DNA of 64,000 bases from Cytobacillus gottheilii (lineage in GTDB: Bacteria; Bacillota; Bacilli; Bacillales; Cytobacillaceae), in assembly GCF_001636345.1 (NCBI RefSeq), contig NZ_KV440945.1, forward strand, positions 739,340 through 803,339, given 5' to 3'. Made by a program: the position numbers and the translations under genes. Within the stretch, counting starts at the first letter, position 1. Every line of letters starts with the position of its first letter. Below are positions 1 through 64,000 of the stretch, piece after piece. The notes under the pieces were generated by a model, which did no database searches, had not been told where the DNA came from, and was given only the letters and a program-made list of their open reading frames with translations.

Positions 1-609
1 AATTCTTTTGATGTAGTAGCAGAAGGAGATGACGGCAGCGAGGCAATGGATCTTGTTGAGAAGTATCGCCCGGATGTAGTCATTATGGATATTAATATGC
101 CAAATACAAATGGGGTAGAAGCAACTCGTTTGCTGACTGAAAAATATCCAGAATCAAAAGTGATCATCTTATCGATTCACGATGATGAAAACTATGTAAC
201 ACACGCATTAAAAACAGGTGCAAGCGGCTATTTGCTAAAAGAAATGGACGCGGACGCTTTAGTAGAAGCTGTTAAGGTTGTGGCTGATGGCGGATCCTAT
301 CTGCATCCAAAAGTAACGCATAACCTTGTTAATGAATACCGCCGTTTGGCTTCTGAAGGGACAAACAATCGCAGTACGTATGTTCAAGTGGAAATTCGCA
401 GACCACTTCATTTGCTGACGCGCCGTGAATGCGAAGTCCTTCAGCTGTTGGCTGACGGAAAAAGCAACCGCGGAATTGGCGAAGCTTTATACATTAGCGA
501 AAAAACTGTTAAAAACCATGTGAGTAATATTCTGCAAAAAATGAATGTAAATGACCGTACACAAGCTGTTGTTGTTGCGATTAAAAACGGCTGGGTTGAG
601 GTTCGATAA
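1..609 (+). CDS. degU: Two-component response regulator DegU, 5' end missing
   Basis: DNA-binding response regulator of the DegS-DegU system, which controls degradative enzymes, competence and motility in Bacillus. The reading frame is open from the first base, so about the first 27 codons lie outside the window; the first internal ATG at 46 is not the start. The receiver domain keeps the phospho-acceptor Asp in VIMDINMP and the conserved Lys in [10 protein letters not shown]. The C-terminal 65 residues form a LuxR/NarL-type helix-turn-helix ([24 protein letters not shown]). The sequence matches B. subtilis DegU almost throughout as I remember it. A strong terminator follows directly. Confidence 0.97.
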
Positions 610-618
610 AAAAATCTG

Positions 619-652
619 CACGTAAAGGGGGACGCCCTTTACGTGTTTTTTT
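619..652 (+). terminator. Rho-independent terminator of degU
   Basis: An 11-bp perfect stem (CACGTAAAGGG at 619-629 with CCCTTTACGTG at 635-645) has a 5-nt loop and is followed by a run of seven T. It lies 10 bp after the degU stop codon. Confidence 0.93.
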
Positions 653-681
653 GTGTAAATGAAATATTGGGATGTGTAGAG

Positions 682-1002
682 TTATAAAGCTTCTTTTTTA
701 TATGTGAGAGTATCCATGGTGAGAGCTGACACAATCATTTCGATCGTAGCTTTCGTGTCAGAATTGTGTTTGCGTGCTTTTTGAATCATCAACACGAGCG
801 TATCTATATCTTGAGGAGAGGAATTTTCTATAAGCCAATCTGCTAACTCGGAACCGCTGATCTGTTCCTGTAGAGCAGGAATTATGATTTTATCGTGTTT
901 TTGTAATTCATACCGTAGAATTTTGTGATTAAAAACGACTCTACTTTCAAAATCTGCTTCATAATGCTTGTGCAGAAATTGAGAGTGAAAAAAGTCTGCC
1001 AC
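682..1002 (-). CDS. Hypothetical protein, 106 aa
   Basis: I do not recognise this protein. It is soluble, charged and probably mostly helical, with no signal peptide or membrane segment. The start used is GTG at 1002; AAGGTGG lies about 11 nt upstream and AAAGG lies closer, so initiation is plausible but not ideal. It sits alone, convergent with degU and divergent from degV. In B. subtilis I do not remember a gene at this position, so it may be lineage specific. Coding status rests on ORF length and an upstream Shine-Dalgarno-like sequence only. Confidence 0.5.
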   Translation of the reverse strand: MADFFHSQFLHKHYEADFESRVVFNHKILRYELQKHDKIIIPALQEQISGSELADWLIENSSPQDIDTLVLMIQKARKHNSDTKATIEMIVSALTMDTLTYKKEAL

Positions 1003-1260
1003 CTGCCTTTAGACCACCTTTCTTATAAAATATGTCAATTAACAAATATAGAGTTTAACACATTTGTTAGAAATTAGAAGATGTTCACAGATTCACGTAA
1101 TTTTAAAATTTTTCTATATATATTGGCTATTCTATTTAAGACCTGATCTTTATTAAATATTTTCAAAGGGATCTGTAAGAATCTGCTTGTAAGTAATGCA
1201 ATTTTCCATTCATTCATATAAAATAATAGAAGAACATATAGTAGAGAAAAAAGGATAAGG

Positions 1261-2115
1261 ATGGTAGCTCTATTTATGAAAACAGCTGTTGTTACAGATA
1301 GTACGGCATACATACCTCTAGAAATACGGGAAAAATTGAACATACATATGATTCCTCTAAGTGTGATTTTCGGCAACGAAACGTATCAGGAGGAAGTAGA
1401 AATTACTGCAGATAGCTTCTACGAAGAAGTTAAAACGAAAGAATTGCCAACCACATCACAGCCCCCAGTTGGTCAGTTTATGGAGCTGTTCGAAAAGCTA
1501 TCAAAAGAATACGATGAAGTTATTTCAATTCACCTTTCAAGCGGCATAAGCGGCACATTCCAAGGAGCCGTGTCCGCTGGAAGTCTGGTAGAAGATATTA
1601 AAGTATTTCCGTTTGATTCAGAAATCAGCTGCATGGTTCAAGGCTTTTATGTCTTAGAAGCGGCAGAAATGGCAGCTGCAGGCAAAAATGCGGCAGAAAT
1701 CATGGAACGCCTCGAAGAAATGCGCAAAACCCTAAAGGCCTATTTCATGGTAGATGACCTTTCCCACCTGCAGCGCGGCGGTCGCCTATCAAGTGCCCAG
1801 GCACTCATCGGCAGCCTACTTCAAGTAAAGCCACTATTGCATTTTGAAAACAAACTAATTGTGCCATTTGAAAAAATCCGCACAAGAAAAAAAGCAATGA
1901 AACGCATTGTTGAATTGCTCGGCGAAGCAGTCAAAGGCGGAGAACCGCACCGCGCAGTTATTATCCATGCAAATCGTGAGCAGGAAGCGATTGAGTGGAA
2001 AGCAGAGCTTGAAGAACAATACCCGCATGTTGAATTCGTAATCAGTTACTTTGGACCGGTTATTGGCACTCATCTTGGCGAAGGATCAATGGGACTTGGC
2101 TGGGTGAAGAAATAG
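1261..2115 (+). CDS. degV: DegV family fatty-acid-binding protein
   Basis: DegV/FakB-family protein, which binds a fatty acid and, in characterised members, presents it to a fatty acid kinase. Family signatures are visible: the N-terminal TDSTAYIP, the SSGISGTFQ motif near residue 95, and LQRGGRLSSAQALIG near 165 followed by VKPLL. Its 284 aa is normal for the family. ATG 1261 has AAGGA five bases upstream; the family usually begins near ATG 1276 (MKTAVVTDS), but that codon has no well-spaced ribosome binding site, so 1261 is preferred. The position between degU and comFA is the conserved Bacillus one (yviA). Confidence 0.93.
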   Translation: MVALFMKTAVVTDSTAYIPLEIREKLNIHMIPLSVIFGNETYQEEVEITADSFYEEVKTKELPTTSQPPVGQFMELFEKLSKEYDEVISIHLSSGISGTFQGAVSAGSLVEDIKVFPFDSEISCMVQGFYVLEAAEMAAAGKNAAEIMERLEEMRKTLKAYFMVDDLSHLQRGGRLSSAQALIGSLLQVKPLLHFENKLIVPFEKIRTRKKAMKRIVELLGEAVKGGEPHRAVIIHANREQEAIEWKAELEEQYPHVEFVISYFGPVIGTHLGEGSMGLGWVKK

Positions 2116-2126
2116 AAGTTGAGAAA

Positions 2127-2162
2127 GCACCATTTCCGCTGGGCGGGGGTGGTGTTTTTTTG
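2127..2162 (+). terminator. Rho-independent terminator of degV
   Basis: A stem of GCACCATTTCCG with CGGGGGTGGTG (including G-T pairs) and a short loop is followed by a long T run. It lies 11 bp after the degV stop. Confidence 0.85.
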
Positions 2163-2203
2163 TTGTTTTTGGGCTGGCGGTAAATTCTTGTGGTTGGCAG
2201 TGA

Positions 2204-2326
2204 CGAATCAGAGGTTTGGCGAATAAAAGTATGTTTAAAGCGAATATATGAATTTAAAGGCGAATAAAATTTTTTCACGGCGAATAAACCAAATGAACAG
2301 CGAATAAATCCCCTGGACGGCGAATA
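2204..2326 (+). repeat. Phased GCGAATAAA short repeats, about 20-bp period
   Basis: The core (G)GCGAAT(AAA) recurs with its CGAAT starting at 2220, 2241, 2261, 2281, 2301 and 2321, with a weaker CGAAT at 2204. Spacing is therefore 21, 20, 20, 20 and 20 bp, while the sequence between cores is not conserved. The array fills the space between the degV terminator and the comFA promoter. Confidence 0.8.
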
Positions 2327-2351
2327 CGACCCATATTCCACCTCTTAAAAA

Positions 2352-2380
2352 CTGACCCCCACCCAAATTCATGTTAAAAT
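2352..2380 (+). promoter_or_regulatory. Possible SigA promoter of comFA
   Basis: CTGACC at 2352-2357 and TAAAAT at 2375-2380 are separated by exactly 17 bp, just upstream of the comFA ribosome binding site. The -35 is imperfect. I could not find a clear ComK box (paired AAAA-N5-TTTT) here. Confidence 0.4.
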
Positions 2381-2406
2381 AACCATAAAAAGAGAGGTGG
2401 TCCCAT

Positions 2407-3918
2407 TTGCGCTTTATCCTGCAGGAAAACAAACTAAAGCTTGCAGCCCCCACAGACCCAGACAACAAACCTATCACAGCCCTCACCCAAATCCCGCACC
2501 CAGAAACAAACCCCAATTACTCTTTCAGCCAAGACCTTCAACACTTTCTCCAAGGCCGTATGCTCCTTCACGACGAACTCCCTTTTCCAAAAGAACAACT
2601 CCAAGAGCACTATGAAAATGGCTATATCCACTATCATAAAGGAATCAGCATCGAGAAAAGCAAACCCATATGCACACGCTGCGGAAACAGCAGCAGGCAT
2701 CAATTTGCAGCGTTTCCTTGTGCTCGCTGCGGCGAAAAAGAATGTTTATATTGCCGGCAATGCATCATTATGGGCAGAGTCAGCAGCTGCACACCCCTTT
2801 TAACATGGACAGGTCCTGAAGTTCAAACAAAAGAATCAGTGCCACTGAAATGGGAAGGAACCCTTTCGCAAGGACAGGCGCATGCTTCAAAAAAAGTCAC
2901 CGAGGCAATCAAAGCGAACGGGGAGCTGCTCGTTTGGGCGGTATGCGGAGCTGGGAAAACGGAAGTGCTTTTTGCTGGCATCGAGGCGGCACTAGCACAA
3001 GGAAAACGTGTTTGTATCGCAACGCCGCGTACAGATGTTGTCCTCGAGCTCAGCCCGCGTCTCCAAGCTGTTTTCCCTGATATCAAAGTGGCGGCTCTTT
3101 ATGGAGGGAGCGAAGACCGCAATGAAAACAGTGTATTAACGATCTCAACCACACACCAATTATTCCGCTTCCATGACGCGTTTGACACGATCATCATCGA
3201 TGAAGTCGATGCCTTTCCATTTTCTGCTGACGCATCCTTACAGCGTGCTGCTCAAAAGGCGCGCAAAAACGTTTCGTCCCTCATCTACCTATCAGCAACC
3301 CCAAACGAAAAATGGCAAAATGAATGCAAGCGAGGAACCCGCCCTTTCGTAACAATCCCGGGCCGCTACCATCGTCATCCACTGCCCGTGCCTGAACTGA
3401 AGTGGTGCGGCAATTGGGAGAAAACCTTAAAACGCGGAAAGCTTCCCCGAAATGTAGAAGCATGGATTACAAAAAGACTTACAGATCAAACACCTGCTCT
3501 CCTTTTTCTGCCTAAAATTGAATTAATGGAAACACTGCTTCCTTACATGAAAACCTTTGATGAACGTATTGAAGGTGTCCATGCGGAAGATCCGCAAAGA
3601 AAAGAAAAAGTACAGCGGATGCGGAGCAAGGTAACACCGCTGCTTGTGACAACAACGATTTTAGAAAGAGGAGTCACTTTTCCTGGTGTTGATGTTGCAG
3701 TGCTTGGCGCAGAGGATCGCATTTTTACTGAAAGTGCTCTAGTGCAGATTGCTGGCAGGGCAGGCAGAAGTGCGAGCCAGCCGAACGGAAATATTACTTT
3801 TTTTCATTATGGAAAAACAAACGCGATGAACAAGGCAACCAGGCAAATCACCAATATGAATAAAGAAGCGTTTGAGAAAGGGCTGATTGATTATGTTTTG
3901 CCTGGGATGCGGAACTGA
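2407..3918 (+). CDS. comFA: Competence DNA-uptake ATPase ComFA
   Basis: Membrane-associated superfamily-2 helicase-like ATPase that drives import of transforming single-stranded DNA. A four-cysteine zinc module near residues 88-122 (CTRC, CARC, CLYC, CRQC) is followed by Walker A GAGKTE near 184, the DEAD-like box DEVDAFPF near 265, SATP near 298 and the helicase motif VI QIAGRAGR near 455. It is 503 aa, somewhat longer than B. subtilis ComFA. The start is TTG 2407, served by AGAGGTGG six bases upstream. comFB is absent: the next gene, comFC, overlaps its 3' end. Confidence 0.95.
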   Translation: MRFILQENKLKLAAPTDPDNKPITALTQIPHPETNPNYSFSQDLQHFLQGRMLLHDELPFPKEQLQEHYENGYIHYHKGISIEKSKPICTRCGNSSRHQFAAFPCARCGEKECLYCRQCIIMGRVSSCTPLLTWTGPEVQTKESVPLKWEGTLSQGQAHASKKVTEAIKANGELLVWAVCGAGKTEVLFAGIEAALAQGKRVCIATPRTDVVLELSPRLQAVFPDIKVAALYGGSEDRNENSVLTISTTHQLFRFHDAFDTIIIDEVDAFPFSADASLQRAAQKARKNVSSLIYLSATPNEKWQNECKRGTRPFVTIPGRYHRHPLPVPELKWCGNWEKTLKRGKLPRNVEAWITKRLTDQTPALLFLPKIELMETLLPYMKTFDERIEGVHAEDPQRKEKVQRMRSKVTPLLVTTTILERGVTFPGVDVAVLGAEDRIFTESALVQIAGRAGRSASQPNGNITFFHYGKTNAMNKATRQITNMNKEAFEKGLIDYVLPGMRN

Positions 3919-4588
3919 ATTAAAGAAAGTGGTGAGCTGGCACAGTTTGTTTGCAAAGGAGGAAGGTCCTTTGTTATGCCAGGAGTGTTTAGAAAAATTA
4001 GAACTTATCAGTGGCGAGGTTTGCCGACTCTGCTCGAGACCGCTCGGGCAAAACCCATACCAGCAGGATGGAATGTGTCTGGATTGTCTGCGATGGGAGG
4101 AAAACGAAGCTTGGTCCGGTGTTTTGGATCGTAATATTTCGGTGCTGATGTATAATGATTATTGTAAGGAACTGATCGCACTTTTTAAATATAGAGGTGA
4201 TTATGCTGTGGCAGCAGCGTTTGCAAGCTTGCTGAAACACCAGCTTGGAACCCTAACATACGACCTTATTGTACCTGTCCCGCTTAGTCCGGAGCGCCTT
4301 TATGAGCGGGGATTTAATCAATCCGAAGCGCTCATTCTTTCATTAGGAAAAGAACCCGCCCACCTCCTCGCCAGAAAACACTCTGAAAAACAGTCAAAAA
4401 AATCCCGACATGACCGCATTCATTTACCGCAGGTTTTTCAGATAACTCAACAGACAAATTTATCCGGTAAACAAATTGTCTTAATTGACGATATATATAC
4501 AACAGGATCTACATTGCGGCATGCAGCTATTCTTTTAAAGGAAGCTGGTGCGAAGACGGTAATTTCACTGACCGTCGCGCGCGGGTAG
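3893..4588 (+). CDS. comFC: ComFC competence phosphoribosyltransferase-like protein
   Basis: ComF/GntX-family protein with an N-terminal zinc ribbon (CLGCGTE, CQEC, CRLC, CLDC) and a C-terminal type I phosphoribosyltransferase domain showing the PRPP loop VLIDDIYTTGST near residue 190. It is needed for efficient DNA uptake in Bacillus. The gene overlaps comFA by about 26 nt, so the two are translationally coupled. ATG 3893 is chosen; an in-frame TTG at 3887 is also possible because AAAGGG lies four bases before it. Confidence 0.93.
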   Translation: MFCLGCGTELKKVVSWHSLFAKEEGPLLCQECLEKLELISGEVCRLCSRPLGQNPYQQDGMCLDCLRWEENEAWSGVLDRNISVLMYNDYCKELIALFKYRGDYAVAAAFASLLKHQLGTLTYDLIVPVPLSPERLYERGFNQSEALILSLGKEPAHLLARKHSEKQSKKSRHDRIHLPQVFQITQQTNLSGKQIVLIDDIYTTGSTLRHAAILLKEAGAKTVISLTVARG

Positions 4589-4635
4589 AGTCCATAACTG
4601 ATCTAGTGGAGATAAGAAAATTAGAGGTGGAAACA

Positions 4636-5052
4636 ATGGCTGAACTATCAAATTGCCCTAAATGTGATGCACTTTTTGTTATGAATCAATTCCGAAATAT
4701 TTGTCAAAAATGCTATAACGAAGAAGAAAAAGCATATGAAACGGTTTACCAATACATTCGCAAACGTGAAAATCGCACAGCCATGATGAACCAAGTTGTC
4801 GAAGCAACTGGTGTTGAGGAAACACTGATCCTCAAATTTATTAAAACTGGGCGTCTGAAACTGGCACAGTTCCCGAACCTTGGCTACCCTTGTGAAAAAT
4901 GCGGGACATCCATCCGCGAAGGGAAAATTTGCGCAACCTGTGCAGTCTCCCTGCGCAAAGAACTGCAAAATCACGCAACCGAAGAAGAACGCAAAAAAGA
5001 CATCGAAAAACGCGACAAACAAGGCGCCTATTTTGTCTTTGATGACAAATAG
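4636..5052 (+). CDS. yvyF: YvyF-type flagellar operon protein
   Basis: Small protein of the flagellar-operon family (TIGR03826 type) found between comF and flgM in bacilli; its biochemical role is not established. Two zinc-ribbon-like cysteine pairs are visible, CPKC/CQKC at the N terminus and CEKC/CATC near residue 88, flanking a helix-turn-helix-like stretch and followed by a charged helix. The start is ATG 4636, seven bases after GAGGTGG; an upstream in-frame GTG at 4606 has no suitable site. An 11-bp terminator-like hairpin follows the gene. Confidence 0.88.
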   Translation: MAELSNCPKCDALFVMNQFRNICQKCYNEEEKAYETVYQYIRKRENRTAMMNQVVEATGVEETLILKFIKTGRLKLAQFPNLGYPCEKCGTSIREGKICATCAVSLRKELQNHATEEERKKDIEKRDKQGAYFVFDDK

Positions 5053-5067
5053 AAATAACAACAAGTT

Positions 5068-5112
5068 AAAAGCAAGTAGGGAAAAAGTCATATATTTCTT
5101 ACTTGCTTTTCT
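5068..5112 (+). terminator. Terminator-like hairpin after yvyF
   Basis: AAAAGCAAGTA (5068-5078) pairs perfectly with TACTTGCTTTT (5100-5110) across a 21-nt loop. The T-rich end suits termination of comFA-comFC-yvyF transcription before the separate flgM promoter. Confidence 0.7.
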
Positions 5113-5140
5113 ATTGAAAAATAATTTGTTCTTTTGCTTT

Positions 5141-5269
5141 GTTGTTTGGAGCGGAAGGGTACGAGACTCCTGCGGGAGAAGTGAGAAGGATGAGATTACG
5201 CAGGCGCAAGGCGCCGAGGAAGCTCAGCTCTCACCCGCGGAAAGCGAGTACCCTGCAGCGGAAAACAAC
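5141..5269. repeat. Long GC-rich Bacillaceae intergenic repeat, copy A
   Basis: This block of about 130 bp contains CGAGACTCCTGCGGGAGAA, GCGCCGAGGAAGCTCAGCTC and ACCCGCGGAAAGCGAGTACC. A second copy lies at 35656-35780. The two ends are partly complementary, so it could fold as one long hairpin. Sequences of this type recur across Bacillus genomes (from memory); ORFs crossing it are fortuitous. Confidence 0.85.
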
Positions 5270-5334
5270 ACGCAGAAACTTAATAAAATCAGCATGCATA
5301 GATAAGTAAATTTTACTAAATGCTAAGAAATATT

Positions 5335-5360
5335 TAAAAATCTGCGTTTTTCACCGATAA
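5335..5360 (+). promoter_or_regulatory. SigD promoter of the flgM operon
   Basis: TAAA at 5335-5338, a 14-bp spacer and ACCGATAA at 5353-5360 resemble the flagellar SigD consensus TAAA-N15-GCCGATAT. It lies 48 bp upstream of flgM, where B. subtilis also has a SigD promoter. Confidence 0.75.
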
Positions 5361-5407
5361 TAGAAGTAAGAATCATTTTGCACGGAAACGAAAGTGAGTG
5401 ATAAGCA

Positions 5408-5674
5408 ATGAAAATCAATAATATTGGAACTTCAGGAATGAATCCTTATAAACGCCAGATGAACAAAATTGATCAAACGAGCAAAAGTGCGGCATCTGCG
5501 TCTGATAAAATTGAAATCTCTTCTGCAGCAAAAGAAATGCAGCAGGCGTCTTCAACAACACAGGCCCGCCAAGCGAAGATTGACGATTTGAAAGTTCAAA
5601 TCGAAAACGGCAACTACAAGCCAAATCCAAAAGATATTGCGAAAAGCATCGTCAGCTATTACACAAAACATTAA
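5408..5674 (+). CDS. flgM: Anti-sigma-D factor FlgM
   Basis: Binds SigD and holds it inactive until the hook-basal body is complete. The 88-residue protein has the family layout: a disordered N terminus beginning MKINNIG, a Ser/Ala-rich linker (SAASASDKIEISSAAKEM) and a C-terminal sigma-binding helical region ending in DIAKSIVSYYTKH. It is the first gene of a tight flgM-flgN-flgK-flgL cluster behind a SigD promoter, which forms the usual autoregulatory loop. Confidence 0.95.
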   Translation: MKINNIGTSGMNPYKRQMNKIDQTSKSAASASDKIEISSAAKEMQQASSTTQARQAKIDDLKVQIENGNYKPNPKDIAKSIVSYYTKH

Positions 5675-5686
5675 GGAGGGAAGCGC

Positions 5687-6163
5687 ATGTCTGCCACTGC
5701 TCTTATAACAGCAATGGAAAATCTTCTGAAGCTGCACAAAAGTCTTAATGAGCTTGCAATTAAAAAGACTGACATTATTAAGGCTGGCGACATGCCTGCC
5801 CTTGATCAAATGCTGAAGGACGAGCAGTCCCATGTTGCCGCGATTGAAAAGATGGAACAGCTGCGGCAAGCTACCTGCAGTAAGGTTGTTCAGCAGGAAA
5901 AACCAACGCTTGAAGATTGTCTTCCTTTCTTAGAGGAAGATATCAAAAATAAAGCCTTAACCTTGAAGGACAGTCTGGTAAAAGAAGTGGAAGCACTGCA
6001 GGAGCGCAATCAGCTTAATCAGCAGCTCATTTACCAATCACTGCAATTCGTCAATATGTCTATGAGTCTTCTGCAGCCGCAATCGGTGCAGAACTTTAAT
6101 TATACAAATCCAAAGAGTAACCAGTCTAAACCGCAAAAGGGCATGTTCAATTCACGTGCGTAG
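5687..6163 (+). CDS. flgN: Flagellar export chaperone FlgN
   Basis: FlgN-type cytoplasmic chaperone for the hook-filament junction proteins FlgK and FlgL, encoded just downstream. It is 158 aa and mostly alpha-helical with coiled-coil character through residues 1-130, then a Gln/Asn/Lys-rich disordered tail. AAGGAGG precedes ATG 5687. The order and spacing (12 bp after flgM, 24 bp before flgK) match the yvyG position of B. subtilis. Confidence 0.93.
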   Translation: MSATALITAMENLLKLHKSLNELAIKKTDIIKAGDMPALDQMLKDEQSHVAAIEKMEQLRQATCSKVVQQEKPTLEDCLPFLEEDIKNKALTLKDSLVKEVEALQERNQLNQQLIYQSLQFVNMSMSLLQPQSVQNFNYTNPKSNQSKPQKGMFNSRA

Positions 6164-6187
6164 CCATACAGCGATCGGAGGATAACG

Positions 6188-8062
6188 ATGAGATCATCAT
6201 TTATGGGGTTAGAAACAGCACGCCGCGCGCTTTTCACGCAGCAGGGTGCTTTATATACAACTGCACATAATATTTCAAATGCAAATACACCAGGCTACTC
6301 CCGTCAGCGTGTTAACTTCAATCAGACGGAAGCCTACCCATCCATCGGCATGAACAGTCCGCTTCTGCCTGGCCAAATGGGAACAGGTGTTGAAGCAGGG
6401 TCTGTTCAGCGCATTCGCGAAGGATTCCTAGATTCGCAGTTTCGTAATGAAAACAATAAATTCGGTTACTGGAGCTCCCGCAGTGAGGCTTTAACACGAA
6501 TGGAAGACGTGATGAACGAGCCTTCCGAGGATGGACTGGCTCAAACGCTTGATCGCTTCTGGAACTCTCTGCAGGACCTTTCCGTTCAGCCGGAAGACTC
6601 TGGAGCACGATCGGTTGTAAGACAGCGCGGAATTGCAGTGGCTGAAACGTTTAACTATCTATCAGGTCAAATTCAAGCGCAAAAAACAGACTTGGGTAAT
6701 CAAATTGATCACTCAGTGAAAGAAATTAACTCGCTTATTAGACAAATCCAAAACATCAATAATCAAATCGGCGATGTTGAACCGCACGGCTACCTGCCAA
6801 ACGACCTGTACGATGCAAGAGATGCCCTTGTTGATCAGCTGTCCGGGTTAGTGAATATTAAAGTTACTCCATCACCGAGCGGCGGCATGGCCAGCAGTAT
6901 GGCTGAAGGCAAGTATACGATTGAAATTTTAAACAGTAATGGCAAATCAGTTGGCACACTTGTAGATGGGAAAAATAATCTCATTAACGAAATGACCGTT
7001 AAAAAGGATCAAGAATCTGGAGCAGTGACTGGCTTCACAGTCGGCAACAAAGAAATAGCTGCTGCAGATTTCACTTCAAACGGACAGCTGCTATCACAGA
7101 TGCAATCATATGGATATATGGATGCAACTGGCGCTCAAGTTGGCGAATATCCGCAAATGCTTGCAAACCTTGACCTAATGGCTTTCCGTTTTGCCAATTC
7201 GTTTAATGCTGTTCACAACAGCGGCTGGAGCATCACTGAAATTCAAAATGGTGAAAAACAAGGCTTTGACTTCTTCTCTTTTGAAGGCGGCGAGCTGCGT
7301 TCACCTGAAGGTGCGGCTTCCAAGCTAAAACTCTCTGATGATATTAAAAACGAACTGAATAATATTGCCGCATCATCAAGCGGAAAAATGTTTAGCGGCG
7401 GCATTAGTGCTGGCGGAGCAAACACTGCGAGTGGCAATCCAACAGTACTAGGCGCTTTTGCTGGTGTTACTTCTACGGATACACCACCGGTAATCCATGA
7501 CCAGGTAAAAATAGAAGTTTCCTATAATGGTGGACAGTGGACATATACAGCTACTGATATGAATACCGGCAACCCAATTACTGGGCATGAAAATCAAAAT
7601 GTACCAGAGAACATGGAATTATTCGGTCTTAAATTAGATACCTCAACGATTAAAAATCTCAGCGCAGGCGACAGCTGGTCATTTGACCTTGAAGGAACAG
7701 GAGTGAATCCTTCCAATCAATCCTTTGTCGGAGACGGATCAAATGCATTAGCTCTTGCGAACGTGAAAGACAGCAACATGGAATTCAATGGCTCAACATC
7801 GAGCATTATGAGCTTCTATCAAGGAATCATCGGCCAAATGGGTGTTGATACAGAAGAAGCCAACCGCATGGTCCGTAATACAGGAAACCTAGTAGACACA
7901 GTCCAATATAATCGTTCATCTGTCAGCTCGGTTTCACTTGATGAAGAAATGACCAATATGATTCAATACCAGCACGCCTACAACGCTGCCGCACGGCAAA
8001 TGACTGCCATCGACGAAATGCTTGATACAGTAATCAACGGCATGGGCAGAGTCGGCAGATAA
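6188..8062 (+). CDS. flgK: Hook-filament junction protein FlgK (HAP1)
   Basis: Structural protein joining the hook to the flagellin filament. The N-terminal rod/hook signature is clear (TARRALFTQQGALYTTAHNI, SNANTPGYSRQRV) and the C-terminal coiled segment ends in the family pattern YQHAYNAAARQMTAIDEML. The middle of its 624 residues is the variable surface domain. At this length it is larger than the roughly 500-residue B. subtilis protein, the extra sequence lying in the variable middle. GGAGG lies shortly upstream of ATG 6188. Confidence 0.96.
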   Translation: MRSSFMGLETARRALFTQQGALYTTAHNISNANTPGYSRQRVNFNQTEAYPSIGMNSPLLPGQMGTGVEAGSVQRIREGFLDSQFRNENNKFGYWSSRSEALTRMEDVMNEPSEDGLAQTLDRFWNSLQDLSVQPEDSGARSVVRQRGIAVAETFNYLSGQIQAQKTDLGNQIDHSVKEINSLIRQIQNINNQIGDVEPHGYLPNDLYDARDALVDQLSGLVNIKVTPSPSGGMASSMAEGKYTIEILNSNGKSVGTLVDGKNNLINEMTVKKDQESGAVTGFTVGNKEIAAADFTSNGQLLSQMQSYGYMDATGAQVGEYPQMLANLDLMAFRFANSFNAVHNSGWSITEIQNGEKQGFDFFSFEGGELRSPEGAASKLKLSDDIKNELNNIAASSSGKMFSGGISAGGANTASGNPTVLGAFAGVTSTDTPPVIHDQVKIEVSYNGGQWTYTATDMNTGNPITGHENQNVPENMELFGLKLDTSTIKNLSAGDSWSFDLEGTGVNPSNQSFVGDGSNALALANVKDSNMEFNGSTSSIMSFYQGIIGQMGVDTEEANRMVRNTGNLVDTVQYNRSSVSSVSLDEEMTNMIQYQHAYNAAARQMTAIDEMLDTVINGMGRVGR

Positions 8063-8074
8063 GGAGGAAACTAA

Positions 8075-9127
8075 ATGCGCGTAACACAATCCATGCTCTC
8101 AGCCAACTCGCTGCGGCATATACAAAACAGCTATAAAAACCTAGGTAAGCTTGAAGAGCAGCTTACAACTGGTAAAAAAGTAAGCCGCCCTTCAGACGAC
8201 CCTGTTGTCGCTATGAAAGGCATGCGCTACCGCTCTCAAGTAGTTGAAGTCGAGCAGTTTAACCGTAATCTTTCAGAAGTGTATAACTGGATGGATAATG
8301 GGGATGCGGCTTTGGATGAAGTAAATTCTGTGATGCAGAGGATTCGGGAGCTGACTAGTCAAGCGTCTAATGATTCTTATGAAACATCTCAGCGTCAGGC
8401 GATTGCAAGTGAAGTGAAGCAGCTTCGTGATCACCTTGAATCTATTGCTAATACAAAAGTTAATAATAAGTATATCTTTAATGGTTCTGATACATCCGGT
8501 AAACCGGTTGATTTAAGTAAGGTTGATCAAGAAATCGATATAGCAACAATCAATGAAGGTAACGCAAAAGATTACACGCTTTTTGCGGAAGATGGTACAC
8601 AGCTTCTTTGGAATGATACTAGCGGAGCATTCATTGACTCTAAGGGATCAAAGGTAGAAGTTCCAGTTACAGGCGAGTACGTGGCAAAGGAAGTTGGAGC
8701 TGTTTCGGTGAACCAAAGAGATGTTGATATTGAAGTAACAAAAGGTGTTAATCTGAATGTTAACATTACACCTCAAAATGTATTTTCTTTAGATTTCTTT
8801 TCGGACATAGGTAAACTTGTTACTGCATTAGAATCTCCTGAAACAAAGGGTGAGGATCTTAGTAATTTTCTTGGAGTTCTTGATGGCCATGTAGATAATA
8901 TCATTTCAGAACGAGCTGAGCTTGGAGCCCGGTATAACAGAGTTGAAATGGTAGAAAGCAGACTATCATCCCAGGAGATCATTGCAAAGTCCACTATGTC
9001 AGAAAATGAAGATATTGACGCAGAAAAGACCATCATTGAACTGACATCACAAGAAACGTTACATCGTGCCTCTTTAGCGGTTGGCTCGCGAATTATACAG
9101 CCTTCTTTAATTGACTTTTTACGTTAA
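8075..9127 (+). CDS. flgL: Hook-filament junction protein FlgL (HAP3)
   Basis: Flagellin-like junction protein. The N terminus is typical (MRVTQSMLSANSLRHIQNSY, LEEQLTTGKKVSRPSDDP) and the C terminus has the coiled, flagellin-like segment with IIQPSLIDFLR at the end. At 350 residues it exceeds the about 298 of B. subtilis FlgL; the surplus is in the exposed central domain around residues 150-230. AAGGAGG precedes the ATG, 12 bp after flgK. A short AT-rich gap separates it from the next gene. Confidence 0.95.
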   Translation: MRVTQSMLSANSLRHIQNSYKNLGKLEEQLTTGKKVSRPSDDPVVAMKGMRYRSQVVEVEQFNRNLSEVYNWMDNGDAALDEVNSVMQRIRELTSQASNDSYETSQRQAIASEVKQLRDHLESIANTKVNNKYIFNGSDTSGKPVDLSKVDQEIDIATINEGNAKDYTLFAEDGTQLLWNDTSGAFIDSKGSKVEVPVTGEYVAKEVGAVSVNQRDVDIEVTKGVNLNVNITPQNVFSLDFFSDIGKLVTALESPETKGEDLSNFLGVLDGHVDNIISERAELGARYNRVEMVESRLSSQEIIAKSTMSENEDIDAEKTIIELTSQETLHRASLAVGSRIIQPSLIDFLR

Positions 9128-9181
9128 GCTATCAAATCTTGATAGCTTTTCTTTCTATTTTTAGATAAAAGTGGTGAAACT

Positions 9182-9760
9182 ATGAACATGCCTTCTTTGC
9201 AGGTGCATCAAATAAGTGCACAATTAGGTATTAATATTTATCAGCCGACAATGAAAATGCAGCAGCCTCAAGCAGATATGCGCATTGAACAGCCTGCTGC
9301 TACATTAGAAATCAACTATAAAAAGTCTAAGCTGAATATTGATCAAACAGAAGCATTTGCGGATATTGATCAGAAAAGCGCTGCAAGAAGAACACGAGAG
9401 TGGGCAGAGCAAGGGAAACAAATGCTCGCACAAGGTGTGGCAAGAAGAGCGCGTGAAGGAGATCAAATGATGATGATTGAGAATGGCAGCGATGCTATTG
9501 CTCGGATCTCTAAGCAAAATACTAGCCCTCCTCTGAAAGAAATAGGGCTCGGTTTTTTGCCGAAAACACCATTTCGAGTAAAGATCGATTATGATCCAGG
9601 AAACGTCGATGTAAACTTTACTTCATCTAAGCCAAGAATCGATGTTACAGCAAATAAACCAATCATGCAGCATGAAAATTGGAAAGCAGATCCTTATCTA
9701 AGACAAAAAGATTCATTTGAAATTGAAGTCGTTAACTTCCGCATGGACCAGTATGTTTAA
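9182..9760 (+). CDS. yviE: YviE-like DUF6470 protein
   Basis: Protein of the DUF6470 family that lies between flgL and fliW in bacilli; function unknown. The N-terminal 60 residues hold degenerate repeats around DI-Q-P/A-I motifs (QQPQADMRIEQPAATLEINY), and the C terminus has further beta-type repeats (VDVNFTSSKPRIDVTANKP). No signal peptide or membrane segment is visible. The stop codon is just before the fliW ribosome binding site, so the two are co-transcribed. Confidence 0.87.
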   Translation: MNMPSLQVHQISAQLGINIYQPTMKMQQPQADMRIEQPAATLEINYKKSKLNIDQTEAFADIDQKSAARRTREWAEQGKQMLAQGVARRAREGDQMMMIENGSDAIARISKQNTSPPLKEIGLGFLPKTPFRVKIDYDPGNVDVNFTSSKPRIDVTANKPIMQHENWKADPYLRQKDSFEIEVVNFRMDQYV

Positions 9761-9772
9761 GAGGTGAAAAAG

Positions 9773-10216
9773 ATGAAATTAGCCACGAAATATCAAGGAG
9801 AACAAGAAATTGATGAAAAACACGTTATTAATTTTAAGAATGGGATCCCTGGGTTTCAGGATGAAACAGAATTTGCCTTGCTGCCATTTTTAAATGAATT
9901 ACCTTATTTTATACTGCAATCAACACAAACTCCAGAACTAGCCTTTGTGGTTGTGGATCCATATCCTTTTTTTCCGGAATATCAATATGAGCTTCCAGCA
10001 GCAATGATTGAATCCTTAAAAATAGAAAGTCACGAAAATGTTGCAACTTTTGTCATACTAACATTAAAAGAACCATTTTCAGCTTCTACTGCCAATTTAA
10101 AAGGCCCAGTGGTTATTAATGTGAAAGAGAAAGAGGGTAAACAGCTTATCCTAAATGAATCAACTTATGAGACCAAACATCCTCTTTTCCAAGCTGATCC
10201 TAAGGGGGATTTCTGA
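9773..10216 (+). CDS. fliW: Flagellar assembly factor FliW
   Basis: FliW binds flagellin (Hag) or CsrA alternately: free FliW sequesters CsrA and so relieves translational repression of hag. The 147-aa protein shows the family opening [20 protein letters not shown] and the [20 protein letters not shown] segment near its C terminus. ATG 9773 is preferred over the upstream GTG 9764 because GAGGTG sits six bases before it. Its stop overlaps the csrA start (TGATG), giving tight coupling of the antagonist pair. Confidence 0.96.
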
Positions 10217-10437
10217 TGTTAGTGCTGACTAGAAAAAAGAATGAATCAATTATCATCAATGACACAATCGAACTTACAATCCTAGCGATTGATGGCGACC
10301 AAATCAAACTCGGTATAAATGCGCCAAGAGAAGTCGACATACACAGAAAAGAAGTCTATCTGCAAATTCAAAAAGCAAACAGTGAAGCTTCCAATCTTCC
10401 TGCAAATTTGCTTGAGCTTTTGAAAAATAAAAAATAA
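10216..10437 (+). CDS. csrA: Carbon storage/translation regulator CsrA
   Basis: Homodimeric RNA-binding protein that represses hag translation in Bacillus. The sequence begins [20 protein letters not shown], the canonical beta-1/beta-2 RNA-binding region, and continues with [19 protein letters not shown]. It is 73 aa, close to the B. subtilis length. It overlaps fliW by one base and lies about 140 bp upstream of its target gene hag. Confidence 0.97.
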
Positions 10438-10454
10438 AAAAGTAAAAATAACTC

Positions 10455-10481
10455 TAAAACTATTAAACAATATGCCGATAT
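10455..10481 (+). promoter_or_regulatory. SigD promoter of hag
   Basis: TAAA (10455-10458), 15 bp and GCCGATAT (10474-10481) match the SigD consensus perfectly. The predicted transcript starts near 10489 and has a leader of about 90 nt. Confidence 0.95.
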
Positions 10482-10491
10482 AATTTATAGA

Positions 10492-10571
10492 AGCTGAAGG
10501 GACGGCCGCTCTTCAGCCAAGCTAAACTAAAACTACCACATGGATGTGGGACACTCAAAATCAGGGAGGAA
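10492..10571 (+). promoter_or_regulatory. hag leader with CsrA binding sites
   Basis: GCTGAAG (10493-10499) can pair with CTTCAGC (10511-10517). Downstream, CCACA-TGGA-TGTGG (10536-10549) is a 5-bp hairpin presenting GGA in its loop and matches the CsrA SELEX consensus (ACARGGAUGU) at nearly every position. The Shine-Dalgarno GGGAGGA (10564-10570) is a second GGA site. Two such sites, the second overlapping the SD, is the known B. subtilis arrangement. Confidence 0.8.
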
Positions 10572-10578
10572 ACAAACA

Positions 10579-11550
10579 ATGATTATCAACAACAATATTT
10601 CAGCATTAAACACTTACCGTCAAATGGGCGTAAATAACAATGCTGGTGCAAAAGCAATGGAAAAACTATCTTCAGGTCTTCGTATCAACCGTGCAGGAGA
10701 CGATGCTGCAGGTCTAGCGATTTCTGAAAAAATGCGTGCTCAAGTACGTGGATTAGACCAAGCTAGCCGTAACGCTCAAGACGGTATCTCTATGATTCAA
10801 ACTGCTGAGGGTGCTCTTGGAGAAACTCACAACATTCTACAACGTATGCGTGAACTTGCTACACAAGCAGCAAACGACACAAACGTAACTGTAGACCGTA
10901 ACGAGATCCAAAAAGAAATCAACCAGCTTACTTCTGAAATCAACCGTATTTCAAATACAACTGAGTTTAACACTCAGAAATTGCTAAGTGGTGGCGCTGG
11001 AACTGCTAATGGTGGAACTGGTACATCATTTACTGCAACTTTCCAAATTGGTGCTAACCAAGGCCAAAGCATGGAAATTGAAATTATGAACATGAGTGCA
11101 GCTGCTTTAGGATTAGAAGGAGATAAAGGTGCTGATGCAACAGTTGGTACTTCTGTTGAGGCTTTAACAGAGAATGATACTGTAGCGGGTGCAAAGTTCA
11201 GTGGTAATGGTGTTACTAACGGCACTAGCAGTGCTAAAACAGCTTCTGCATTAAGCGTTCAAAGCCATGATGATGCAACTGCAGCAATCAAAGTAATCAA
11301 CAACGCAATTGAAACAGTTTCTGCACAGCGTTCTGATCTTGGTTCATTCCAAAACCGTTTAGAGCACACTATTTCTAACCTAAACAACTCTTCTGAAAAC
11401 CTATCTGCAGCTGAATCTCGTATTCGTGACGTAGACATGGCTAAAGAGGTAATGGAAATGACTCGTGCAAACATCTTAGGACAAGCTTCACAAGCTATGC
11501 TTGCTCAAGCAAACCAAAAACCTCAATCAGTACTACAATTATTAGGATAA
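10579..11550 (+). CDS. hag: Flagellin Hag
   Basis: Major filament subunit. The conserved N-terminal D0/D1 region (MIINNNISALNTYRQM, SSGLRINRAGDDAAGLAIS) and C-terminal region (AAESRIRDVDMAKEVMEMTR, ending QSVLQLLG) are intact. The central 80 residues (about 145-225) are a short, Thr/Ser/Gly/Ala-rich variable domain, a plausible O-glycosylation surface given the adjacent gene cluster. The protein is 323 aa. ATG 10579 follows GGGAGGA; an upstream in-frame ATG at 10540 lies inside the CsrA hairpin and is not the start. Confidence 0.97.
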   Translation: MIINNNISALNTYRQMGVNNNAGAKAMEKLSSGLRINRAGDDAAGLAISEKMRAQVRGLDQASRNAQDGISMIQTAEGALGETHNILQRMRELATQAANDTNVTVDRNEIQKEINQLTSEINRISNTTEFNTQKLLSGGAGTANGGTGTSFTATFQIGANQGQSMEIEIMNMSAAALGLEGDKGADATVGTSVEALTENDTVAGAKFSGNGVTNGTSSAKTASALSVQSHDDATAAIKVINNAIETVSAQRSDLGSFQNRLEHTISNLNNSSENLSAAESRIRDVDMAKEVMEMTRANILGQASQAMLAQANQKPQSVLQLLG

Positions 11551-11567
11551 TTTTCAATGAAAAGACG

Positions 11568-11600
11568 AGAAGACCTTGGATATTCAAGGTCTTCTTTTTT
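11568..11600 (+). terminator. Terminator of hag
   Basis: AGAAGACCTTG (11568-11578) and CAAGGTCTTCT (11585-11595) form a perfect 11-bp stem followed by T residues. Confidence 0.95.
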
Positions 11601-11704
11601 GTGTATTTTATTTTATGGATCCCCACATAATAAATGAAAGATTCTCTAAATTTCCTATAAAATAACTCTCTAGGTCCTTATAGCTATTCCTTTATAGAGA
11701 TTGT

Positions 11705-11730
11705 TAACATTTGTAGAAGAATGTCGATAT
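11705..11730 (+). promoter_or_regulatory. Probable SigD promoter of the glycosylation cluster
   Basis: TAAC (11705-11708), 14 bp and GTCGATAT (11723-11730) differ from the SigD consensus at one base in each element. It lies 32 bp before the first gene after hag and could drive the long downstream cluster. Confidence 0.6.
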
Positions 11731-11761
11731 AAAACATATTGAAGAATCGGAGGAGTTAATT

Positions 11762-12349
11762 ATGAAATTATTCGCCATGAATATGGAATTTACTTTTGAG
11801 AATAGTGAAATAGGCACAACAAAACTTATAGAGAAAATCAACGAACTCATAGCTGATAGCGATCAATTTTTTAGTCACTTAAATATAGATGGTAATGAAA
11901 TTTATTCGGAACATATTGATTATATCTTGGACAACATATCTGAAATTAAAGAAATCACTCTAAAATTAAGCACGGTTGAAGAATTTGTCTCAAACCTGCT
12001 GGTATCTTTATACGATTATACTAATGGAGGAATTCCAGAAATAAAAAAAATGGTTGAAGAGTTATATCAAGACCCAACAGATCAAACATGGGAAACGTTA
12101 ACCCTTCTATTAGAAGGTATTGGATGGATTTATCAGACAGTCAAAAGTATTGATGGTATAGAACATAATATAGTAGGCTGGGAAGAAGTTTTAAAGAGTA
12201 TCGCGACTTTCGATACAGAGTTGCCTAATTTAATGGAAGCGATGGAAAATAAAGACTCAACTCTTATTGCAGATATTATTTTATACGAGATTTTACCACA
12301 ATTTGAAATAATTAACGGAGAAACAGAGAGGAACTTTGAAGTAAAATGA
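11762..12349 (+). CDS. Unknown 195-aa acidic protein, first gene after hag
   Basis: I cannot assign a family. The protein is strongly acidic, lacks signal peptide and transmembrane segments, and reads as predominantly helical (for example residues 20-60 and 140-190). GGAGGAG lies six bases before ATG 11762. A SigD-like promoter precedes it and the pseB-like gene starts 22 bp after it, so it is probably the first gene of the flagellin-modification transcription unit. A role as an assembly or glycosylation accessory factor is inference from context only. Confidence 0.75.
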   Translation: MKLFAMNMEFTFENSEIGTTKLIEKINELIADSDQFFSHLNIDGNEIYSEHIDYILDNISEIKEITLKLSTVEEFVSNLLVSLYDYTNGGIPEIKKMVEELYQDPTDQTWETLTLLLEGIGWIYQTVKSIDGIEHNIVGWEEVLKSIATFDTELPNLMEAMENKDSTLIADIILYEILPQFEIINGETERNFEVK

Positions 12350-12371
12350 AACTAACGAAGTGGGTATTTTG

Positions 12372-13385
12372 ATGCAAAAAACAATGTATACGAATAAAAA
12401 AATCCTTATTATTGGCGGTACCGGGACTATAGGTCAGTATTTAACAAAAGAATTGCTTTTGCAAGGTCCAAATGTTATCCGAATTTTTAGCAGAGATGAA
12501 TATAAACAATTTGAGATGCAGCAAGAATTACAGGAACATCAAAATATCCGGTATTTAATAGGTGATATAAGAGATGAGAAAAGGCTCTCTCGTGCAATGG
12601 AGGATATTGATTATGTTTTCCATCTTGCTGCTATGAAACATGTTCCAGCTTGTGAATATAACCCATTTGAAGCAGTCCAAACTAATGTGTTAGGCACGCA
12701 AAATGTTATACAGGCTGCATTAGAAGCAGGTGTGAAGAAAGTATTATTTACTAGTACGGACAAAGCTATAGCTCCAACAAATACCTATGGAGCAACTAAA
12801 TTAACGGCTGAAAAATTAATTTCTGCTACTGAATATCAAAAGGGACCAAAGGATACAGTTTTTTGTTCTGTAAGATTTGGGAACGTAATGGGTTCACGTG
12901 GATCTGTTATTCCGCTTTTTATGAAGCAAATCCTAATTGACAAAAAAGTTAATGTCACAGATTTGGAAATGTTAAGGTACATGATGACCCCGTCGCAAGC
13001 GATTTCTCTTATTTTAAAAGCAAATGAGATGGCTTTTGGAGGAGAAGTATTTGTTTTAAAAATGCCTGTCATAAAATTGAAGGATTTAGTAGAGGTTTTA
13101 ATTGAGGGAGTTAGCAAGAAACATAATCTGAATGACAAAGTGCAAATTAAAGAAATTGGTCTTCGTCCTGGGGAAAAAATGTATGAACAGTTAATGACTG
13201 AAGATGAGGCGAAGATAGCGTTAGAGACAGAAGAACTATTTATATTGCTACCTTCATTTGGAGGTAAAGGACCTAACTATAGAACATTAAAAAAATATAA
13301 TGGTGAACCTCCATCTCCTTTTAATGAAGCTACAATTAAAAAGGATACTTTAAGACAGTGGCTGCTGAAAGAGGAGCTATTTTAA
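12372..13385 (+). CDS. pseB: UDP-GlcNAc 4,6-dehydratase, PseB-like
   Basis: Short-chain dehydrogenase/reductase of the FlaA1/PseB type, which converts UDP-GlcNAc to a 4-keto-6-deoxy sugar, the first step to pseudaminic acid. The NAD(P) site GGTGTIGQYLTKELL is near residue 12. The 4,6-dehydratase hallmark TSTDKA is near 125, followed by the catalytic pair in YGATK. FGNVMGSRGSVIPLF is typical of this subfamily. It is 337 aa. ATG 12372 is used because GAAGTGGG lies seven bases upstream; the GTG 12360 is inside that site. It lies far from the other pse genes, at the opposite end of the cluster. Confidence 0.87.
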   Translation: MQKTMYTNKKILIIGGTGTIGQYLTKELLLQGPNVIRIFSRDEYKQFEMQQELQEHQNIRYLIGDIRDEKRLSRAMEDIDYVFHLAAMKHVPACEYNPFEAVQTNVLGTQNVIQAALEAGVKKVLFTSTDKAIAPTNTYGATKLTAEKLISATEYQKGPKDTVFCSVRFGNVMGSRGSVIPLFMKQILIDKKVNVTDLEMLRYMMTPSQAISLILKANEMAFGGEVFVLKMPVIKLKDLVEVLIEGVSKKHNLNDKVQIKEIGLRPGEKMYEQLMTEDEAKIALETEELFILLPSFGGKGPNYRTLKKYNGEPPSPFNEATIKKDTLRQWLLKEELF

Positions 13386-13423
13386 ATGAAATTGCAAGAA
13401 ATAACGGAACGGGGTGAATGTGT

Positions 13424-16400
13424 ATGTATAAAGAAAGTTTAAACTACCTTAAATTACATTATCCAAGTGTTTTAAATATAGTAAAGAATGAATTTTTAGG
13501 TAATGACCTATTAGAGCCAATAATAGAAGAAACAAGAAGTCATGAATTAACGATAAAAGCTGTTACTCAAAATCAATCCATATACATTCATAGTAAGTAT
13601 AACCCGTTAAAGGAAGCGGAAAGGATAATTCAAAATTATTCTAGTAACATTAGCAATGATACTCATGTCATGTTTTATGGGATTGGGCTTGGTTATCAGA
13701 TTGAATACTTTACAAAAGTTTTTCCTGATACTAAATTTTCTATCTATGAACCGAGTATTACTTTGTTTAAAGAGTTATTAAATAATCGTATTTTTCCCAA
13801 TTTTAATACACGTAATTTGGAAAAAATCTATTTAGAAAAAAATGCCAACTCCTTAGAAGGATATTTAAACGATTTCTCTTCATCAATATTCGGGGATGTT
13901 GTTTTGATTCCCTTGCCTAGTTATGAAAAAATATTTCCCAATCAATTTAGCAGTTTTGCAAAGAGGATAAAAATTGCTATAGAAGCAAGAGTTTATAACC
14001 TTGGTGTAGATTATCATTTTGCTAGGAGATGGACTCTAAATTCTTTAATGAATTTACCAACAACATTAAGTACTCCAAATTTTATTGAAGAGAAAAAAGA
14101 TTATTTTAAGGACAAACCTGTATTAATTGTTTCAGCTGGTCCTTCATTACAAGATGAATATGATAACTTAAGATATATCAAAGAGAAGGGCTTAGCTTAT
14201 ATTTTTGCAGTAGGTTCGGCGAACAAAGCACTAATTGCAAATGATATCCTGCCAGATGCAGTATTAACATATGATCCACAAGAGCATAACTTTTCTGTTT
14301 TTAGTGTTTTTGAGAAAGAAGGAATTACTTCTGTACCAATGATATACGGTACTAGTGTTGGTTATGAGACAATTCAAAGATACCCTGGCCCTAAATTTCA
14401 TTTTATAACATCACAGGACACAGTGTCTCCTTTTTATCTTGAGAATAAAAACAATAGTTATATAATAAATGATGCCTTTTCAATTGCAATTGTCACTATT
14501 GATATCCTATCAAGGTTAGAAGTAGGAATGATCATTTTAGTTGGGCAAAACCTCGCCTTTAAGGACAATTTATTCTATTCCAAAGATATTAACCGTGGGA
14601 GAAACAAAAATGCTGAAATTCAAAAAAAAGATATTATTGACTTAGTTGAAGTTGAGGATGTCTTTGGGAACAAAATAAACTCAAATTCTGCATTTAACCA
14701 AATGCGTTTTCTAATGCAGCAGTATATAGGAAAAAACAAGCATGTAGAGTTTATTAATACCACAAATGGTGGAGCAAAAATTGAAGGAGCTCCCTTCCAG
14801 CAACTAGAAGATGTAATAAATAGTAGACTACAAACTAAGGTTGTCTTAAAAGAAGCATTTTCTAACAACGTAATTGATTCAGGTCTTAAATACGTCACTG
14901 ATAAAGTAAGAAAAATGCACAATTCAATGAGGGATTTTGTTAAGCTAATTATCGAAATCGATGACCAGATAAATACGTTAGAAGAAGTAGTATTAAATAA
15001 TAGATTGACTAAGATTCAATCAGTTTATGTGAATTTTGATAAAAAGATTAGTAAGCTTCTAGAAAATGAATTTTATAATGTCTATATAAGACCAATTACT
15101 AGGGTACAATTTGAATTACTAGAGAAAAGTATACAAAAGGTTAAAAACGAAGAAAATCCGAAAGTTAAAGCTATACAGATTAAGAATTTATTTGGAGCAT
15201 ATTTGGATATATGTAAGCAAACATATAATGATCTTGCACCGACAATAAAGAACTATGTTCATAAGTATATTGAAAACAAAGATAAATACAAGGAATATAG
15301 AAGATACGAGAGTGATTCAGTAGAATTTCACTATACTGGGAATTGGTTGAAGCAAGAAACTAATCTTAAAAATAATAAATTCAAAGATCATACCGTCTAT
15401 CGTTGTATGAAGACAACAAATAAAAATGAAGAAATAAAATTCAAATTCAGAGGTTCATTTATAAGAATTATCGGTGGGAAACATATTAATAATTCTTCGA
15501 AAATATCTATAAAAATTGATGGGATTCCATATATCTTCTCATCAAGTGACAAACTATATGATGAATGTTTTGTAATGGATTATGAAAATGTTCTTTTTGA
15601 AAAGCGAAAGCTGTCTAACGATATACATGAGATTGAAATTACAAACCTAGATGATAATTTTTTTGTTTTTCAAGCTATTGAAATAGATTCGGATGGACGT
15701 TTAATGCATAAGGATGAGGCTCTGAACATAAAAGAAATGATGATCGGGCAAAGGATTAGATGTAATATAAAAGATCAGATTATAGATGGGGTTGCTTCAA
15801 TATCTAATATTGGCCAAGAAACTAAACCTCTAATATCTTATGAAAAACAAACACTCATAGGTGACTTTTATCTTATTAAATCTAACCAAGACATCTATGG
15901 AAATGACATATTTGTTAGTGACATTAGCCTTCCAGCAGTTAGATTAAAGTATAAATTAAATGATATATACGAAGAAATAGTTATAAATAAAATACCTATT
16001 ATATGTAATGAGAAAGAATCAATTGAAATCGTAAAAAGTAGTTCTTATTTTAAGGAAGGGAGATATCCTTGCCATCCTTTTCAAGCATTTAATAAGGATT
16101 TAACAGATCAATACCAGACGTGGGCAACTGAAAAGGGAGAAACAAGTGGTTGGATAGAATTTTCATTTCCAGAACCGACATTAATAAGTGTTTACACTAT
16201 ATCTCTTCAAAAACCACATTTAAATTATGATACAGCACTGCGAATGCCTCAAAATTGGGTGTTTCAAGCATGGGGTGGAGATAGTTGGATATTGTTAGAT
16301 GAGAGAGAAAATGTAACTGATTGGGTAATGTATGGACCAAAGAGATTTTTTGTGATTAACAATAAAAGTTTGTATAAAAAGTTTCGTATTAAGGTTATAA

Positions 16401-16453
16401 AAAATAATGGAGATCCTGAGTTTTTAGCTATTGGAGAAATAGAATATAATTAA
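13424..16453 (+). CDS. Maf-family flagellin glycosyltransferase with extra C-terminal modules
   Basis: Motility accessory factor (MAF_flag10/DUF115 type), the class that transfers nonulosonic acids to flagellin. Residues about 200-460 carry the core: the SAGPSL motif near 237, AVGSANKALI near 265 and DAVLTYDPQ near 283. At 1009 aa it is larger than usual Maf proteins. Residues about 625-760 look like a beta-sandwich module (HYTGNWLK, FKFRGSFIRIIGG), and the last 150 residues resemble an F5/8-type C (discoidin) galactose-binding domain (HPFQAF, SGWIEFSFPEPTLISVYTI). ATG 13424 follows GGGGTG by seven bases. Clearly A+T rich relative to the flagellar genes. Confidence 0.85.
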   Translation: MYKESLNYLKLHYPSVLNIVKNEFLGNDLLEPIIEETRSHELTIKAVTQNQSIYIHSKYNPLKEAERIIQNYSSNISNDTHVMFYGIGLGYQIEYFTKVFPDTKFSIYEPSITLFKELLNNRIFPNFNTRNLEKIYLEKNANSLEGYLNDFSSSIFGDVVLIPLPSYEKIFPNQFSSFAKRIKIAIEARVYNLGVDYHFARRWTLNSLMNLPTTLSTPNFIEEKKDYFKDKPVLIVSAGPSLQDEYDNLRYIKEKGLAYIFAVGSANKALIANDILPDAVLTYDPQEHNFSVFSVFEKEGITSVPMIYGTSVGYETIQRYPGPKFHFITSQDTVSPFYLENKNNSYIINDAFSIAIVTIDILSRLEVGMIILVGQNLAFKDNLFYSKDINRGRNKNAEIQKKDIIDLVEVEDVFGNKINSNSAFNQMRFLMQQYIGKNKHVEFINTTNGGAKIEGAPFQQLEDVINSRLQTKVVLKEAFSNNVIDSGLKYVTDKVRKMHNSMRDFVKLIIEIDDQINTLEEVVLNNRLTKIQSVYVNFDKKISKLLENEFYNVYIRPITRVQFELLEKSIQKVKNEENPKVKAIQIKNLFGAYLDICKQTYNDLAPTIKNYVHKYIENKDKYKEYRRYESDSVEFHYTGNWLKQETNLKNNKFKDHTVYRCMKTTNKNEEIKFKFRGSFIRIIGGKHINNSSKISIKIDGIPYIFSSSDKLYDECFVMDYENVLFEKRKLSNDIHEIEITNLDDNFFVFQAIEIDSDGRLMHKDEALNIKEMMIGQRIRCNIKDQIIDGVASISNIGQETKPLISYEKQTLIGDFYLIKSNQDIYGNDIFVSDISLPAVRLKYKLNDIYEEIVINKIPIICNEKESIEIVKSSSYFKEGRYPCHPFQAFNKDLTDQYQTWATEKGETSGWIEFSFPEPTLISVYTISLQKPHLNYDTALRMPQNWVFQAWGGDSWILLDERENVTDWVMYGPKRFFVINNKSLYKKFRIKVIKNNGDPEFLAIGEIEYN

Positions 16454-16458
16454 AAGAA

Positions 16459-17499
16459 ATGAGTGAAAATATGAACAATAAATTAAGGATATATATATTT
16501 GGAACAGGTAGCGGAGCGGAAGATTTATTAAGTTATTTAGACTTAAATAAGGTAGTAATTTTAGGTTTTTTAGACAATGATTTAAGAAAACATGGAGAAA
16601 CTTTTAATGATAGCAAAATTATGGGGTTTAATGAATTAGAATTAACAGATTATGACAAAATATTAATAGCTAGTGAAAGTTATGCTCAAGAGATGAGAAG
16701 ACAATTAATTGGACTAGGAATTCCCAAAAATAAAATATTTTCACCATTAGTTCATTTGCCAAAGTCAGGGATTGAAATGATCCGAAAAACTTTTAACATA
16801 TACAAGGAATTTAATAAATACTGTAGTACAGCAAAAATACAAGCTCTATATAATGATTATGCAATAAGCACGATAGATAAGAGTGTTTCCAGGAGTGACA
16901 TATCAATATATGATTACCCGGATTATCCAATAAAGGGGATTGATTTTGTCCGTATATCTACAATGGAATTTTTAGCTAAAGAAATAAATGAAAAAAAATT
17001 ATCAGGGGCAGTTGCTGAATTAGGAGTATATAGAGGGGATTTCAGTAAATTGATCAGTAAGTTATTTCCTGAAAACAAATTATATCTATTTGATACATTT
17101 GAAGGCTTTAATGAAGAAGATATTAAAATAGAAGAAGATTTTTTACTTTCTAATGCTACTGAAGGAAGATATGGAAACACGAGTATTAACTTGGTTTTAG
17201 AGAAAATTTCTCGAACAAATGTAGAAGTGAAAAAAGGTTATTTCCCAGATACCACTAAAGGGTTAGAGGATGAAAAGTTTTCATTTGTAAGTTTAGATGT
17301 AGATCTATATAAACCCACATATGAGGGACTGTCTTTCTTTTATCCCCGTCTAGAAAAAGGGGGCTATATTATGATTCACGACTACAACTTAGATTACTAC
17401 AAAGGAGTTAAAAAAGCTGTCAGAGAATTTTGCGAGGAAAAGAATATTAACATTGTACCAATAAGTGATTATTTTGGAAGTGCAATAATAACAAAATGA
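16459..17499 (+). CDS. Rossmann module fused to TylF-type methyltransferase
   Basis: Two-part protein of 346 aa. Residues 1-90 form a small Rossmann-like module (IYIFGTGSGAEDLL, LGFLDND, KILIASESYAQEM) shared with the next three genes. Residues about 150-346 are a SAM-dependent methyltransferase of the macrocin O-methyltransferase (TylF/MycF) family: AVAELGVYRGDFSK, YLFDTFEGF, FVSLDVDLYKPT and GGYIMIHDY are all typical. It would O-methylate a glycan sugar. The start could be ATG 16459 or ATG 16471; neither has a strong ribosome binding site. It follows the Maf gene by 5 bp. Confidence 0.82.
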   Translation: MSENMNNKLRIYIFGTGSGAEDLLSYLDLNKVVILGFLDNDLRKHGETFNDSKIMGFNELELTDYDKILIASESYAQEMRRQLIGLGIPKNKIFSPLVHLPKSGIEMIRKTFNIYKEFNKYCSTAKIQALYNDYAISTIDKSVSRSDISIYDYPDYPIKGIDFVRISTMEFLAKEINEKKLSGAVAELGVYRGDFSKLISKLFPENKLYLFDTFEGFNEEDIKIEEDFLLSNATEGRYGNTSINLVLEKISRTNVEVKKGYFPDTTKGLEDEKFSFVSLDVDLYKPTYEGLSFFYPRLEKGGYIMIHDYNLDYYKGVKKAVREFCEEKNINIVPISDYFGSAIITK

Positions 17500-17500
17500 G

Positions 17501-18916
17501 GTGACTTCTTTGAAGATAATAATCTTTGGTACTGGAAGCTGCTGTATAGAAACATTAACTAAAATTGACCATAACAAAGTAGAGATTATCGGTTTTATGG
17601 ATAATGACAAACAAAAACAGCATCGGACCTTTAATGGAAAATATGTATATAATCCTGAAAGTATAACTAGTCTAAATTATGATCTTATACTAATTGCAAG
17701 TGAGTATAGTGCAGAAATTATTAATCAATTGCTAGATTTGAAGGTTGATATTAGAAAAGTTATTCCTGTCTTACATCCCCAATTCACAAAGCAATTAGAT
17801 GAAAAATATAAAGAAAAATTAAAAGACGTACAAAAAGTTGATTATATTAATCCAAGATTAAAGAAAAAAGTAGCATTATTAAACCTGAATAATTCGGGAA
17901 GTAATACATTTGCACTCTATAAGAATATGCCTAAATCTATAGAAGAAAAATATGATGTACAACTCATTAATAAAGAGGAATTGAGGGATGATTCAGATTT
18001 TGATTTAATTTGTTCCACTAGTATTTATAGTGTTTACAAACCATCAATAATAAATGTTCAACTATGGCATGGTTTTCCTTTGAAAAAAATCGGAACTAGA
18101 ACCGATTTGTTTTTCAACTCTTATAGTGAAGATGTCAAAGTTAATACTGATAAAATAATTTCCTATTCTGAGACATACAGTACCTTATTTAATGCTAGTT
18201 TCCCAAATAGTCCAAATAAATATGAAATTTGTGGTATGCCGCGTAATGATTTCTTATTTGATAAAAATCCAGCACTAATGAAAGAGATTTTTGGGGAAAA
18301 CATATTTGCAAAAAAAATCATCATGTACCTTCCCACTTATAGAAAATGGAAGGTTGATTTGAGAGAAAATGGCGACAGAAACTGGAATAATTTCTTTGGA
18401 TTTAAGAAATTTTCTAAAGATAATTTTGTGAGTTATTTAAGAAAAAATAAACTATATTTTATTTGTAAACTTCATCATATGGAGTACAATCAATTAGATA
18501 TCAACTTATATAAAGATTGCTCAGATGTAATTAAGTTTATTGAAGATGATGAGTTAGTAAATAGGAATATAGATCTATACGAAATAATTGCTAATATAGA
18601 TTTATTGATTACAGATTACTCATCAGTTTATTTTGATTTATTGCTTACAAATATTCCTTTAATTTTTACACCTGTCGATATAGATTTTTATCAAAATAAT
18701 AGAGGTTTTAATTTAGAGCCTTATGACTTTTGGACTCCGGGGCCGAAGGTTTTCAATCAGGAAGGTCTATTAACTGAAATTGAGAAAGCATTGAATCATG
18801 ACTCATATAAACAAATTAGAGGAGTATTAACAAATATTGTTCATCAATTTAAAGATAATAAGTCAAGTGAACGAGTTTGGACATTATTAGATACTCTATT
18901 AAAGGGAAAGAGTTGA
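17501..18916 (+). CDS. Rossmann module fused to CDP-glycerol glycerophosphotransferase
   Basis: Residues 1-90 repeat the small Rossmann-like module (IIIFGTGSCCIETL, IGFMDNDKQ, LILIASEYSAEI). Residues about 120-471 match the TagB/TagF/TarF family that transfers glycerol phosphate from CDP-glycerol: QLWHGFPLKKIGT near 187, GMPRNDFLF, YLPTYR near 275, and the C-terminal LITDYSSVYFDLLL with PLIFTP. Such enzymes normally build wall teichoic acid; here it lies in a flagellin-modification cluster beside tagD. The start codon at 17501 follows TGAGGTGACT, with the previous stop two bases away, so it is translationally coupled. Confidence 0.85.
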   Translation: MTSLKIIIFGTGSCCIETLTKIDHNKVEIIGFMDNDKQKQHRTFNGKYVYNPESITSLNYDLILIASEYSAEIINQLLDLKVDIRKVIPVLHPQFTKQLDEKYKEKLKDVQKVDYINPRLKKKVALLNLNNSGSNTFALYKNMPKSIEEKYDVQLINKEELRDDSDFDLICSTSIYSVYKPSIINVQLWHGFPLKKIGTRTDLFFNSYSEDVKVNTDKIISYSETYSTLFNASFPNSPNKYEICGMPRNDFLFDKNPALMKEIFGENIFAKKIIMYLPTYRKWKVDLRENGDRNWNNFFGFKKFSKDNFVSYLRKNKLYFICKLHHMEYNQLDINLYKDCSDVIKFIEDDELVNRNIDLYEIIANIDLLITDYSSVYFDLLLTNIPLIFTPVDIDFYQNNRGFNLEPYDFWTPGPKVFNQEGLLTEIEKALNHDSYKQIRGVLTNIVHQFKDNKSSERVWTLLDTLLKGKS

Positions 18917-18919
18917 AAA

Positions 18920-21262
18920 ATGATAAAAGATATATGGCAATTAGATGAAAATCTAAAAATAAGAAAGGAACATATTGATGAATACGAAGTCATTAGTATA
19001 GATATCTTTGATACATTACTTTTCCGGACAGTTAAAAAGCCAAATGATGTTTTTCATTTAGTTGGACTTGAAGCCTTAGAAAAGGGTCTTTTAAGAAAAG
19101 GAATAACGCCTTTACAATTTAAACATCTAAGGGAAATGGCACAAAGAAAAGTGAAAAGCGAGAAGCTCAAAACGAACCATGAATATACTATTGATGATGT
19201 TTATAGAACATTTCATTCGAATATATGTGATCTTAATGAAGTGAAGGCAATTGAAATTGAAAAGGAAAAAGAATGTACCTATATTAATCACAGTATATAT
19301 TCATTTTTAAGGTATCTTAAGCAGCAACGGAAAAAGATAGTATTACTATCTGATATGTATCTGAATAAAAATCAAATCCAGAGTATATTAGAATTTCATA
19401 ATTTTGACTTCACTTTAATAGATGAAATTATTGTATCTTGTGATATGAATTTTTCAAAAGCCACGGGAACTCTATATGAATATTTATTAACAAAGTATGA
19501 AGTACGCCCATCAAAAGTTCTTCATATTGGAGATAACTTTATTTCTGATTATAAAAATGCGCTTATTAAGGGCATTAATTCTATATATTATGATATTAAT
19601 GCAATAGAACATAATAATGGTCTAGCATTTGAAAATATTTATCTGCAAAATAACCTACCTGAATTAGAATCATTCAGAAAGCTTGTTGGAAATTTAACAT
19701 GCAACCTTAGTAAAAAGGATAAATTTTATTTTAATTTAGGTTCAACTATTATCGGCCCTTTTCTAACTATTTTTATAGAATGGGTAATGGATGTCCTAGA
19801 GGAAGAAGACATTGAAAGTATTTATCCAATAATGAGTGAGGGTAAGTTTTTCCAAAAGCTTTTAAAGAACTCTATGAGATTTAGAAATTATGCTATTAAT
19901 ATTGATCTACTTTACCTATCAAGACAGTCTACTTTTTTAGCTACCCTTACCAACTTGGATGAAAGTACAGTTGATAATTTAATTGATTCAAGAAAAAAAT
20001 TCACTGTGAAAAGTGTTATTGAGCTGTTAGAGTTGAAAATAGACTTAAATGATACGATGGAAAAAATTTATGAACTTAAGATAGGGGATTTAGAGAAAAG
20101 CGAAGTCAATAATTTGAAAATGTTCCTATTAAACGATAATACGAATTCTTTAGTAATCAAAAATATTAATAGGAAGAAAAAATTACTTCAAAAGTTATTG
20201 ATGGATACTTTGTCTGGTGATAAAATTGCAACTTTAGATTTTGGTTATAGAGGCACTACTGCCTCAAATATCGAGAAGATAATGAAAGAGACGGATTCAA
20301 ATAGTAAATACACTCACATATTAGCTATGGTGACTAAAAATATTAAATTCAACTTGTTTAGTGGGACAAGATACTTGAGTTTTATTTCAGATGAGAATGA
20401 AGAAGATCAATATATCAAGAAATTCTTTGAACACTGTCAGATTATTGAATCAATAATAAATAATAATGTCTTAAGTACAATTGATTATAAAGTTGTTGGG
20501 AACAAAATAGAACCCATTTTTGAAGAAAAATACGATAGTGATGAAAATATAAATAACAAAGAAATTATACAACAAGGAATTTTATTTTTTCAAACAATAT
20601 TTTTAGAATTCTTCGGAAACAATAAGGATTTTAAGAAGAAAATTTACAATAAGCCACATGAATTAATCGAGGTAATAAATAGACTCTTTTATTTACCGAC
20701 TACAAAGGAAGCCAAAGAATTAGGGAAATTAGTATTTAAAAATGGTTATTTTGAATTAAATAAACACAAGTTTATTCCAGAAGACAGCTTAAAACAGTTT
20801 AACAATGCAGAATATATTTTAAAGAAAAATAACCTAAAAGATGACTTATACTGGATTCATGGAGCAGTTACATTAAAAGATTCTAAGTTGTTATTAAAAC
20901 AACATTTATCTCAAGAACAATATTTAACGAGTAATTATTCTAAGACATTGAGAATATTGGAAAATTTATTAGATGAGAATATCCAAACGGTTTCTATTTA
21001 TGGCGCTGGTGAATCTGGAAGATTAGTAATGAGATTTCTTGAAATGTTTAATATAAAGATAGACTTTTTTATAGATAGTAATACATCAATTCAGGGTCAC
21101 TATATTAACAAGATAAAAGTTGTTCCGCTTGATAGCGCATTGGAGAAAGGTTCAACTAACATTGTAATAGGTTCATTTGCTTTTATAAATGAAATAGAAG
21201 AGACTATTATAGAAAATGCAAACCAGAAAAATATTATTGTTAATATTTATAAGTTTGCATAA
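18920..21262 (+). CDS. Large HAD-like protein with C-terminal Rossmann module (paralogue 1)
   Basis: A 780-aa protein of a class often labelled predicted HAD hydrolase in polysaccharide loci (COG5610-like). The N-terminal HAD domain has DIFDTLLFR near residue 30, LLSDMYL near 140 and HIGDNFISDY near 200; the second Asp of the usual DxD is Phe. A middle region of unknown fold (about 245-640) begins LGSTIIGPFLTIFIEWVMD and contains YPIMSEG and YLSRQSTFLA. Residues about 690-780 are the shared Rossmann-like module (VSIYGAGESGRLVMRFL, IDFFIDSN, NIVIGSFAF). Substrate unknown; glycan transfer or processing is likely from context. Confidence 0.7.
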   Translation: MIKDIWQLDENLKIRKEHIDEYEVISIDIFDTLLFRTVKKPNDVFHLVGLEALEKGLLRKGITPLQFKHLREMAQRKVKSEKLKTNHEYTIDDVYRTFHSNICDLNEVKAIEIEKEKECTYINHSIYSFLRYLKQQRKKIVLLSDMYLNKNQIQSILEFHNFDFTLIDEIIVSCDMNFSKATGTLYEYLLTKYEVRPSKVLHIGDNFISDYKNALIKGINSIYYDINAIEHNNGLAFENIYLQNNLPELESFRKLVGNLTCNLSKKDKFYFNLGSTIIGPFLTIFIEWVMDVLEEEDIESIYPIMSEGKFFQKLLKNSMRFRNYAINIDLLYLSRQSTFLATLTNLDESTVDNLIDSRKKFTVKSVIELLELKIDLNDTMEKIYELKIGDLEKSEVNNLKMFLLNDNTNSLVIKNINRKKKLLQKLLMDTLSGDKIATLDFGYRGTTASNIEKIMKETDSNSKYTHILAMVTKNIKFNLFSGTRYLSFISDENEEDQYIKKFFEHCQIIESIINNNVLSTIDYKVVGNKIEPIFEEKYDSDENINNKEIIQQGILFFQTIFLEFFGNNKDFKKKIYNKPHELIEVINRLFYLPTTKEAKELGKLVFKNGYFELNKHKFIPEDSLKQFNNAEYILKKNNLKDDLYWIHGAVTLKDSKLLLKQHLSQEQYLTSNYSKTLRILENLLDENIQTVSIYGAGESGRLVMRFLEMFNIKIDFFIDSNTSIQGHYINKIKVVPLDSALEKGSTNIVIGSFAFINEIEETIIENANQKNIIVNIYKFA

Positions 21263-21324
21263 GAATAATCCTTGTGCATTTAAAAACTTTCTTCAAGCAT
21301 AAAATATTTTATAAGGAGAGCAAA

Positions 21325-23688
21325 ATGGAGAAATTAGATAATACACTCTTTAAATATTGGTGGATGCAAGATACTTACTTAAGCAAAGTAAGTAAGACTC
21401 TCCACGATAAGAAAATTTTAATCATTGATCAAGAGGCTCTCCTTTTAAAAATGTATGCAGATAATGAAGAATTTTACCTTGCAGTAGCTGAGAATGCTAA
21501 GCGTAGAGGTTTGCTAAGAGATGATCTAAGTCCAAATGAATTCAAAAATATAAGGATCACAGCTCAAGCGTCAGCTGCAAAGAATGCTAGTGGCAAAACT
21601 AAAGATTCTAGTCAATTAGATAATTTATATAAAATGATTCCGACTAAAATTGGTGATCTAAGTGGTATACAGGTACTGGAAAAGGAATTAAAAGCAGAAA
21701 AATATTTTGTTAATCCTTATATATATTCCCTTATTGAATTTGCGCATATGAAGGGAATCAGGATAATTTTAGTATCGAATTCGGATTACTCAATAAATTA
21801 TAATGAAATACTGTTAAAAAATTCCGGAATGGATGTAAGTCTGTTAGACACAATTTATAAAATAGATTCTTACGAAGTTGATAAATTGGAGAATCTAATT
21901 TTGCAGAAGTATTCAACCTTAGACAAAAACCAGTTAATTTTTATAAGGTATATAGCTTCTTCTAATCCTTTGGAAAAAAATGAAAATGTTATTGATTATT
22001 CTACTGCTCTATCTAGCATTAACAGTATATATGGCTGGGAAAAGATCAATAGTGGTAGAACCCTTGTTCCGCAACTTCAATCACTTAGAATGCTATTCTC
22101 AAATACAAACCAAGCACAAAATGATTTTTGGTTCGATTTTGGAGGAAGAGTACTAGGTCCAATATTAGTTGTTTTTTGTGACTGGCTTCTTGATTTGTGT
22201 CAAAAAGAAGGAAGAAATGAAATATATCCATTAATGAGAGAGGGGAGTCTGTTAAGTTTACTATTAAAAGAAGCAGCAAGACAGAGAGGTATAAATATTG
22301 TAATTAAGCCTCTTTTTGTATCCAGGCAAGCAACCTTCCTGCCTTCTATTAAAAGTTTGAATAGAGAACTTATAGAGGGGTTATTTGACAGAAGGCATTT
22401 CACTGTTGGTAATTTACTGAATATATTTGGTTTAAAGCAATTCAAAGAACAATTTTTAAAGTTTTTAAAAGTTCCTTTATCAGAGGCTTATGATACAAAG
22501 TATATTAACTCAGAAAGCTTGAAAGAGGTACTTATTACCTTTCTACTGTCGAAAGAAATAAGACATTTAATTGAAAGAAACGCTGTGGAACAAAGAGAAA
22601 TGTTCATAAAGTATCTTCGACAGACATGTACTTCCCTTGAAAATATAGTGACTGTAGATCTGGGGTTTGAGGGTACAATTCAGAACTCAATTGAAAGTGT
22701 ATTGAATTATGAAGGCATTAACTCGAATATTGCCCATGTTTTAGTATACGGCGGAGAAAAAAATAAATATCATATTCTAAATAATATAGATATTCGAGGT
22801 TTTGCTGGAAATGCTGGGGAAAATATTGAATTAATCAAACCTATCATTCGTAGCTCTGAAATGATAGAACAGTTATTAATGGGTGATTTAGGGAGTGTAA
22901 AAGAATATACTAAAACGCCTGATGAAAAGATTATACCTGTACTTGGCACTGTTTCTATTAATAGTATTGAGAAAGCCTCATGTCAGGGAGGAATACAGTA
23001 TTTCCAGCAACTATGGTATTACTTGAAAAGAATAAAACCTAATATCAAAGATGTATTATATTCACAAAAAGAAGATTATAGCGAAATATTAAACCGTGTT
23101 ATTAAAATGCCATTTTATAAAGAGGCTGTGAATTTAGGGAATTTAAAATATGATGAAAACTTTGGCAGTGAATTTGTTTCGACTATTTGTAAATCTAAAG
23201 ATATTGATCTTCTAAATAATAAAGGTATAGAGAGGTTTTTAAATGACTGTACAGTAGGATATAGAAGATACTTTGTTAATTGGCCTGAAGGTGTCATAAC
23301 ATTAAGTGATCCTTATTATATTTTTGAGCATAAGTTGAAGCATAGTTCCCCTCTTTATTTAATTCAAATGATTGATATTGCAAAACAAATAAAATCAAAA
23401 AATATAGATGAAATAATTATTTATGGAGCTGGAGAAGCAGGAAAGGTTTTATTCGAAGCAGCACAGCTATATAATATAAATGTTTTATGTTTTGTAGACA
23501 GAAATAGTCAGTTATGGGGAAACACAGTGCAGGGAACTAAAATTATATCTTTAAAGGAAACTTTTTTATTAGAAGATCCTGTTTTTGCTATCGGGTCATT
23601 TTCATTTGTTAAACAGATAAAAGATGAGATACGGGTAAAATATGAAGACCTAGGCAGAGCTCCTAAGGTTTTTACTATAGAAGATTAA
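21325..23688 (+). CDS. Large HAD-like protein, degenerate catalytic motifs (paralogue 2)
   Basis: 787-aa tandem paralogue of the preceding gene with the same three-part layout. The HAD domain is degenerate: the nucleophile motif reads IIDQEALLLK and the acidic motif IV is missing (FIRYIASSNP where the paralogue has GDNFISD). The middle domain is well kept (FGGRVLGPILVVFCDWLLD, IYPLMREG, FVSRQATFLPS), as is the C-terminal Rossmann-like module (IIIYGAGEAGKVLFEAA, LCFVDRN, VFAIGSFSF). This suggests the middle domain is the working part. ATG 21325 follows AAGGAGAG; the GTG at 21274 lacks a ribosome site. Confidence 0.7.
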   Translation: MEKLDNTLFKYWWMQDTYLSKVSKTLHDKKILIIDQEALLLKMYADNEEFYLAVAENAKRRGLLRDDLSPNEFKNIRITAQASAAKNASGKTKDSSQLDNLYKMIPTKIGDLSGIQVLEKELKAEKYFVNPYIYSLIEFAHMKGIRIILVSNSDYSINYNEILLKNSGMDVSLLDTIYKIDSYEVDKLENLILQKYSTLDKNQLIFIRYIASSNPLEKNENVIDYSTALSSINSIYGWEKINSGRTLVPQLQSLRMLFSNTNQAQNDFWFDFGGRVLGPILVVFCDWLLDLCQKEGRNEIYPLMREGSLLSLLLKEAARQRGINIVIKPLFVSRQATFLPSIKSLNRELIEGLFDRRHFTVGNLLNIFGLKQFKEQFLKFLKVPLSEAYDTKYINSESLKEVLITFLLSKEIRHLIERNAVEQREMFIKYLRQTCTSLENIVTVDLGFEGTIQNSIESVLNYEGINSNIAHVLVYGGEKNKYHILNNIDIRGFAGNAGENIELIKPIIRSSEMIEQLLMGDLGSVKEYTKTPDEKIIPVLGTVSINSIEKASCQGGIQYFQQLWYYLKRIKPNIKDVLYSQKEDYSEILNRVIKMPFYKEAVNLGNLKYDENFGSEFVSTICKSKDIDLLNNKGIERFLNDCTVGYRRYFVNWPEGVITLSDPYYIFEHKLKHSSPLYLIQMIDIAKQIKSKNIDEIIIYGAGEAGKVLFEAAQLYNINVLCFVDRNSQLWGNTVQGTKIISLKETFLLEDPVFAIGSFSFVKQIKDEIRVKYEDLGRAPKVFTIED

Positions 23689-23717
23689 GACAGGTATTAT
23701 TTTTAAGGAGAGAATTC

Positions 23718-24422
23718 ATGTCTCTACTATTCAATAAAATAAAAATAAACTACACGAACTTTCAAAAGAAATATGTCACTGATAAAAGAAGGCCACAAGA
23801 ATATTTTATCAATCGTTACTATGCACATATCATAGACCCTTTTTTCACTAAGGTAGCATATGATTTAAAGATGTCACCTAATATGGTTACTGTTATAGCA
23901 GGTCTAATGGGAATTGGAGCATCTATTGCATTTTTATTTGATTATTTGGTAATAGGTGCAATACTTTTGCAGTTACACCATTTCATAGATGGCGCTGATG
24001 GAAATTTGGCTAGAATGTTAAACAAATGTACTCCATTTGGTGCAAAATTGGATAAATATTTTGACCAGATTGTTAGGCTGTTTTTATTTTTTTCTCTATC
24101 TTTTGTGACTGATGTTTCGGTTTGGGCGAAGATAGCGCTGATTGCAACTATTTATATAGATTTATTTGTTATTCAATATGTAGTAGTCCCTTATATGAAA
24201 AGAAATAAATTATATAGGGCAAGATGGAAGATGTGGTTTCTTAATAGAGGGATCATCCCTGCTTTTGATATTTTTACTATATATTTTCTGATTTCAATTT
24301 TTGCTATTTTTCATAATTTAGAATCAGTCGTTTATATAATCATCATAGGAAAAAATATTGATTGGATATATCGGGTTTGGGAAGTAGTAAAAACTAAAAA
24401 GTATAGCAAAACGGTTTTATAA
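23718..24422 (+). CDS. CDP-alcohol phosphotransferase family membrane protein
   Basis: Integral membrane enzyme that displaces CMP from a CDP-activated alcohol. The full catalytic signature DG-x2-AR-x8-G-x3-D-x3-D is present around residues 92-117 (DGNLAR, then G, D, D at the right spacing). Hydrophobic segments around 50-85, 120-155 and 185-220 indicate several membrane passes. With tagD two genes downstream, the natural donor would be CDP-glycerol, but CDP-activated sugars or polyols cannot be excluded. The gene has an AAGGAGAG ribosome site and lies in the tight operon run. Confidence 0.83.
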   Translation: MSLLFNKIKINYTNFQKKYVTDKRRPQEYFINRYYAHIIDPFFTKVAYDLKMSPNMVTVIAGLMGIGASIAFLFDYLVIGAILLQLHHFIDGADGNLARMLNKCTPFGAKLDKYFDQIVRLFLFFSLSFVTDVSVWAKIALIATIYIDLFVIQYVVVPYMKRNKLYRARWKMWFLNRGIIPAFDIFTIYFLISIFAIFHNLESVVYIIIIGKNIDWIYRVWEVVKTKKYSKTVL

Positions 24423-24433
24423 GAGGGTTGGAA

Positions 24434-25096
24434 ATGATAGAAAAAGTATATATATTTGACCTAGATGATACCTTGTTTGAAGAACATAGCTATGTACGAT
24501 CTGGATTCTTTGCGGTTGCTAGTGAGATTTCTAAACAACATCCAGTATCTGAGGAAAAGATATATGACCTCTTGGTGGAAACTTGGTTGAAGCTAGGAAG
24601 AGGTAGAGTTTTTAACATAGTATGCGCTAAGTTGAAAATTGACTTAGATATTCAAAAACTTGTGTATTTATATAGAAATCATAAGCCGCAAATAAAACTT
24701 TATGAAGATGCAGAAACTGTTATAACTCAATTATCAAGAAATTATAAATTAGGCTTAATTACGGACGGTAACTCTCAAATGCAATGGTCAAAAATCAAAG
24801 CCCTCAATTTAGAGGAGCGTTTTGATTGTATTGTAGTGACAGGAGATTTAGGAAGAGATTTTTGGAAACCGCACGAGTTGCCATACAAGAAAGTTGTGGA
24901 AAGTCTGAATATGAGCTACGACCAATGTGTTTACATCGGCGACAATCCTAATAAAGATTTTATTACAGCAAGTAAATTAGGTATGGGAACAGTACGTATA
25001 ATTCGAGATGTTGGAGATCATATGAAATTAACATTATCTAAAGAGTATGAAGCTGATAGGAATATTTATTCTTTATTGGAGCTTATAGATAAGTAA
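24434..25096 (+). CDS. HAD-superfamily phosphatase
   Basis: 220-aa HAD hydrolase with intact motifs: DLDDTLFEE near residue 8, LITDGNS near 110, a Lys in WKPHELPYKK near 150 and YIGDNPNKDF near 170. This is a small-molecule phosphatase type (class IA). Its place directly before tagD suggests it makes or removes a phosphorylated three-carbon or sugar precursor in the glycan pathway, but the substrate is not shown by sequence. ATG 24434 has AAGAGGG about seven bases upstream; TTG 24428 is less likely. Confidence 0.82.
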   Translation: MIEKVYIFDLDDTLFEEHSYVRSGFFAVASEISKQHPVSEEKIYDLLVETWLKLGRGRVFNIVCAKLKIDLDIQKLVYLYRNHKPQIKLYEDAETVITQLSRNYKLGLITDGNSQMQWSKIKALNLEERFDCIVVTGDLGRDFWKPHELPYKKVVESLNMSYDQCVYIGDNPNKDFITASKLGMGTVRIIRDVGDHMKLTLSKEYEADRNIYSLLELIDK

Positions 25097-25106
25097 GGAG
25101 ACAACT

Positions 25107-25505
25107 ATGAAAAGAGTAATCACTTATGGGACGTTTGATCTGTTGCATTACGGCCATATCAACATTTTACAGCGTGCTAAGGAGTTAGGGGATTATTTGA
25201 TTGTCGGTTTATCAACGAATGAATTTAATGTATCGAAGGGGAAAGAAAGTTACTTCTCATATACTGAACGTAAGCAATTACTCGAATCCATTCGCTACGT
25301 TGATTTAGTAATTCCTGAATATCATTGGGATCAAAAAATTAATGATATTAAAGAGTACAAAGCAGATTTATTTGTTATGGGTGACGACTGGAGAGGGAAT
25401 TTTGATTATCTGAAAGACTATTGTGATGTGAAATATCTGAGCAGAACTCCAGAAATCTCTACAACGAAAATAAAGAGTGATTTAAATCTGGTTACAATAA
25501 AGTGA
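25107..25505 (+). CDS. tagD: Glycerol-3-phosphate cytidylyltransferase
   Basis: Makes CDP-glycerol from CTP and sn-glycerol-3-phosphate. The 132-aa protein has the nucleotidyltransferase HxGH motif (TFDLLHYGHI) near residue 10 and the RTxxISTT motif (RTPEISTTKIKSDL) near the C terminus; VMGDDWRGNFDYL is characteristic of TagD. The gene is immediately upstream of the ATP-grasp gene, with which it overlaps by GTGA. In this cluster it would feed the TagB/TagF-like transferase and the CDP-alcohol phosphotransferase. A housekeeping tagD for wall teichoic acid may exist elsewhere. Confidence 0.9.
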   Translation: MKRVITYGTFDLLHYGHINILQRAKELGDYLIVGLSTNEFNVSKGKESYFSYTERKQLLESIRYVDLVIPEYHWDQKINDIKEYKADLFVMGDDWRGNFDYLKDYCDVKYLSRTPEISTTKIKSDLNLVTIK

Positions 25506-26473
25506 GTATGGCTAGTTTTGAAAGTCCGTCTAATGTGTTAATAACAAGCATCTCTCGTAAAGTTCCATTGTTACAATCGATTAAAGCAGCTATGGCTAAA
25601 ATCGGTTTAAACATGAAGCTATATGGGGGAGATATCGATAGATCTGTTATAGCAAAGCATTTTGTGGATACCTTCTGGGAGATGCCTCGCATATCTAATT
25701 TGGATATTGAAGAATTAATCTCATACTGTAAAAAAAATGAAATTCGGTTTATTATTCCTACCAGAGATGGTGAGTTAAAGTACTTCTCATCAAATAGAGA
25801 CAAACTTAAACGTTTGGGAATTCATGTAATGATTTCTCCGTTATCTAATGTTGAAATTTGTCTGGACAAATTAAAATTTTTTTCATATTCAAGAGAGCAT
25901 GGTATACCGGTAATTCCGACTTTCCTGTGCATAGAAGATAGCAGAGAGAACATGAAATACGTTGTTAAAGAGAGATTTGGAGCAGGTTCCCAAACACTAG
26001 GAAAGAGTCTTACCTCTACACAAGCTCTAAACCATGCAAAAAATCTTAAAGAACCTATTTTTCAGCCAATGATAGAAGGTACAGAGTATAGTATTGACAT
26101 ATATGTTGATATAAATGGCAGATCGAAAGGTGTAATTTCTAGGACAAGGGATAAAATTGTAGATGGAGAATCTCAAATAACGACTATAAGAGACATGCCG
26201 GAACTAGAAAAACTATGTTCTAATGCTGCAGAAAAATTAGGCCTGTATGGACATGTCATCTTTCAAGTTATAATTGATCAGAATAATGAATTTCATATTA
26301 TTGAATGTAACCCTCGTTTCGGAGGTGCATCTACTCTGAGTGTTGCTGCTGGCCTTGATAGTTTTTATTGGTTCTTTCTAGAATCCATTGGTGAAAATCT
26401 AGATCAATATTCTTTTACTCAAAATGAAAAAGTATCAACAATGGTTCGCCATTCGCAAGACTATATTTATTAG
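25502..26473 (+). CDS. ATP-grasp ligase
   Basis: 323-aa ATP-grasp enzyme of the carbamoyl-phosphate-synthase-large-subunit-like type (PylC/COG0458-like). It has a Rossmann-type N-terminal preATP-grasp domain (VLITSISRKVPLLQSI), an ATP-binding Lys in YVVKERFGAGSQTLGKS near 155-170, and the metal-binding HIIECNPRFGGAS near 265. Such enzymes couple a carboxylate to an amine. In a pathway that makes 4-amino sugars but lacks the PseH acetyltransferase it is a candidate N-acylating enzyme (inference). GTG 25502 overlaps the tagD stop; ATG 25508 is the alternative start. Confidence 0.8.
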   Translation: MSMASFESPSNVLITSISRKVPLLQSIKAAMAKIGLNMKLYGGDIDRSVIAKHFVDTFWEMPRISNLDIEELISYCKKNEIRFIIPTRDGELKYFSSNRDKLKRLGIHVMISPLSNVEICLDKLKFFSYSREHGIPVIPTFLCIEDSRENMKYVVKERFGAGSQTLGKSLTSTQALNHAKNLKEPIFQPMIEGTEYSIDIYVDINGRSKGVISRTRDKIVDGESQITTIRDMPELEKLCSNAAEKLGLYGHVIFQVIIDQNNEFHIIECNPRFGGASTLSVAAGLDSFYWFFLESIGENLDQYSFTQNEKVSTMVRHSQDYIY

Positions 26474-26485
26474 TAAGGTGATCGT

Positions 26486-27217
26486 ATGAATGTAATTATC
26501 ATAATCCAAGCCAGAATGGGCTCCTCACGTCTCCCAGGGAAGGTGCTAATGCCGCTTGGTAATTCAGTTGTATTGGATTATGTCATTGCGAGATGTCAGC
26601 AGATTCCTAAAGCTAAGGAAGTTATCATAGCTACTTCCACTTTGAACCAAGATGACCCGATAGAAGAATGGTGTCAGCAAAATGATGTAATTTGCTTTAG
26701 AGGTTCTGAGGATGATGTTCTATCTCGGTATTATGAATGTTCAAAACAATATCAGCCAGACTATGTGATTAGAGTTACAGCGGACTGTCCATTTGTCGAC
26801 TATCATTTGGCCGAAGATATTATGAATAAAATGGAGTCTCAGCCAACTGATATAATGGATTTTAGGGGGGAATTACCTAGAGGCCTTGTGGTTGAAATGG
26901 TCTCTTATAATGCATTAAGATATATGTTCCAACATGGCAAAGAGGATAGACATCGTGAACATGTGACATACTATGCAAAAGAAGAGAAACATATCAATGA
27001 ATTTAAACGGACACTCTATACTATTCCCGATAATATGCAGCATTCTCATCTAAGAATAACCTTAGACACTGAAGAAGACTATGAACTCTGTAAAAGTATT
27101 GCCAATCACTTTGAGGGAGATGTATTAATTCCTTCTGAAGAGGTAGTGCGTTTTCTTCTGGAACATCCTGAAATTGCCCAAATAAATGCCCATATTGAGC
27201 AGAAACCGGTTGTGTAG
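26486..27217 (+). CDS. pseF: Cytidylyltransferase, SpsF/PseF-like
   Basis: 243-aa nucleotidyltransferase of the family annotated as spore coat polysaccharide protein SpsF or pseudaminic acid cytidylyltransferase. The N-terminal NTP-binding signature IIIQARMGSSRLPGKVLMPL is present, as are RVTADCPFVDY near 95 and LRITLDTEEDYELCKSI near 195. It would activate pseudaminic acid as CMP-Pse. It directly precedes pseG and pseI, the gene order seen in other Bacillus flagellin-modification loci. AAGGTG lies about eight bases before ATG 26486. Confidence 0.85.
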   Translation: MNVIIIIQARMGSSRLPGKVLMPLGNSVVLDYVIARCQQIPKAKEVIIATSTLNQDDPIEEWCQQNDVICFRGSEDDVLSRYYECSKQYQPDYVIRVTADCPFVDYHLAEDIMNKMESQPTDIMDFRGELPRGLVVEMVSYNALRYMFQHGKEDRHREHVTYYAKEEKHINEFKRTLYTIPDNMQHSHLRITLDTEEDYELCKSIANHFEGDVLIPSEEVVRFLLEHPEIAQINAHIEQKPVV

Positions 27218-27220
27218 CTA

Positions 27221-28258
27221 ATGAATATTTTCTTTCGTGTTGATGCTTCAACGACAATAGGAACAGGACATATTATGCGCTGTCTTACCTTGGCAAACTT
27301 CTTGAAAGAGAACGGAGCCAAGGTTACTTTTATTTGTGCTGACTTAAAAGGAAATATGATTGAACATTTAAAATCCAAAGGCTTTAAAGTTTTTACAGTT
27401 GCGGACGATCTAGAAGTCGATGCTCAATGTACTATCTCTATTTTAAAAAATATAAAAGTTGATCTGATAATTATAGATCATTATCAGATTGATATCATTT
27501 GGGAAAGAACCGTAAGAAAAGCTTTTCCTTCCATAAAAATCATGGTAATTGATGACTTAGCTAATCGTGAGCATGATTGTGATATACTTCTTGATCAGAA
27601 TTATCAAGATAACTTTCAATTCCGGTATGATCAATTAGTTCCAAAAGCGTGTAAAAAACTGCTTGGACCAGGGTATCTTCTGCTTAGACCGGAATTTTAT
27701 AAAGAAGAAGCAGCACGGCAAAGTAATTTAATAAGTAGTATATTAATTTTTTATGGTGGTTCAGATCCTACAGGGGAAACTTTAAAGTTGGTAAACGCGT
27801 TGAATCAGCTGGAACCTTCTGAAATAATAATACATGTTGTCGTTGGGTTATCAAATCCCCAAAAAGATATTATTAAGGAGACATGTATCGAAAAAGGTTA
27901 CAAATATCATGAACAAATTGACTACCTTGCAGATTTGATGGCGGAATGTGATTTAGCTTTCGGAGCGGGTGGGGTAACGATGTGGGAACGCTGTTATCTT
28001 GGGCTTCCTTCTATTGTGACCATTGTAGCCGAGAATCAAAGGGAATCAACTATTGCTACGGCAGAATATGGGGCCATTTGGAATCTTGGCTGGTATGAGG
28101 GTGTAAAACAAACAGATCTTGTCGATATAATTAAAAGAGCAATAAAATGCCCAAGTAAACTGAAAGAACTATCTTTAAGATCAAGTATATTAATGCAAAA
28201 AAGACAAAGAGAGCATATACATCCTGTTGTAAAAGCAATTATGGAGGGTAAAAAATGA
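27221..28258 (+). CDS. pseG: UDP-2,4-diacetamido-2,4,6-trideoxy-L-altrose hydrolase PseG
   Basis: Removes UDP from the pseudaminic acid precursor. It is a GT-B-fold hydrolase related to MurG. The opening FRVDASTTIGTGHIMRCLTLA carries the catalytic His, DYLADLMAECDLAFGAGGVT is the conserved active-site stretch near residue 235, and VIDDLANREHDCDILLDQN is typical of PseG. It is 345 aa. It begins three bases after pseF without a clear Shine-Dalgarno, indicating translational coupling, and its stop overlaps pseI (ATGA). Confidence 0.9.
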   Translation: MNIFFRVDASTTIGTGHIMRCLTLANFLKENGAKVTFICADLKGNMIEHLKSKGFKVFTVADDLEVDAQCTISILKNIKVDLIIIDHYQIDIIWERTVRKAFPSIKIMVIDDLANREHDCDILLDQNYQDNFQFRYDQLVPKACKKLLGPGYLLLRPEFYKEEAARQSNLISSILIFYGGSDPTGETLKLVNALNQLEPSEIIIHVVVGLSNPQKDIIKETCIEKGYKYHEQIDYLADLMAECDLAFGAGGVTMWERCYLGLPSIVTIVAENQRESTIATAEYGAIWNLGWYEGVKQTDLVDIIKRAIKCPSKLKELSLRSSILMQKRQREHIHPVVKAIMEGKK

Positions 28259-29301
28259 CAATTAATATTGAAGGGCGATTAATAGGCTCTCAACAAAAGC
28301 CTTTTATTATAGCTGAGATGTCTGGTAATCATAATCAGTCATTAGAGAAGGCCTTGCAAATTGTAGAAGAAGCTGCAAAGGCTGGAGTAGATGCATTAAA
28401 ACTTCAGACATATACAGCTGATACCATGACTTTAGATATAAATGAGGGCGAGTTTTATATAGATAATCCAGATAGTTTATGGAAGGGAACTTCTTATTAT
28501 GATTTGTATAAAGAAGCCTATACACCTTGGGAGTGGCATGAACCAATCTTTAAAAGATGCCGTGAACTTGGATTAATTGCATTCAGCTCACCATTCGATG
28601 AGACTGCAGTCGATTTTCTTGAAACGTTAAATGTACCATGTTACAAAATTGCTTCCTTTGAAAATACTGATATTCCGCTCATTGAAAAAGTGGCATCTAC
28701 AGGTAAGCCGCTGATCATATCCTCAGGTATGGCGACTGCTGCTGAATTAGATGATTCTATAAGAGCCGCTCGCAAAGCAGGATGCAAAGAAATCATTCTT
28801 CTAAAATGTACAAGTACATATCCTTCTTCTCCAGAAAATACTAATCTTCAAACACTTGCACATATGAGAGAATTATTTCAATGTGAAGTCGGTTTATCCG
28901 ATCATACAATGGGAATTGGAGTGGGGGTAGCAAGTGTTGCATTAGGAGCGAGTGTAATTGAAAAGCATTTTACCACTTCAAGAGCTGAAGGCGGAACGGA
29001 TGCTGCATTTTCCATGGAACCTGCAGAAATGAAGTCTCTTGTAGAAGAGACTGAAAGAGCTTGGTTAAGTCTTGGCAGTATTACATATGGCCCGACAAAA
29101 GCAGAAGAGCCATCTCTTAAGGATCGTCGTTCATTATATGTGGTAAAGGATATACAAGCCGGAGAAATATTAACAAAAGAAAATATTCGAGCCATTCGTC
29201 CAGGTTTTGGACTTCCACCAAAACATTTAAAAAGTGTACTAGGAAAAGTGGCAAAAACCAGTGTGAAAAAAGGAACTCCATTATCATGGGAGTTGTTATA
29301 G
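28255..29301 (+). CDS. pseI: Pseudaminic acid synthase PseI
   Basis: NeuB-family enzyme condensing the 6-deoxy-altrose derivative with phosphoenolpyruvate. The N-terminal barrel shows FIIAEMSGNHNQSLEKAL, KLQTYTADTMTLD and SLWKGTSYYDLYKEAYTPW, the last diagnostic of PseI rather than sialic or legionaminic acid synthases; GLSDHTMG and EKHFT are the metal and substrate residues. The C-terminal SAF domain (about 285-348) includes ENIRAIRPGFGLPPK. It is 348 aa. It overlaps pseG by four bases, with GGAGGG as ribosome site. Confidence 0.94.
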   Translation: MTINIEGRLIGSQQKPFIIAEMSGNHNQSLEKALQIVEEAAKAGVDALKLQTYTADTMTLDINEGEFYIDNPDSLWKGTSYYDLYKEAYTPWEWHEPIFKRCRELGLIAFSSPFDETAVDFLETLNVPCYKIASFENTDIPLIEKVASTGKPLIISSGMATAAELDDSIRAARKAGCKEIILLKCTSTYPSSPENTNLQTLAHMRELFQCEVGLSDHTMGIGVGVASVALGASVIEKHFTTSRAEGGTDAAFSMEPAEMKSLVEETERAWLSLGSITYGPTKAEEPSLKDRRSLYVVKDIQAGEILTKENIRAIRPGFGLPPKHLKSVLGKVAKTSVKKGTPLSWELL

Positions 29302-29312
29302 GGGGTAAATAA

Positions 29313-30254
29313 ATGAATGTTTTGCTTACTGGAGGAGCTGGTTTCATTGGTCGCGCTGTTGCCAAGAAACTTCTCTCTGACGGCCATAAAGTTTGGATAC
29401 TAGATGATCTATCAAATGGAAGAGAAGAAAACATCGAGGAATTTAGGAATGAACTTGAAGATTTTATTATCGGTGATATAAAAAATGAAGAGTTATTAAA
29501 TACTATCTTCAAAGAAATACCATTTGATATGTGCTACCATCTTGGTGCATCTATAAATGTACAGGATTCTATTGATGATCCAAGAACCACCTTTAATAAT
29601 GATACAGTTGGTACTTTTTATATTCTTGAACAATGCCGAAAGCATAACGTAAAGGTTGTGTTTATGAGTACATGTATGGTGTATGACCGCTGTTTAGATG
29701 CAAGTGGAATTACTGAACAGCATCCGATTAAACCAGCCTCACCCTATGCTGGATCAAAAATTGCAGCAGAGAATATGGTTCTGTCCTACTATCATGCATA
29801 TGGTCTTCCTACAGTGGTCATACGACCTTTCAATACTTACGGGCCTTATCAGAAAACCGGTGGAGAAGGCGGCGTTGTAGCCATCTTTATAAAGAAAAAG
29901 CTATCTGAGGAAGCTGTAAGTATTTACGGAGAAGGAACCCAGACACGAGATCTGCTATATGTGGATGATTGCGCTGATTTTGTTGTTCAAGCTGGATATT
30001 CAGATCAGGTTAATGGCGAGATTGTAAATGCAGGACTTGGAAAAGACATATCTGTAAATGATTTAGCTATGTTAATTGTGGAAGATCCTGCAAGAATTGA
30101 ACATGTAGAGCATATTCATCCACAAAGTGAAATTAAGAAACTATTATGTAATTATGATAAGGCGAAGAACCTTCTTGGCTGGGAACCTAAGATTTCCCTT
30201 GAAGAAGGAATTAGAAGAACGGAACAATGGATAAAATCAAGTCACCTTATTTAA
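29313..30254 (+). CDS. NAD-dependent sugar epimerase/dehydratase
   Basis: Extended SDR enzyme of 313 aa acting on a nucleotide sugar. The cofactor loop TGGAGFIG is at the N terminus, the catalytic Thr/Tyr/Lys set appears in MSTCMVYD and SPYAGSKIAAEN, and RPFNTYGPYQ and GTQTRDLLYVDD are standard for the family. It does not belong to the PseB branch, so it probably supplies a second sugar or a modified precursor. GGGGG precedes ATG 29313. Its stop codon lies in the loop of a terminator-like hairpin upstream of pseC. Confidence 0.85.
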   Translation: MNVLLTGGAGFIGRAVAKKLLSDGHKVWILDDLSNGREENIEEFRNELEDFIIGDIKNEELLNTIFKEIPFDMCYHLGASINVQDSIDDPRTTFNNDTVGTFYILEQCRKHNVKVVFMSTCMVYDRCLDASGITEQHPIKPASPYAGSKIAAENMVLSYYHAYGLPTVVIRPFNTYGPYQKTGGEGGVVAIFIKKKLSEEAVSIYGEGTQTRDLLYVDDCADFVVQAGYSDQVNGEIVNAGLGKDISVNDLAMLIVEDPARIEHVEHIHPQSEIKKLLCNYDKAKNLLGWEPKISLEEGIRRTEQWIKSSHLI

Positions 30255-30269
30255 AAGGTGACTTTTTTT
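30239..30269 (+). terminator. Terminator-like hairpin between the epimerase gene and pseC
   Basis: AAGTCACCTT (30239-30248) and AAGGTGACTT (30255-30264) form a perfect 10-bp stem followed by T residues. The epimerase stop codon TAA is inside the loop, and the pseC ribosome site begins only two bases after the T tract. Ribosomes reaching the stop codon would melt the hairpin. Confidence 0.75.
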
Positions 30270-30281
30270 GGAGGGATATTT

Positions 30282-31463
30282 ATGACTTTGGCAATTATGG
30301 GAGGAAAACCTGTAAGAGATACATTTTTATCTTATGGTCAACAGTGGATAGATGAAGATGATATACAGATCGTAGTAAATACCTTGAAAAGTTCATTTTT
30401 AACTCAAGGACCTATGATAAGAGAATTTGAACAATCAATAGCCAAGTATGTGGGAGCCAAGCATGCAGTAGCATTTTCAAATGGCACTGCTGCTTTGCAT
30501 GGTGCTTGTTTTGCCGCAGGCATAAGTGACGGTGATGAAGTGATTACTTCTCCTATTACATTTGCGGCAAGTAGCAATTGTGTTTTGTATTGTGGCGGCA
30601 AACCAGTTTTTACCGATATTGATCAAAAAACATACAATATTGATCCACTAAAAGTCAAAGAAGCTATCACTGAGAGAACAAAGGCAATCATTCCAGTTGA
30701 TTTTACTGGTCAGCCGGTTGATTTGGATTCTATAAGTTCAATAGCGAAGGAACATAATCTAGTTGTGATTGAAGATGCTGCACATTCTATAGGAGCAAGT
30801 TATAAAGGAGTAAAGATCGGATCCCAAGCGGATATGACAATGTTTAGCTTTCATCCAGTAAAGCATATTACAACGGCTGAGGGCGGAATCATTGTAACTA
30901 ACTCTGATGAATATGCGGAAAAGCTTCGATTATTTCGTTCGCATGGTATTAAAAACACAGATTTATTGAAAGAAGAGGGACCCTGGTATTATGAAATGGT
31001 AGCTCTAGGATACAACTATCGTATGACAGATATTAATGCGTCCCTAGGAATTTCACAATTAAATAAGCTAGATTATTTTATTGAAAAGAGAAGAAGTATC
31101 GCAGCCCGCTATGATAATGAATTTTCTAAAATAAGTGGGGTGAAAACTCCCTATCAGTCAAAGGATACAAATTCTAGCTATCATTTATATATGTTACAAC
31201 TGGATTTAGATAAGTTTAAGGTAGGCAGAAGGGAAATATTTGAGGCATTAAGAGCGGAGAATATAGGGGTTCATGTACATTATCTGCCTGTTTATCTGCA
31301 TCCATATTATCGAGAGTTGGGATATGAAAAAGGGTTATGCCCAATTGCCGAAGATTGGTATGAGTCAGCACTAACAATTCCCTTATTTCCAAAAATGAGT
31401 GAAACAGATGTTGCCTCTGTTATCGAGGCAATAAGCAAAGTTGTTAAATATTATCTTAAATAA
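30282..31463 (+). CDS. pseC: UDP-4-keto-6-deoxy-AltNAc aminotransferase PseC
   Basis: PLP-dependent DegT/DnrJ/EryC1-family aminotransferase that installs the 4-amino group. Signatures are FSNGTAALHGACFAAGI, the PLP-phosphate region near residue 60, VVIEDAAHSIGASYKG near 160 and the Schiff-base Lys in SFHPVKHITTAEGG near 190. It is 393 aa. GGAGGG supports ATG 30282; the earlier in-frame GTG 30258 lies inside the hairpin. It is the last gene of the cluster, about 105 bp before the flaG transcription unit. Confidence 0.92.
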   Translation: MTLAIMGGKPVRDTFLSYGQQWIDEDDIQIVVNTLKSSFLTQGPMIREFEQSIAKYVGAKHAVAFSNGTAALHGACFAAGISDGDEVITSPITFAASSNCVLYCGGKPVFTDIDQKTYNIDPLKVKEAITERTKAIIPVDFTGQPVDLDSISSIAKEHNLVVIEDAAHSIGASYKGVKIGSQADMTMFSFHPVKHITTAEGGIIVTNSDEYAEKLRLFRSHGIKNTDLLKEEGPWYYEMVALGYNYRMTDINASLGISQLNKLDYFIEKRRSIAARYDNEFSKISGVKTPYQSKDTNSSYHLYMLQLDLDKFKVGRREIFEALRAENIGVHVHYLPVYLHPYYRELGYEKGLCPIAEDWYESALTIPLFPKMSETDVASVIEAISKVVKYYLK

Positions 31464-31508
31464 ACGACTTTCAAAATCACTTTTCGGCTTAAAATTTCAA
31501 AGATCATT

Positions 31509-31535
31509 TAAGAATCCTTATGTTTTGTCCGATAT
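31509..31535 (+). promoter_or_regulatory. SigD promoter of flaG-fliD-fliS-fliT
   Basis: TAAG (31509-31512), 15 bp and TCCGATAT (31528-31535) differ from the SigD consensus at one base each. It is located 33 bp upstream of the flaG start. Confidence 0.85.
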
Positions 31536-31567
31536 AATATGTAGGTTAATATAAGGAGTTGCTCATT

Positions 31568-31960
31568 ATGAGTATTAATGGGGTATCAAATAGCGTTCAG
31601 AGCAATAATACTAACAAATATGCAGTTAAATCTGAAATGAATTCTTCACCTGCAGATTTTATGGAATCTAATGAACTGAAACCTGTTCAAGAATTCAGTA
31701 GTCAATTAATCGGGAAGAGCAGTGAAGATAACATTAATAAAGAAGAAGTTGAACATATTGTTAAAGGAATGAATGAATTTTTAAAACCTCATTATAGCTC
31801 TGTGAGCTTTAAATTGCATGAGGGATTAGAAAAATATTATGTTGAATTGATAGACAAAGAAACAAAAGAAGTCATTCGTGAAATCCCTAATAAAGAAATT
31901 TTAGACATGTATGCTAAGATGAAAGAATACTTAGGACTATTTATAGATGAAAAACTCTAA
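31568..31960 (+). CDS. flaG: Flagellar protein FlaG
   Basis: FlaG-family protein (YvyC in B. subtilis), linked to filament length control. The N-terminal half is disordered and Ser/Asn-rich; the C-terminal half has the family fold with SFKLHEGLEKYYVELIDKET followed by VIREIPNKEILDMYAKMKE. It is 130 aa. ATG 31568 is used, with AAGGAG nine bases upstream, rather than TTG 31559. It is the first gene of the filament-cap operon. Confidence 0.92.
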   Translation: MSINGVSNSVQSNNTNKYAVKSEMNSSPADFMESNELKPVQEFSSQLIGKSSEDNINKEEVEHIVKGMNEFLKPHYSSVSFKLHEGLEKYYVELIDKETKEVIREIPNKEILDMYAKMKEYLGLFIDEKL

Positions 31961-31981
31961 ATATTAGAGGAGGTAGAAAAG

Positions 31982-33841
31982 ATGGTAAATTCAATACGTT
32001 TTTCAGGTATTGCAAGTGGGATGGATACTCAATCAATTGTTGATTCTATGATGAAAGCTCAGAGAATACCATTAGATAAAATTCACCAAAAAAAGCAGTT
32101 GCTAGAATGGAAACGTGATGATTATAGAAATGTTAATCTAATGTTAAAAGAACTTGATGACTTTACTTTTAATGGTATCTACAGACAAGCAAATTTACTT
32201 AAGAAATCTGTTTCGTCATCTAATACTGAATTTGTAACTGCAACGGCAAGTCCGAATGCTGCTAATGTCAATTATACAATTAAGGATGTTAAGTTAGCCA
32301 CAGCAGCAAGACAACAGGGGCAAAATATAAGTTCATCTAAATTAGACCCAGATAAAAGTTTAAGGTCACAGCAAAATATATTTTCTTCTGCATCAGGTAT
32401 TGATTGGCAAGAGGAGACGAAAACAGAAACTCTTACAGTACCTGAAGGGGGTAATGGTGAGTTCCAGCTTTCGAAAAAAGAGATATCTATTACTGCTGGC
32501 GCAAATATTTCGGTTGGTGGACAAGATTTTACAGTAAGAACGGATGCAATTACTGACGGAAATCCACTAAAGGAAAATGAAGTGTACGTTAATCAAACTA
32601 CAGGTAAGGTGAAATTCGGAGCTGAATTGGCTGCGGGGACAACTTTTGATGTTAGCTATACGAATCATTATCTGGAGTTTGATATTAAAACATATAATGA
32701 GCAAGGAGAAGCACAGTATAAGAACTTTAAGTTTGATGGCAGTACTTCATTAAATAATATGTTCAATACGATAAATAAATCTTCTGCTGGAGTTAACCTG
32801 TTTTATGATAGCAGTTCTGATCAAGTTTCTGCTATGAGGACTGCGACTGGTGAATTTAACAAAAACGGAAACGAAATTGAATTCCTTAGTGTAACAAAGG
32901 ATGCTAATGGCGATCCAATAAGGACCAATAGCAGCTTCTTCAATAATGTCTTAGGTCTGGGAAATGACATAGCAGGAACTGGAACAGATGCTGAATTTTC
33001 AATTAATGGACTTAAAACGACTAGAAAGTCTAATACATTTACATTGGATGGAGTTACATTCACATTAAAAAAAGATTCTGTTGTTAATGGGGTAAGCACA
33101 GGAGAATCTGCAGCAATCAATATCCAATCGGATACTGATAGCATAATGACAACTATTAAAGATTTTGTTAATAAATATAATGAAATAATCGGTAAGGTTA
33201 ATGGTGAATTGACTGAAGAACGTTATAGAGATTACTCTCCATTAACAGATGAAGAAAAAGAAGCTTTGAGTGAAAAAGAAGTGGAAAGATGGGAGGAACA
33301 AGCGAGAAGCGGAATGCTTCGACGTGATTCGATACTATCTGGAGCTTTAGATCAAATGCGCAACAATATGTATTCTGAAGTATCCGCTAACGGTTCTAAT
33401 GGAGTGAATTCTAATTATAATCAATTGGCTGAAATAGGTATTACAACTACTAGAAACTACTTAGATCGTGGAAAGCTTGAGATTGATGAAGATAAGTTGA
33501 GAGCTGCTATAGAGGATGACCCAGAAGCTGTATATCAATTATTTATGGCAGATGGGAACTCATCTAGTGAGAAAGGACTAGCAAGAAGGCTGCGCGACAG
33601 TATCTCATCTACAATTCAAACAGTAGAACAGCGAGCGGGAAATAGTTTTAAAACACCTCAGTCTTATACAATGGGGAAACAACTGTTAGACTATGAAGAA
33701 CAGATAGACAGATTTGAAACAAAACTTGTGACAATAGAAGATCGTTATTGGAAACAATTTAATGCAATGGAAAAAGCTATGCAAAATTTAAACAACCAAT
33801 CTAATCAGCTATTATCGTATTTAGGAATGGGTAACCAATAA
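31982..33841 (+). CDS. fliD: Flagellar cap protein FliD (HAP2)
   Basis: Capping protein that inserts flagellin at the filament tip. The N-terminal family signature RFSGIASGMDTQSIVDSMMK and the following helix (KIHQKKQLLEWKRDDYRNVN) are intact. The C-terminal coiled-coil region (YEEQIDRFETKLVTIEDRYW, MEKAMQNLNNQSNQLLSYLG) is also intact. The 619 residues are longer than the about 500 of B. subtilis FliD, because of the variable D2/D3 middle. GGAGGTAG lies upstream of ATG 31982, 21 bp after flaG. Confidence 0.96.
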   Translation: MVNSIRFSGIASGMDTQSIVDSMMKAQRIPLDKIHQKKQLLEWKRDDYRNVNLMLKELDDFTFNGIYRQANLLKKSVSSSNTEFVTATASPNAANVNYTIKDVKLATAARQQGQNISSSKLDPDKSLRSQQNIFSSASGIDWQEETKTETLTVPEGGNGEFQLSKKEISITAGANISVGGQDFTVRTDAITDGNPLKENEVYVNQTTGKVKFGAELAAGTTFDVSYTNHYLEFDIKTYNEQGEAQYKNFKFDGSTSLNNMFNTINKSSAGVNLFYDSSSDQVSAMRTATGEFNKNGNEIEFLSVTKDANGDPIRTNSSFFNNVLGLGNDIAGTGTDAEFSINGLKTTRKSNTFTLDGVTFTLKKDSVVNGVSTGESAAINIQSDTDSIMTTIKDFVNKYNEIIGKVNGELTEERYRDYSPLTDEEKEALSEKEVERWEEQARSGMLRRDSILSGALDQMRNNMYSEVSANGSNGVNSNYNQLAEIGITTTRNYLDRGKLEIDEDKLRAAIEDDPEAVYQLFMADGNSSSEKGLARRLRDSISSTIQTVEQRAGNSFKTPQSYTMGKQLLDYEEQIDRFETKLVTIEDRYWKQFNAMEKAMQNLNNQSNQLLSYLGMGNQ

Positions 33842-33859
33842 AATAAGTAGGTGAAAAAA

Positions 33860-34258
33860 ATGGCAATACCACAGCCACATCAAGCATACAAGCAAAACTC
33901 CATTAACACGGCTTTGCCAGAAGAGTTAACATTACTTTTGTATAACGGCTGTTTAAAATTTATAAAACTGGCTAAAAGAGCAATGGACGATAATAATATT
34001 AGCGAACGTAACGTTAACCTAATCAAAGCCCAAAAGATTATACAAGAACTAATGATCACATTAAATATGGATATTGAACTGTCACAAAATTTAATGAGAA
34101 TGTATGATTACCTCTACAATAGGCTAATAGAGGCAAATACGAAAAATGACGTTGAAATTATTAACGAAGTTGAAGGCTATATAGTAGAGTTTAGAGATAC
34201 ATGGAAGTCAGCCATTCAACAAGTAAAAAAACAACAGCTTGAGAGCAGTCAGGTATAA
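33860..34258 (+). CDS. fliS: Flagellin export chaperone FliS
   Basis: Helical chaperone that keeps flagellin unfolded for export and also interacts with FliW in Bacillus. The 132-aa protein has the family pattern: QAYKQNSINTALPEELTLLL, LYNGCLKFIKLAKRAM and a final amphipathic helix. ATG 33860 has TAGGTG upstream; the in-frame GTG 33851 is part of that site. The stop codon overlaps the fliT start (TAATG). Confidence 0.95.
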   Translation: MAIPQPHQAYKQNSINTALPEELTLLLYNGCLKFIKLAKRAMDDNNISERNVNLIKAQKIIQELMITLNMDIELSQNLMRMYDYLYNRLIEANTKNDVEIINEVEGYIVEFRDTWKSAIQQVKKQQLESSQV

Positions 34259-34605
34259 TGGAAATACTCAAACAATATCTGCAAACTTCTATGGAATTAA
34301 AAAGTATTCTTGAAGAAGAAATCAGATTTACAGAACAAGATCGTTATTTAGAAAAGGTTGAGTTTCTGATAGAAAAACGTCAGTCCTATCTGAATGGTTT
34401 CCCGGATTTATCTTCATTAGAACCTTCTGTGAAAGAAGACATAATTAAATTAGAGAGAGACATCAAAACTCTAATTGATACTAAGAAAAATAAGATTCAA
34501 AACAATATAAAGATATTGCAAGTAAAGAAAAAGAAGAAAAATCAATATTCTAATCCTTACGGTGATGTATCTATAGACGGAATGTTTCTTGATAAAAAAA
34601 AATAG
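34258..34605 (+). CDS. fliT: Flagellar chaperone FliT
   Basis: Small helical protein of 115 aa in the FliT position, one base overlapping fliS; FliT is the export chaperone of FliD. It is strongly charged and probably coiled-coil through residues 1-90, with a Lys-rich tail. Sequence identity in this family is low, so the assignment leans on position, size and the acidic-helical N terminus. The operon ends with a short hairpin and T run immediately after it. Confidence 0.88.
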   Translation: MEILKQYLQTSMELKSILEEEIRFTEQDRYLEKVEFLIEKRQSYLNGFPDLSSLEPSVKEDIIKLERDIKTLIDTKKNKIQNNIKILQVKKKKKNQYSNPYGDVSIDGMFLDKKK

Positions 34606-34628
34606 ACCTATTTGGTCTGTTTTTTTTC
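34604..34628 (+). terminator. Terminator of flaG-fliD-fliS-fliT
   Basis: AGACC (34604-34608) pairs with GGTCT (34614-34618), followed by G and eight or more T. The stem is short but well placed directly after fliT. Confidence 0.65.
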
Positions 34629-35128
34629 TTTTCGGATTAATAGTTTTAGCAAAAAAAAGTTATTTTGATATAATTATTAATTGCTTGTTTTTATTCCGGT
34701 TTGTATAGATAATAAAAGAAATGCTTACATAGGCATATTATGAAATATATGACCAAGCCTATCTTTGCTGAACCTCATCTAATTGGGCTTTAGCTGTTAA
34801 AGTTTAGAAGCTTATATCATAGAGTTAGACATTATATACTTTAAAAAATCAGAAATTATTGCTAACAGTAACGAATATAACCATACTTTAAGAATCTGAT
34901 TAAACAGATTTTTACACTAATCATTCTTTTTAAGAATATATATTCAAATATGAAGGAGAAAGATTTAATGTTATTATAACTTGAATATTATTAATGATTA
35001 TTTTATTGTTATAATATTTACTTCCTTTTTCTTTAATTATGTAATCAACATATTTCCCCGCACTATTTCTTTTTATAAGTAATTTTCATATAATACTGTT
35101 AATTACAGGTAAACAAAGGTGGTACATT
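34629..35128. other. AT-rich gap with no gene seen
   Basis: This is about 500 bp of very A+T-rich sequence. I see a small hairpin AATCTG...CAGATT followed by T at 34893-34913. There is also a good Shine-Dalgarno-like AAGGAGAAAG near 34952 that leads only to a three-codon ORF (ATGTTATTATAA). GTTATAATATTTAC near 35006 is a loose inverted copy of the stretch around 34970. Nothing supports a protein gene. It separates the conserved flagellar block from the accessory ywr-like region. Confidence 0.5.
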
Positions 35129-35572
35129 ATGGATGCAGTTGATAAGAGAATACTAGAGTTGCTGGTTCACAACGGGCGGCTTTCTTATGTGGATATTGGG
35201 AAGGAATTAGGTCTTTCTCGGGTAGCGGTTAGAGAACGGGTGAATAAATTAATAGACGATGAAGTGATTGAGCAGTTTACAGTTGTGATTAATAGCGGGA
35301 AATTCGGAAAAGGTGTATCAGCTTTTTTTAATATCGACTGTGAACCTAATTCTTTAGTGAAGGTAGCAGAAGCGTTAGCAGAAAACCCAAGTGTTGCGAG
35401 TTGCTATCAAATGACGGGACCCTCTACCTTGCACACACACGTCCTGGTAGATGATTTTGATGCATTAGAAAGATTTATTAACGAAGAACTCTATGCATTA
35501 AAAGGTATTACAAGAGTAGACAGTCAAATACTGCTGCGCAGATTTAAAAGCAGAAGAGGATTAAAACTCTAA
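35129..35572 (+). CDS. Lrp/AsnC-family transcriptional regulator (YwrC-like)
   Basis: 147-aa regulator with an N-terminal winged helix-turn-helix (MDAVDKRILELLVHNGRLSY, GLSRVAVRERVNKL) and a C-terminal RAM ligand-binding domain (GVSAFFNIDC, VASCYQMTGPSTL, ILLRRFKS). Family members sense amino acids or related effectors. In B. subtilis an AsnC-type gene (ywrC) lies beside ywrA, ywrB and ywrD, whose homologues are found here 6-9 kb downstream. It is therefore the likely local regulator of the transporter/GGT genes. AAAGGTGG precedes ATG 35129. Confidence 0.88.
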   Translation: MDAVDKRILELLVHNGRLSYVDIGKELGLSRVAVRERVNKLIDDEVIEQFTVVINSGKFGKGVSAFFNIDCEPNSLVKVAEALAENPSVASCYQMTGPSTLHTHVLVDDFDALERFINEELYALKGITRVDSQILLRRFKSRRGLKL

Positions 35573-35575
35573 CGG

Positions 35576-35610
35576 ATAAACCCATTACACTAAATGGGTT
35601 TATTTTTTTG
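35576..35610 (+). terminator. Terminator of the AsnC-family gene
   Basis: ATAAACCCATT (35576-35586) and AATGGGTTTAT (35593-35603) form a perfect 11-bp stem with a 6-nt loop and a following T run. Confidence 0.93.
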
Positions 35611-35655
35611 GTCAAGAAGTACTGTTGTTTTATTGTTTTCAGCACTATGCAAAGT

Positions 35656-35780
35656 TGATCGAAACGGAATGGTGCGAGACTCCTGCGGGAGAAGGGAGAA
35701 GGCTGAGATCCCGCAGGTGCGCAGCGCCGAGGAAGCTCAGCTCTCACCCGCGGAAAGCGAGTACCATGCAGTGAAGATCA
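35656..35780. repeat. Long GC-rich Bacillaceae intergenic repeat, copy B
   Basis: Second copy of the block at 5141-5269, sharing CGAGACTCCTGCGGGAGAA, GCGCCGAGGAAGCTCAGCTC and ACCCGCGGAAAGCGAGTACC. It follows a terminator. The flanking sequences of the two copies differ, so the shared block marks the repeat limits. Confidence 0.85.
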
Positions 35781-36123
35781 CTAACTAACTTGGCCTTTAC
35801 CACACCAAACCCTCTCCTATTCTACAAAAAGAAACCAAAGTAATATGTTTTCCACCTTTCTGTAACCATAAAAAGGAATGTAACCGCTTTATATTTTGCC
35901 TATCGAAACATAAGTAAATTTGACTATTTACAACCTTTTAGAAATCAAAAAATGAATTATTATACCTTAAAGAAAATAAATATGACAAAATTGTTTAAAA
36001 AATTCGTATTTTATGTAGATTTTTCGTTTTGTATGTCATATAATCACTTTTATACAATTCTAAACATTAAGTAATTGAAAATTAGAAATCAATTAACAAA
36101 TGGTAAAAAGGGGGGGGCTGAAA
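35781..36123. promoter_or_regulatory. Upstream region of the oligopeptide transporter operon
   Basis: About 340 bp of AT-rich sequence without a gene. A TATAAT hexamer lies near 36039, with only a weak -35 candidate 17 bp upstream. The run of G at 36110-36117 is the ribosome site for the first permease gene. No riboswitch or clear operator was recognised. Confidence 0.4.
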
Positions 36124-37065
36124 TTGATTTCAATGATCGTCAGAAGGTTTTTTCAACTGGTATTTCTATTATTCGGGATTTCGTTTTTGGTCTTTTCATC
36201 TATGTATCTAGCTCCTGGAGATCCAGCTTCCATGATTGGCGGGCCAACAGCCACAGAATCAGATTTAGAAGCCATTCGGGATAATCTTGGTTTGAATGAT
36301 TCGTTTCTCACTCAATATGGCAACTACCTGGCTGGTATTTTTCAAGGGGACTTAGGTTATTCATACCAAACAAAGCAGTCTGTTGCGGAAGCCATTTCGA
36401 TTCGATTCCCAAATACCTTTAAATTGGCAGTAGCCAGTATGATCGTAGCGGTCATAATCGGTATTTTTGCAGGGTTAATCTCGGCACTGAAGCATAACAG
36501 CTGGCTGGATGTTACATCCACAACATTTGCTTTAGGCGGAATCTCCATTCCGAACTTCTGGCTTGGTTCATTATTAATCCTTGTGTTTTCCGTTAATCTT
36601 CAGTGGCTGCCAGTCGCAGGGCTAGCAGATCCATGGTATACGGTTGAAGGGATGAAGCAGTTAATTTTGCCGGCTATCACGTTAGGAACTGGATCAGCAG
36701 CGATGATTGCCAGAATGGTTAGGTCCTCAATGCTTGAAGTGGTTCGAGCAGATTATGTTCGTACAGCTCGGGCGAAAGGGGTAAAAGAGGGTCAGGTTAT
36801 TTGGATACATACGTTAAAGAATGCAATGATTCCTGTTATTACTGTCATTGGTTTGAACTTTGGAGCTCTTTTGGGCGGAACCATTATTACTGAAAAAGTG
36901 TTCGCCATTAACGGGGTAGGGCGTTTAATGATTGATGCGATTGCAGCCCGTGATTTCCCGATGGTGCAAGGCTCCGTTCTTCTTGTAGCTACATTATTTG
37001 TTTTAGTAAACCTGATTGTTGACATTGTTTATACATACGTCGATCCAAGAATTAAATTTCAATAA
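36124..37065 (+). CDS. dppB: Oligopeptide/dipeptide ABC transporter permease (DppB/OppB type)
   Basis: First membrane subunit of a peptide-type ABC importer. It begins with a membrane anchor (VRRFFQLVFLLFGISFLVFS) followed by APGDPA, and has about six transmembrane segments. The EAA loop is visible as ADYVRTARAKGVKEGQVIWI near residue 220, and it ends with the family-typical YTYVDPRI. TTG 36124 follows a G-rich ribosome site by seven bases; ATG 36133 is nearly as good and ATG 36100 lies upstream of that site. It is the first of five genes in the order permease, permease, binding protein, ATPase, ATPase. Confidence 0.9.
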   Translation: MISMIVRRFFQLVFLLFGISFLVFSSMYLAPGDPASMIGGPTATESDLEAIRDNLGLNDSFLTQYGNYLAGIFQGDLGYSYQTKQSVAEAISIRFPNTFKLAVASMIVAVIIGIFAGLISALKHNSWLDVTSTTFALGGISIPNFWLGSLLILVFSVNLQWLPVAGLADPWYTVEGMKQLILPAITLGTGSAAMIARMVRSSMLEVVRADYVRTARAKGVKEGQVIWIHTLKNAMIPVITVIGLNFGALLGGTIITEKVFAINGVGRLMIDAIAARDFPMVQGSVLLVATLFVLVNLIVDIVYTYVDPRIKFQ

Positions 37066-37080
37066 GAAAGGGGGATGACG

Positions 37081-37974
37081 ATGGCTGAATTAGCAACAGC
37101 GCCGGGTGCGGGTGTCAATAAGGAAATCAAAAGAGAGCGAACCTTTGTGGTAACGATGAAGCGGCTATTAAAAAACAAATTAGCGGTCGCAGGCTTAATC
37201 ATTATTATCCTTCAGATTGGAATGGCCATTTTTGCTCCGCTGATTACCTTTCATGACCCAGTGAAACAGGATATCAATGCCAGTGAGCTTCCTGTCTTTA
37301 GTGAAAATCATTGGTTAGGTACCGATAACTATGGTCGTGATGTATGGAGCCGAATTGTATACGGCGCACGCATTTCCTTAGTCGTAGGATTAATCGCTGT
37401 AACATTGGGACTTATTGGGGGAACGATCCTAGGAATGCTTGGCGGCTATTACAAAAAGCTGGATGGGATTATTATGCGAATTGTCGATTTGCTATTCTCA
37501 TTCCCAGGTATTCTGCTTGCAATGTTAATTATCGCAATATTGGGAACGAGCTTGGTCAATGTGGCCATTGCGATTAGTATTTGGTCGATTCCGACTTGTG
37601 CAAGAATTGTCAGAGGTTCTGTTCTTTCTATTAAAGAGAAGGAATATGTCATGGCCATGAAATCTCTTGGAGCATCTGACCTTCGGATTATGTTTAAGCA
37701 TATCCTGCCGAACGCTTTTGCACCGATTATTGTCTTTGCCACCATGAGGATGGCTACAGCGATTTTATCAACAGCATCATTAAGTTATCTTGGGCTAGGA
37801 GCCCAGCCGCCCACACCTGAATGGGGAGCGATGATTTCGCAGGGACAAGCGTTCATGTGGAGTTCGCCGCACTTAACCATCATCCCGGGTATTGCGATTA
37901 TGTTAACCGTATTCGCTTTTAACGTGGTAGGGGACGGTTTACGAGATGCAATTGATCCAAATATGGATATTTAA
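37081..37974 (+). CDS. dppC: Oligopeptide/dipeptide ABC transporter permease (DppC/OppC type)
   Basis: Second membrane subunit, 297 aa. The N-terminal OppC-type cytoplasmic segment and first helix (NKLAVAGLIIIILQIGMAIF) are followed by the signature HWLGTDNYGRDVWSRIVYGA and the EAA loop KEYVMAMKSLGASDLRIMFK. The C terminus contains FAFNVVGDGLRDAIDP. ATG 37081 is chosen because AAAGGGGG then has six bases of spacing; ATG 37075 would abut it. It is preceded by the B permease and followed closely by the binding protein. Confidence 0.9.
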   Translation: MAELATAPGAGVNKEIKRERTFVVTMKRLLKNKLAVAGLIIIILQIGMAIFAPLITFHDPVKQDINASELPVFSENHWLGTDNYGRDVWSRIVYGARISLVVGLIAVTLGLIGGTILGMLGGYYKKLDGIIMRIVDLLFSFPGILLAMLIIAILGTSLVNVAIAISIWSIPTCARIVRGSVLSIKEKEYVMAMKSLGASDLRIMFKHILPNAFAPIIVFATMRMATAILSTASLSYLGLGAQPPTPEWGAMISQGQAFMWSSPHLTIIPGIAIMLTVFAFNVVGDGLRDAIDPNMDI

Positions 37975-37993
37975 AAAATAAGGGGGATTTACA

Positions 37994-39544
37994 ATGAAGA
38001 AAAAGAATTGGTTGCTTGTATTTACAATCATGGCAGCACTTTTATTAGCAGCATGTTCCGGTGGCGAGTCATCTTCATCATCAGGAGATGAATCTGGCGG
38101 CGGATCAGAGGAAGTTGAATCTTTAACATATGCTTCTTTAACAGATGCAGTTGGTTTAAGCCCAATTATGACAAATGATTCAGCGTCTTCCAATGTAAAT
38201 GAACATGTATATGAAACACTATTTAAAAGAGATTCAGAAACAAAAGATTTTACACCAGTATTAGCAGAGTCATATGAAAATCCAGATGAACTGACTTGGG
38301 TGATCAATTTAAAAGAAGGAATTAAATTCCACGACGGAACAGATTTTAATGCTGAAGCTGTGAAATATACATTTGATAAATTACGCGATCCGGCAACAGC
38401 TGCTCCTCGTGCAAGTTTATTAGAGCCGGTTGATACGATCACGGTTGTAGATGATTACACAGTCGAAATCAAAACGAAATATCCATATGGACCATTTTTA
38501 GCAGCTCTATCTCACTCAAATGCAGCGATTGTAAGTCCAACAGCTGATCAAAACCAAGATCTAATGAAAGAACCCGTTGGTACAGGACCATTCAAGTTTG
38601 TCAGCTGGACTCCTGGTGACCAAGTTGTATTAGAAGCTAACCCTGATTACCGTGACGGAGCACCAAAAGTAAAGCAATTCATTTTAAAAGTTGTACCTGA
38701 AGTTTCAACCGCTATTTCCATGCTGCAGGCTGGAGAAGTTCAATTTATCGACAAGCTTCCAACAGAGCAGTTAAGCCGAATTGAGAGCATGAACAATGTA
38801 AATATTGAAAAAGTAAATGGCACAGGACAATACTATTTAACTTTTAATTTCTCCAATGAAGAAAATCAAGATCCGGAATTTAGAAAAGCCGTTGCAAGTG
38901 CGATTGACCGTGATGCGATTATTCAAAAGCTGAATGGCCTAGGTGTAAGAAGTGACAGTGTCATCGGACCAGAGGTATTTGGCTATAATGAGTCTGCTGA
39001 TTCTGCAGGAACTGCATTTGACCTTGAAGCAGCTAAGGAACTAGTAGAGAAAAATGGTTATGGTGATCGTCCAATTAAATTACTGGCTGCCAATAGAGGG
39101 AATTTTGTCTTAATGGCTGAAGTTGTACAGGCACAATTAGCTGAAGCTGGATTTGATGTTCAAATTGAGACAATGGAATGGGCAGCATTCTTAGATACTG
39201 CACGTGCAGGTGACTATGATCTGACATTCTTAAGCTGGTCTAATGTGACAGCTGATGGTTCAGAATTGTTATACCCTAACTTCCATAGCGATAATATTGG
39301 CTCATCTAACCGTGCGCAATATAATAACCCGGAATTTGATCAGTTAGTAGAAGCTTCAAGAACAACTACAGATCAAGATGAACGTTTAGATATTTTAAAT
39401 CAGGCGAATGAATTAATGCTTCAAGACGATGCAGTTGTGATTATGTACCATGATGTGGTTACAGCGGCACTTAGCGATAACCTGGAAGGATTAATTCTTG
39501 ATCCAACTGGACAATGGGACGTTTCGAAAGTTACAGGAAAGTAG
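37994..39544 (+). CDS. Peptide-binding lipoprotein of the ABC transporter
   Basis: Extracytoplasmic solute-binding protein (SBP_bac_5/DppA-OppA family), 516 aa. The lipoprotein signal is clear: KKKN, a hydrophobic stretch and the lipobox LLAAC at residues 17-21, followed by a Ser/Gly/Glu-rich linker. Family motifs include VYETLFKRDSETKDFTPVLA and the LKEGIKFHDGTDFNAEAVKY element. The ligand is unknown, but the nearby gamma-glutamyltransferase gene makes glutathione or gamma-glutamyl peptides attractive candidates. AAGGGGG precedes the ATG. Confidence 0.9.
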   Translation: MKKKNWLLVFTIMAALLLAACSGGESSSSSGDESGGGSEEVESLTYASLTDAVGLSPIMTNDSASSNVNEHVYETLFKRDSETKDFTPVLAESYENPDELTWVINLKEGIKFHDGTDFNAEAVKYTFDKLRDPATAAPRASLLEPVDTITVVDDYTVEIKTKYPYGPFLAALSHSNAAIVSPTADQNQDLMKEPVGTGPFKFVSWTPGDQVVLEANPDYRDGAPKVKQFILKVVPEVSTAISMLQAGEVQFIDKLPTEQLSRIESMNNVNIEKVNGTGQYYLTFNFSNEENQDPEFRKAVASAIDRDAIIQKLNGLGVRSDSVIGPEVFGYNESADSAGTAFDLEAAKELVEKNGYGDRPIKLLAANRGNFVLMAEVVQAQLAEAGFDVQIETMEWAAFLDTARAGDYDLTFLSWSNVTADGSELLYPNFHSDNIGSSNRAQYNNPEFDQLVEASRTTTDQDERLDILNQANELMLQDDAVVIMYHDVVTAALSDNLEGLILDPTGQWDVSKVTGK

Positions 39545-39553
39545 GTTGCTAGT

Positions 39554-40528
39554 ATGGGAGAGACATTACTTGAAGTCAAAAACATCGTGACTGAATTTCG
39601 CACAGCAGACGGGCAGCTGCCTGCTGTGCGTGATGTCTCCTTTTCACTGAAAAAGGGAGAAACACTTTGTATTGTTGGAGAATCAGGCTGCGGCAAAAGT
39701 ATTACCTCCCTCTCGGTAATAGGTCTATTGCCGAGCAATGGAAAAATTACAAGCGGGGAAATTCTTTATGAAGGAGCACCGATTCATAATTTGCCTGCCG
39801 AAAAAATGCGCCAGATTCGCGGGAATAAAATCTCAATGATTTTCCAGGAGCCAATGACCGCTTTAAATCCAGTGCTGACGATCGGCTTCCAAATACGCGA
39901 ACCGCTCATGCTTCATCACAAACTATCAAAAAGCGAAGCAACAAAACAAGGAATTGAACTTTTAAAACAAGTAGGGATTCCATATCCAGAAAAGAGAATA
40001 GACCAATATCCGCATGAATTGAGCGGAGGGATGAGGCAGCGTGTGATGATTGCCATTGCCTTATCATGTAATCCGGGTCTCCTTATTGCGGATGAACCCA
40101 CGACTGCTTTGGATGTGACGATTCAGGCACAAATATTAGATCTCATTAATGACTTAAAAGACAAACTGAACATGGGGGTCATGATGATTACCCATGATAT
40201 GGGTGTTGTGGCGGAAGTAGCAGACCGTGTGATGGTTATGTATGCAGGAAAGAAAGTCGAAGAGGGATTGGTTGAAGAAATTTTCAATAATCCTAAACAT
40301 CCATATACGATCGGATTGCTGAATTCAGTACCAAACGTGGATGACCCTGATTTCGAATTAGAGCCGATTCCCGGCTCACTCCCGAGTTTAAATGAACAGA
40401 TAACAGGATGCAGATTCCATGCCAGATGCAAATTTGCATCTGATATCTGCAGAAACAAAGAGCCGCAGGTAGTGAGTGTATCTGATACGCATAAGGTTAG
40501 CTGCTGGTTAGAGACGGAGGTGCACTAA
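39554..40528 (+). CDS. dppD: Peptide ABC transporter ATP-binding protein (DppD/OppD type)
   Basis: Cytoplasmic ATPase of the importer, 324 aa. Walker A GESGCGKS is near residue 40, Q-loop FQEPMTAL follows, the ABC signature is LSGGMRQRVMIA near 157, Walker B LLIADEPTTALD near 178 and the H-loop THDM near 215. The C-terminal oligopeptide-transporter extension is present, with the Cys pattern C-x5-C-x6-C (CRFHARCKFASDIC). Its stop codon overlaps the start of the next ATPase gene by one base. Confidence 0.93.
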   Translation: MGETLLEVKNIVTEFRTADGQLPAVRDVSFSLKKGETLCIVGESGCGKSITSLSVIGLLPSNGKITSGEILYEGAPIHNLPAEKMRQIRGNKISMIFQEPMTALNPVLTIGFQIREPLMLHHKLSKSEATKQGIELLKQVGIPYPEKRIDQYPHELSGGMRQRVMIAIALSCNPGLLIADEPTTALDVTIQAQILDLINDLKDKLNMGVMMITHDMGVVAEVADRVMVMYAGKKVEEGLVEEIFNNPKHPYTIGLLNSVPNVDDPDFELEPIPGSLPSLNEQITGCRFHARCKFASDICRNKEPQVVSVSDTHKVSCWLETEVH

Positions 40529-41550
40529 TGGCGGTCGCTGAACAGAAAAAGACAACAAATGCTAAACATGAGCCAAAGGTGCTCCTGGAGCTCGAAGGAA
40601 TCAAAAAATATTATCCGATTAAGGGCGGAATTCTACAGCGGAAACAGGGTGATGTGAAAGCTGTAGAAAATGTCTCTCTAAAGCTGTTTGAAGGTGAAAG
40701 TTTAGGTGTAGTAGGTGAATCCGGCTGCGGCAAATCAACATTAGGAAAAGCCGTATTAGGCTTAGAAGAGCTGACAGAAGGTAAAATTGTTTTCCAGGAC
40801 ACTGAAATCCAGGATTTAAAAAGAAAAGAAAAGTTAAAGTTTGTAAAAGAAATGCAGATGATCTTTCAGGATCCTTTTGCTTCATTAAATCCTCGGCAGC
40901 GGATTGGGCACGCACTTGAAGAAGTATTTACGATGCACACTGACATGTCTGCAAAGGAAAAACGCAAAGCGGTTATTGATTTGCTTGTAGAGGTGGGCTT
41001 AAAGGAAGAGCACTTCTACAAATATCCGCATGAATTCAGCGGCGGACAGCGCCAGCGTATTGGAATCGCACGAGCAATTGCTCTGAACCCATCCTTTGTC
41101 ATTTGCGATGAAGCTGTTTCAGCACTGGATGTATCTGTGCAGGCCCAAGTATTAAAGCTGCTTAAAACCTTACAGGAAAAATATCAGCTTTCGTATTTAT
41201 TCATCTCCCATGACTTAGGGGTCGTTCGCTATTTTTGCGATCGGGTACTGGTGATGTATTTAGGAAATACAGTTGAATTAGGCACTGTAGCTGATCTATT
41301 CAATAAGCCTTTGCATCCTTATACACAAGCATTGCTATCGGCTATTCCAAGGCCATCCGTTAATGCCAAGCGCAAGCGGGTCCGTTTGCAGGGCGACTTG
41401 CCAAACCCTGCAAATCCGCCAAGCGGCTGCCCATTTCATACAAGATGTCCCATTGCAGCAGAAAAATGCTCATCCGAAAAACCAGCATGGGTTGAATACG
41501 AACCGAACCACTTCGCTGCGTGTCATTTTGCGGGGCAGCCTATACAGTAA
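40528..41550 (+). CDS. dppF: Peptide ABC transporter ATP-binding protein (DppF/OppF type)
   Basis: Second ATPase of the importer, 340 aa. Walker A GESGCGKST is near residue 68, the signature FSGGQRQRIGIARAI near 170 and Walker B FVICDEAVSALDVS near 190. The C-terminal Cys-rich oligopeptide extension (GCPFHTRCPIAAEKC) is present. The N-terminal ELEGIKKYYPIKGG is typical of OppF. It is the last gene of the transporter set; hairpin repeats and a terminator-like hairpin follow before ggt. Confidence 0.93.
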   Translation: MAVAEQKKTTNAKHEPKVLLELEGIKKYYPIKGGILQRKQGDVKAVENVSLKLFEGESLGVVGESGCGKSTLGKAVLGLEELTEGKIVFQDTEIQDLKRKEKLKFVKEMQMIFQDPFASLNPRQRIGHALEEVFTMHTDMSAKEKRKAVIDLLVEVGLKEEHFYKYPHEFSGGQRQRIGIARAIALNPSFVICDEAVSALDVSVQAQVLKLLKTLQEKYQLSYLFISHDLGVVRYFCDRVLVMYLGNTVELGTVADLFNKPLHPYTQALLSAIPRPSVNAKRKRVRLQGDLPNPANPPSGCPFHTRCPIAAEKCSSEKPAWVEYEPNHFAACHFAGQPIQ

Positions 41551-41555
41551 GCAAA

Positions 41556-41703
41556 GTGGGTTAGGGGGACAGGTTCCTTGACCCAGAACTTGGGACGGAG
41601 GCAGTGGGTTAGGGGGACAGGTTCTTTAACCCAAAACAGTGGGATAGAGGGGACAGGTTCTTTAACCCAAAACATTCGGACGAAGGGTCAAGGTCTTTAA
41701 CCC
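41556..41703 (+). repeat. Four tandem GGGACAGGTTCTTTAACCC hairpin repeats
   Basis: Copies at 41556-41585, 41604-41633, 41639-41669 and, more degenerate, 41678-41703. Each reads GTGGG(T/A)TAG-GGGGACAGG-TTC(C/T)TT(G/A)ACCCA, so its ends (GGGTTA.. and ..TAACCC or TGACCC) can pair as a small hairpin. A fifth copy sits at 44613-44642 after the ywrA-like gene. Such GGGGACAGGTTC motifs are common in some Bacillus genomes (recollection). Confidence 0.85.
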
Positions 41704-41747
41704 GCCACATTCCAGATGTTTTTTGCCTGGGTCCGTCAATAACAATT

Positions 41748-41782
41748 ACACCCCTCTGCTGTCTAGCAGGGGGTGTCTTTAC
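41748..41782 (+). terminator. Hairpin upstream of ggt, probable terminator of the transporter operon
   Basis: ACACCCCTCTGCT (41748-41760) pairs with AGCAGGGGGTGT (41765-41776), with one bulge and a 4-nt loop, followed by CTTT. The T tract is short, so an attenuator role is possible. Confidence 0.6.
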
Positions 41783-41857
41783 TCTAGCTCGTCTAGTAGT
41801 ACATAGTACATCATTTGCAAGTTTGTATTTTAAAAAATCAATCGAGGAGGAACCAAC

Positions 41858-43462
41858 ATGGATTATTTACATCACCCCTTTGCTTCAAAGCGCCATACGG
41901 TGTTTGCTAAAAAAGGTATGGTTGCGACATCACAGCCTCTTGCTGCACAAGCAGGTTTAGAAATTCTGCAAAAGGGAGGAAATGCGATTGATGCAGCGAT
42001 TGCAGCAGCAGCTGCGTTAACAGTAGTAGAACCAACATCTAATGGAATCGGCGGAGATGCCTTTGCTCTTGTATGGGTAAAAGACAAGCTGCATGGCTTA
42101 AATGCATCCGGTCCGGCTCCCGATTCGATCTCTGTTGAGGCAGTAAAAGAACTGGGGCATGATAAAATGCCTGTACACGGGGTTGTCCCAGTTACGGTAC
42201 CGGGAGTTCCGGCGGCATGGGCAGAACTGTCAAAGAAATTTGGCCGTCTGCCATTAGGCGAAAGTCTGGAACCAGCTATTCGCTATGCGGAAGAAGGATA
42301 TCCTCTTACACCAATTTTAGGGAAGTATTGGAAGCTAGCATATAATCGATTTAAAGAAAAATTTACAACACAGGAATTTGAAGAATGGTTTAACACATTT
42401 GCACCTGATGGAAAAGCCCCAGAGATCGGGGAAGTCTGGAAATCTCCAGGCCACGCTTCTACTTTGAGATCAATCGGTGAAACGGATGCCCGTTCTTTTT
42501 ATGAAGGGGAACTGGCAGATAAAATAGAAGCCTTCATGAAAAAACATGGCGGATTTTTATCGAAAAATGATCTGAGCAAGTTTCAGCCAGAATGGGTTAC
42601 ACCTATTTCAACGAATTATAAAGGCTATGATGTGTGGGAAATCCCGCCGAATGGTCAGGGAATGGTAGCTCTAATGGCTTTAAATGTATTTAAAAAGTTA
42701 TCGCCTCCAGCTTGGCAAAATGCAGAAACACTGCATCAGCAGATCGAAGCAATGAAACTGGCATTTACGGATGGCCAGGCGTTTATCACGGAACCGGATG
42801 AAATGCCAATCTCCGCTGAAGAATTATTATCCGATACATATGCAGAGAAGAGAAGTAAAGTGATCTCAGATACTGCGGCAGATCCAAAACCATATGAGCT
42901 TCCAAAGGGCGGCACGGTTTATTTAGCGGCAGCAGATGAAGAAGGGAATATGATTTCATATATCCAAAGTAACTATATGGGCTTTGGTTCAGGCATTGTC
43001 ATTCCAGGTACGGGAATTGCCCTGCAAAATCGCGGTCATGATTTTAGCTTAGACGAGACCCATCCGAATGTGCTAAAGCCTGGCAAGAGAACCTATCATA
43101 CCATCATTCCTGGGTTCTTAACAAAAGATGGGCAGGCAGTTGGTCCGTTTGGTGTAATGGGCGGATACATGCAGCCCCAAGGACATTTTCAGGTTGTCAC
43201 GAACACAGTCGACTACTTGCTAAATCCGCAGGCAGCTTTGGATATGCCAAGGTGGCAGTGGATGAAGGGAAAATCTGTCCATGTGGAACCGGAATTCCCG
43301 AACTACTTAGTGCAGGCCCTTTCCCGAAAAGGACATGAAGTGCATGTAACACCAGACGGAGGCAGCTTTGGGCGAGGCCAAATCATCTGGAGAGATCCGA
43401 AAACAGGAGTGCTTCAGGGTGGAACAGAATCACGTACTGATGGAGCAATAGCGGCTTGGTAA
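41858..43462 (+). CDS. ywrD: Gamma-glutamyltransferase family protein (YwrD-like)
   Basis: Ntn-hydrolase that cleaves gamma-glutamyl bonds, 534 aa. There is no signal peptide, so it is probably cytoplasmic like B. subtilis YwrD and unlike secreted Ggt. The large-subunit start (GMVATSQPLAAQAGLEILQK, GGNAIDAAIAAAAAL) is conserved. The catalytic Thr that begins the small subunit is likely the one in KGGTVYLAAADEEGN near residue 352, followed by YMGFGSGIVIPGTG. It lies between a peptide importer and the ChrA pair, suggesting hydrolysis of imported gamma-glutamyl peptides. AGGAGGAA precedes ATG 41858. Confidence 0.9.
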   Translation: MDYLHHPFASKRHTVFAKKGMVATSQPLAAQAGLEILQKGGNAIDAAIAAAAALTVVEPTSNGIGGDAFALVWVKDKLHGLNASGPAPDSISVEAVKELGHDKMPVHGVVPVTVPGVPAAWAELSKKFGRLPLGESLEPAIRYAEEGYPLTPILGKYWKLAYNRFKEKFTTQEFEEWFNTFAPDGKAPEIGEVWKSPGHASTLRSIGETDARSFYEGELADKIEAFMKKHGGFLSKNDLSKFQPEWVTPISTNYKGYDVWEIPPNGQGMVALMALNVFKKLSPPAWQNAETLHQQIEAMKLAFTDGQAFITEPDEMPISAEELLSDTYAEKRSKVISDTAADPKPYELPKGGTVYLAAADEEGNMISYIQSNYMGFGSGIVIPGTGIALQNRGHDFSLDETHPNVLKPGKRTYHTIIPGFLTKDGQAVGPFGVMGGYMQPQGHFQVVTNTVDYLLNPQAALDMPRWQWMKGKSVHVEPEFPNYLVQALSRKGHEVHVTPDGGSFGRGQIIWRDPKTGVLQGGTESRTDGAIAAW

Positions 43463-44058
43463 ATGCACTAGCAAAAGAGCAGCCGCTAGAATCACCATCT
43501 CCCGCTCCACGCCCATATTGGAGAAGAAACTGGGATATCATGGCTGCCTTTTTCCGTGTTGGAATATTGGGATTTGGCGGTGGCCCATCGTCGATCCCCT
43601 TAGTCCATCAAGAAACGGTTAAAAAATATCAGTGGATGAATGAAGAGGAATTTGCGGATGCGCTTGCGATTGCCAATACGATGCCAGGTCCCATTGCGAC
43701 AAAGATGGCCGGTTACATTGGCTACCGTGTAACTGGCATCGTGGGCTGTCTGGCAGCCCTGCTTGCAACCGTCGGACCAACAGCCATTGCTATTATTTTT
43801 TTGCTGCAGCTGCTGCAGGAATTTAAAGATATTCCGTGGGTTCAGTTTATGTCACTATCTGTTGTTCCAGTGGTAGGAGTTATGCTGGCTGTTATGACCT
43901 GGGATTTCGCGAAAAAGTCTGGGGAATCATTGGGATGGGTTAAAGGGTTAATCCTTATTTTTCTTGCTCTTCTGCTGATGGAAGTGCTAAATTTGCATCC
44001 GGCCATTCTTATTTTAATGCTTATTGTTTATGTCTTCCTTCCAAAAAGGAGGTCATAG
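43456..44058 (+). CDS. ywrB: Chromate-transporter family half protein (YwrB-like)
   Basis: One half of a split ChrA-type transporter (CHR domain), 200 aa. The family motif FGGGPSSIPLVHQETVKKY is near residue 40, and LAIANTMPGPIATKMAGYIG follows. Four to six hydrophobic segments fill the rest. TTG 43456 overlaps the ggt stop and gives a 28-residue hydrophilic N-terminal extension; ATG 43540 would give the more usual start but lacks a ribosome site. Short-chain ChrA proteins work as pairs. In B. subtilis the equivalent pair is ywrA/ywrB beside ywrC and ywrD. Confidence 0.87.
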   Translation: MVNALAKEQPLESPSPAPRPYWRRNWDIMAAFFRVGILGFGGGPSSIPLVHQETVKKYQWMNEEEFADALAIANTMPGPIATKMAGYIGYRVTGIVGCLAALLATVGPTAIAIIFLLQLLQEFKDIPWVQFMSLSVVPVVGVMLAVMTWDFAKKSGESLGWVKGLILIFLALLLMEVLNLHPAILILMLIVYVFLPKRRS

Positions 44059-44059
44059 A

Positions 44060-44608
44060 ATGAACTATTGGGAAATTTTCCTTGCTTTTTTCATTCCCGG
44101 AATATTAGGCTACGGCGGAGGTCCGGCATCTATTCCATTGATCGAAAATGAAGTGGTTGAGAAATACGGCTGGATGACTACACAGGAATTTAGTGAGGTA
44201 TTAGCCGTCGGAAACTCCTTGCCAGGTCCGATTGCGACAAAAATGGCTGCCTATATTGGGTATACAGAAGGCGGCATTCTAGGCAGTTTAATCGGCTTAT
44301 TTGCAACCATTGCCCCTTCCATCATCCTGATGCTGGTTTTAATGGCCATTCTATTGAAATACAAAGACACACCACAAGTGAAAAGCATCTCTGTTATAGT
44401 ACGACCGGTTATCGCCGTTCTTTTAGGCGTGATGACCTTTGATTTTGTGAAAGATTCGGTGATCGGTTTAGGCGCACTTTATACCGTCATTCTTATTGCT
44501 GGAAGCTACTTCCTTTTAGAGAAATTAAAAGTTCACCCTGCCTTAGTTATCCTGTTATCTCTTGTCGTTGGAGCTGGAATGGGCATTTATCAATTTGGGG
44601 TTCATTGA
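44060..44608 (+). CDS. ywrA: Chromate-transporter family half protein (YwrA-like)
   Basis: Second half of the split ChrA pair, 182 aa, with the CHR motif GYGGGPASIPLIENEVVEKY near residue 15 and VGNSLPGPIATKMAAYIG near 50. Hydrophobic segments continue to the C terminus. ATG 44060 directly follows AAGGAGG; it starts one base after the ywrB stop. Chromate export is known for some ChrA pairs, but substrate is not proven for YwrA/YwrB, and linkage to peptide uptake genes hints at another anion. Confidence 0.88.
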   Translation: MNYWEIFLAFFIPGILGYGGGPASIPLIENEVVEKYGWMTTQEFSEVLAVGNSLPGPIATKMAAYIGYTEGGILGSLIGLFATIAPSIILMLVLMAILLKYKDTPQVKSISVIVRPVIAVLLGVMTFDFVKDSVIGLGALYTVILIAGSYFLLEKLKVHPALVILLSLVVGAGMGIYQFGVH

Positions 44609-44612
44609 CTGA

Positions 44613-44642
44613 GTGGGTCAGGGGGACAGGTTCCTTGACCCA
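44613..44642 (+). repeat. GGGACAGGTTCCTTGACCC hairpin repeat, fifth copy
   Basis: Same element as at 41556-41703, here a single copy five bases after the ywrA-like stop codon. GGGTCA and TGACCC at its ends are perfectly complementary. It may act as a terminator-like hairpin but has no T run. Confidence 0.85.
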
Positions 44643-44730
44643 TTCCTTTATGGAAATATTGTGAACACGCACGCAGTGGATTGATAGAAAATGCTGTGAA
44701 AGGTATACTATTTTTAAAGGTGGTGTGAAC

Positions 44731-45078
44731 ATGGATCAGGAAACAATGTTAAAGGAAATTTTAAATGCCTTAAATTTACATTCTCGTAAAATGGATGAGA
44801 AATTTGAAAGAGTGGATGCCCGATTTGAGCAAGTAGATGCTCGGTTCGAGCAAGTAGATACTCGATTTAAGCAAGTTGATGCCAGATTCGAACAAATGGA
44901 AGTACGGTTTAACCAAGTAGATACCCGCTTCGATCGCATTGAAGAACGACTAGACCGAGTGGAGAAAAAAATGGGCGGCTTTCGCGCAGAAATGTCTGAA
45001 ATGCAGGAAACCGTTGACTTTATCTCCGCAAAGACAGTTCAACATGAAAAAAAGCTCCGTGAATTCAATCGTCAGTAA
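44731..45078 (+). CDS. Heptad-repeat coiled-coil protein
   Basis: 115-aa protein whose residues about 22-78 are seven to eight consecutive heptads of the form V-D-A-R-F-E-Q, gradually degenerating to IEERLDR and VEKKMGG. The DNA shows matching 21-bp tandem repeats (GATGCCCGATTTGAGCAAGT type). A trimeric or tetrameric parallel coiled coil is likely; no membrane segment or enzyme domain is seen. Similar short proteins are annotated as hypothetical in many bacilli. ATG 44731 follows AAAGGTGG by eight bases. Function unknown. Confidence 0.82.
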   Translation: MDQETMLKEILNALNLHSRKMDEKFERVDARFEQVDARFEQVDTRFKQVDARFEQMEVRFNQVDTRFDRIEERLDRVEKKMGGFRAEMSEMQETVDFISAKTVQHEKKLREFNRQ

Positions 45079-45217
45079 TTTTACCATCAGATCAGAAGTT
45101 ACTGTCATTCTACGACAAAAATACTTCAAGTAAAAAACCTCATTATTATAGATTGATTGTTTAGAATCCCTCTCATATAGCTATACTAATAGAAAAGGCT
45201 GTAGAGGAGCTGTACAT

Positions 45218-45733
45218 ATGATCTACCAATTAAAAATCCTATTAAAACAAACCAAACCGCCGCGTTGGAGAAGAGTGCTTGTAAAGAAAGATATGACATT
45301 TGCGGACCTTCATGAAGTTATTCAAATTGCTTTTAATTGGGAAGGTTTATTTTTGCATGGATTTGAGCCTAAAAAGGTCAATGGAAAAGATCTAAGCAGT
45401 TTACCCATTTTAATACGACCGCAAGAATATGACGGTGAGGTTTTCAAGCGGAAAAACAATGAATATAATGACAATGAAGAACTCCTCTCAAAGTGGCTTG
45501 TTTGTGAAAATGATAAATTGACGTATGTTTATGACTATGGCAATTATTTTCAGCATGATATTATCTTGGAGAAAATAGTGCCGTATAATAGCGATTTACA
45601 TTATCCCTACTGTGTAAAAGCAACTTTGGGAAACCTTCCAGAAGTGGAAGAGGATTGGGGTTTTACAGATCCTGAACAATTAAAAGATGATATTAATTCT
45701 TATTATAAGGACTTCTCCCTTACGCAAACTTAA
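45218..45733 (+). CDS. Plasmid pRiA4b ORF-3-like family protein
   Basis: 171-aa protein of the pRiA4b ORF-3/IS1096 TnpR-like family. The family pattern is visible: a strand-rich start (YQLKILLKQTKPPRWRRVLV), FADLHEVIQIAFNW, LHGFE, and LTYVYDYGNYFQHDIILEKI followed by the C-terminal PEVEEDWG. Molecular function is unknown; it is not a transposase. GAGGAG lies upstream of ATG 45218. It stands alone and appears to be an accessory gene. Confidence 0.82.
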   Translation: MIYQLKILLKQTKPPRWRRVLVKKDMTFADLHEVIQIAFNWEGLFLHGFEPKKVNGKDLSSLPILIRPQEYDGEVFKRKNNEYNDNEELLSKWLVCENDKLTYVYDYGNYFQHDIILEKIVPYNSDLHYPYCVKATLGNLPEVEEDWGFTDPEQLKDDINSYYKDFSLTQT

Positions 45734-45830
45734 ATGACTTCAAGAAAATTAGAACGCATTTAATGGATAGCTTTCCCTTCTTCTCCCATAATCTTCACGA
45801 ATTCGACAAAATTCTTCTAATTCTTTTTCC

Positions 45831-45866
45831 GTTTTAGCAGGAATATGTTGGGGTAAAATAGAAATG
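45831..45866 (+). promoter_or_regulatory. Overlapping SigB and SigH promoters of hpf
   Basis: GTTTTA (45831-45836), 14 bp and GGGTAA (45851-45856) fit SigB. GCAGGAATA (45837-45845), 12 bp and ATAGAAATG (45858-45866) fit SigH with one mismatch. B. subtilis hpf (yvyD) is known to be controlled by both sigma factors. The predicted leader is about 155 nt. Confidence 0.65.
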
Positions 45867-45889
45867 TAATACATAGTCTTTTTTAAAGG

Positions 45890-45923
45890 GAAAATGTTCT
45901 TCAAAAAGAAGAAGTTTTCTCAT
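45890..45923 (+). repeat. Inverted repeat in the hpf leader
   Basis: GAAAATGTTCTTC and GAAGAAGTTTTC flank AAAAA, giving an imperfect 12-bp hairpin in the predicted 5' untranslated region. It has no T run and is about 100 nt before the hpf start; a stability or regulatory role is possible. Confidence 0.55.
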
Positions 45924-46021
45924 AAGACGAGGCTGTTTGGGAAAGCTATTATGGTGTTTTTTACGGGGATCCCCCAGAACCCAGCAGTCATTATTGCCCA
46001 TTGAAAAGGAGGAGTTCACAT

Positions 46022-46579
46022 ATGAATTACAACATTCGTGGTGAAAACATTGAGGTAACTCCAGCAATTCGAGAGTATGTTGAGAAGAAAATTGCTAAAT
46101 TGGAAAGGTATTTTACTGAAACTCCTAACGCAAATGTAAATGTCAATTTAAAAACGTATAATGATAAATCATCAAAGGTAGAAGTAACCATTCCAATGCA
46201 AAATCTTGTGCTCCGTGCCGAGGAAGTACATGTGGACATGTATGCAGCCATTGATTTAATCACAGATAAGCTTGAACGCCAAATCCGTAAACATAAAACA
46301 AAAGTAAACCGTAAATTCCGTGAAAAAGGCAACATCAACGCACTATTTGCTGCAACGGATGACGGCGGTGCACCAGCCATTGAAGAGGACGATACAGAAG
46401 AATTAGAAGTTGTCCGCCAAAAGAGCTTCGACTTGAAGCCAATGGACAGCGAAGAAGCCATCCTGCAAATGAACATGCTTGGCCATAGCTTCTACGTCTT
46501 CACGAACGCAGAAACTAATCTAACAAACGTAGTATACAAACGAAAAGATGGCCGTTACGGTTTAATCGAAGCTCAATAA
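46022..46579 (+). CDS. hpf: Long-form ribosome hibernation promoting factor
   Basis: Dimerises 70S ribosomes into inactive 100S particles in stationary phase or stress. The N-terminal ribosome-binding domain (MNYNIRGENIEVTPAIREYV, EKKIAKLERYF) spans about residues 1-100. A charged linker follows, and the C-terminal dimerisation domain (KSFDLKPMDSEEAILQMNML, GHSFYVFTNAET, VVYKRKDGRYGLIE) occupies about 130-185. The 185-aa length marks the long form. AAGGAGGA precedes ATG 46022; the upstream in-frame TTG is not needed. The location before secA matches B. subtilis yvyD. Confidence 0.96.
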   Translation: MNYNIRGENIEVTPAIREYVEKKIAKLERYFTETPNANVNVNLKTYNDKSSKVEVTIPMQNLVLRAEEVHVDMYAAIDLITDKLERQIRKHKTKVNRKFREKGNINALFAATDDGGAPAIEEDDTEELEVVRQKSFDLKPMDSEEAILQMNMLGHSFYVFTNAETNLTNVVYKRKDGRYGLIEAQ

Positions 46580-46587
46580 AATATGGG

Positions 46588-46627
46588 GAAAAGAGGGCCG
46601 ACGTGGAGTTGGCCTCTTTTTTTGTTC
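46588..46627 (+). terminator. Terminator of hpf
   Basis: AAAAGAGGGCCGAC pairs with GTTGGCCTCTTTT (one bulge), followed by T residues, 10 bp after the hpf stop codon. Confidence 0.85.
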
Positions 46628-46670
46628 CTGTTACAAAAAAGAATCTTAAACGTATCAGCTGAAAAGGACA

Positions 46671-47157
46671 AATGATCGAAAACTGGGGAAGATTGATTTA
46701 GAACATTGATGAATAGACTGAAAAGCTTTTTAGAATGATCGAAAAAATTGGGAAATATTGATAAGTTTCGGGGAATGATCGATTCCCATGGAGGAAGGAA
46801 TAAATAATAAGACGGAACCTGAGTGAAATAGGCGGTTTGATAGGAAAAAGCAGAATTTTGATAGGAAAAAGCAAAAATTTGATAGGAAAGGAGAAGTTGG
46901 ACCGGGGAAATCATAGATTGGATAGGAAACTAAACAGAATTAATGAGTAAATTCCTATTTCAGGTTAAAAACCAACCAAGTCTAATAAGAAAAATCCATA
47001 ATCTGATAGTAAAACTGCCTAGTTTGATAAAAAAATCCCTCATCCTGATAAGCGTCCAACCAGTTTGATAAAAAATCTACTATACTGATGGGAAAACCAA
47101 AAATCGATCAGGAAACCATATTAGTTTGCCATATAAATCCCCAATCTAATAGCAAAA
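46671..47157. repeat. Phased TGATAGGAAA-type repeat array, about 20-21 bp period
   Basis: The core GATAGGAAAA starts at 46839, 46860 and 46881, has diverged at 46900, and reappears at 46921. After a weaker stretch, related cores (GATAGTAAAA, GATAAAAAAA, GATAAGCG, GATGGGAAAA, GATCAGGAAA, AATAGCAAAA) start near 47005, 47026, 47047, 47067, 47087, 47106 and 47148. Gaps are 19-21 bp. A related but less regular TGATCGAAAA set lies at 46671-46790. The array occupies nearly all of the 610-bp gap between hpf and the chemoreceptor gene; no ORF with a ribosome site is present. Confidence 0.75.
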
Positions 47158-47188
47158 AAGAGCCCGGCACCCGCCGGACTCTTTCCTC
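47157..47188 (-). terminator. Terminator of the chemoreceptor operon
   Basis: AAAGAGCCCGGC and GCCGGACTCTTT pair around ACCC. Read on the minus strand, the hairpin follows the chemoreceptor stop and ends in T residues. Confidence 0.8.
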
Positions 47189-47189
47189 A

Positions 47190-48851
47190 TTAAATCGTAA
47201 ATTTCTCTAATTCTGACGTCAATACGTTTGTCATTTCCTGCAGTTCAGCGACTTTTTCGCTTACTTGCTGGAAGGCGTGAAGCTGTTCTTCCGTGGAGGC
47301 GGAGATTTCTTCGGTTCCTGCAGCAGTTTCTTCTGTGACGGCGGATATGTTTTCAATGGCTGAGTTTACTTGCTGGCTCATGGCATTGGTTTGTTCCATA
47401 TCTTCGTTTAAGCGCTGCAGCTGGGTGTTGATGCCGGACACGTGAGCAGAAATTGCTTCAAAAGATTGTTCTGTTTCGGACATGGATTGGGATTGTTGTG
47501 TTGAAAGTCCGTGTCCATGTTCGGTTGCATCGTAGATCACGGTAATTCCGTTTTGAATATTGCTGACCATGGAAGTGATCAGGCTTGTGGCTTTCGCCGT
47601 TTCATCTGCTAGTTTTCGAACTTCATCTGCTACAACAGCAAAGCCTTTTCCTGCCTCACCGGCACGAGCTGCTTCAATGGCTGCGTTCAATGCGAGCAGG
47701 TTCGTTTGTTCAGCAATGGCATTAACCGTTTTGGCTGCACCATCTATCTCAGTTGTAAATCTTGAAAACTCACTAACTGATTCTTTGATTTCTCTGGAAG
47801 AGGCAGAGATTTTATCTGCGATCTCAACTTGTTTCTGAAGTGAGCTGCGTCCGGATTGAACCGCTGTTAATGCTTCTTTGCTGCTTTCAGCAGACTGTTC
47901 ACTCGTCTGTTTGACCATTTCGAATTGGTCGGTCATGGAGCTCATAAGTGATGCGGTTGCTTGAATATCCTCGGAAATGGTTGCACTTCCTTTCGCGAGT
48001 TCATCAGTAGAGACCGCAACTTGTTTGCTGCCTTCGTTTAAACTTTGCATATAGCTTGTTACATCTTCGGTAAAGCTGCCGACATTTTTCCCAACCGAAT
48101 CAATGGATTGCACGGTTCCTTTTAAGCTGCTGACCATACTTGAAAAAGCTTCTGTCAGCTGGTGCAATTCATTGTGGCTGTTCTCTTTATAAGTAAGGCT
48201 TGAAGCATCGATCGTTAAGTCTCCCGCAGCAACCATTTTCGCTGATTTTACAAGGCGATGAATTGGTCTGGTGATATTACGCGCTGCTACCCACGAGTAA
48301 ATCGATGTAAGGATAATTAAAAGTACTGCACCAATCAATGCAGTTGTTGCAATCATGGAAACCTTCTGTGTTGTTTCAGCAGTCATTTGTTTGTACCACT
48401 CATTTGTTTCCTTTTTTAGAAGGTACATATCGTTCAAAATACCTGAAATTCGGATCGACTGCTTTTTAATTTCGGCGCCATTATTGGCAGCAAAGCCGGC
48501 ATCTGCCGCTTCATCTAATGCAATAAATTTTGTTTCGATTTTTGCGATAATCTCCTGATGGCTCTTTACATTTGCCATGGATGATAGTTCGGCTAAGTTT
48601 GCACCGGTTTCCTCCAGCATAGAGAGGGATTCATTTTTATTCCCCTCGCTGCTTAAAAATGTGTAGTTGTTTAATGACTGGCTTGTGACCACTAAGCTTT
48701 GCTCCAGCTCTTTTACAGAGAGAAGCAGGGCAGTATCGTCTTCAGCTGCCGTCTGGATATCGACTGTTTGGTAAATGATAAAACCGATCATAGCGATCGA
48801 AAGGATAATCGGAATTAATATATTGATTAATAGGCGGTTTAGTAATGTCAT
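47190..48851 (-). CDS. Methyl-accepting chemotaxis protein
   Basis: Membrane chemoreceptor of 553 aa. An N-terminal transmembrane helix (about 7-29), an extracellular helical-bundle sensor (about 30-165), a second membrane helix (about 168-190) and a HAMP domain ([20 protein letters not shown]) precede the cytoplasmic signalling domain. Its conserved hairpin tip reads [20 protein letters not shown] and [14 protein letters not shown]. The start overlaps the upstream lipoprotein gene by four bases, so both are made together under a SigD promoter. The pairing suggests the lipoprotein presents a ligand to this receptor (inference). Confidence 0.93.
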
Positions 48852-49834
48852 TGGCTGTTCTCCTTTTCGGAAGTGACGGTGATTTTACCTGAGACGATCT
48901 CTTCCTGCGCCTTCTCAATGGCAACCTGTTGTTCCGCCGTTAAAGTGATGTTGCGGATTGGTGCCAATCCCACGCCCTCTTCTGATAAGCCAAATAAGTA
49001 GCTTTTCTCAGAGATGCTGCCTTCTTCCTGCAATGTCTGAGCAATCTGGAAAACTGCTGTATTCACATTTTTCAGCATGGAAGTCACAACTGCTTTCTCA
49101 GCGATGAAAAATTGATCAGAGTCCACACCAGCTGCAAAAACTCCTGCTTCCTCCGCTTTTTTTATCATGCCAAAGCCTGAGAAGCCAGCCGCATGGTAAA
49201 GAAAATCAACATCATTTTTAATAAAATCGGCAGCGATGGCAGAGCCTGCCTCGGCATCATCAAATGAACCGACATATTCGGTAACAATCTCAATTTCTGG
49301 ATTATAATGCTTTGCACCGTCAATATAGCCCATTTCAAAATGGTGAATGAGCGGGGTATCGACTCCGCCGACAAACCCGATTTTCCCTGTTTTGCTGGCC
49401 ATTGCTGCTACCATTCCTACTAAAAAGCTGCCTTCTTGCTCTTTAAATGTTAAGGAAATGATATTTTCAAGCTCAGACTGTTCGTCAATTAGTAAAAACT
49501 GCTGCTCTGGATATTGTTTTGCAACACTCTCCAATGCATCCTTTACGGAAAATCCAAGTCCGATGATTAAATCGTATTTTTCTTTTACAAGTTCTGTAAT
49601 CTTTTCTTCGTAATTTCCATCGGCAGCTTCTTTATAGTCAAAAAGAACACCAAGTTCATCACGCGCTTGTTCCAGCCCTTGAAAAGCGGAGTCATTAAAA
49701 GATTCATCTCCCAGACCAGCATCGGATAGCATGATTCCAATCTTATATTCTTTTTCAGCTTGCTCTGTTGACTGTCCTGAACAGCCTGCAAGGAATATTG
49801 CTATTATCATGATTGCAATAGTAATTTTTTTCAA
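48848..49834 (-). CDS. BMP-family substrate-binding lipoprotein
   Basis: Basic membrane protein (BMP/PnrA-like) family lipoprotein, the family that includes nucleoside-binding ABC subunits. The signal peptide ends in the lipobox FLAGC about 18 residues in. Family features are [20 protein letters not shown] near residue 32, [20 protein letters not shown] near 150 and [11 protein letters not shown] near 230. No ABC permease or ATPase gene is nearby; instead a chemoreceptor gene overlaps its end. TTG 49834 is preferred because AGGAGG lies six bases before it, whereas ATG 49840 would directly abut the site. Confidence 0.88.
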
Positions 49835-49881
49835 GTTCATCCTCCTGATGTGTAATGAGACGTAGACGTTTTACTTAGATG

Positions 49882-49908
49882 ATATCGGCAGAATGACTGG
49901 GTTGTTTA
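49882..49908 (-). promoter_or_regulatory. SigD promoter of the lipoprotein-chemoreceptor operon
   Basis: On the minus strand TAAA (49908-49905), 15 bp and GCCGATAT (49889-49882) match the SigD consensus perfectly. It lies about 48 bp upstream of the lipoprotein start, placing this pair in the motility regulon. Confidence 0.93.
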
Positions 49909-49909
49909 A

Positions 49910-50200
49910 TAGATTTCCTGACTTCGAGTAACATTTTTTGCTGGGGGTGGAGATAGATTTTGGAAGTTAGGGGGAGGGGATTTAGTATGCAGAATGGTTG
50001 GAAAATTCGGGATGGGAAATTGACTTCGTTAGGGTGTGGATTCTGGCATAGGATAGCGAGAGTCGTAAAATTTTTTGAAGTGATTGAATAAACCAAGGGA
50101 TTGACCGGGAAATTGAGCAAATCATTTTGTGGAATGATTGAATAGTCAATGGTAAGGTCGGTAAATGGCTACAGATAACTATTGTTTTTTGATACTAGTG
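49910..50200. other. Gap with loose GATTGA-type repeats
   Basis: No gene is visible. GATTGAATAAA near 50082, GATTGACCGGG near 50099, AATTGAGC near 50111 and GATTGAATAG near 50136 form another loose short-repeat family resembling the arrays at 46.7-47.2 kb. It runs up to the 52-bp repeat array. Confidence 0.5.
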
Positions 50201-50404
50201 TATAGTTGTGTATTTCACACTTTATCGCGACTCTTATTACCAAATCTGGATTATAGAGGTGTGTTTCGCACTTTATCGCGACTCTTATTACCAAAAGCTG
50301 GATTATAGAGGTGTGTTTCGCACTTTATCGGGAATCTATTTACCAAAAGCTGGATTACAGAGGTATGTTTCTCGCATTATCGGGACTCCGATTACCAAAA
50401 GCTG
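50201..50404. repeat. 52-bp tandem repeat array, left part (four units)
   Basis: Units begin with TATAG at 50201, 50252, 50304 and TACAG at 50356 (periods 51, 52, 52). Each unit reads roughly TATAGAGGTGTGTTTC, GCACTTTATCG, GGACTCTTATTACC, AAAAGCTGGAT. The array is interrupted by the IS256-family element and continues at 51784. Confidence 0.9.
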
Positions 50405-50471
50405 AGTCAAGTCCTTATTATTGTGTAAATTCCTTTTCACAATGTTACCACCTATTAATAGCTGTTAGTTG

Positions 50472-50515
50472 ATTTTGCTTAGGAGAAGGGGGTACCCCCT
50501 TCTCCTAAGCAAAAT
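50472..50515. terminator. 44-bp perfect palindrome at the end of the IS256 transposase gene
   Basis: ATTTTGCTTAGGAGAAGGGG followed by GTAC-centred symmetry gives 22 + 22 bp of perfect complementarity. It includes the transposase stop codon and could terminate transcription from either direction. Confidence 0.85.
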
Positions 50516-51686
50516 TTCGCTCCGCGGTAAGGTATACTTTCTTATTTAATTCTAAATTTTCATTCTCCATTAACAATGCACCAATTAATCGAAATGCAGA
50601 CTGATTATTAGGAAAGATACGGATCACACTCACTCGTTTTCTAATTTCTTGGTTGAGCCTTTCCAATGAGTTATTGCTTAAAATGTGTATTTGATACTTT
50701 TCTGGTTCATTTAGAAATTGGATCGTGTCTTCGTAACCTTCTTCGAGAATTTCGATTGCCTTTCTTACTTTCTTATTTTCTGCATATAGTTCAATAAATT
50801 TGTCCCTATATTTTCTTGACTCTTCAACTGATACTACTTGGTATATTTTTCTTAGATCAGAAATGATTTGTCGTGATCCTGTTTTTGGAAGTGTGTTAAC
50901 AATATTTCGTTTGAAATGAACAGTGCACCTTTGCCATGCCGTACCTATAAATACTCTTTCTATTGCTTTCTTTAATCCAGCATGTGCATCTGAAATCACT
51001 AATTTTGGTGATTGTAACCCTCGAGATTTTAAATCTTGAAAGAACTCTTGCCATGCTTGAAAGCTCTCGACGTGATCTATTTTAAAGCCAAGTACTTTAC
51101 GCTTTTTGTCCTCACCCATACCAGTAATTAAATAAGCTGCTTTTGAAATGACCTTGTTATTCTCTCGAACTTTTATATAGGTGGCATCAGCGTAGAGATA
51201 CGGATAATATTCGACATTAAGTGGGCGATTAGCCCAGGCTTTTACTACAGGATCCAGTTTCTCTGTTAGGGAGGAAACAAAAGATTTTGATACACTCTGG
51301 CCACATAATTGTTTTACGATATTCTTTACTTTTCTAGTGGAAACTCCATTGATGACCATTTCTAACATAGATAATATAAGTGTCTGATCAACACGCGAAA
51401 ATTTCTCAAAGATAGAAGGCGAAAATTCACCTCCTCTTGTTCGGGGAACTTTTATTCTTAACTTTCCGATACTCATGATGAGTTCACGTTCATAATATCC
51501 ATTTCGATAATCACGACGATCTAAAGAACGTTCATAGGCAGCTGCATTTAAATAGTCATCTCGTTCTTTTTCCATGTATTCGTTCAAGACTAATACTAAG
51601 GTAGATTTCACAATAAGCTCAAGATTAGAATTCATAATCGATTCTTTTAAAACGTCCATATCTAGGTTAAACTGTAACTGAGTCAT
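50505..51686 (-). CDS. IS256-family transposase
   Basis: DDE transposase (Transposase_mut family), 393 aa and apparently intact. The first catalytic Asp is in YLYADATYIKV near residue 168, the second in LVISDAHAGLKKAI near 233. The Cys-His signature WQRCTVHFKRNIV lies near 255 and the Glu in NSLERLNQEIRKR near 340. The start is ATG 51686 (MTQLQFN), with AGAGGG upstream; an in-frame start at 51767 would extend into the terminal repeat. Its stop codon lies inside the 44-bp palindrome. Confidence 0.93.
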   Translation of the reverse strand: MTQLQFNLDMDVLKESIMNSNLELIVKSTLVLVLNEYMEKERDDYLNAAAYERSLDRRDYRNGYYERELIMSIGKLRIKVPRTRGGEFSPSIFEKFSRVDQTLILSMLEMVINGVSTRKVKNIVKQLCGQSVSKSFVSSLTEKLDPVVKAWANRPLNVEYYPYLYADATYIKVRENNKVISKAAYLITGMGEDKKRKVLGFKIDHVESFQAWQEFFQDLKSRGLQSPKLVISDAHAGLKKAIERVFIGTAWQRCTVHFKRNIVNTLPKTGSRQIISDLRKIYQVVSVEESRKYRDKFIELYAENKKVRKAIEILEEGYEDTIQFLNEPEKYQIHILSNNSLERLNQEIRKRVSVIRIFPNNQSAFRLIGALLMENENLELNKKVYLTAERNFA

Positions 51687-51783
51687 TTTTATCCCTCTTT
51701 CCAATGTTTTCTTGGTCGTTAACATTGTGGACAAATAGGAATAAAATGACTCTTTCTTTTTACACAATTATATGGACTTAATC

Positions 51784-52045
51784 AAAAGCTGGATTATAGA
51801 GGTATGTTTCGCGCTTTATCGGGACTCCGATTACCAAAAGCTGGATTATAGAGGTGTATTTCTCGCATTATCGGGACTCTGTTTACCGAAATCTGGATTA
51901 TAGAGGTGTGTTTCGCACTTTATCGGGACTTCAATTACCAAAATCTGGATTAAAGAGGTGTGTTTCTCGCTTTACCACCTCATTGTTTCCCATATACTAG
52001 AGTATAGAGGTATGTTTTTCACCTTACCACGCTGGATTATAAAAG
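51784..52045. repeat. 52-bp tandem repeat array, right part
   Basis: Units begin at 51795, 51847, 51899 and 51951 (exactly 52 bp apart), then degrade with partial units near 52013 and 52039. Consensus is the same as on the left of the IS. Unit-to-unit differences are scattered substitutions, with no spacer-like unique segments. Confidence 0.9.
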
Positions 52046-52126
52046 TGTATTACCACTCTAACCACTCCCAAAAATCTAAATCTCACCCCACCCCCCTCAC
52101 TCAAAAATCCACCCCACCCCAAATAA

Positions 52127-52155
52127 AAGAGAGCCTGCATTCCGCAGGCTCTCCC
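52127..52155 (-). terminator. Terminator of the ykvA-like gene
   Basis: GAGAGCCTGC and GCAGGCTCTC pair perfectly around ATTCC; on the minus strand the hairpin is followed by TTTTATTT. Confidence 0.88.
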
Positions 52156-52161
52156 AAACTA

Positions 52162-52440
52162 TTAATCATTCAACACTTTATACTTTTCTTTCAGCCTTTC
52201 CGGTGCCATTTTAATCATTTGCTGCAGGAGAAAGGTGGTTAAGACGATGTCGTCGGTTACGCCGAAGATCGTCAGGAAATCGGGAATGATGTCGAAGGGC
52301 AGAAGGATATAGGCAACTACTCCAGCGACGGGCAGTACTTTCTTTGCCATGGAAACTTCCCGTGATAGAAAGTACTCTTTTAAGAAAGGGATAAACTTCC
52401 AAAATTTAAAGATGAATTTTACTCGTTTCATCCACCTCAT
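52162..52440 (-). CDS. YkvA/DUF1232 family membrane protein
   Basis: 92-aa protein of the DUF1232 (YkvA) family. The diagnostic stretch VVAYILLPFDIIPDFLTIFG is present near residues 40-60, followed by VTDDIVLTTFLLQQMIK. One or two hydrophobic segments suggest membrane association. Function is unknown. AAAGGGGG six bases before ATG 52440 supports the start; an in-frame ATG three codons on has the AGGTGG immediately adjacent and is less likely. Confidence 0.85.
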   Translation of the reverse strand: MRWMKRVKFIFKFWKFIPFLKEYFLSREVSMAKKVLPVAGVVAYILLPFDIIPDFLTIFGVTDDIVLTTFLLQQMIKMAPERLKEKYKVLND

Positions 52441-52515
52441 AAGTATCCCCCTTTAGATGTATTTAAGAAATAGTTCTTTTTAATTTATCCGGACTGGCGA
52501 ATTGTAAACCTCTGA

Positions 52516-52905
52516 TCAGTCGTTTTTAATGACGATATTATCGGTATCAGCACTTTTTAGGCCTTCATGGAAGATGAGTCTTGTCCGAAATTTGAATTGC
52601 GGGTTAACAGAGGTTTCGGGCAATTCTTCCGGCAGCTGGTAGCTGAAGGTGATCGATTGGGTTTGTTTAGGTTTAATAATTTTTGAAGTCAGAATGGTTG
52701 AGCTGCCAATGACTTCATCTATTTCTCGTTTTTCACAATGCATAATCAGGTCGCATTCAATTCGTTTGAGCGGCTGCGAGATAAAGCCGCCGGCGATGTT
52801 AAATTGTCCTTCGATGTTTTCTCCAACTGTGAATTCATATTTGGGTAAAACTAAGTCAATTTTGGCCGATCCGATACCAAGCATGCACATGTATTTTTGT
52901 AGCAT
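52516..52905 (-). CDS. Spo0M-like arrestin-fold protein, short form
   Basis: 129-aa protein resembling the N-terminal arrestin-like domain of the sporulation control protein Spo0M: MLGIGSAKIDLVLPKYEFTV, GENIEGQFNIAGGFISQPLK, then FSYQLPEELPETS. Full-length Spo0M is about twice this size, so this is a single-domain relative rather than a demonstrated sporulation factor. ATG 52905 is used; TTG 52908 is adjacent. It follows the FbpB-like small gene by about 25 bp and may be co-transcribed with it. Confidence 0.75.
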   Translation of the reverse strand: MLQKYMCMLGIGSAKIDLVLPKYEFTVGENIEGQFNIAGGFISQPLKRIECDLIMHCEKREIDEVIGSSTILTSKIIKPKQTQSITFSYQLPEELPETSVNPQFKFRTRLIFHEGLKSADTDNIVIKND

Positions 52906-52931
52906 CAAAGTGTACTCTCTCTCCTGAAATA

Positions 52932-53060
52932 TTATTTTGAATTGCTGTAGCGTTCATCAATTTTCTTTTCAATTTTATCAAGCTCTACTTGATTTTTTAA
53001 CAGTTCTTCTTTGTTTTTCTTTGTTAGTTCCTCAAGTGAAAATCTAATTTTCTTTTTCAT
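52932..53060 (-). CDS. FbpB-like small basic protein, 42 aa
   Basis: Short gene with an excellent ribosome site (GAGGTGG, eight bases before ATG 53060). The product begins MKKKIRFSLEELTKKNKEEL and ends EKKIDERYSNSK. It is rich in Lys and Glu, helical, and resembles the Fur-regulated FbpB small-basic-protein family, whose B. subtilis member works with the FsrA small RNA in iron sparing. No Fur box was recognised. The nearest upstream signals on this strand are a manganese riboswitch and two terminator hairpins, so expression may be tied to manganese rather than iron. Confidence 0.75.
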   Translation of the reverse strand: MKKKIRFSLEELTKKNKEELLKNQVELDKIEKKIDERYSNSK

Positions 53061-53167
53061 CGTTTCTCCACCTCATTGTAAAGTTCTAGTTTGTTGTTGT
53101 CCACTATCCATTAGCAAATTTTGTTGTCAATTTTGTGTAAAGAACATGCAGCTTGCAACAAGTAAAA

Positions 53168-53193
53168 GACCTTTGCCATAGACGGCAAAGGTC
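53168..53193 (-). terminator. Second hairpin after the manganese riboswitch
   Basis: GACCTTTGCC and GGCAAAGGTC form a perfect 10-bp stem, followed on the minus strand by TTTT. It looks like a duplicate of the riboswitch terminator at 53202-53227. Confidence 0.75.
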
Positions 53194-53201
53194 ATAAATA
53201 A

Positions 53202-53311
53202 AGACCTCTACCATCTGGTAAAGGTCTGGCTAACAATTTTTGAAATTGCCAACAGAACCGAGAGCGTATGCTCTGAAATGACGACTCTGCTGTAAAAGCT
53301 ACTCCCCTTTA
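53202..53311 (-). ncRNA. yybP-ykoY manganese riboswitch with terminator
   Basis: On the minus strand the RNA begins AAAGGGGAGTAGC (53310-53298), the hallmark of this family. AGTCGTCATTTC, a GAG..CTC hairpin, CTCGG, and TTAGCCAGACC follow in the expected order. The expression platform AGACCTTTACC/GGTAGAGGTCT (53227-53202) is a terminator hairpin with a T-rich tail. Known members turn on Mn2+ exporters or related genes when manganese is high. Here the first gene downstream is the FbpB-like small protein, with a second hairpin in between. Confidence 0.85.
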
Positions 53312-53339
53312 GGAGAACAACTATTAAATTTATACTTTT

Positions 53340-53368
53340 ATTTTATTAGATTTACGCGAAATTGTCAA
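53340..53368 (-). promoter_or_regulatory. SigA promoter of the manganese riboswitch transcript
   Basis: On the minus strand TTGACA (53368-53363), 17 bp and TAAAAT (53345-53340) form a near-consensus promoter about 30 bp upstream of the riboswitch aptamer. Confidence 0.85.
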
Positions 53369-53436
53369 ATATTTAGCGGTATGAAAAAGGGTTTCCAGAA
53401 CAATTTAAAGGTAAAAGACGGTGGAAGTGGTGACAT

Positions 53437-53985
53437 ATGAAAATACAGCTGCAATTGTTTTTGGCTTTTTTAAAAGTGGGGCTATTAGGGTATGGCGGCG
53501 GGCCGTCCTCGATTCCTCTTGTGCACGTGGAGGCAGTTGAACGCTATAAGTGGATGGACCGTGATGAGTTTGCAGATGTGTTAGCGCTTGGGAATGCTCT
53601 GCCCGGACCGATTGCTACGAAAATGGCTGGGTATATCGGTTATCGCATGGGCGGCTGGCTCGGAATGCTAAATGCTGTTGCAGCTACAACTGTACCAACG
53701 ATTATTCTCATGATTGTTGTTCTTACCGTGTTAAACGCTTACAAAAACAACCCAATGGTCGCTGGAATGTCGCAGGCCGTGGTTCCGATCGTTGCTGTCA
53801 TGCTCGGAAGTTTGACATGGGATTTTATAAAGAGTGCGGGAAAATCGGCATTAGGATGGAGGGGAACCATTCTGCTGCTTGCATTAGGGATCGTTTGCAT
53901 GCAGCTGTTGCATATACATCCGGCCATTCTGATTGGAGTGCTCATCGCGGCCGCATTTTTAAAAAAGGAAGGTGAAGGAAGATGA
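53437..53985 (+). CDS. Chromate-transporter family half protein, second pair, first half
   Basis: 182-aa CHR-domain protein, paralogous to the ywrB-like gene at 43456. The motif LLGYGGGPSSIPLVHVEAVE is near residue 15 and LALGNALPGPIATKMAGYIG near 48; several membrane helices follow. A ribosome site (GGTGGAAGTGGTG) lies before ATG 53437. It overlaps the next gene by four bases (ATGA). It runs divergently from the manganese riboswitch transcript. Confidence 0.88.
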   Translation: MKIQLQLFLAFLKVGLLGYGGGPSSIPLVHVEAVERYKWMDRDEFADVLALGNALPGPIATKMAGYIGYRMGGWLGMLNAVAATTVPTIILMIVVLTVLNAYKNNPMVAGMSQAVVPIVAVMLGSLTWDFIKSAGKSALGWRGTILLLALGIVCMQLLHIHPAILIGVLIAAAFLKKEGEGR

Positions 53986-54518
53986 GTATTTATATACAGC
54001 TGTTTCTCGCTTTTTTCATTCCTGGGATTTTAGGCTATGGCGGGGGACCAGCCTCCATTCCATTGATTGAAAAGGAAGTGGTCGACCGCTATCAGTGGCT
54101 GACAGTTAGTGAGTTCAGTGAGATGCTGGCTCTTGGCAATACACTTCCTGGTCCAATCGCAACGAAGATGGCCGGTTATATCGGATATGAGCAGGCTGGG
54201 ATATTAGGCGCCTTGATCACGGTCTTTGCCACAGTTGCACCATCGCTGATCCTCATGCTGACTCTGCTGAGTTTATTGATGAAACATAAGGAGTCTCCGA
54301 AAGTGCGGCGCCTGACCATCTATATTCGGCCAGTTATTGCCGTTCTTTTAGGTGTGATGACACTTGAGTTTTTCTATTCCTCGTGGGAGGGGGCGGGTCT
54401 ATGGCAAACTCTTCTGATTGGCGGTGCAGCCTTTCTTTTATTAGAAGTACTGAAGGTACATCCAGCTTATGTTATTGGCATTGGTCTTATTTATGGCTTG
54501 TTCTTTTTAGCAGCTTAA
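53982..54518 (+). CDS. Chromate-transporter family half protein, second pair, second half
   Basis: 178-aa CHR-domain protein, paralogous to the ywrA-like gene at 44060, with LGYGGGPASIPLIEKEVVDR near residue 15 and LALGNTLPGPIATKMAGYIG near 48. It overlaps its partner by four bases, as expected for a heterodimeric split transporter. Thus this window holds two complete split ChrA pairs about 9.5 kb apart. The substrate (chromate or another anion) cannot be told from sequence. Confidence 0.88.
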   Translation: MSIYIQLFLAFFIPGILGYGGGPASIPLIEKEVVDRYQWLTVSEFSEMLALGNTLPGPIATKMAGYIGYEQAGILGALITVFATVAPSLILMLTLLSLLMKHKESPKVRRLTIYIRPVIAVLLGVMTLEFFYSSWEGAGLWQTLLIGGAAFLLLEVLKVHPAYVIGIGLIYGLFFLAA

Positions 54519-54536
54519 GGCAGGTGGAGAGTTTCT

Positions 54537-54887
54537 TTAACCCTTATATACTTGTCCATCGCTGCTTTGATCGGGTTCTTCAAGACTAGTATCATTTTTC
54601 TCCTCATCTTCTTGAGTAAGTCTCCTTATATTAATATGACGAAACACCCGAATGATAGGGCGGACGATCATGGCCAAACTGCCGATGAGGTATGCTGAGT
54701 TAGGGTAAACAGAAGGTACATTTAGCAAGTTTAAGATACTTCCGGTGATAAAAAAACAGCCGATTACGGTATCCGCAATCCATTGAATGATATAGGTGTA
54801 TTGAGCAAACTGAATTTTAAATCTTCCCTGGTCGATTTCTATATCAATTCCGCCTTCATACTCTTTTCGTTTAACATTTTTAAGCAT
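54537..54887 (-). CDS. YrhK-like membrane protein
   Basis: 116-aa protein resembling the YrhK domain family: two hydrophobic helices (about 35-55 and 65-85) with GCFFITGSILNLLNVPSVYP between them, and a polar, acidic C-terminal tail. Function is unknown. AGGTG lies six bases before ATG 54887. It is convergent with the ChrA pair and divergent from the small ORF ahead of secA. Confidence 0.72.
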   Translation of the reverse strand: MLKNVKRKEYEGGIDIEIDQGRFKIQFAQYTYIIQWIADTVIGCFFITGSILNLLNVPSVYPNSAYLIGSLAMIVRPIIRVFRHINIRRLTQEDEEKNDTSLEEPDQSSDGQVYKG

Positions 54888-55026
54888 GTATTCACCTGAA
54901 TTCCTTTATATTGTTTTTTGCGATTTTGAATCCTCATTTATCCTATCTATATCACCTCCACATGGTTTAAAACGCATTCAGCTGCAAAAGAGACTATTTA
55001 TTCATACAATGTCCAAAGGTGTAACC

Positions 55027-55218
55027 GTGAACATTTCTTCAGCCTTCTTGCATAAGTTGTCACTGCCTAGTGTAAGTGGTAATATTAATAGGGAAAGAAA
55101 TCGTATTTATAGTAAAATGTTCATTGGCGGAGCTATTTTTTTATCTGCCGTGGTCTTATTGCCTATTACAGGCAGATTTACTCAGCTTATACGCTTCATC
55201 CTCGCATTCTTAAAATGA
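55027..55218 (+). CDS. Possible small single-pass membrane protein
   Basis: Candidate 63-aa ORF from GTG 55027 with AAAGGTG five bases upstream. The C-terminal half has one hydrophobic helix (MFIGGAIFLSAVVLLPI) and a second short hydrophobic end (LIRFILAFLK). No family is recognised. The open frame continues upstream to 54886, but no ribosome site supports an earlier start. It occupies the 430-bp space between the YrhK-like gene and secA. Confidence 0.35.
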   Translation: MNISSAFLHKLSLPSVSGNINRERNRIYSKMFIGGAIFLSAVVLLPITGRFTQLIRFILAFLK

Positions 55219-55316
55219 TTGACATAAGAGAAGGATAATTGTATTCGCTCACTTCACAGCAGACAAGCTGCGGAGGTTTATTTCGATCTTACTTTTCTAT
55301 TAAAGGAGCGTTTTTA

Positions 55317-57830
55317 ATGCTTGGAATTTTAAATAAAGTGTTTGACCAAAACAAACGTGAAATAAAACGTCTTGAAAAAACGGCTGATCAGGTAGAAGCA
55401 CTGGCAGCAAGTATGGAAAAGCTTTCTGATGAGGAATTAAAGGCAAAAACTGAAGAATTTAAAGGCCGCTATCAAAAAGGGGAAACCCTAGATGATTTAT
55501 TAATAGAAGCTTTTGCTGTTGTCCGTGAGGCAGCAAAACGCGTGCTGGGCCTATATCCATATAAGGTACAGCTTATGGGGGGCGCGTCCCTTCATGATGG
55601 CAATATTTCTGAGATGAAAACAGGGGAAGGTAAAACACTTACTTCTACATTGCCTGTTTATTTAAATGCGCTTGCCGGCAAAGGTGTCCACGTGGTGACA
55701 GTCAATGAATATTTGGCAAGCCGTGATGCGACTGAGATGGGACAGCTTTATGAATTCCTGGGGCTCTCGGTTGGATTAAACTTAAATGGCATTACAAAGG
55801 AAGAAAAACAGGCTGCTTATTTAGCAGATATTACGTACAGCACGAACAATGAGCTTGGCTTCGATTACTTGCGTGATAACATGGTGCTTTATAAAGAGCA
55901 GAAGGTACAGCGTCCGCTTTTTTATGCTGTTATTGACGAAGTCGACTCCATTTTAATTGACGAAGCGCGTACACCGCTTATTATTTCTGGTTCTGCGCAA
56001 AAATCTACTCAGCTGTATATCCAGGCAAATGCGTTTGTCAGCAGATTGAAGGCAGAGGAAGACTACACGTATGACGAAAAAACAAAAGGTGTTCAGCTGA
56101 CAGAAGAAGGGATGACAAAGGCGGAAAAAGCGTTTGGAATCGATAACTTATTCGATATCTCTCATGTTTCACTGAACCATCATATTACACAGGCGTTAAA
56201 AGCTCATTCCAGCATGCATATTGATGTGGATTATGTTGTGCAGGAAGGCGAAATTGTCATTGTTGACCAATTCACTGGCCGTCTAATGAAAGGGCGCCGC
56301 TACAGTGACGGGCTTCACCAGGCAATTGAAGCGAAGGAAGGATTGGAAATTCAGAATGAGAGCATGACACTTGCGACCATCACTTTCCAAAACTACTTCC
56401 GTATGTACGAAAAGCTTGCCGGTATGACTGGTACGGCGAAAACAGAGGAAGAAGAATTCCGCAATATTTATAATATGAACGTAGTCGTCATTCCAACAAA
56501 CCGTCCGATCGCTCGTGATGACCGTGCCGATTTAATTTATGCATCAATGGAAGGCAAGTATCGTGCGGTGGGTGAAGATATTGCCGAACGCCATAAAAAT
56601 GGACAGCCTGTGCTTGTTGGTACGGTTGCGATAGAAACATCTGAAATCATTTCTAGATACTTATCGAAAAAAGGCATTCCGCATAATGTCCTGAATGCGA
56701 AAAACCATGGAAGAGAAGCAGAAATCATTGCTGATGCCGGAAAGCAAGGCGCGGTCACAATTGCGACGAACATGGCGGGCCGTGGTACCGACATCAAGCT
56801 TGGTGAAGGCGTAAAAGAACTTGGCGGACTTGCGGTACTTGGAACAGAGCGCCACGAAAGCAGACGGATTGACAACCAGCTCCGCGGACGTTCAGGACGT
56901 CAGGGAGATCCGGGGGTCACACAATTCTATTTATCAATGGAAGATGAGTTAATGCGCCGCTTTGGTTCTGACAATATGAAGTCAATGATGGCTCGTCTTG
57001 GCATGGATGATACACAGCCGATTCAGAGTAAAATGGTGTCAAGAGCAGTAGAATCAGCGCAAAAACGAGTAGAAGGTAATAACTTTGATGCTCGTAAACA
57101 GCTTCTTTCTTATGATGATGTGCTTCGCCAGCAGCGTGAAATCCTCTATACACAAAGAAACGAAGTGCTTGAGGCTGAGAGCTTAAGAGAAATCATTGAG
57201 AGAATGATGTCGACGTCCATTCAGCGCAATGTTGAAGCTTTTACTCCTGCTCATGAAGAAGAGGAAAAGTGGAACCTGCAAGGTTTAATCGACTATGTGA
57301 ATGGAAATCTTTTAAATGAAGGAGATTTAACAATTGCTGAGCTGCAGGGCAAGGACAGCGAAGAAATTGTAAAACTTCTTCTAGATAAAGTAAAAGTGAA
57401 ATATGACGAAAAAGAAGTTCATCTTGCCGATCAAATGCGCGAATTCGAAAAGGTTATCGTGCTGAGAACCGTTGATACAAAATGGATGGACCATATCGAT
57501 GCGATGGACCAGCTTCGCCAGGGAATTCACCTTCGTGCTTATGGACAAATCGATCCGCTTCGTGAGTATCAGCAAGAAGGCTTTGCGATGTTTGAGCATA
57601 TGATTACATCGATTGAGGATGAAGTTTCAAGATTAGTCATGAAAGCTGAAATCCGCAATAACCTGGAGCGTCAGGAAGTAGCGAAAGGCCAAGCAGTCAA
57701 TCCGAAAGAGGATGGTGGCGAAAAGCTGAAGAAAAAACCAGTTGTGAAGCAGATGGATGTGGGCCGTAATGACCCATGTATCTGCGGAAGCGGCAAAAAA
57801 TATAAAAACTGCTGCGGTGCAGGAAAATAA
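55317..57830 (+). CDS. secA: Preprotein translocase ATPase SecA
   Basis: Motor of the Sec export pathway, 837 aa. Walker [16 protein letters not shown] is near residue 100, Walker [19 protein letters not shown] near 205, and the helicase motifs [16 protein letters not shown] and [13 protein letters not shown] near 485-530. The C-terminal zinc-binding, SecB/lipid-type tail ([16 protein letters not shown]) is present. ATG 55317 follows AAAGGAG; the open frame upstream to 55239 is not coding. Single-copy essential gene in its usual place before prfB. Confidence 0.98.
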
Positions 57831-57839
57831 AGAATTCAG

Positions 57840-57869
57840 AAGCCGGCATAACCTTTGCCGGCTTATCGT
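57840..57869 (+). terminator. Terminator-like hairpin after secA
   Basis: AAGCCGGCA (57840-57848) and TGCCGGCTT (57856-57864) form a perfect 9-bp stem with a 7-nt loop, followed by ATCGTTTT. Confidence 0.78.
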
Positions 57870-57944
57870 TTTGAAATCACCGTGTACCATTTTGTTTCTG
57901 GTAGGATATAATGTATGATGGAAAAAAATAATGAGGTGACGTAA

Positions 57945-59046
57945 ATGGAATTAGCAGATATTCGGAATGAACTTGAAAAAACAGCTAAGATTTTAGCGGA
58001 CTTTAGGGGGTCTCTTTGACTTAGAAAACAAAGAGGCACGTATTGCAGAACTGGATGATGTTATGCTTCAGCCTAATTTCTGGGATGACCAGCAGCAGGC
58101 GCAAACAGTCATCAGTGAATCCAATGCATTAAAAGATGCAGTCAATGAATTCCACGATTTAAATGAGACATATGAAAATCTTGAATTAACATATGAGCTT
58201 GTTCGTGAAGAAAGCGATGAAGAGCTGCAGGCAGAACTTGAAAGCGAAATGAAGGATTTAATGAAGCGTTTAAGCGACTTTGAATTGCAGCTGCTTTTAA
58301 GCGAAGAATATGATAAAAACAATGCCATCCTTGAACTTCACCCAGGGGCAGGCGGAACCGAATCACAAGACTGGGGCTCCATGCTTCTTCGTATGTATAC
58401 ACGCTGGGCAGAGAAAAAAGGCTTCAAGGTGGAAACGCTCGATTACCTGCCTGGAGATGAAGCGGGCATCAAGAGCGTAACTCTTGCGATTAAAGGCCAC
58501 AACGCTTACGGCTACTTGAAAGCAGAAAAAGGTGTACACCGTCTTGTCCGTATTTCACCATTCGATTCATCTGGACGCCGCCATACATCTTTCGTATCAT
58601 GCGAAGTTATGCCGGAATTCAATGATGAAATTGAAATCGATATCCGCACAGAGGATTTAAAAGTTGATACGTATCGTGCGAGCGGTGCCGGCGGGCAGCA
58701 TATCAATACAACTGACTCAGCCGTTCGGATTACGCATACGCCAACAGGCGTGGTTGTTACATGCCAAACGGAACGCTCGCAAATCAAAAACCGTGAACGT
58801 GCAATGAAAATGCTCCAAGCTAAGCTATATCAGCGTAAAATTGAGGAGCAGGAGCAAGAGCTTGCCGAAATCCGCGGCGAGCAAAAAGAAATCGGCTGGG
58901 GCAGCCAAATCCGCTCATACGTCTTCCACCCATATTCCATGGTAAAGGACCACCGTACGAGCACAGAATCAGGAAATGTCCAAGGCGTCATGGACGGAGA
59001 CCTCGACAGCTTTATCAATGCTTACCTGCGTTCGCGCTTGAGCTAA
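57945..59046 (+). CDS. prfB: Peptide chain release factor 2 with programmed +1 frameshift
   Basis: Terminates translation at UGA and UAA. Two segments must be joined: 57945-58016 and 58018-59046. Codons 24-25 read CTT TGA C, preceded by the internal Shine-Dalgarno AGGGGG, the classic autoregulatory RF2 shift site; slipping +1 gives CTT GAC. The resulting 366 aa has the SPF recognition motif ([12 protein letters not shown]) and the catalytic GGQ ([10 protein letters not shown]). ATG 57945 follows GAGGTGA. The frame opening at 58063 is only the downstream part. Confidence 0.97.
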
Positions 59047-59052
59047 GAAATA

Positions 59053-59096
59053 TGAAAAAAGACCTTTGCTTATGGAACAGCAGAGGTCTTTTTTGA
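59053..59096 (+). terminator. Terminator of prfB
   Basis: AAAAAAGACCT and AGAGGTCTTTTTT pair around a 20-nt partly paired loop with TTGC/GCAG, ending in T residues. Confidence 0.75.
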
Positions 59097-59189
59097 TGAG
59101 TTATGAAAATTGAAGGCGGTAAATGTGGTTTTTGTTGGAGAGTAGACTTGGTGAGGGAGTGAGAGCTTTCAGGGGATGAGTTGAGTACT

Positions 59190-59261
59190 CGGAATAGGCG
59201 GAGAAATTCCGGTTAAAGTGTAAAAAAGGGCTAAAACAGCCAAAATAAGCGGAAAAATTCC
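59190..59261. repeat. GCGGA(G/A)AAATTCC repeats left of the IS4 element
   Basis: AGGCGGAGAAATTCCGGTTAA at 59196-59216, GGGCTAAAACAGCC and AAGCGGAAAAATTCC near 59247. The same string, GTAAAAAAGGGCTAAAACAGCC, recurs at 60997-61020 to the right of the element. The last 11 bp are the left target-site duplication. Confidence 0.85.
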
Positions 59262-59345
59262 ACTAGCATTGCATATGTATCCACAGGCCAAAAATTACCT
59301 CCTATTAATTGAAAAAATAGGAGGCTATTTTATGGACGCAAACAA

Positions 59346-59408
59346 AAAAGTCTCCTAAAGTAGAAGCTGAACCCACGTTATCCGTGACTGCTACTAAAGG
59401 AGACTTTC
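59346..59408 (+). promoter_or_regulatory. Inverted repeat sequestering the IS4 transposase ribosome site
   Basis: AAGTCTCCTAAAGTAG and CTACTAAAGGAGACTT are nearly perfect inverted copies about 30 nt apart. The second contains the Shine-Dalgarno AAGGAGAC of the transposase. Transcripts entering from outside would fold and hide it, a safeguard known in IS231-type and similar elements. Confidence 0.75.
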
Positions 59409-60656
59409 ATGGATAACATTATATCAGATCAGAACGTATTTAGTAAATTCCTATCTTTCTTACCGTTTGAAACATTTAAGTGTTCATTTTTAGACAATGG
59501 TGTAAAAAAACTGACCACCGCAAATTTAATGAAGATTTGTGTCACCATGCAATTGGGAAATTGGAAATCCTATGAGGAAACAGAAGAACGTATTCGTGCC
59601 ATGGAAGGGACAGAGGAACTGTTTGGTCTCACTAGTATTAGTGCTTCTCAACTATGTCGACGAGTCAATGCTTTACCTTCCATACTTCCACGGCAGTTAT
59701 TTCTTGCCGCTGTTAGCCAATTGAGTAAGCTAACAAGTAACGGCAAAGGGATCCCTTCTTTGGGACGTCTTCATCTTGTAGATTCTTCTTCTCTACTTCT
59801 TGGACCTACACTCGGAAAATGGACGTATTTTACAAAGCACAGTAATTGTGTGAAGCTCCATACTCGGATTGTCATAACGGATCCTGGTACAGCTTATCCT
59901 GACATGGTCATTCCTTCTACAGGTAATGTGGATGATCGTGAAGTTATGCTTGAGCTCGTGACAGATGCTCATGCGACCCATGTGATGGACCGCGGGTATG
60001 TGGATTACAAAAAAATGGACTATTGGGTGGAAAACCAGATTCCGTTCGCGATGCGTATCCAAGCTAAGCATAAGGCTAACGTGATAAAATCCTATGAAGC
60101 CCCCGATGGGGGCAGGGTTAAGCTAGACGCCTTAGTCGTCATGGGGAGTAACTTCAGATCCATGGAACAACCCCTTCGTCTCGTTGAATTTACGGATGAA
60201 GAGGGGAAAGAATACCGTGTTGTAACCAATCGATGGGATTTGACATCAGAAGAAGTAACCGAATTGTACCGGCATCGTTGGATCATTGAACTGTTTTTCA
60301 AGTGGATGAAACAGCATTTGCGTCTAGTTAAACTACAAAGTACCCAACCACAAGGAATTTGGAATCAGATTTTCTTTGCGATGACGGCGTACTGTGTCAC
60401 TTTATATATTCGGTTAGTTGAGAAAACGAAAAAGACTACCTGGAAAGTACTTACCTTACTCCGCATCCATTCCGATAGGACATGGAAAAGTTTTCTCCAA
60501 GAGTTACACCGTATACCAAAAAGAACATCGAAAGGAAGACAAAAGAGCCAGCACCCACCAAATGAAATTGAACTTGATGATGCAGGTGTGGCCATTGTAA
60601 AACCAGTGGGGGTAAGTACTAGCTCGATGGCAAAATATAAGAAAAAAAGAAAATAA
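59409..60656 (+). CDS. IS4-family transposase
   Basis: DDE transposase of 415 aa, apparently intact. Catalytic motifs: LHLVDSSSLLL near residue 120, the second Asp in HVMDRGYVDYK near 195, and the IS4 signature Y-x2-R-x3-E-x6-K in YRHRWIIELFFKWMK near 285. N- and C-terminal regions are basic. ATG 59409 follows AAGGAGAC within the protective hairpin. It lies alone in the element. Confidence 0.93.
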   Translation: MDNIISDQNVFSKFLSFLPFETFKCSFLDNGVKKLTTANLMKICVTMQLGNWKSYEETEERIRAMEGTEELFGLTSISASQLCRRVNALPSILPRQLFLAAVSQLSKLTSNGKGIPSLGRLHLVDSSSLLLGPTLGKWTYFTKHSNCVKLHTRIVITDPGTAYPDMVIPSTGNVDDREVMLELVTDAHATHVMDRGYVDYKKMDYWVENQIPFAMRIQAKHKANVIKSYEAPDGGRVKLDALVVMGSNFRSMEQPLRLVEFTDEEGKEYRVVTNRWDLTSEEVTELYRHRWIIELFFKWMKQHLRLVKLQSTQPQGIWNQIFFAMTAYCVTLYIRLVEKTKKTTWKVLTLLRIHSDRTWKSFLQELHRIPKRTSKGRQKSQHPPNEIELDDAGVAIVKPVGVSTSSMAKYKKKRK

Positions 60657-60801
60657 TATCCAAATTTTGGGTAACTGGGTTCAATTACAACCCCCCTTGA
60701 CTTTTTGGCTCAGAACCAAGAAATCAGAATGGGAAAATCATACATAAAAGTAATATAAAACAATCCCGGTGCGCCATTGTGGATATTTTTGCAATGCTAG
60801 T

Positions 60802-61200
60802 GGAAAAATTCCGGTTAAAGGCTATATTTGGATCAAAATTTAATGATTTTGTTCAAATAGTCGGAAATCCTCCCCTTATTTTACACGAAATAAGGCGATT
60901 TCTCGGAATAAGCGGAATTTCTCCCTTTATTTTCTGAAGTCGATACGTTCTCCCGGCCAATACCTATCCATAAGCGGAGAAATTCCGGTTAATATGTAAA
61001 AAAGGGCTAAAACAGCCAAAATAAGCGGAGAAATTCCGGTTAACAGCTATATTAGTACTGAAATTTAATGATTTTGTTCAAATAGTCGGAAATCCTCCCC
61101 TTATTTAACAGGAAATGAGGCGATTTCTCGGAATAAGCGGAATTTCTCCCTTTATTTTTCTCAAAGTCGATACATTCTCCCTGGATTATACCTACTAATC
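60802..61200. repeat. Duplicated block with GCGGAGAAATTCC repeats
   Basis: Two direct copies of about 130-170 bp, offset by 225 bp. Both run from ATTCCGGTTAA through AAATTTAATGATTTTGTTC, AAATAGTCGGAAATCCTCCC and GGCGATTTCTCGGAATAAGC to GTCGATAC. Copy 1 spans about 60802-60955 and copy 2 about 61028-61175. Between them lie AAGCGGAGAAATTCCGGTTAA and GGGCTAAAACAGCC. GGAATTTCTCC and GGAGAAATTCC are complementary, so inverted pairing is possible. Confidence 0.85.
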
Positions 61201-61456
61201 AGCAGAAACCCTCTACTTATAAATCCCCCAAAAAGAATCTTTCAACGCAACCCCCGCTCATATTTTCCCAAAGAAAACAAAAGCTATAAAAAGACACAAG
61301 TTCCGATCATACTGAGTTCATTCACCTCTTTACCACAGTAGTCCGCTGGCATTCACAAAGTAGGAAGGTGCATGCTAAAATGAGGCCTGGTGCAGGTTTC
61401 CTGTATTGGAAGTCATATCAAAAGGAGCACTTAAAAGAGGTTAGAGGGAGACGAAT
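61201..61456. other. Leader region of yvjA without a gene
   Basis: No ORF with a ribosome site is seen. AAAGTAGGAAGGTGCATG and GGTGCAGGTTTCCTGTATT around 61355-61410 can pair as a loose hairpin. It is not a riboswitch class that I recognise. Confidence 0.35.
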
Positions 61457-62329
61457 ATGGGAAGAAAAAATAGAGCAGCTTTGAACGGAAAAAAATCACC
61501 CTTAGCCTGGGTGATGGAATATGCATTTGTATTATTGGGATCTGCTATTGTGGCGATTTCATTTAATGTTTTTTTACTGCCAAACCGGGTTGCATCTGGC
61601 GGAGTTAGCGGGATCAGTACGATTCTCGATACTGTTGTCGGCTGGGAACCTGCTTATGTGCAGTGGGCTTTTAATATTCCGCTGTTTATTGCAGGAGTTA
61701 TTTTGCTCGGCAGGCAGTTTGGGGCGAAAACACTTGCGGGGACGATCTTCTTGCCGTTTGTTGTTTTTTTAACGAATGATTGGGGTGCTTGGACAAGTGA
61801 TCCATTGCTCGCTTCTTTATTTGGCGGAATTGGCGTGGGGCTTGGTTTAGGCATTGTTTTTAGAGGAAAAGCATCTACTGGCGGAACGGATCTTGCCGCA
61901 CAAATTATTAATAAGTATACGGGTCTATCTTTAGGAACCTGTGTTGCCTTAATTGACGGACTGATTGTTTTATCAGCTGCCATTGTCTTTAATATTGAGC
62001 AGGGGTTATATGCACTCATCGGTCTGTATGTTACAAGTAAAACGATCGATCTGGTTCAGGTAGGCTTCGGCAGATCGAAAATGGCTCTTATTATTACAGA
62101 AAAACAAGACGAAGTTCGTGAAGGGATTCTGAATAAAATAGACCGTGGTGTGACAAAACTATCTGCATACGGTGGTTATACCGATCATGAGCGTCCTGTT
62201 CTCTTATGTGTAGTTGATCAGACGGAGTTCACAAAATTGAAACAACTGGTGAAAACGATTGATCCGTCTGCGTTTATCATTGTAACGGATGCTGCAGAGG
62301 TACTTGGCGAGGGTTTCAAAAGGGACTAG
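61457..62329 (+). CDS. yvjA: YitT family membrane protein (YvjA-like)
   Basis: 290-aa protein with an N-terminal YitT_membrane domain of about five helices (YAFVLLGSAIVAISFNVFLL, PNRVASGGVSGISTIL) and a C-terminal DUF2179 cytoplasmic domain (ALIITEKQDEVREGILNKI, DRGVTKLSAYGGYT, ADAAEVLGEGF-like end). Function is unknown. In B. subtilis the yvjA gene lies near cccB and ftsEX, as here. GAGGGAGA lies before ATG 61457. Confidence 0.92.
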   Translation: MGRKNRAALNGKKSPLAWVMEYAFVLLGSAIVAISFNVFLLPNRVASGGVSGISTILDTVVGWEPAYVQWAFNIPLFIAGVILLGRQFGAKTLAGTIFLPFVVFLTNDWGAWTSDPLLASLFGGIGVGLGLGIVFRGKASTGGTDLAAQIINKYTGLSLGTCVALIDGLIVLSAAIVFNIEQGLYALIGLYVTSKTIDLVQVGFGRSKMALIITEKQDEVREGILNKIDRGVTKLSAYGGYTDHERPVLLCVVDQTEFTKLKQLVKTIDPSAFIIVTDAAEVLGEGFKRD

Positions 62330-62382
62330 TATTGGTATAATATAACTGTATTATGGATTCATTTCCTGAGGGGGAGTTTAAG

Positions 62383-62730
62383 GTGAAAAAGAAGCTATTG
62401 GCATTATTATTAGGATCGGCTCTTGTACTTGCTGCATGCGGCGGCGGTGACGACGCTTCTGAGAACACAGGCGGTACCGACACATCTGGTGGAGAAACAA
62501 CAACAGCAGATGCCGGCAATGCAGAAAAGCTATACAATCAAAAATGTTCTCAATGCCACGCGCAGGATCTTTCAGGCGGAGCTGGACCTGGTTTGCAGAC
62601 AGTCGGGTCTAAACTATCGCAAGAAGAAATTGAAAACATTATTATTAACGGTCAAGGCGCGATGCCTAAAGGCCAGCTGACTGGTGAAGATGCTACCACA
62701 GTTGCAGAATGGCTTGCTGCTAAAAAGTAA
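62383..62730 (+). CDS. cccB: Lipid-anchored cytochrome c-551
   Basis: Small electron-transfer lipoprotein, 115 aa. The signal peptide ends in the lipobox LVLAAC, followed by a Gly/Thr/Glu-rich linker. The single haem site is CSQCH near residue 52, and the axial Met is in GAMPKGQL near 98. GTG 62383 is the likely start because GAGGGGG is eight bases upstream; ATG 62353 lies before that site and would bury the signal peptide. It matches CccB of B. subtilis in size and position. Confidence 0.94.
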
Positions 62731-62740
62731 TAATAGAAGA

Positions 62741-62769
62741 AAAACGTCCAGCAGGGCGTTTTTTTTATT
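62741..62769 (+). terminator. Terminator of cccB
   Basis: AAAACGTCC and GGGCGTTTT pair around AGCA (one G-T pair), followed by T residues. Confidence 0.85.
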
Positions 62770-63304
62770 GGTTTCTTCTTAATTTTATGTAGTAGCAGCT
62801 AACTATCAATCATTCCCAAAGATGATCGATAGTACTAATATCGATCATTTTAATGACCTATTCAATCATTTCATCGCGTTTTTCAGGCAATTTTAACAGA
62901 CAAAATTAAATTTTCCGATGCATTAAATATCAATTTCCCCATAATATGCTTTTCCACTCTACAAAACTCCCATATCTCTATTCCCTTCTCCCTTATAGAT
63001 ATCTCAATTATTTACACCTTTCATCAAAAAATTAAAGAAAAAAGAGGAAGAAAGAAGGAGAATACCGTCGATTTATTGAATCTTTTATTATTAATTTAGG
63101 AAAATAGTAGGAATCCAGGATATAAATGAAAAGAAAATGTAATAATTTTTTCCGTTATTTTGACAAAGTATGATGTTATAATGAAGTCTGTGAGAAATAG
63201 AACAAGGAATGTGTTCTTTTTTCTCTCATTATGTCGATAGATGTCGTATTTTGGTGAATTATCTGCAAGAATAATAAAACTAAGACATATTTTAGGTGAT
63301 ATAG
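62770..63304. other. Gap before ftsE with repeats and a leader hairpin
   Basis: ATGATCGAT and TCGATCATT copies lie near 62821-62858, next to CAATCATT repeats. TATAAT is present at 63176-63181, a probable -10 element with a weak -35. Downstream, AGAACA (63199-63204) pairs with TGTTCT (63212-63217) within a longer GAGAA../..TTCTC stem and precedes a T run, suggesting a leader terminator or attenuator for ftsE. No protein gene is supported. Confidence 0.5.
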
Positions 63305-63991
63305 ATGATTGAAATGCAAGACGTATATAAGAGGTATCCTAATGGTGTAACAGCAGCCAATGGAATAGATGTTCATATAAAGCAAGGCGAATTTGTTTAT
63401 GTAGTTGGACCGAGCGGAGCTGGGAAATCAACTTTTATAAAAATGATGTATAGAGAAGAAAAGCCAACAAGCGGGAAAATTTTTATGAATGGCGTGAACC
63501 TTGGTGAGCTGAAAAATAGTAAGGTTCCGAATTTGCGCAGAGATATAGGAGTTGTTTTCCAGGATTTCAAACTGCTTCCTACATTAACCGTTTATGAAAA
63601 TGTTGCGTTTGCATTGGAAGTAATTGAAGAACAGCCGAAAAACATTAAGAAACGTGTAATGGACACGCTGGATCTTGTGAATTTAAAACATAAAGTTAGA
63701 ATGCTGCCAACTGAGCTTTCAGGGGGAGAACAGCAGCGTGTGTCAATTGCCCGATCAATTGTGAACGCACCAAAGCTAGTAATCGCAGATGAGCCGACTG
63801 GAAACCTTGACCCTGATACATCTTGGGAAATCATGAACATTTTTGAGGAGATCAACACGAGGGGAACGACAGTGGTCATGGCAACTCATAACAAAGATAT
63901 TGTAAATACGATTAAACATCGTGTCATCGCAATTGAGGGCGGAAAAATTGTCCGCGATGAGCAAAGAGGTGATTACGGCTATGAAGTCTAG
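63305..63991 (+). CDS. ftsE: Cell-division ABC transporter ATP-binding protein FtsE
   Basis: ATPase of the FtsEX complex that activates peptidoglycan hydrolases (CwlO in B. subtilis). The 228-aa protein has Walker A GPSGAGKST near residue 38, the Q-loop VFQDFKLLPTLTVYENV, the signature LSGGEQQRVSIARSI near 137, Walker B LVIADEPTGNLD near 160 and H-loop ATHNKDIV. AGGTG lies seven bases before ATG 63305. It overlaps ftsX by 11 bp. Confidence 0.97.
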   Translation: MIEMQDVYKRYPNGVTAANGIDVHIKQGEFVYVVGPSGAGKSTFIKMMYREEKPTSGKIFMNGVNLGELKNSKVPNLRRDIGVVFQDFKLLPTLTVYENVAFALEVIEEQPKNIKKRVMDTLDLVNLKHKVRMLPTELSGGEQQRVSIARSIVNAPKLVIADEPTGNLDPDTSWEIMNIFEEINTRGTTVVMATHNKDIVNTIKHRVIAIEGGKIVRDEQRGDYGYEV

Positions 63992-64000
63992 AACATTGCG
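63981..64000 (+). CDS. ftsX: Cell-division protein FtsX, first codons only
   Basis: ATG 63981 opens a frame reading MKSRTL up to the window edge, overlapping the ftsE 3' end by 11 bp in the +1 frame relative to it. The ftsE-ftsX overlap is typical of bacilli. Assignment rests on position. Confidence 0.75.

Follow-up and report, generated by a model that had tools for sequence, protein, structure and literature searches.

Flagellin-locus islands of Geobacillus carry a Maf gene together with pseudaminic acid (Pse) genes, and in Geobacillus thermoglucosidans the Pse flagellin island also includes tagD and a CDP-alcohol transferase; in DSM 2542T (type II) tagD adjoins this transferase gene, pgs, and the authors proposed a phospholipid modification on the basis of the two (PMC5109656). 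The Cytobacillus gottheilii island that we describe here resembles these loci in its position and in each of these genes, and it shares with the type IV islands a Pen gene at its 5' end and a Pal gene close to its 3' end, whereas type II encodes PseB; the passages of the Geobacillus account on these islands do not name PseH, which is likewise missing here, nor do they name a TagF-like transferase or a ribosyltransferase, unlike what we find (PMC5109656). The Type A modification of C. difficile offers another likeness, since the TagF-like protein CD0244 adds a proposed CDP-activated group to the flagellin sugar and an HAD-like protein, a nucleotidyltransferase, and a methyltransferase are likewise encoded; it differs in having a GlcNAc core rather than a nonulosonic acid and N-methyl-threonine rather than glycerol, and the text on Type A, in contrast to the situation in C. 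gottheilii, mentions neither Maf nor a ribosyltransferase (PMC10714395). No glycosyltransferase family, and hence no GlcNAc-transferring enzyme like that of the Type A system, scored above its cutoff among the matches listed for the 16 island proteins. For variable region 1 of the enterobacterial flag-2 loci, 235 strains encode TagD and 65 encode TagB, and a teichoic-like flagellin glycan has likewise been proposed, albeit for another flagellar system in another host group and with the glycan itself being a proposal (PMC6993521). A preliminary description of the C. gottheilii locus regarded pseudaminic acid plus phosphoglycerol as an undescribed combination, which was too strong in view of the TagD and CDP-alcohol transferase of Geobacillus (PMC5109656) and the TagD and TagB of flag-2 (PMC6993521).

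In capsule synthesis, Bcs3 of Haemophilus influenzae type b (Hib) unites a TagF-like domain (CroT), an HAD phosphatase (CrpP), and a PRPP-dependent ribosyltransferase (CriT), all of which have counterparts here, and in Escherichia coli K18 CroT is separate from CrpP-CriT, matching the arrangement in C. gottheilii (PMC10299916). The Bcs3 and K18 enzymes make a capsule polymer with ribitol phosphate and carry an SH3b polymer-binding domain (PMC10299916), whereas in C. gottheilii TagD points to glycerol, the enzymes bear Rossmann modules, and their genes lie at a flagellin locus. No SH3 family appeared among the Pfam matches at E ≤ 0.01 listed for the 16 island proteins, and no IspD-like/alcohol dehydrogenase pair for CDP-ribitol supply was found among them, TagD being present instead. 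That flagellin nonulosonates can be extended is indicated by Shewanella oneidensis, in which the flagellin nonulosonic acid is further substituted (236 Da, with methylated forms of 250 and 264 Da), although the extension described there has no known ribose or phosphate and the gene cluster is a different one (PMC3765264).

Layout of the island and its flagellin, Maf, and putative adaptor genes

The window analyzed is a 64,000-nucleotide stretch of the C. gottheilii genome, in which 16 plus-strand ORFs at positions 11762 to 31463 fill the interval from the end of hag (11550) to the first base of flaG (31559) (Table 1). The preliminary description had counted 15 genes; its codirectional block between hag and flaG stands, as do the very short gaps (-4 to 32 bp) and the lower GC content, which is 0.320 for the island and 0.293 for the substretch from 13418 to 25096, compared to 0.417 for a reference made up of window positions 1 to 9700 and 36001 to 64000. 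The start it had given, position 11705, is intergenic, being located ahead of the first ORF and 3' of a terminator-like hairpin, and because of this hairpin behind hag the island is probably its own transcription unit. In both of the same-genus genomes examined (L126 and L127) the island is absent and hag lies close to flaG, the two being separated in L126 by two ORFs of 84 and 409 amino acids; in B. subtilis, hag and flaG are neighbors.

Table 1. Features of the C. gottheilii island and its borders (window coordinates)
Feature	Position	Strand	Assignment	Evidence or remark
hag	10579..11550	+	Flagellin, 323 aa from MIINNN start	PF00669, 174.9 bits
Hairpin	11567..11596	+	Terminator-like, 13 pairs, T tail; after hag	Pattern scan only
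g01	11762..12349	+	Probable Maf/flagellin adaptor, 195 aa	No known domain
g02	12360..13385	+	Pen-type UDP-GlcNAc 5,6-dehydratase	PDB 6bwc (Pen) 383.6 bits; FlaA1 2gn4 249.7
g03	13418..16453	+	Maf flagellin nonulosonic acid transferase, 1011 aa, long C-terminal extension	PF01973, 126.8 bits
g04	16459..17499	+	TylF-type methyltransferase, N-terminal Rossmann module	PF05711, 79.6 bits; module alignment
g05	17501..18916	+	TagF/CroT-like CDP-glycerol phosphotransferase, N-terminal Rossmann module	PF04464, 164.5 bits
g06 (HADa)	18920..21262	+	HAD phosphatase, PRPP-dependent ribofuranosyltransferase, C-terminal Rossmann module	
g07 (HADb)	21274..23688	+	Paralogue of HADa (26% identical)	Ribosyltransferase part kept
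g08	23718..24422	+	CDP-alcohol phosphotransferase	PF01066, 56.4 bits
g09 (HADc)	24428..25096	+	HAD phosphatase	PF13419, 92.2 bits; co-occurs with ATP-grasp gene
g10	25107..25505	+	TagD, glycerol-3-phosphate cytidylyltransferase	TIGR01518, 194.8 bits (cutoff 165.4)
g11	25502..26473	+	ATP-grasp ligase, proposed PseH replacement	PF15632/PF02655
g12	26486..27217	+	SpsF/PseF-like CMP-nonulosonate cytidylyltransferase	PF02348, 105 bits
g13	27221..28258	+	PseG, UDP-sugar hydrolase	TIGR03590, 296.6 bits, above cutoff
g14	28255..29301	+	PseI, nonulosonate synthase	TIGR03586, 498.9 bits, above cutoff
g15	29313..30254	+	Pal, partner of Pen	PDB 6bwl (Pal) 473.4 bits; next match 177.6
g16	30258..31463	+	PseC, aminotransferase	TIGR03588, 512.5 bits, above cutoff
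flaG	31559..31960	+	Right border of island	

The flagellin, longer than the 274-amino-acid protein of the island-free same-genus genome G327, is the likely acceptor of the glycan. A gene of PF01973, the family of Maf, lies beside hag, which places the locus among Maf-dependent islands; its product weakly matches 5mu5, which we take to be a Maf structure (E = 0.0015). The protein encoded by g01 had no match in Pfam and NCBIfam searches, and its confident AF2 model (pLDDT 94.2) matched no fold in the PDB at E ≤ 0.001. This gene is kept beside hag and one class of Maf, and a probable role is that of an adaptor between the two proteins; the Maf helper GlfM, whose trait is a ternary complex with Maf and flagellin, is mentioned in PMC13317340.

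Predicted synthesis of the pseudaminic-type acid

PseC, PseG, and PseI all score above their NCBIfam cutoffs and, together with Pen and Pal, provide a CMP-nonulosonate pathway within the island; PseG also has a weak Glyco_tran_28_C match (16.9 bits). The enzymes named initially were Maf and PseB-, PseC-, PseF-, PseG-, and PseI-like proteins, among which Maf, PseC, PseG, and PseI hold, PseF is assigned by its general family (the PseF model is absent among the NCBIfam matches of g12), and PseB gives way to Pen: g02 scored 330.8 where the NCBIfam PseB cutoff is 407.75, and its best solved match is Pen. An ordinary epimerase was likewise rejected for g15, which is Pal by the distance between its first and second matches. 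Pal had been overlooked in that gene list, as had the two ribofuranosyltransferases and the absence of PseH with its likely ATP-grasp/HAD replacement. The Pen/Pal route described for Bacillus thuringiensis (PMC7439481, PMC8987622) has both of these enzymes in common with C. gottheilii by sequence, but the island of the latter lacks the gene for the PseH-type acetyltransferase.

No PseH or GNAT match was recovered among the 16 island proteins, and the whole genome yielded 17 weak matches, with none above the PseH cutoff. We surveyed 83 loci (84 sources minus L047, which is without PseI), the counts being uncorrected for kinship and including one 5.6-kb contig (L098) and two rows from one genus (L118 and L119). 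Of the 20 loci with the same PseF type, 13 encode the ATP-grasp ligase and 6 a PseH-like GNAT, and since the two never occur together in this set, the acyl group on the pseudaminic-type acid is probably other than acetyl. With a GNAT profile seeded from two islands that belong to the surveyed set, 9 of the 63 loci outside this PseF class were without GNAT, 2 of them having an ATP-grasp match; because 8 of all 83 loci carry neither GNAT nor ATP-grasp by profile, the absence of GNAT alone is no proof of replacement. The exchange of PseH for ATP-grasp leads to the prediction of non-acetyl pseudaminic acids in bacilli.

Predicted enzymes for ribofuranose and glycerol phosphate

HADa and HADb occupy 4.8 kb of the island in two uninterrupted ORFs. 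HADa matched 7shg (E = 4.1e-22) and Hib Bcs3 (E = 1.4e-16) in phmmer searches; HADb gave no match of its own as a sequence query against the PDB, and its Foldseek match to 7shg (E = 2e-15) was obtained with a poor AF2 model (pLDDT 56.6, three sequences), so its Foldseek matches were counted only jointly with the sequence matches of HADa. The pair resembles 7shg/Bcs3 by profile and, on this poor model, by fold, and the possibility that they are unknown hydrolases was rejected on these sequence, profile, and fold matches. All HAD motifs are retained in HADa, which joins an HAD phosphatase to a PRPP ribosyltransferase as Bcs3-type proteins do, while HADb has lost HAD motif IV and its phosphatase is degraded. 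The acids and SR of the Bcs3 CriT loops, the residues of which are described in PMC10299916, have counterparts in both proteins as aligned by eye, with the loop 1 Arg replaced by Ser in HADa. Judged by these similarities, HADa, HADb, and the TagF-like transferase are a split Bcs3-like set.

Relatives of HADb are few: the order, represented by 396 other genomes, yielded none at E ≤ 1e-8; in a sample of the phylum, 4 of the 357 further genomes had matches at E ≤ 1e-6 (3 of the 4 weak and partial); and a plasmid search returned five records from Azospirillum and Acetobacter with 21 to 23% identity. Within the phylum sample, the top-scoring relative belongs to genome G518 and sits at a locus where none of the flagellar queries matched, so that HADb may conceivably have been acquired from a surface-polysaccharide locus unconnected with flagellin. 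The Rossmann module common to g04 and g05 (N-terminal) and g06 (C-terminal) is also present at the G518 locus, which rules out that it is exclusive to flagellin islands.

TagD matched the solved structures 2b7l and 1coz at E ≤ 2e-53, and g05 matched TarL (8va1) and TagF (3l7i). For g08, the closest solved structure is AF2299 (4o6m), and the protein carries DxxDGxxARx8GxxxDxxxD, which we take to be the CDP-alcohol phosphotransferase motif, with the invariant residues present; it has no place in the pathway proposed below. The TIGR01518, PF04464, and CDP-OH_P_transf matches agree with the preliminary assignment of TagD, a TagB/TagF-like transferase, and a CDP-alcohol phosphotransferase to the island. 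That description had also considered that the CDP-glycerol genes might serve wall teichoic acid only, against which stands the finding of one TIGR01518 and one PF04464 match in the genome, both within the island; as sole members of their families, these enzymes would not be for standard wall teichoic acid. The single PF03808 (TagA family) match in the genome, of the TagA/WecG type, is surrounded by S-layer and pyruvylated-wall-polymer-like genes as judged by eye.

Proposed glycan and related islands

We read the locus as a Maf-type flagellin glycosylation island in which capsule-style enzymes extend the glycan, a reading to which we assign a probability of roughly 0.6, and the most likely product would be flagellin-O-Pse(N-acyl)-ribofuranose-glycerol phosphate. 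Pen and Pal would convert UDP-GlcNAc to UDP-4-keto-6-deoxy-L-AltNAc, which PseC would aminate; the ATP-grasp ligase and HADc, in place of PseH, would put an acyl or aminoacyl group onto the amine; and PseG, PseI, and the PseF/SpsF-like enzyme would lead to the CMP-activated pseudaminic-type acid that Maf, helped by g01, would transfer in the cytoplasm to Ser or Thr residues of Hag. HADa and HADb may then transfer ribose-5-phosphate from PRPP, with HADa removing the phosphate, and TagD would supply CDP-glycerol from which g05 could add glycerol phosphate, either after or before the ribose. The TylF-type g04 may methylate, and the short finished glycoflagellin would leave through the flagellar channel. 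A flagellin glycan of a pseudaminic-type acid and phosphoglycerol, as first put forward without the ribofuranosyltransferases, is still the best account of the genes, given the sole TagD and PF04464 genes and their recurrence in four islands.

It is unlikely that a plain pseudaminic flagellin island has merely received TagD, the TagF-like transferase, and the ribosyltransferases as insertions that make a separate surface polymer, such as a minor teichoic acid or a capsule. The G518 locus without flagellar matches would suit such a polymer, and CDP-alcohol phosphotransferases are a family of membrane enzymes, but no lipid-sugar initiating enzyme, flippase, ABC transporter, or polymerase is among the family matches listed for the 16 proteins (at most 25 families for three of them), and four separate genomes have TagD and PF04464 genes jointly in the stretch that runs from hag to the Pse genes; besides the window, these are the flagellin-locus islands of G396, G271, and G343. 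We regard as decidedly unlikely a nonulosonic acid bearing one phosphodiester-linked small group, with the ribosyltransferases as inactive remnants: the complete HAD motifs of HADa, the loop acids and SR seen by eye in both proteins, and the unbroken ORFs speak against it, even though HADb is without motif IV and CD0244 is required for C. difficile Type A, for which a CDP-activated group is proposed (PMC10714395). Lipid modification of the flagellin, as the Geobacillus authors proposed from tagD and pgs (PMC5109656), is very improbable here. The resemblance of g08 to archaetidylinositol-phosphate and PI-phosphate synthases would fit it, but the product of TagD is CDP-glycerol rather than CDP-diacylglycerol, TagD or a small nucleotidyltransferase is near the CDP-alcohol transferase in 5 of 7 other islands (it is not obvious in Alkalihalobacillus and Heyndrickxia), and a lipidated subunit would be a poor fit for the export channel.

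If the Maf-type island with an extended glycan is the correct reading, capsule and teichoic acid enzymes act on a protein that is later exported via the flagellar channel, which would offer a soluble acceptor with simple genetics on which to study enzymes whose usual substrates are polymers. The filament surface would gain ribofuranose and glycerol phosphate, and this could affect phage binding, adhesion, and swimming.

In seven relatives, the locus that encodes this type of CDP-alcohol transferase is a flagellar one. The order hag-g01-Pen-Maf-[variable]-CDP-alcohol transferase-HADc-ATP-grasp-PseF-PseG-PseI-Pal-PseC is kept in G396 and in Gracilibacillus lacisalsi, a relative that also has a TagF-like gene, with TagD in the variable part of both islands and no flaG detected at the G. 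lacisalsi island, and it recurs with parts swapped in Alkalihalobacillus trypoxylicola, Calidifontibacillus oryziterrae, and Heyndrickxia sporothermodurans, the stretch examined in the last being without hag and Maf. A constant association of the CDP-alcohol transferase with a CDP-polyol enzyme was rejected, as 2 of the 8 islands (Alkalihalobacillus and Heyndrickxia) have no obvious one. By gene order, these flagellin islands appear to have constant ends and a swappable middle. We tentatively suggest, at somewhat less than even odds, a protein-linked "mini-capsule" in which the split Bcs3-like set, made up of a CroT-like protein and a pair of CrpP-CriT-like ones, adds a single ribofuranose-glycerol-phosphate unit or a small number of them to pseudaminic acid attached by Maf. 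The ATP-grasp/HAD pair, in place of an acetyltransferase, would provide the 7-N group of this acid; the middle block would be swapped like a serotype cassette (pyruvyl transferase, GT2/GT8, LuxC/LuxE, polyol kinase), and the shared Rossmann module would mark many of the swapped enzymes for the same acceptor. On the 3' side, flaG borders the island, and in G396, G087, and G152 the island is followed by flaG-fliD-fliS.

The island between hag and flaG

The preliminary description of co-directional, low-GC genes between hag and flaG is confirmed: 16 ORFs (g01 to g16), spaced by -4 to 32 bp, have a GC content of 0.320 (0.293 in the core, 13418-25096) versus 0.417 in positions 1-9700 plus 36001-64000 of the window, and a terminator-like hairpin of 13 pairs lies 3' of hag, as judged solely from a pattern scan. 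Island genes had no match in 20-kb stretches (L126, L127) of two genomes of the same genus, G327 and G307, where hag and flaG lie close together, and these genomes as a whole gave no match to the CDP-alcohol phosphotransferase (E ≤ 0.001) or to PseI (E ≤ 1e-100). Because both same-genus genomes examined are without the island, it was either acquired here or lost there; its lower GC fits acquisition. Every gene function in the island is assigned through homology.

Positions of the island, its borders and two of its genes in the window
Feature	Position	Strand	Location
hag	10579-11550
Island, 16 ORFs	11762-31463	+	between hag and flaG
Maf (g03)	13418-16453
SDR (g15)	at 29313
flaG	start 31559

The predicted pseudaminic acid route and Maf

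PseC, PseG, PseI, and TagD exceed their NCBIfam cut-offs. The PseB label given earlier to g02 does not hold: the protein falls below the NCBIfam PseB cut-off, and among solved structures it matches Pen from Bacillus thuringiensis best (6bwc, 383.6 bits, against 249.7 bits for FlaA1, 2gn4). The SDR g15 is assigned as Pal (6bwl, 473.4 bits; next match, 177.6), and according to passages of PMC7439481, PMC8987622, and PMC5109656, the work of PseB is done by Pen plus Pal in B. thuringiensis. We surveyed 83 PseI loci (76 via a PseI search of 397 genomes, plus G396, G271, G087, G152, the window, L043, and L044). The g02 score was ≤275 in all 47 loci without a Pal-like gene and ≥300 in 29 of 36 with Pal; it was <200 within the fetched stretch of the other seven (L044, L081, L090, L093, L100, L108, and L114, the last from a partial gene cut by the stretch end). 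Extended stretches gave scores of 522 for L090 (L140) and 520 for L093 (L138), and none above 46 within 14.7 kb for L100 (L143).

No GNAT was found in the island, and none of 17 weak matches genome-wide passed the PseH cut-off. PseF scores ≥300 against g12 define a class of 20 of the 83 loci, window included, in which ATP-grasp occurs without GNAT in 13, GNAT without ATP-grasp in 6, neither in 1 (L112), and both in none (Fisher probability, ∼2e-4, by hand, with loci treated as independent although related). HADc, the HAD-type g09, is present in 10 of these 13 ATP-grasp loci and in 0 of the remaining 7. Outside this class (63 loci), 54 have GNAT only, 2 ATP-grasp only (L043 and L055), 7 neither, and 0 both. 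We infer N-acylation by an ATP-grasp ligase and a HAD phosphatase, which would act in place of PseH. Judging from titles cited in PMC12096443, a C. jejuni capsule pathway reportedly has both a HAD phosphatase and an ATP-dependent amidoligase, a lead for the same pairing. In Alkalihalobacillus trypoxylicola (L040:1010-2056), a PseH-like GNAT and PseF flank a 349-aa FemAB/GNAT-like protein.

A g01-like gene (≥59 bits) adjoins a Maf scoring ≥280 in 17 loci, window included (12, plus 5 in extended stretches), and L069 has a g01-like gene of 36 bits; exceptions to the pairing are L104 (24 bits) and L112 (none). Where the best Maf scored <140, g01 exceeded 25 bits in 0 of 15 loci. Part of PMC13317340 refers to GlfM, a helper of Maf, which is a candidate identity for g01. 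The window, G396, G271, G087, L093, L114, and L137 have Mafs longer than 900 aa, and each of these loci belongs to the PseF class; stretch ends truncate several further Mafs. The C-terminal extension of the window's Maf (residues ∼640-1011) had no Pfam match.

Putative ribofuranosyltransferases and CDP-linked chemistry

Apart from end modules, Pfam gave only weak HAD matches for HADa (g06, 780 aa) and HADb (g07, 804 aa), which align over 797 columns at 26%. HADa matches the solved ribofuranosyltransferase 7shg (E = 4.1e-22) and the Hib capsule polymerase Bcs3 (E = 1.4e-16), a three-sequence profile matches Bcs3 across CrpP and CriT (5.1e-22), and 7shg and Bcs3 rank first in Foldseek with a poor model of HADb, which as a sequence query alone had no PDB match. 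By eye, HADa has all of HAD motifs I to IV; HADb has the first Asp and has lost motif IV. For Bcs3, sections of PMC10299916 describe CriT as transferring ribose-5-phosphate from PRPP, CrpP as stripping the phosphate, and CroT as attaching ribitol phosphate, and part of PMC12096443 gives the same transfer and phosphate removal for Cj1432 of the C. jejuni capsule. The predicted CroT-like (g05) and CrpP-CriT-like (g06 and g07) proteins of the island are neighboring separate ORFs; CroT is likewise separate in E. coli K18 (PMC10299916, in part).

TIGR01518 (TagD) and PF04464 (the TagF-like g05) each have one match in the genome (99.86% complete), both in the island. The g05 alignment retains the TagF His and DYSS positions, which we take to be catalytic. 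TagD occurs in four survey loci (window, G396, G271, and G343), in G396 as a fusion to a GFO/IDH domain, and each of them also encodes a protein of the PF04464 type, recognized in G396 by Pfam at 211.1 bits; elsewhere such proteins were sought by phmmer with g05 only, which divergent copies may escape. Proteins of G396 and Heyndrickxia also give partial PF04464 matches (48 and 51 bits). The G343 island is flanked by two flagellin-like genes, with no flaG detected.

Among 397 genomes of the order, 157 had some match to g08, the CDP-alcohol phosphotransferase, and 5, window included, reached E = 3.1e-57 or better; scanning genome contigs by two peptide patterns found at least 6 loci. In all 8 islands with this type (the 6 scan loci, window, and G396), the stretch includes one or more flagellar genes, and 6 have TagD or a small nucleotidyltransferase nearby: TagD in the window and G271, the TagD fusion plus an NTP transferase in G396, an IspD-like gene in Calidifontibacillus, and an NTP transferase in Thermincola and Cohnella. 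Neither was seen near it in Alkalihalobacillus, and Heyndrickxia has a mannose-type enzyme only. In Cohnella thailandensis (L047:5164-11534), a row close to flagellin and Maf encodes a sulfatase-fold protein, FGGY kinase, iron alcohol dehydrogenase, small nucleotidyltransferase, CDP-alcohol transferase, and class II aldolase, and looks like a dedicated CDP-polyol route. In the Thermincola MAG (L043; class Clostridia by record name), the CDP-alcohol transferase is 64% identical to that of the window and has as neighbors a GLF-type mutase, ATP-grasp, HADc, and fliS, which suggests wide transfer or a misbinned contig.

A shared module and precedents

A Rossmann-like module (related Pfam names, PglD_N and C2185-like_N) is N-terminal in the TylF-type and TagF-like enzymes and C-terminal in HADa and HADb. 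Its profile (E ≤ 1e-3) matches proteins in 14 of 84 sources, 12 of them in the 20-locus PseF class and the others Thermincola and Cohnella, with fusion partners that include GT2, GT8, FkbM, nitroreductase, and other domains; it is found as well in G518, at a locus without a match to any flagellar query. We propose that the module may have a common acceptor-recognition role. The hag-flaG island of Calidifontibacillus oryziterrae (L041:13754-18252) includes genes of the LuxC, LuxE, and AMP-binding types together with a GNAT, an apparent acyl-reduction theme at a flagellin locus.

The flagellin glycan of pseudaminic acid and phosphoglycerol proposed earlier was right in direction and incomplete in content, missing the ribofuranosyltransferases, the Pen/Pal assignment, and the ATP-grasp exchange, which together with the swappable middle are new here. 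Its combination is also less unprecedented than claimed, since passages of PMC5109656 place tagD and pgs within a Pse flagellin island (the authors suggest a lipid) and passages of PMC6993521 describe flag-2 islands with TagD and TagB and suggest a teichoic-like flagellin glycan. Portions of two further papers report that C. difficile needs the TagF-like CD0244 to make its Type A flagellin glycan, as judged by quantitative proteomics (PMC10714395), and that Shewanella flagellin bears a further-substituted nonulosonic acid (PMC3765264). Judging mostly from listings, we recognized no other paper with this combination among the open-licence papers listed on flagellin with CDP-glycerol, glycerophosphate, or teichoic chemistry or on pseudaminic acid with ATP-grasp.

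Elsewhere in the genome (L128, C1:552600-572500), a TagA/WecG-type gene lies beside genes judged by eye to be CsaB-, MurJ-, and UDP-sugar dehydrogenase-like and of SLH type, a set pointing to an S-layer with a pyruvylated wall polymer.
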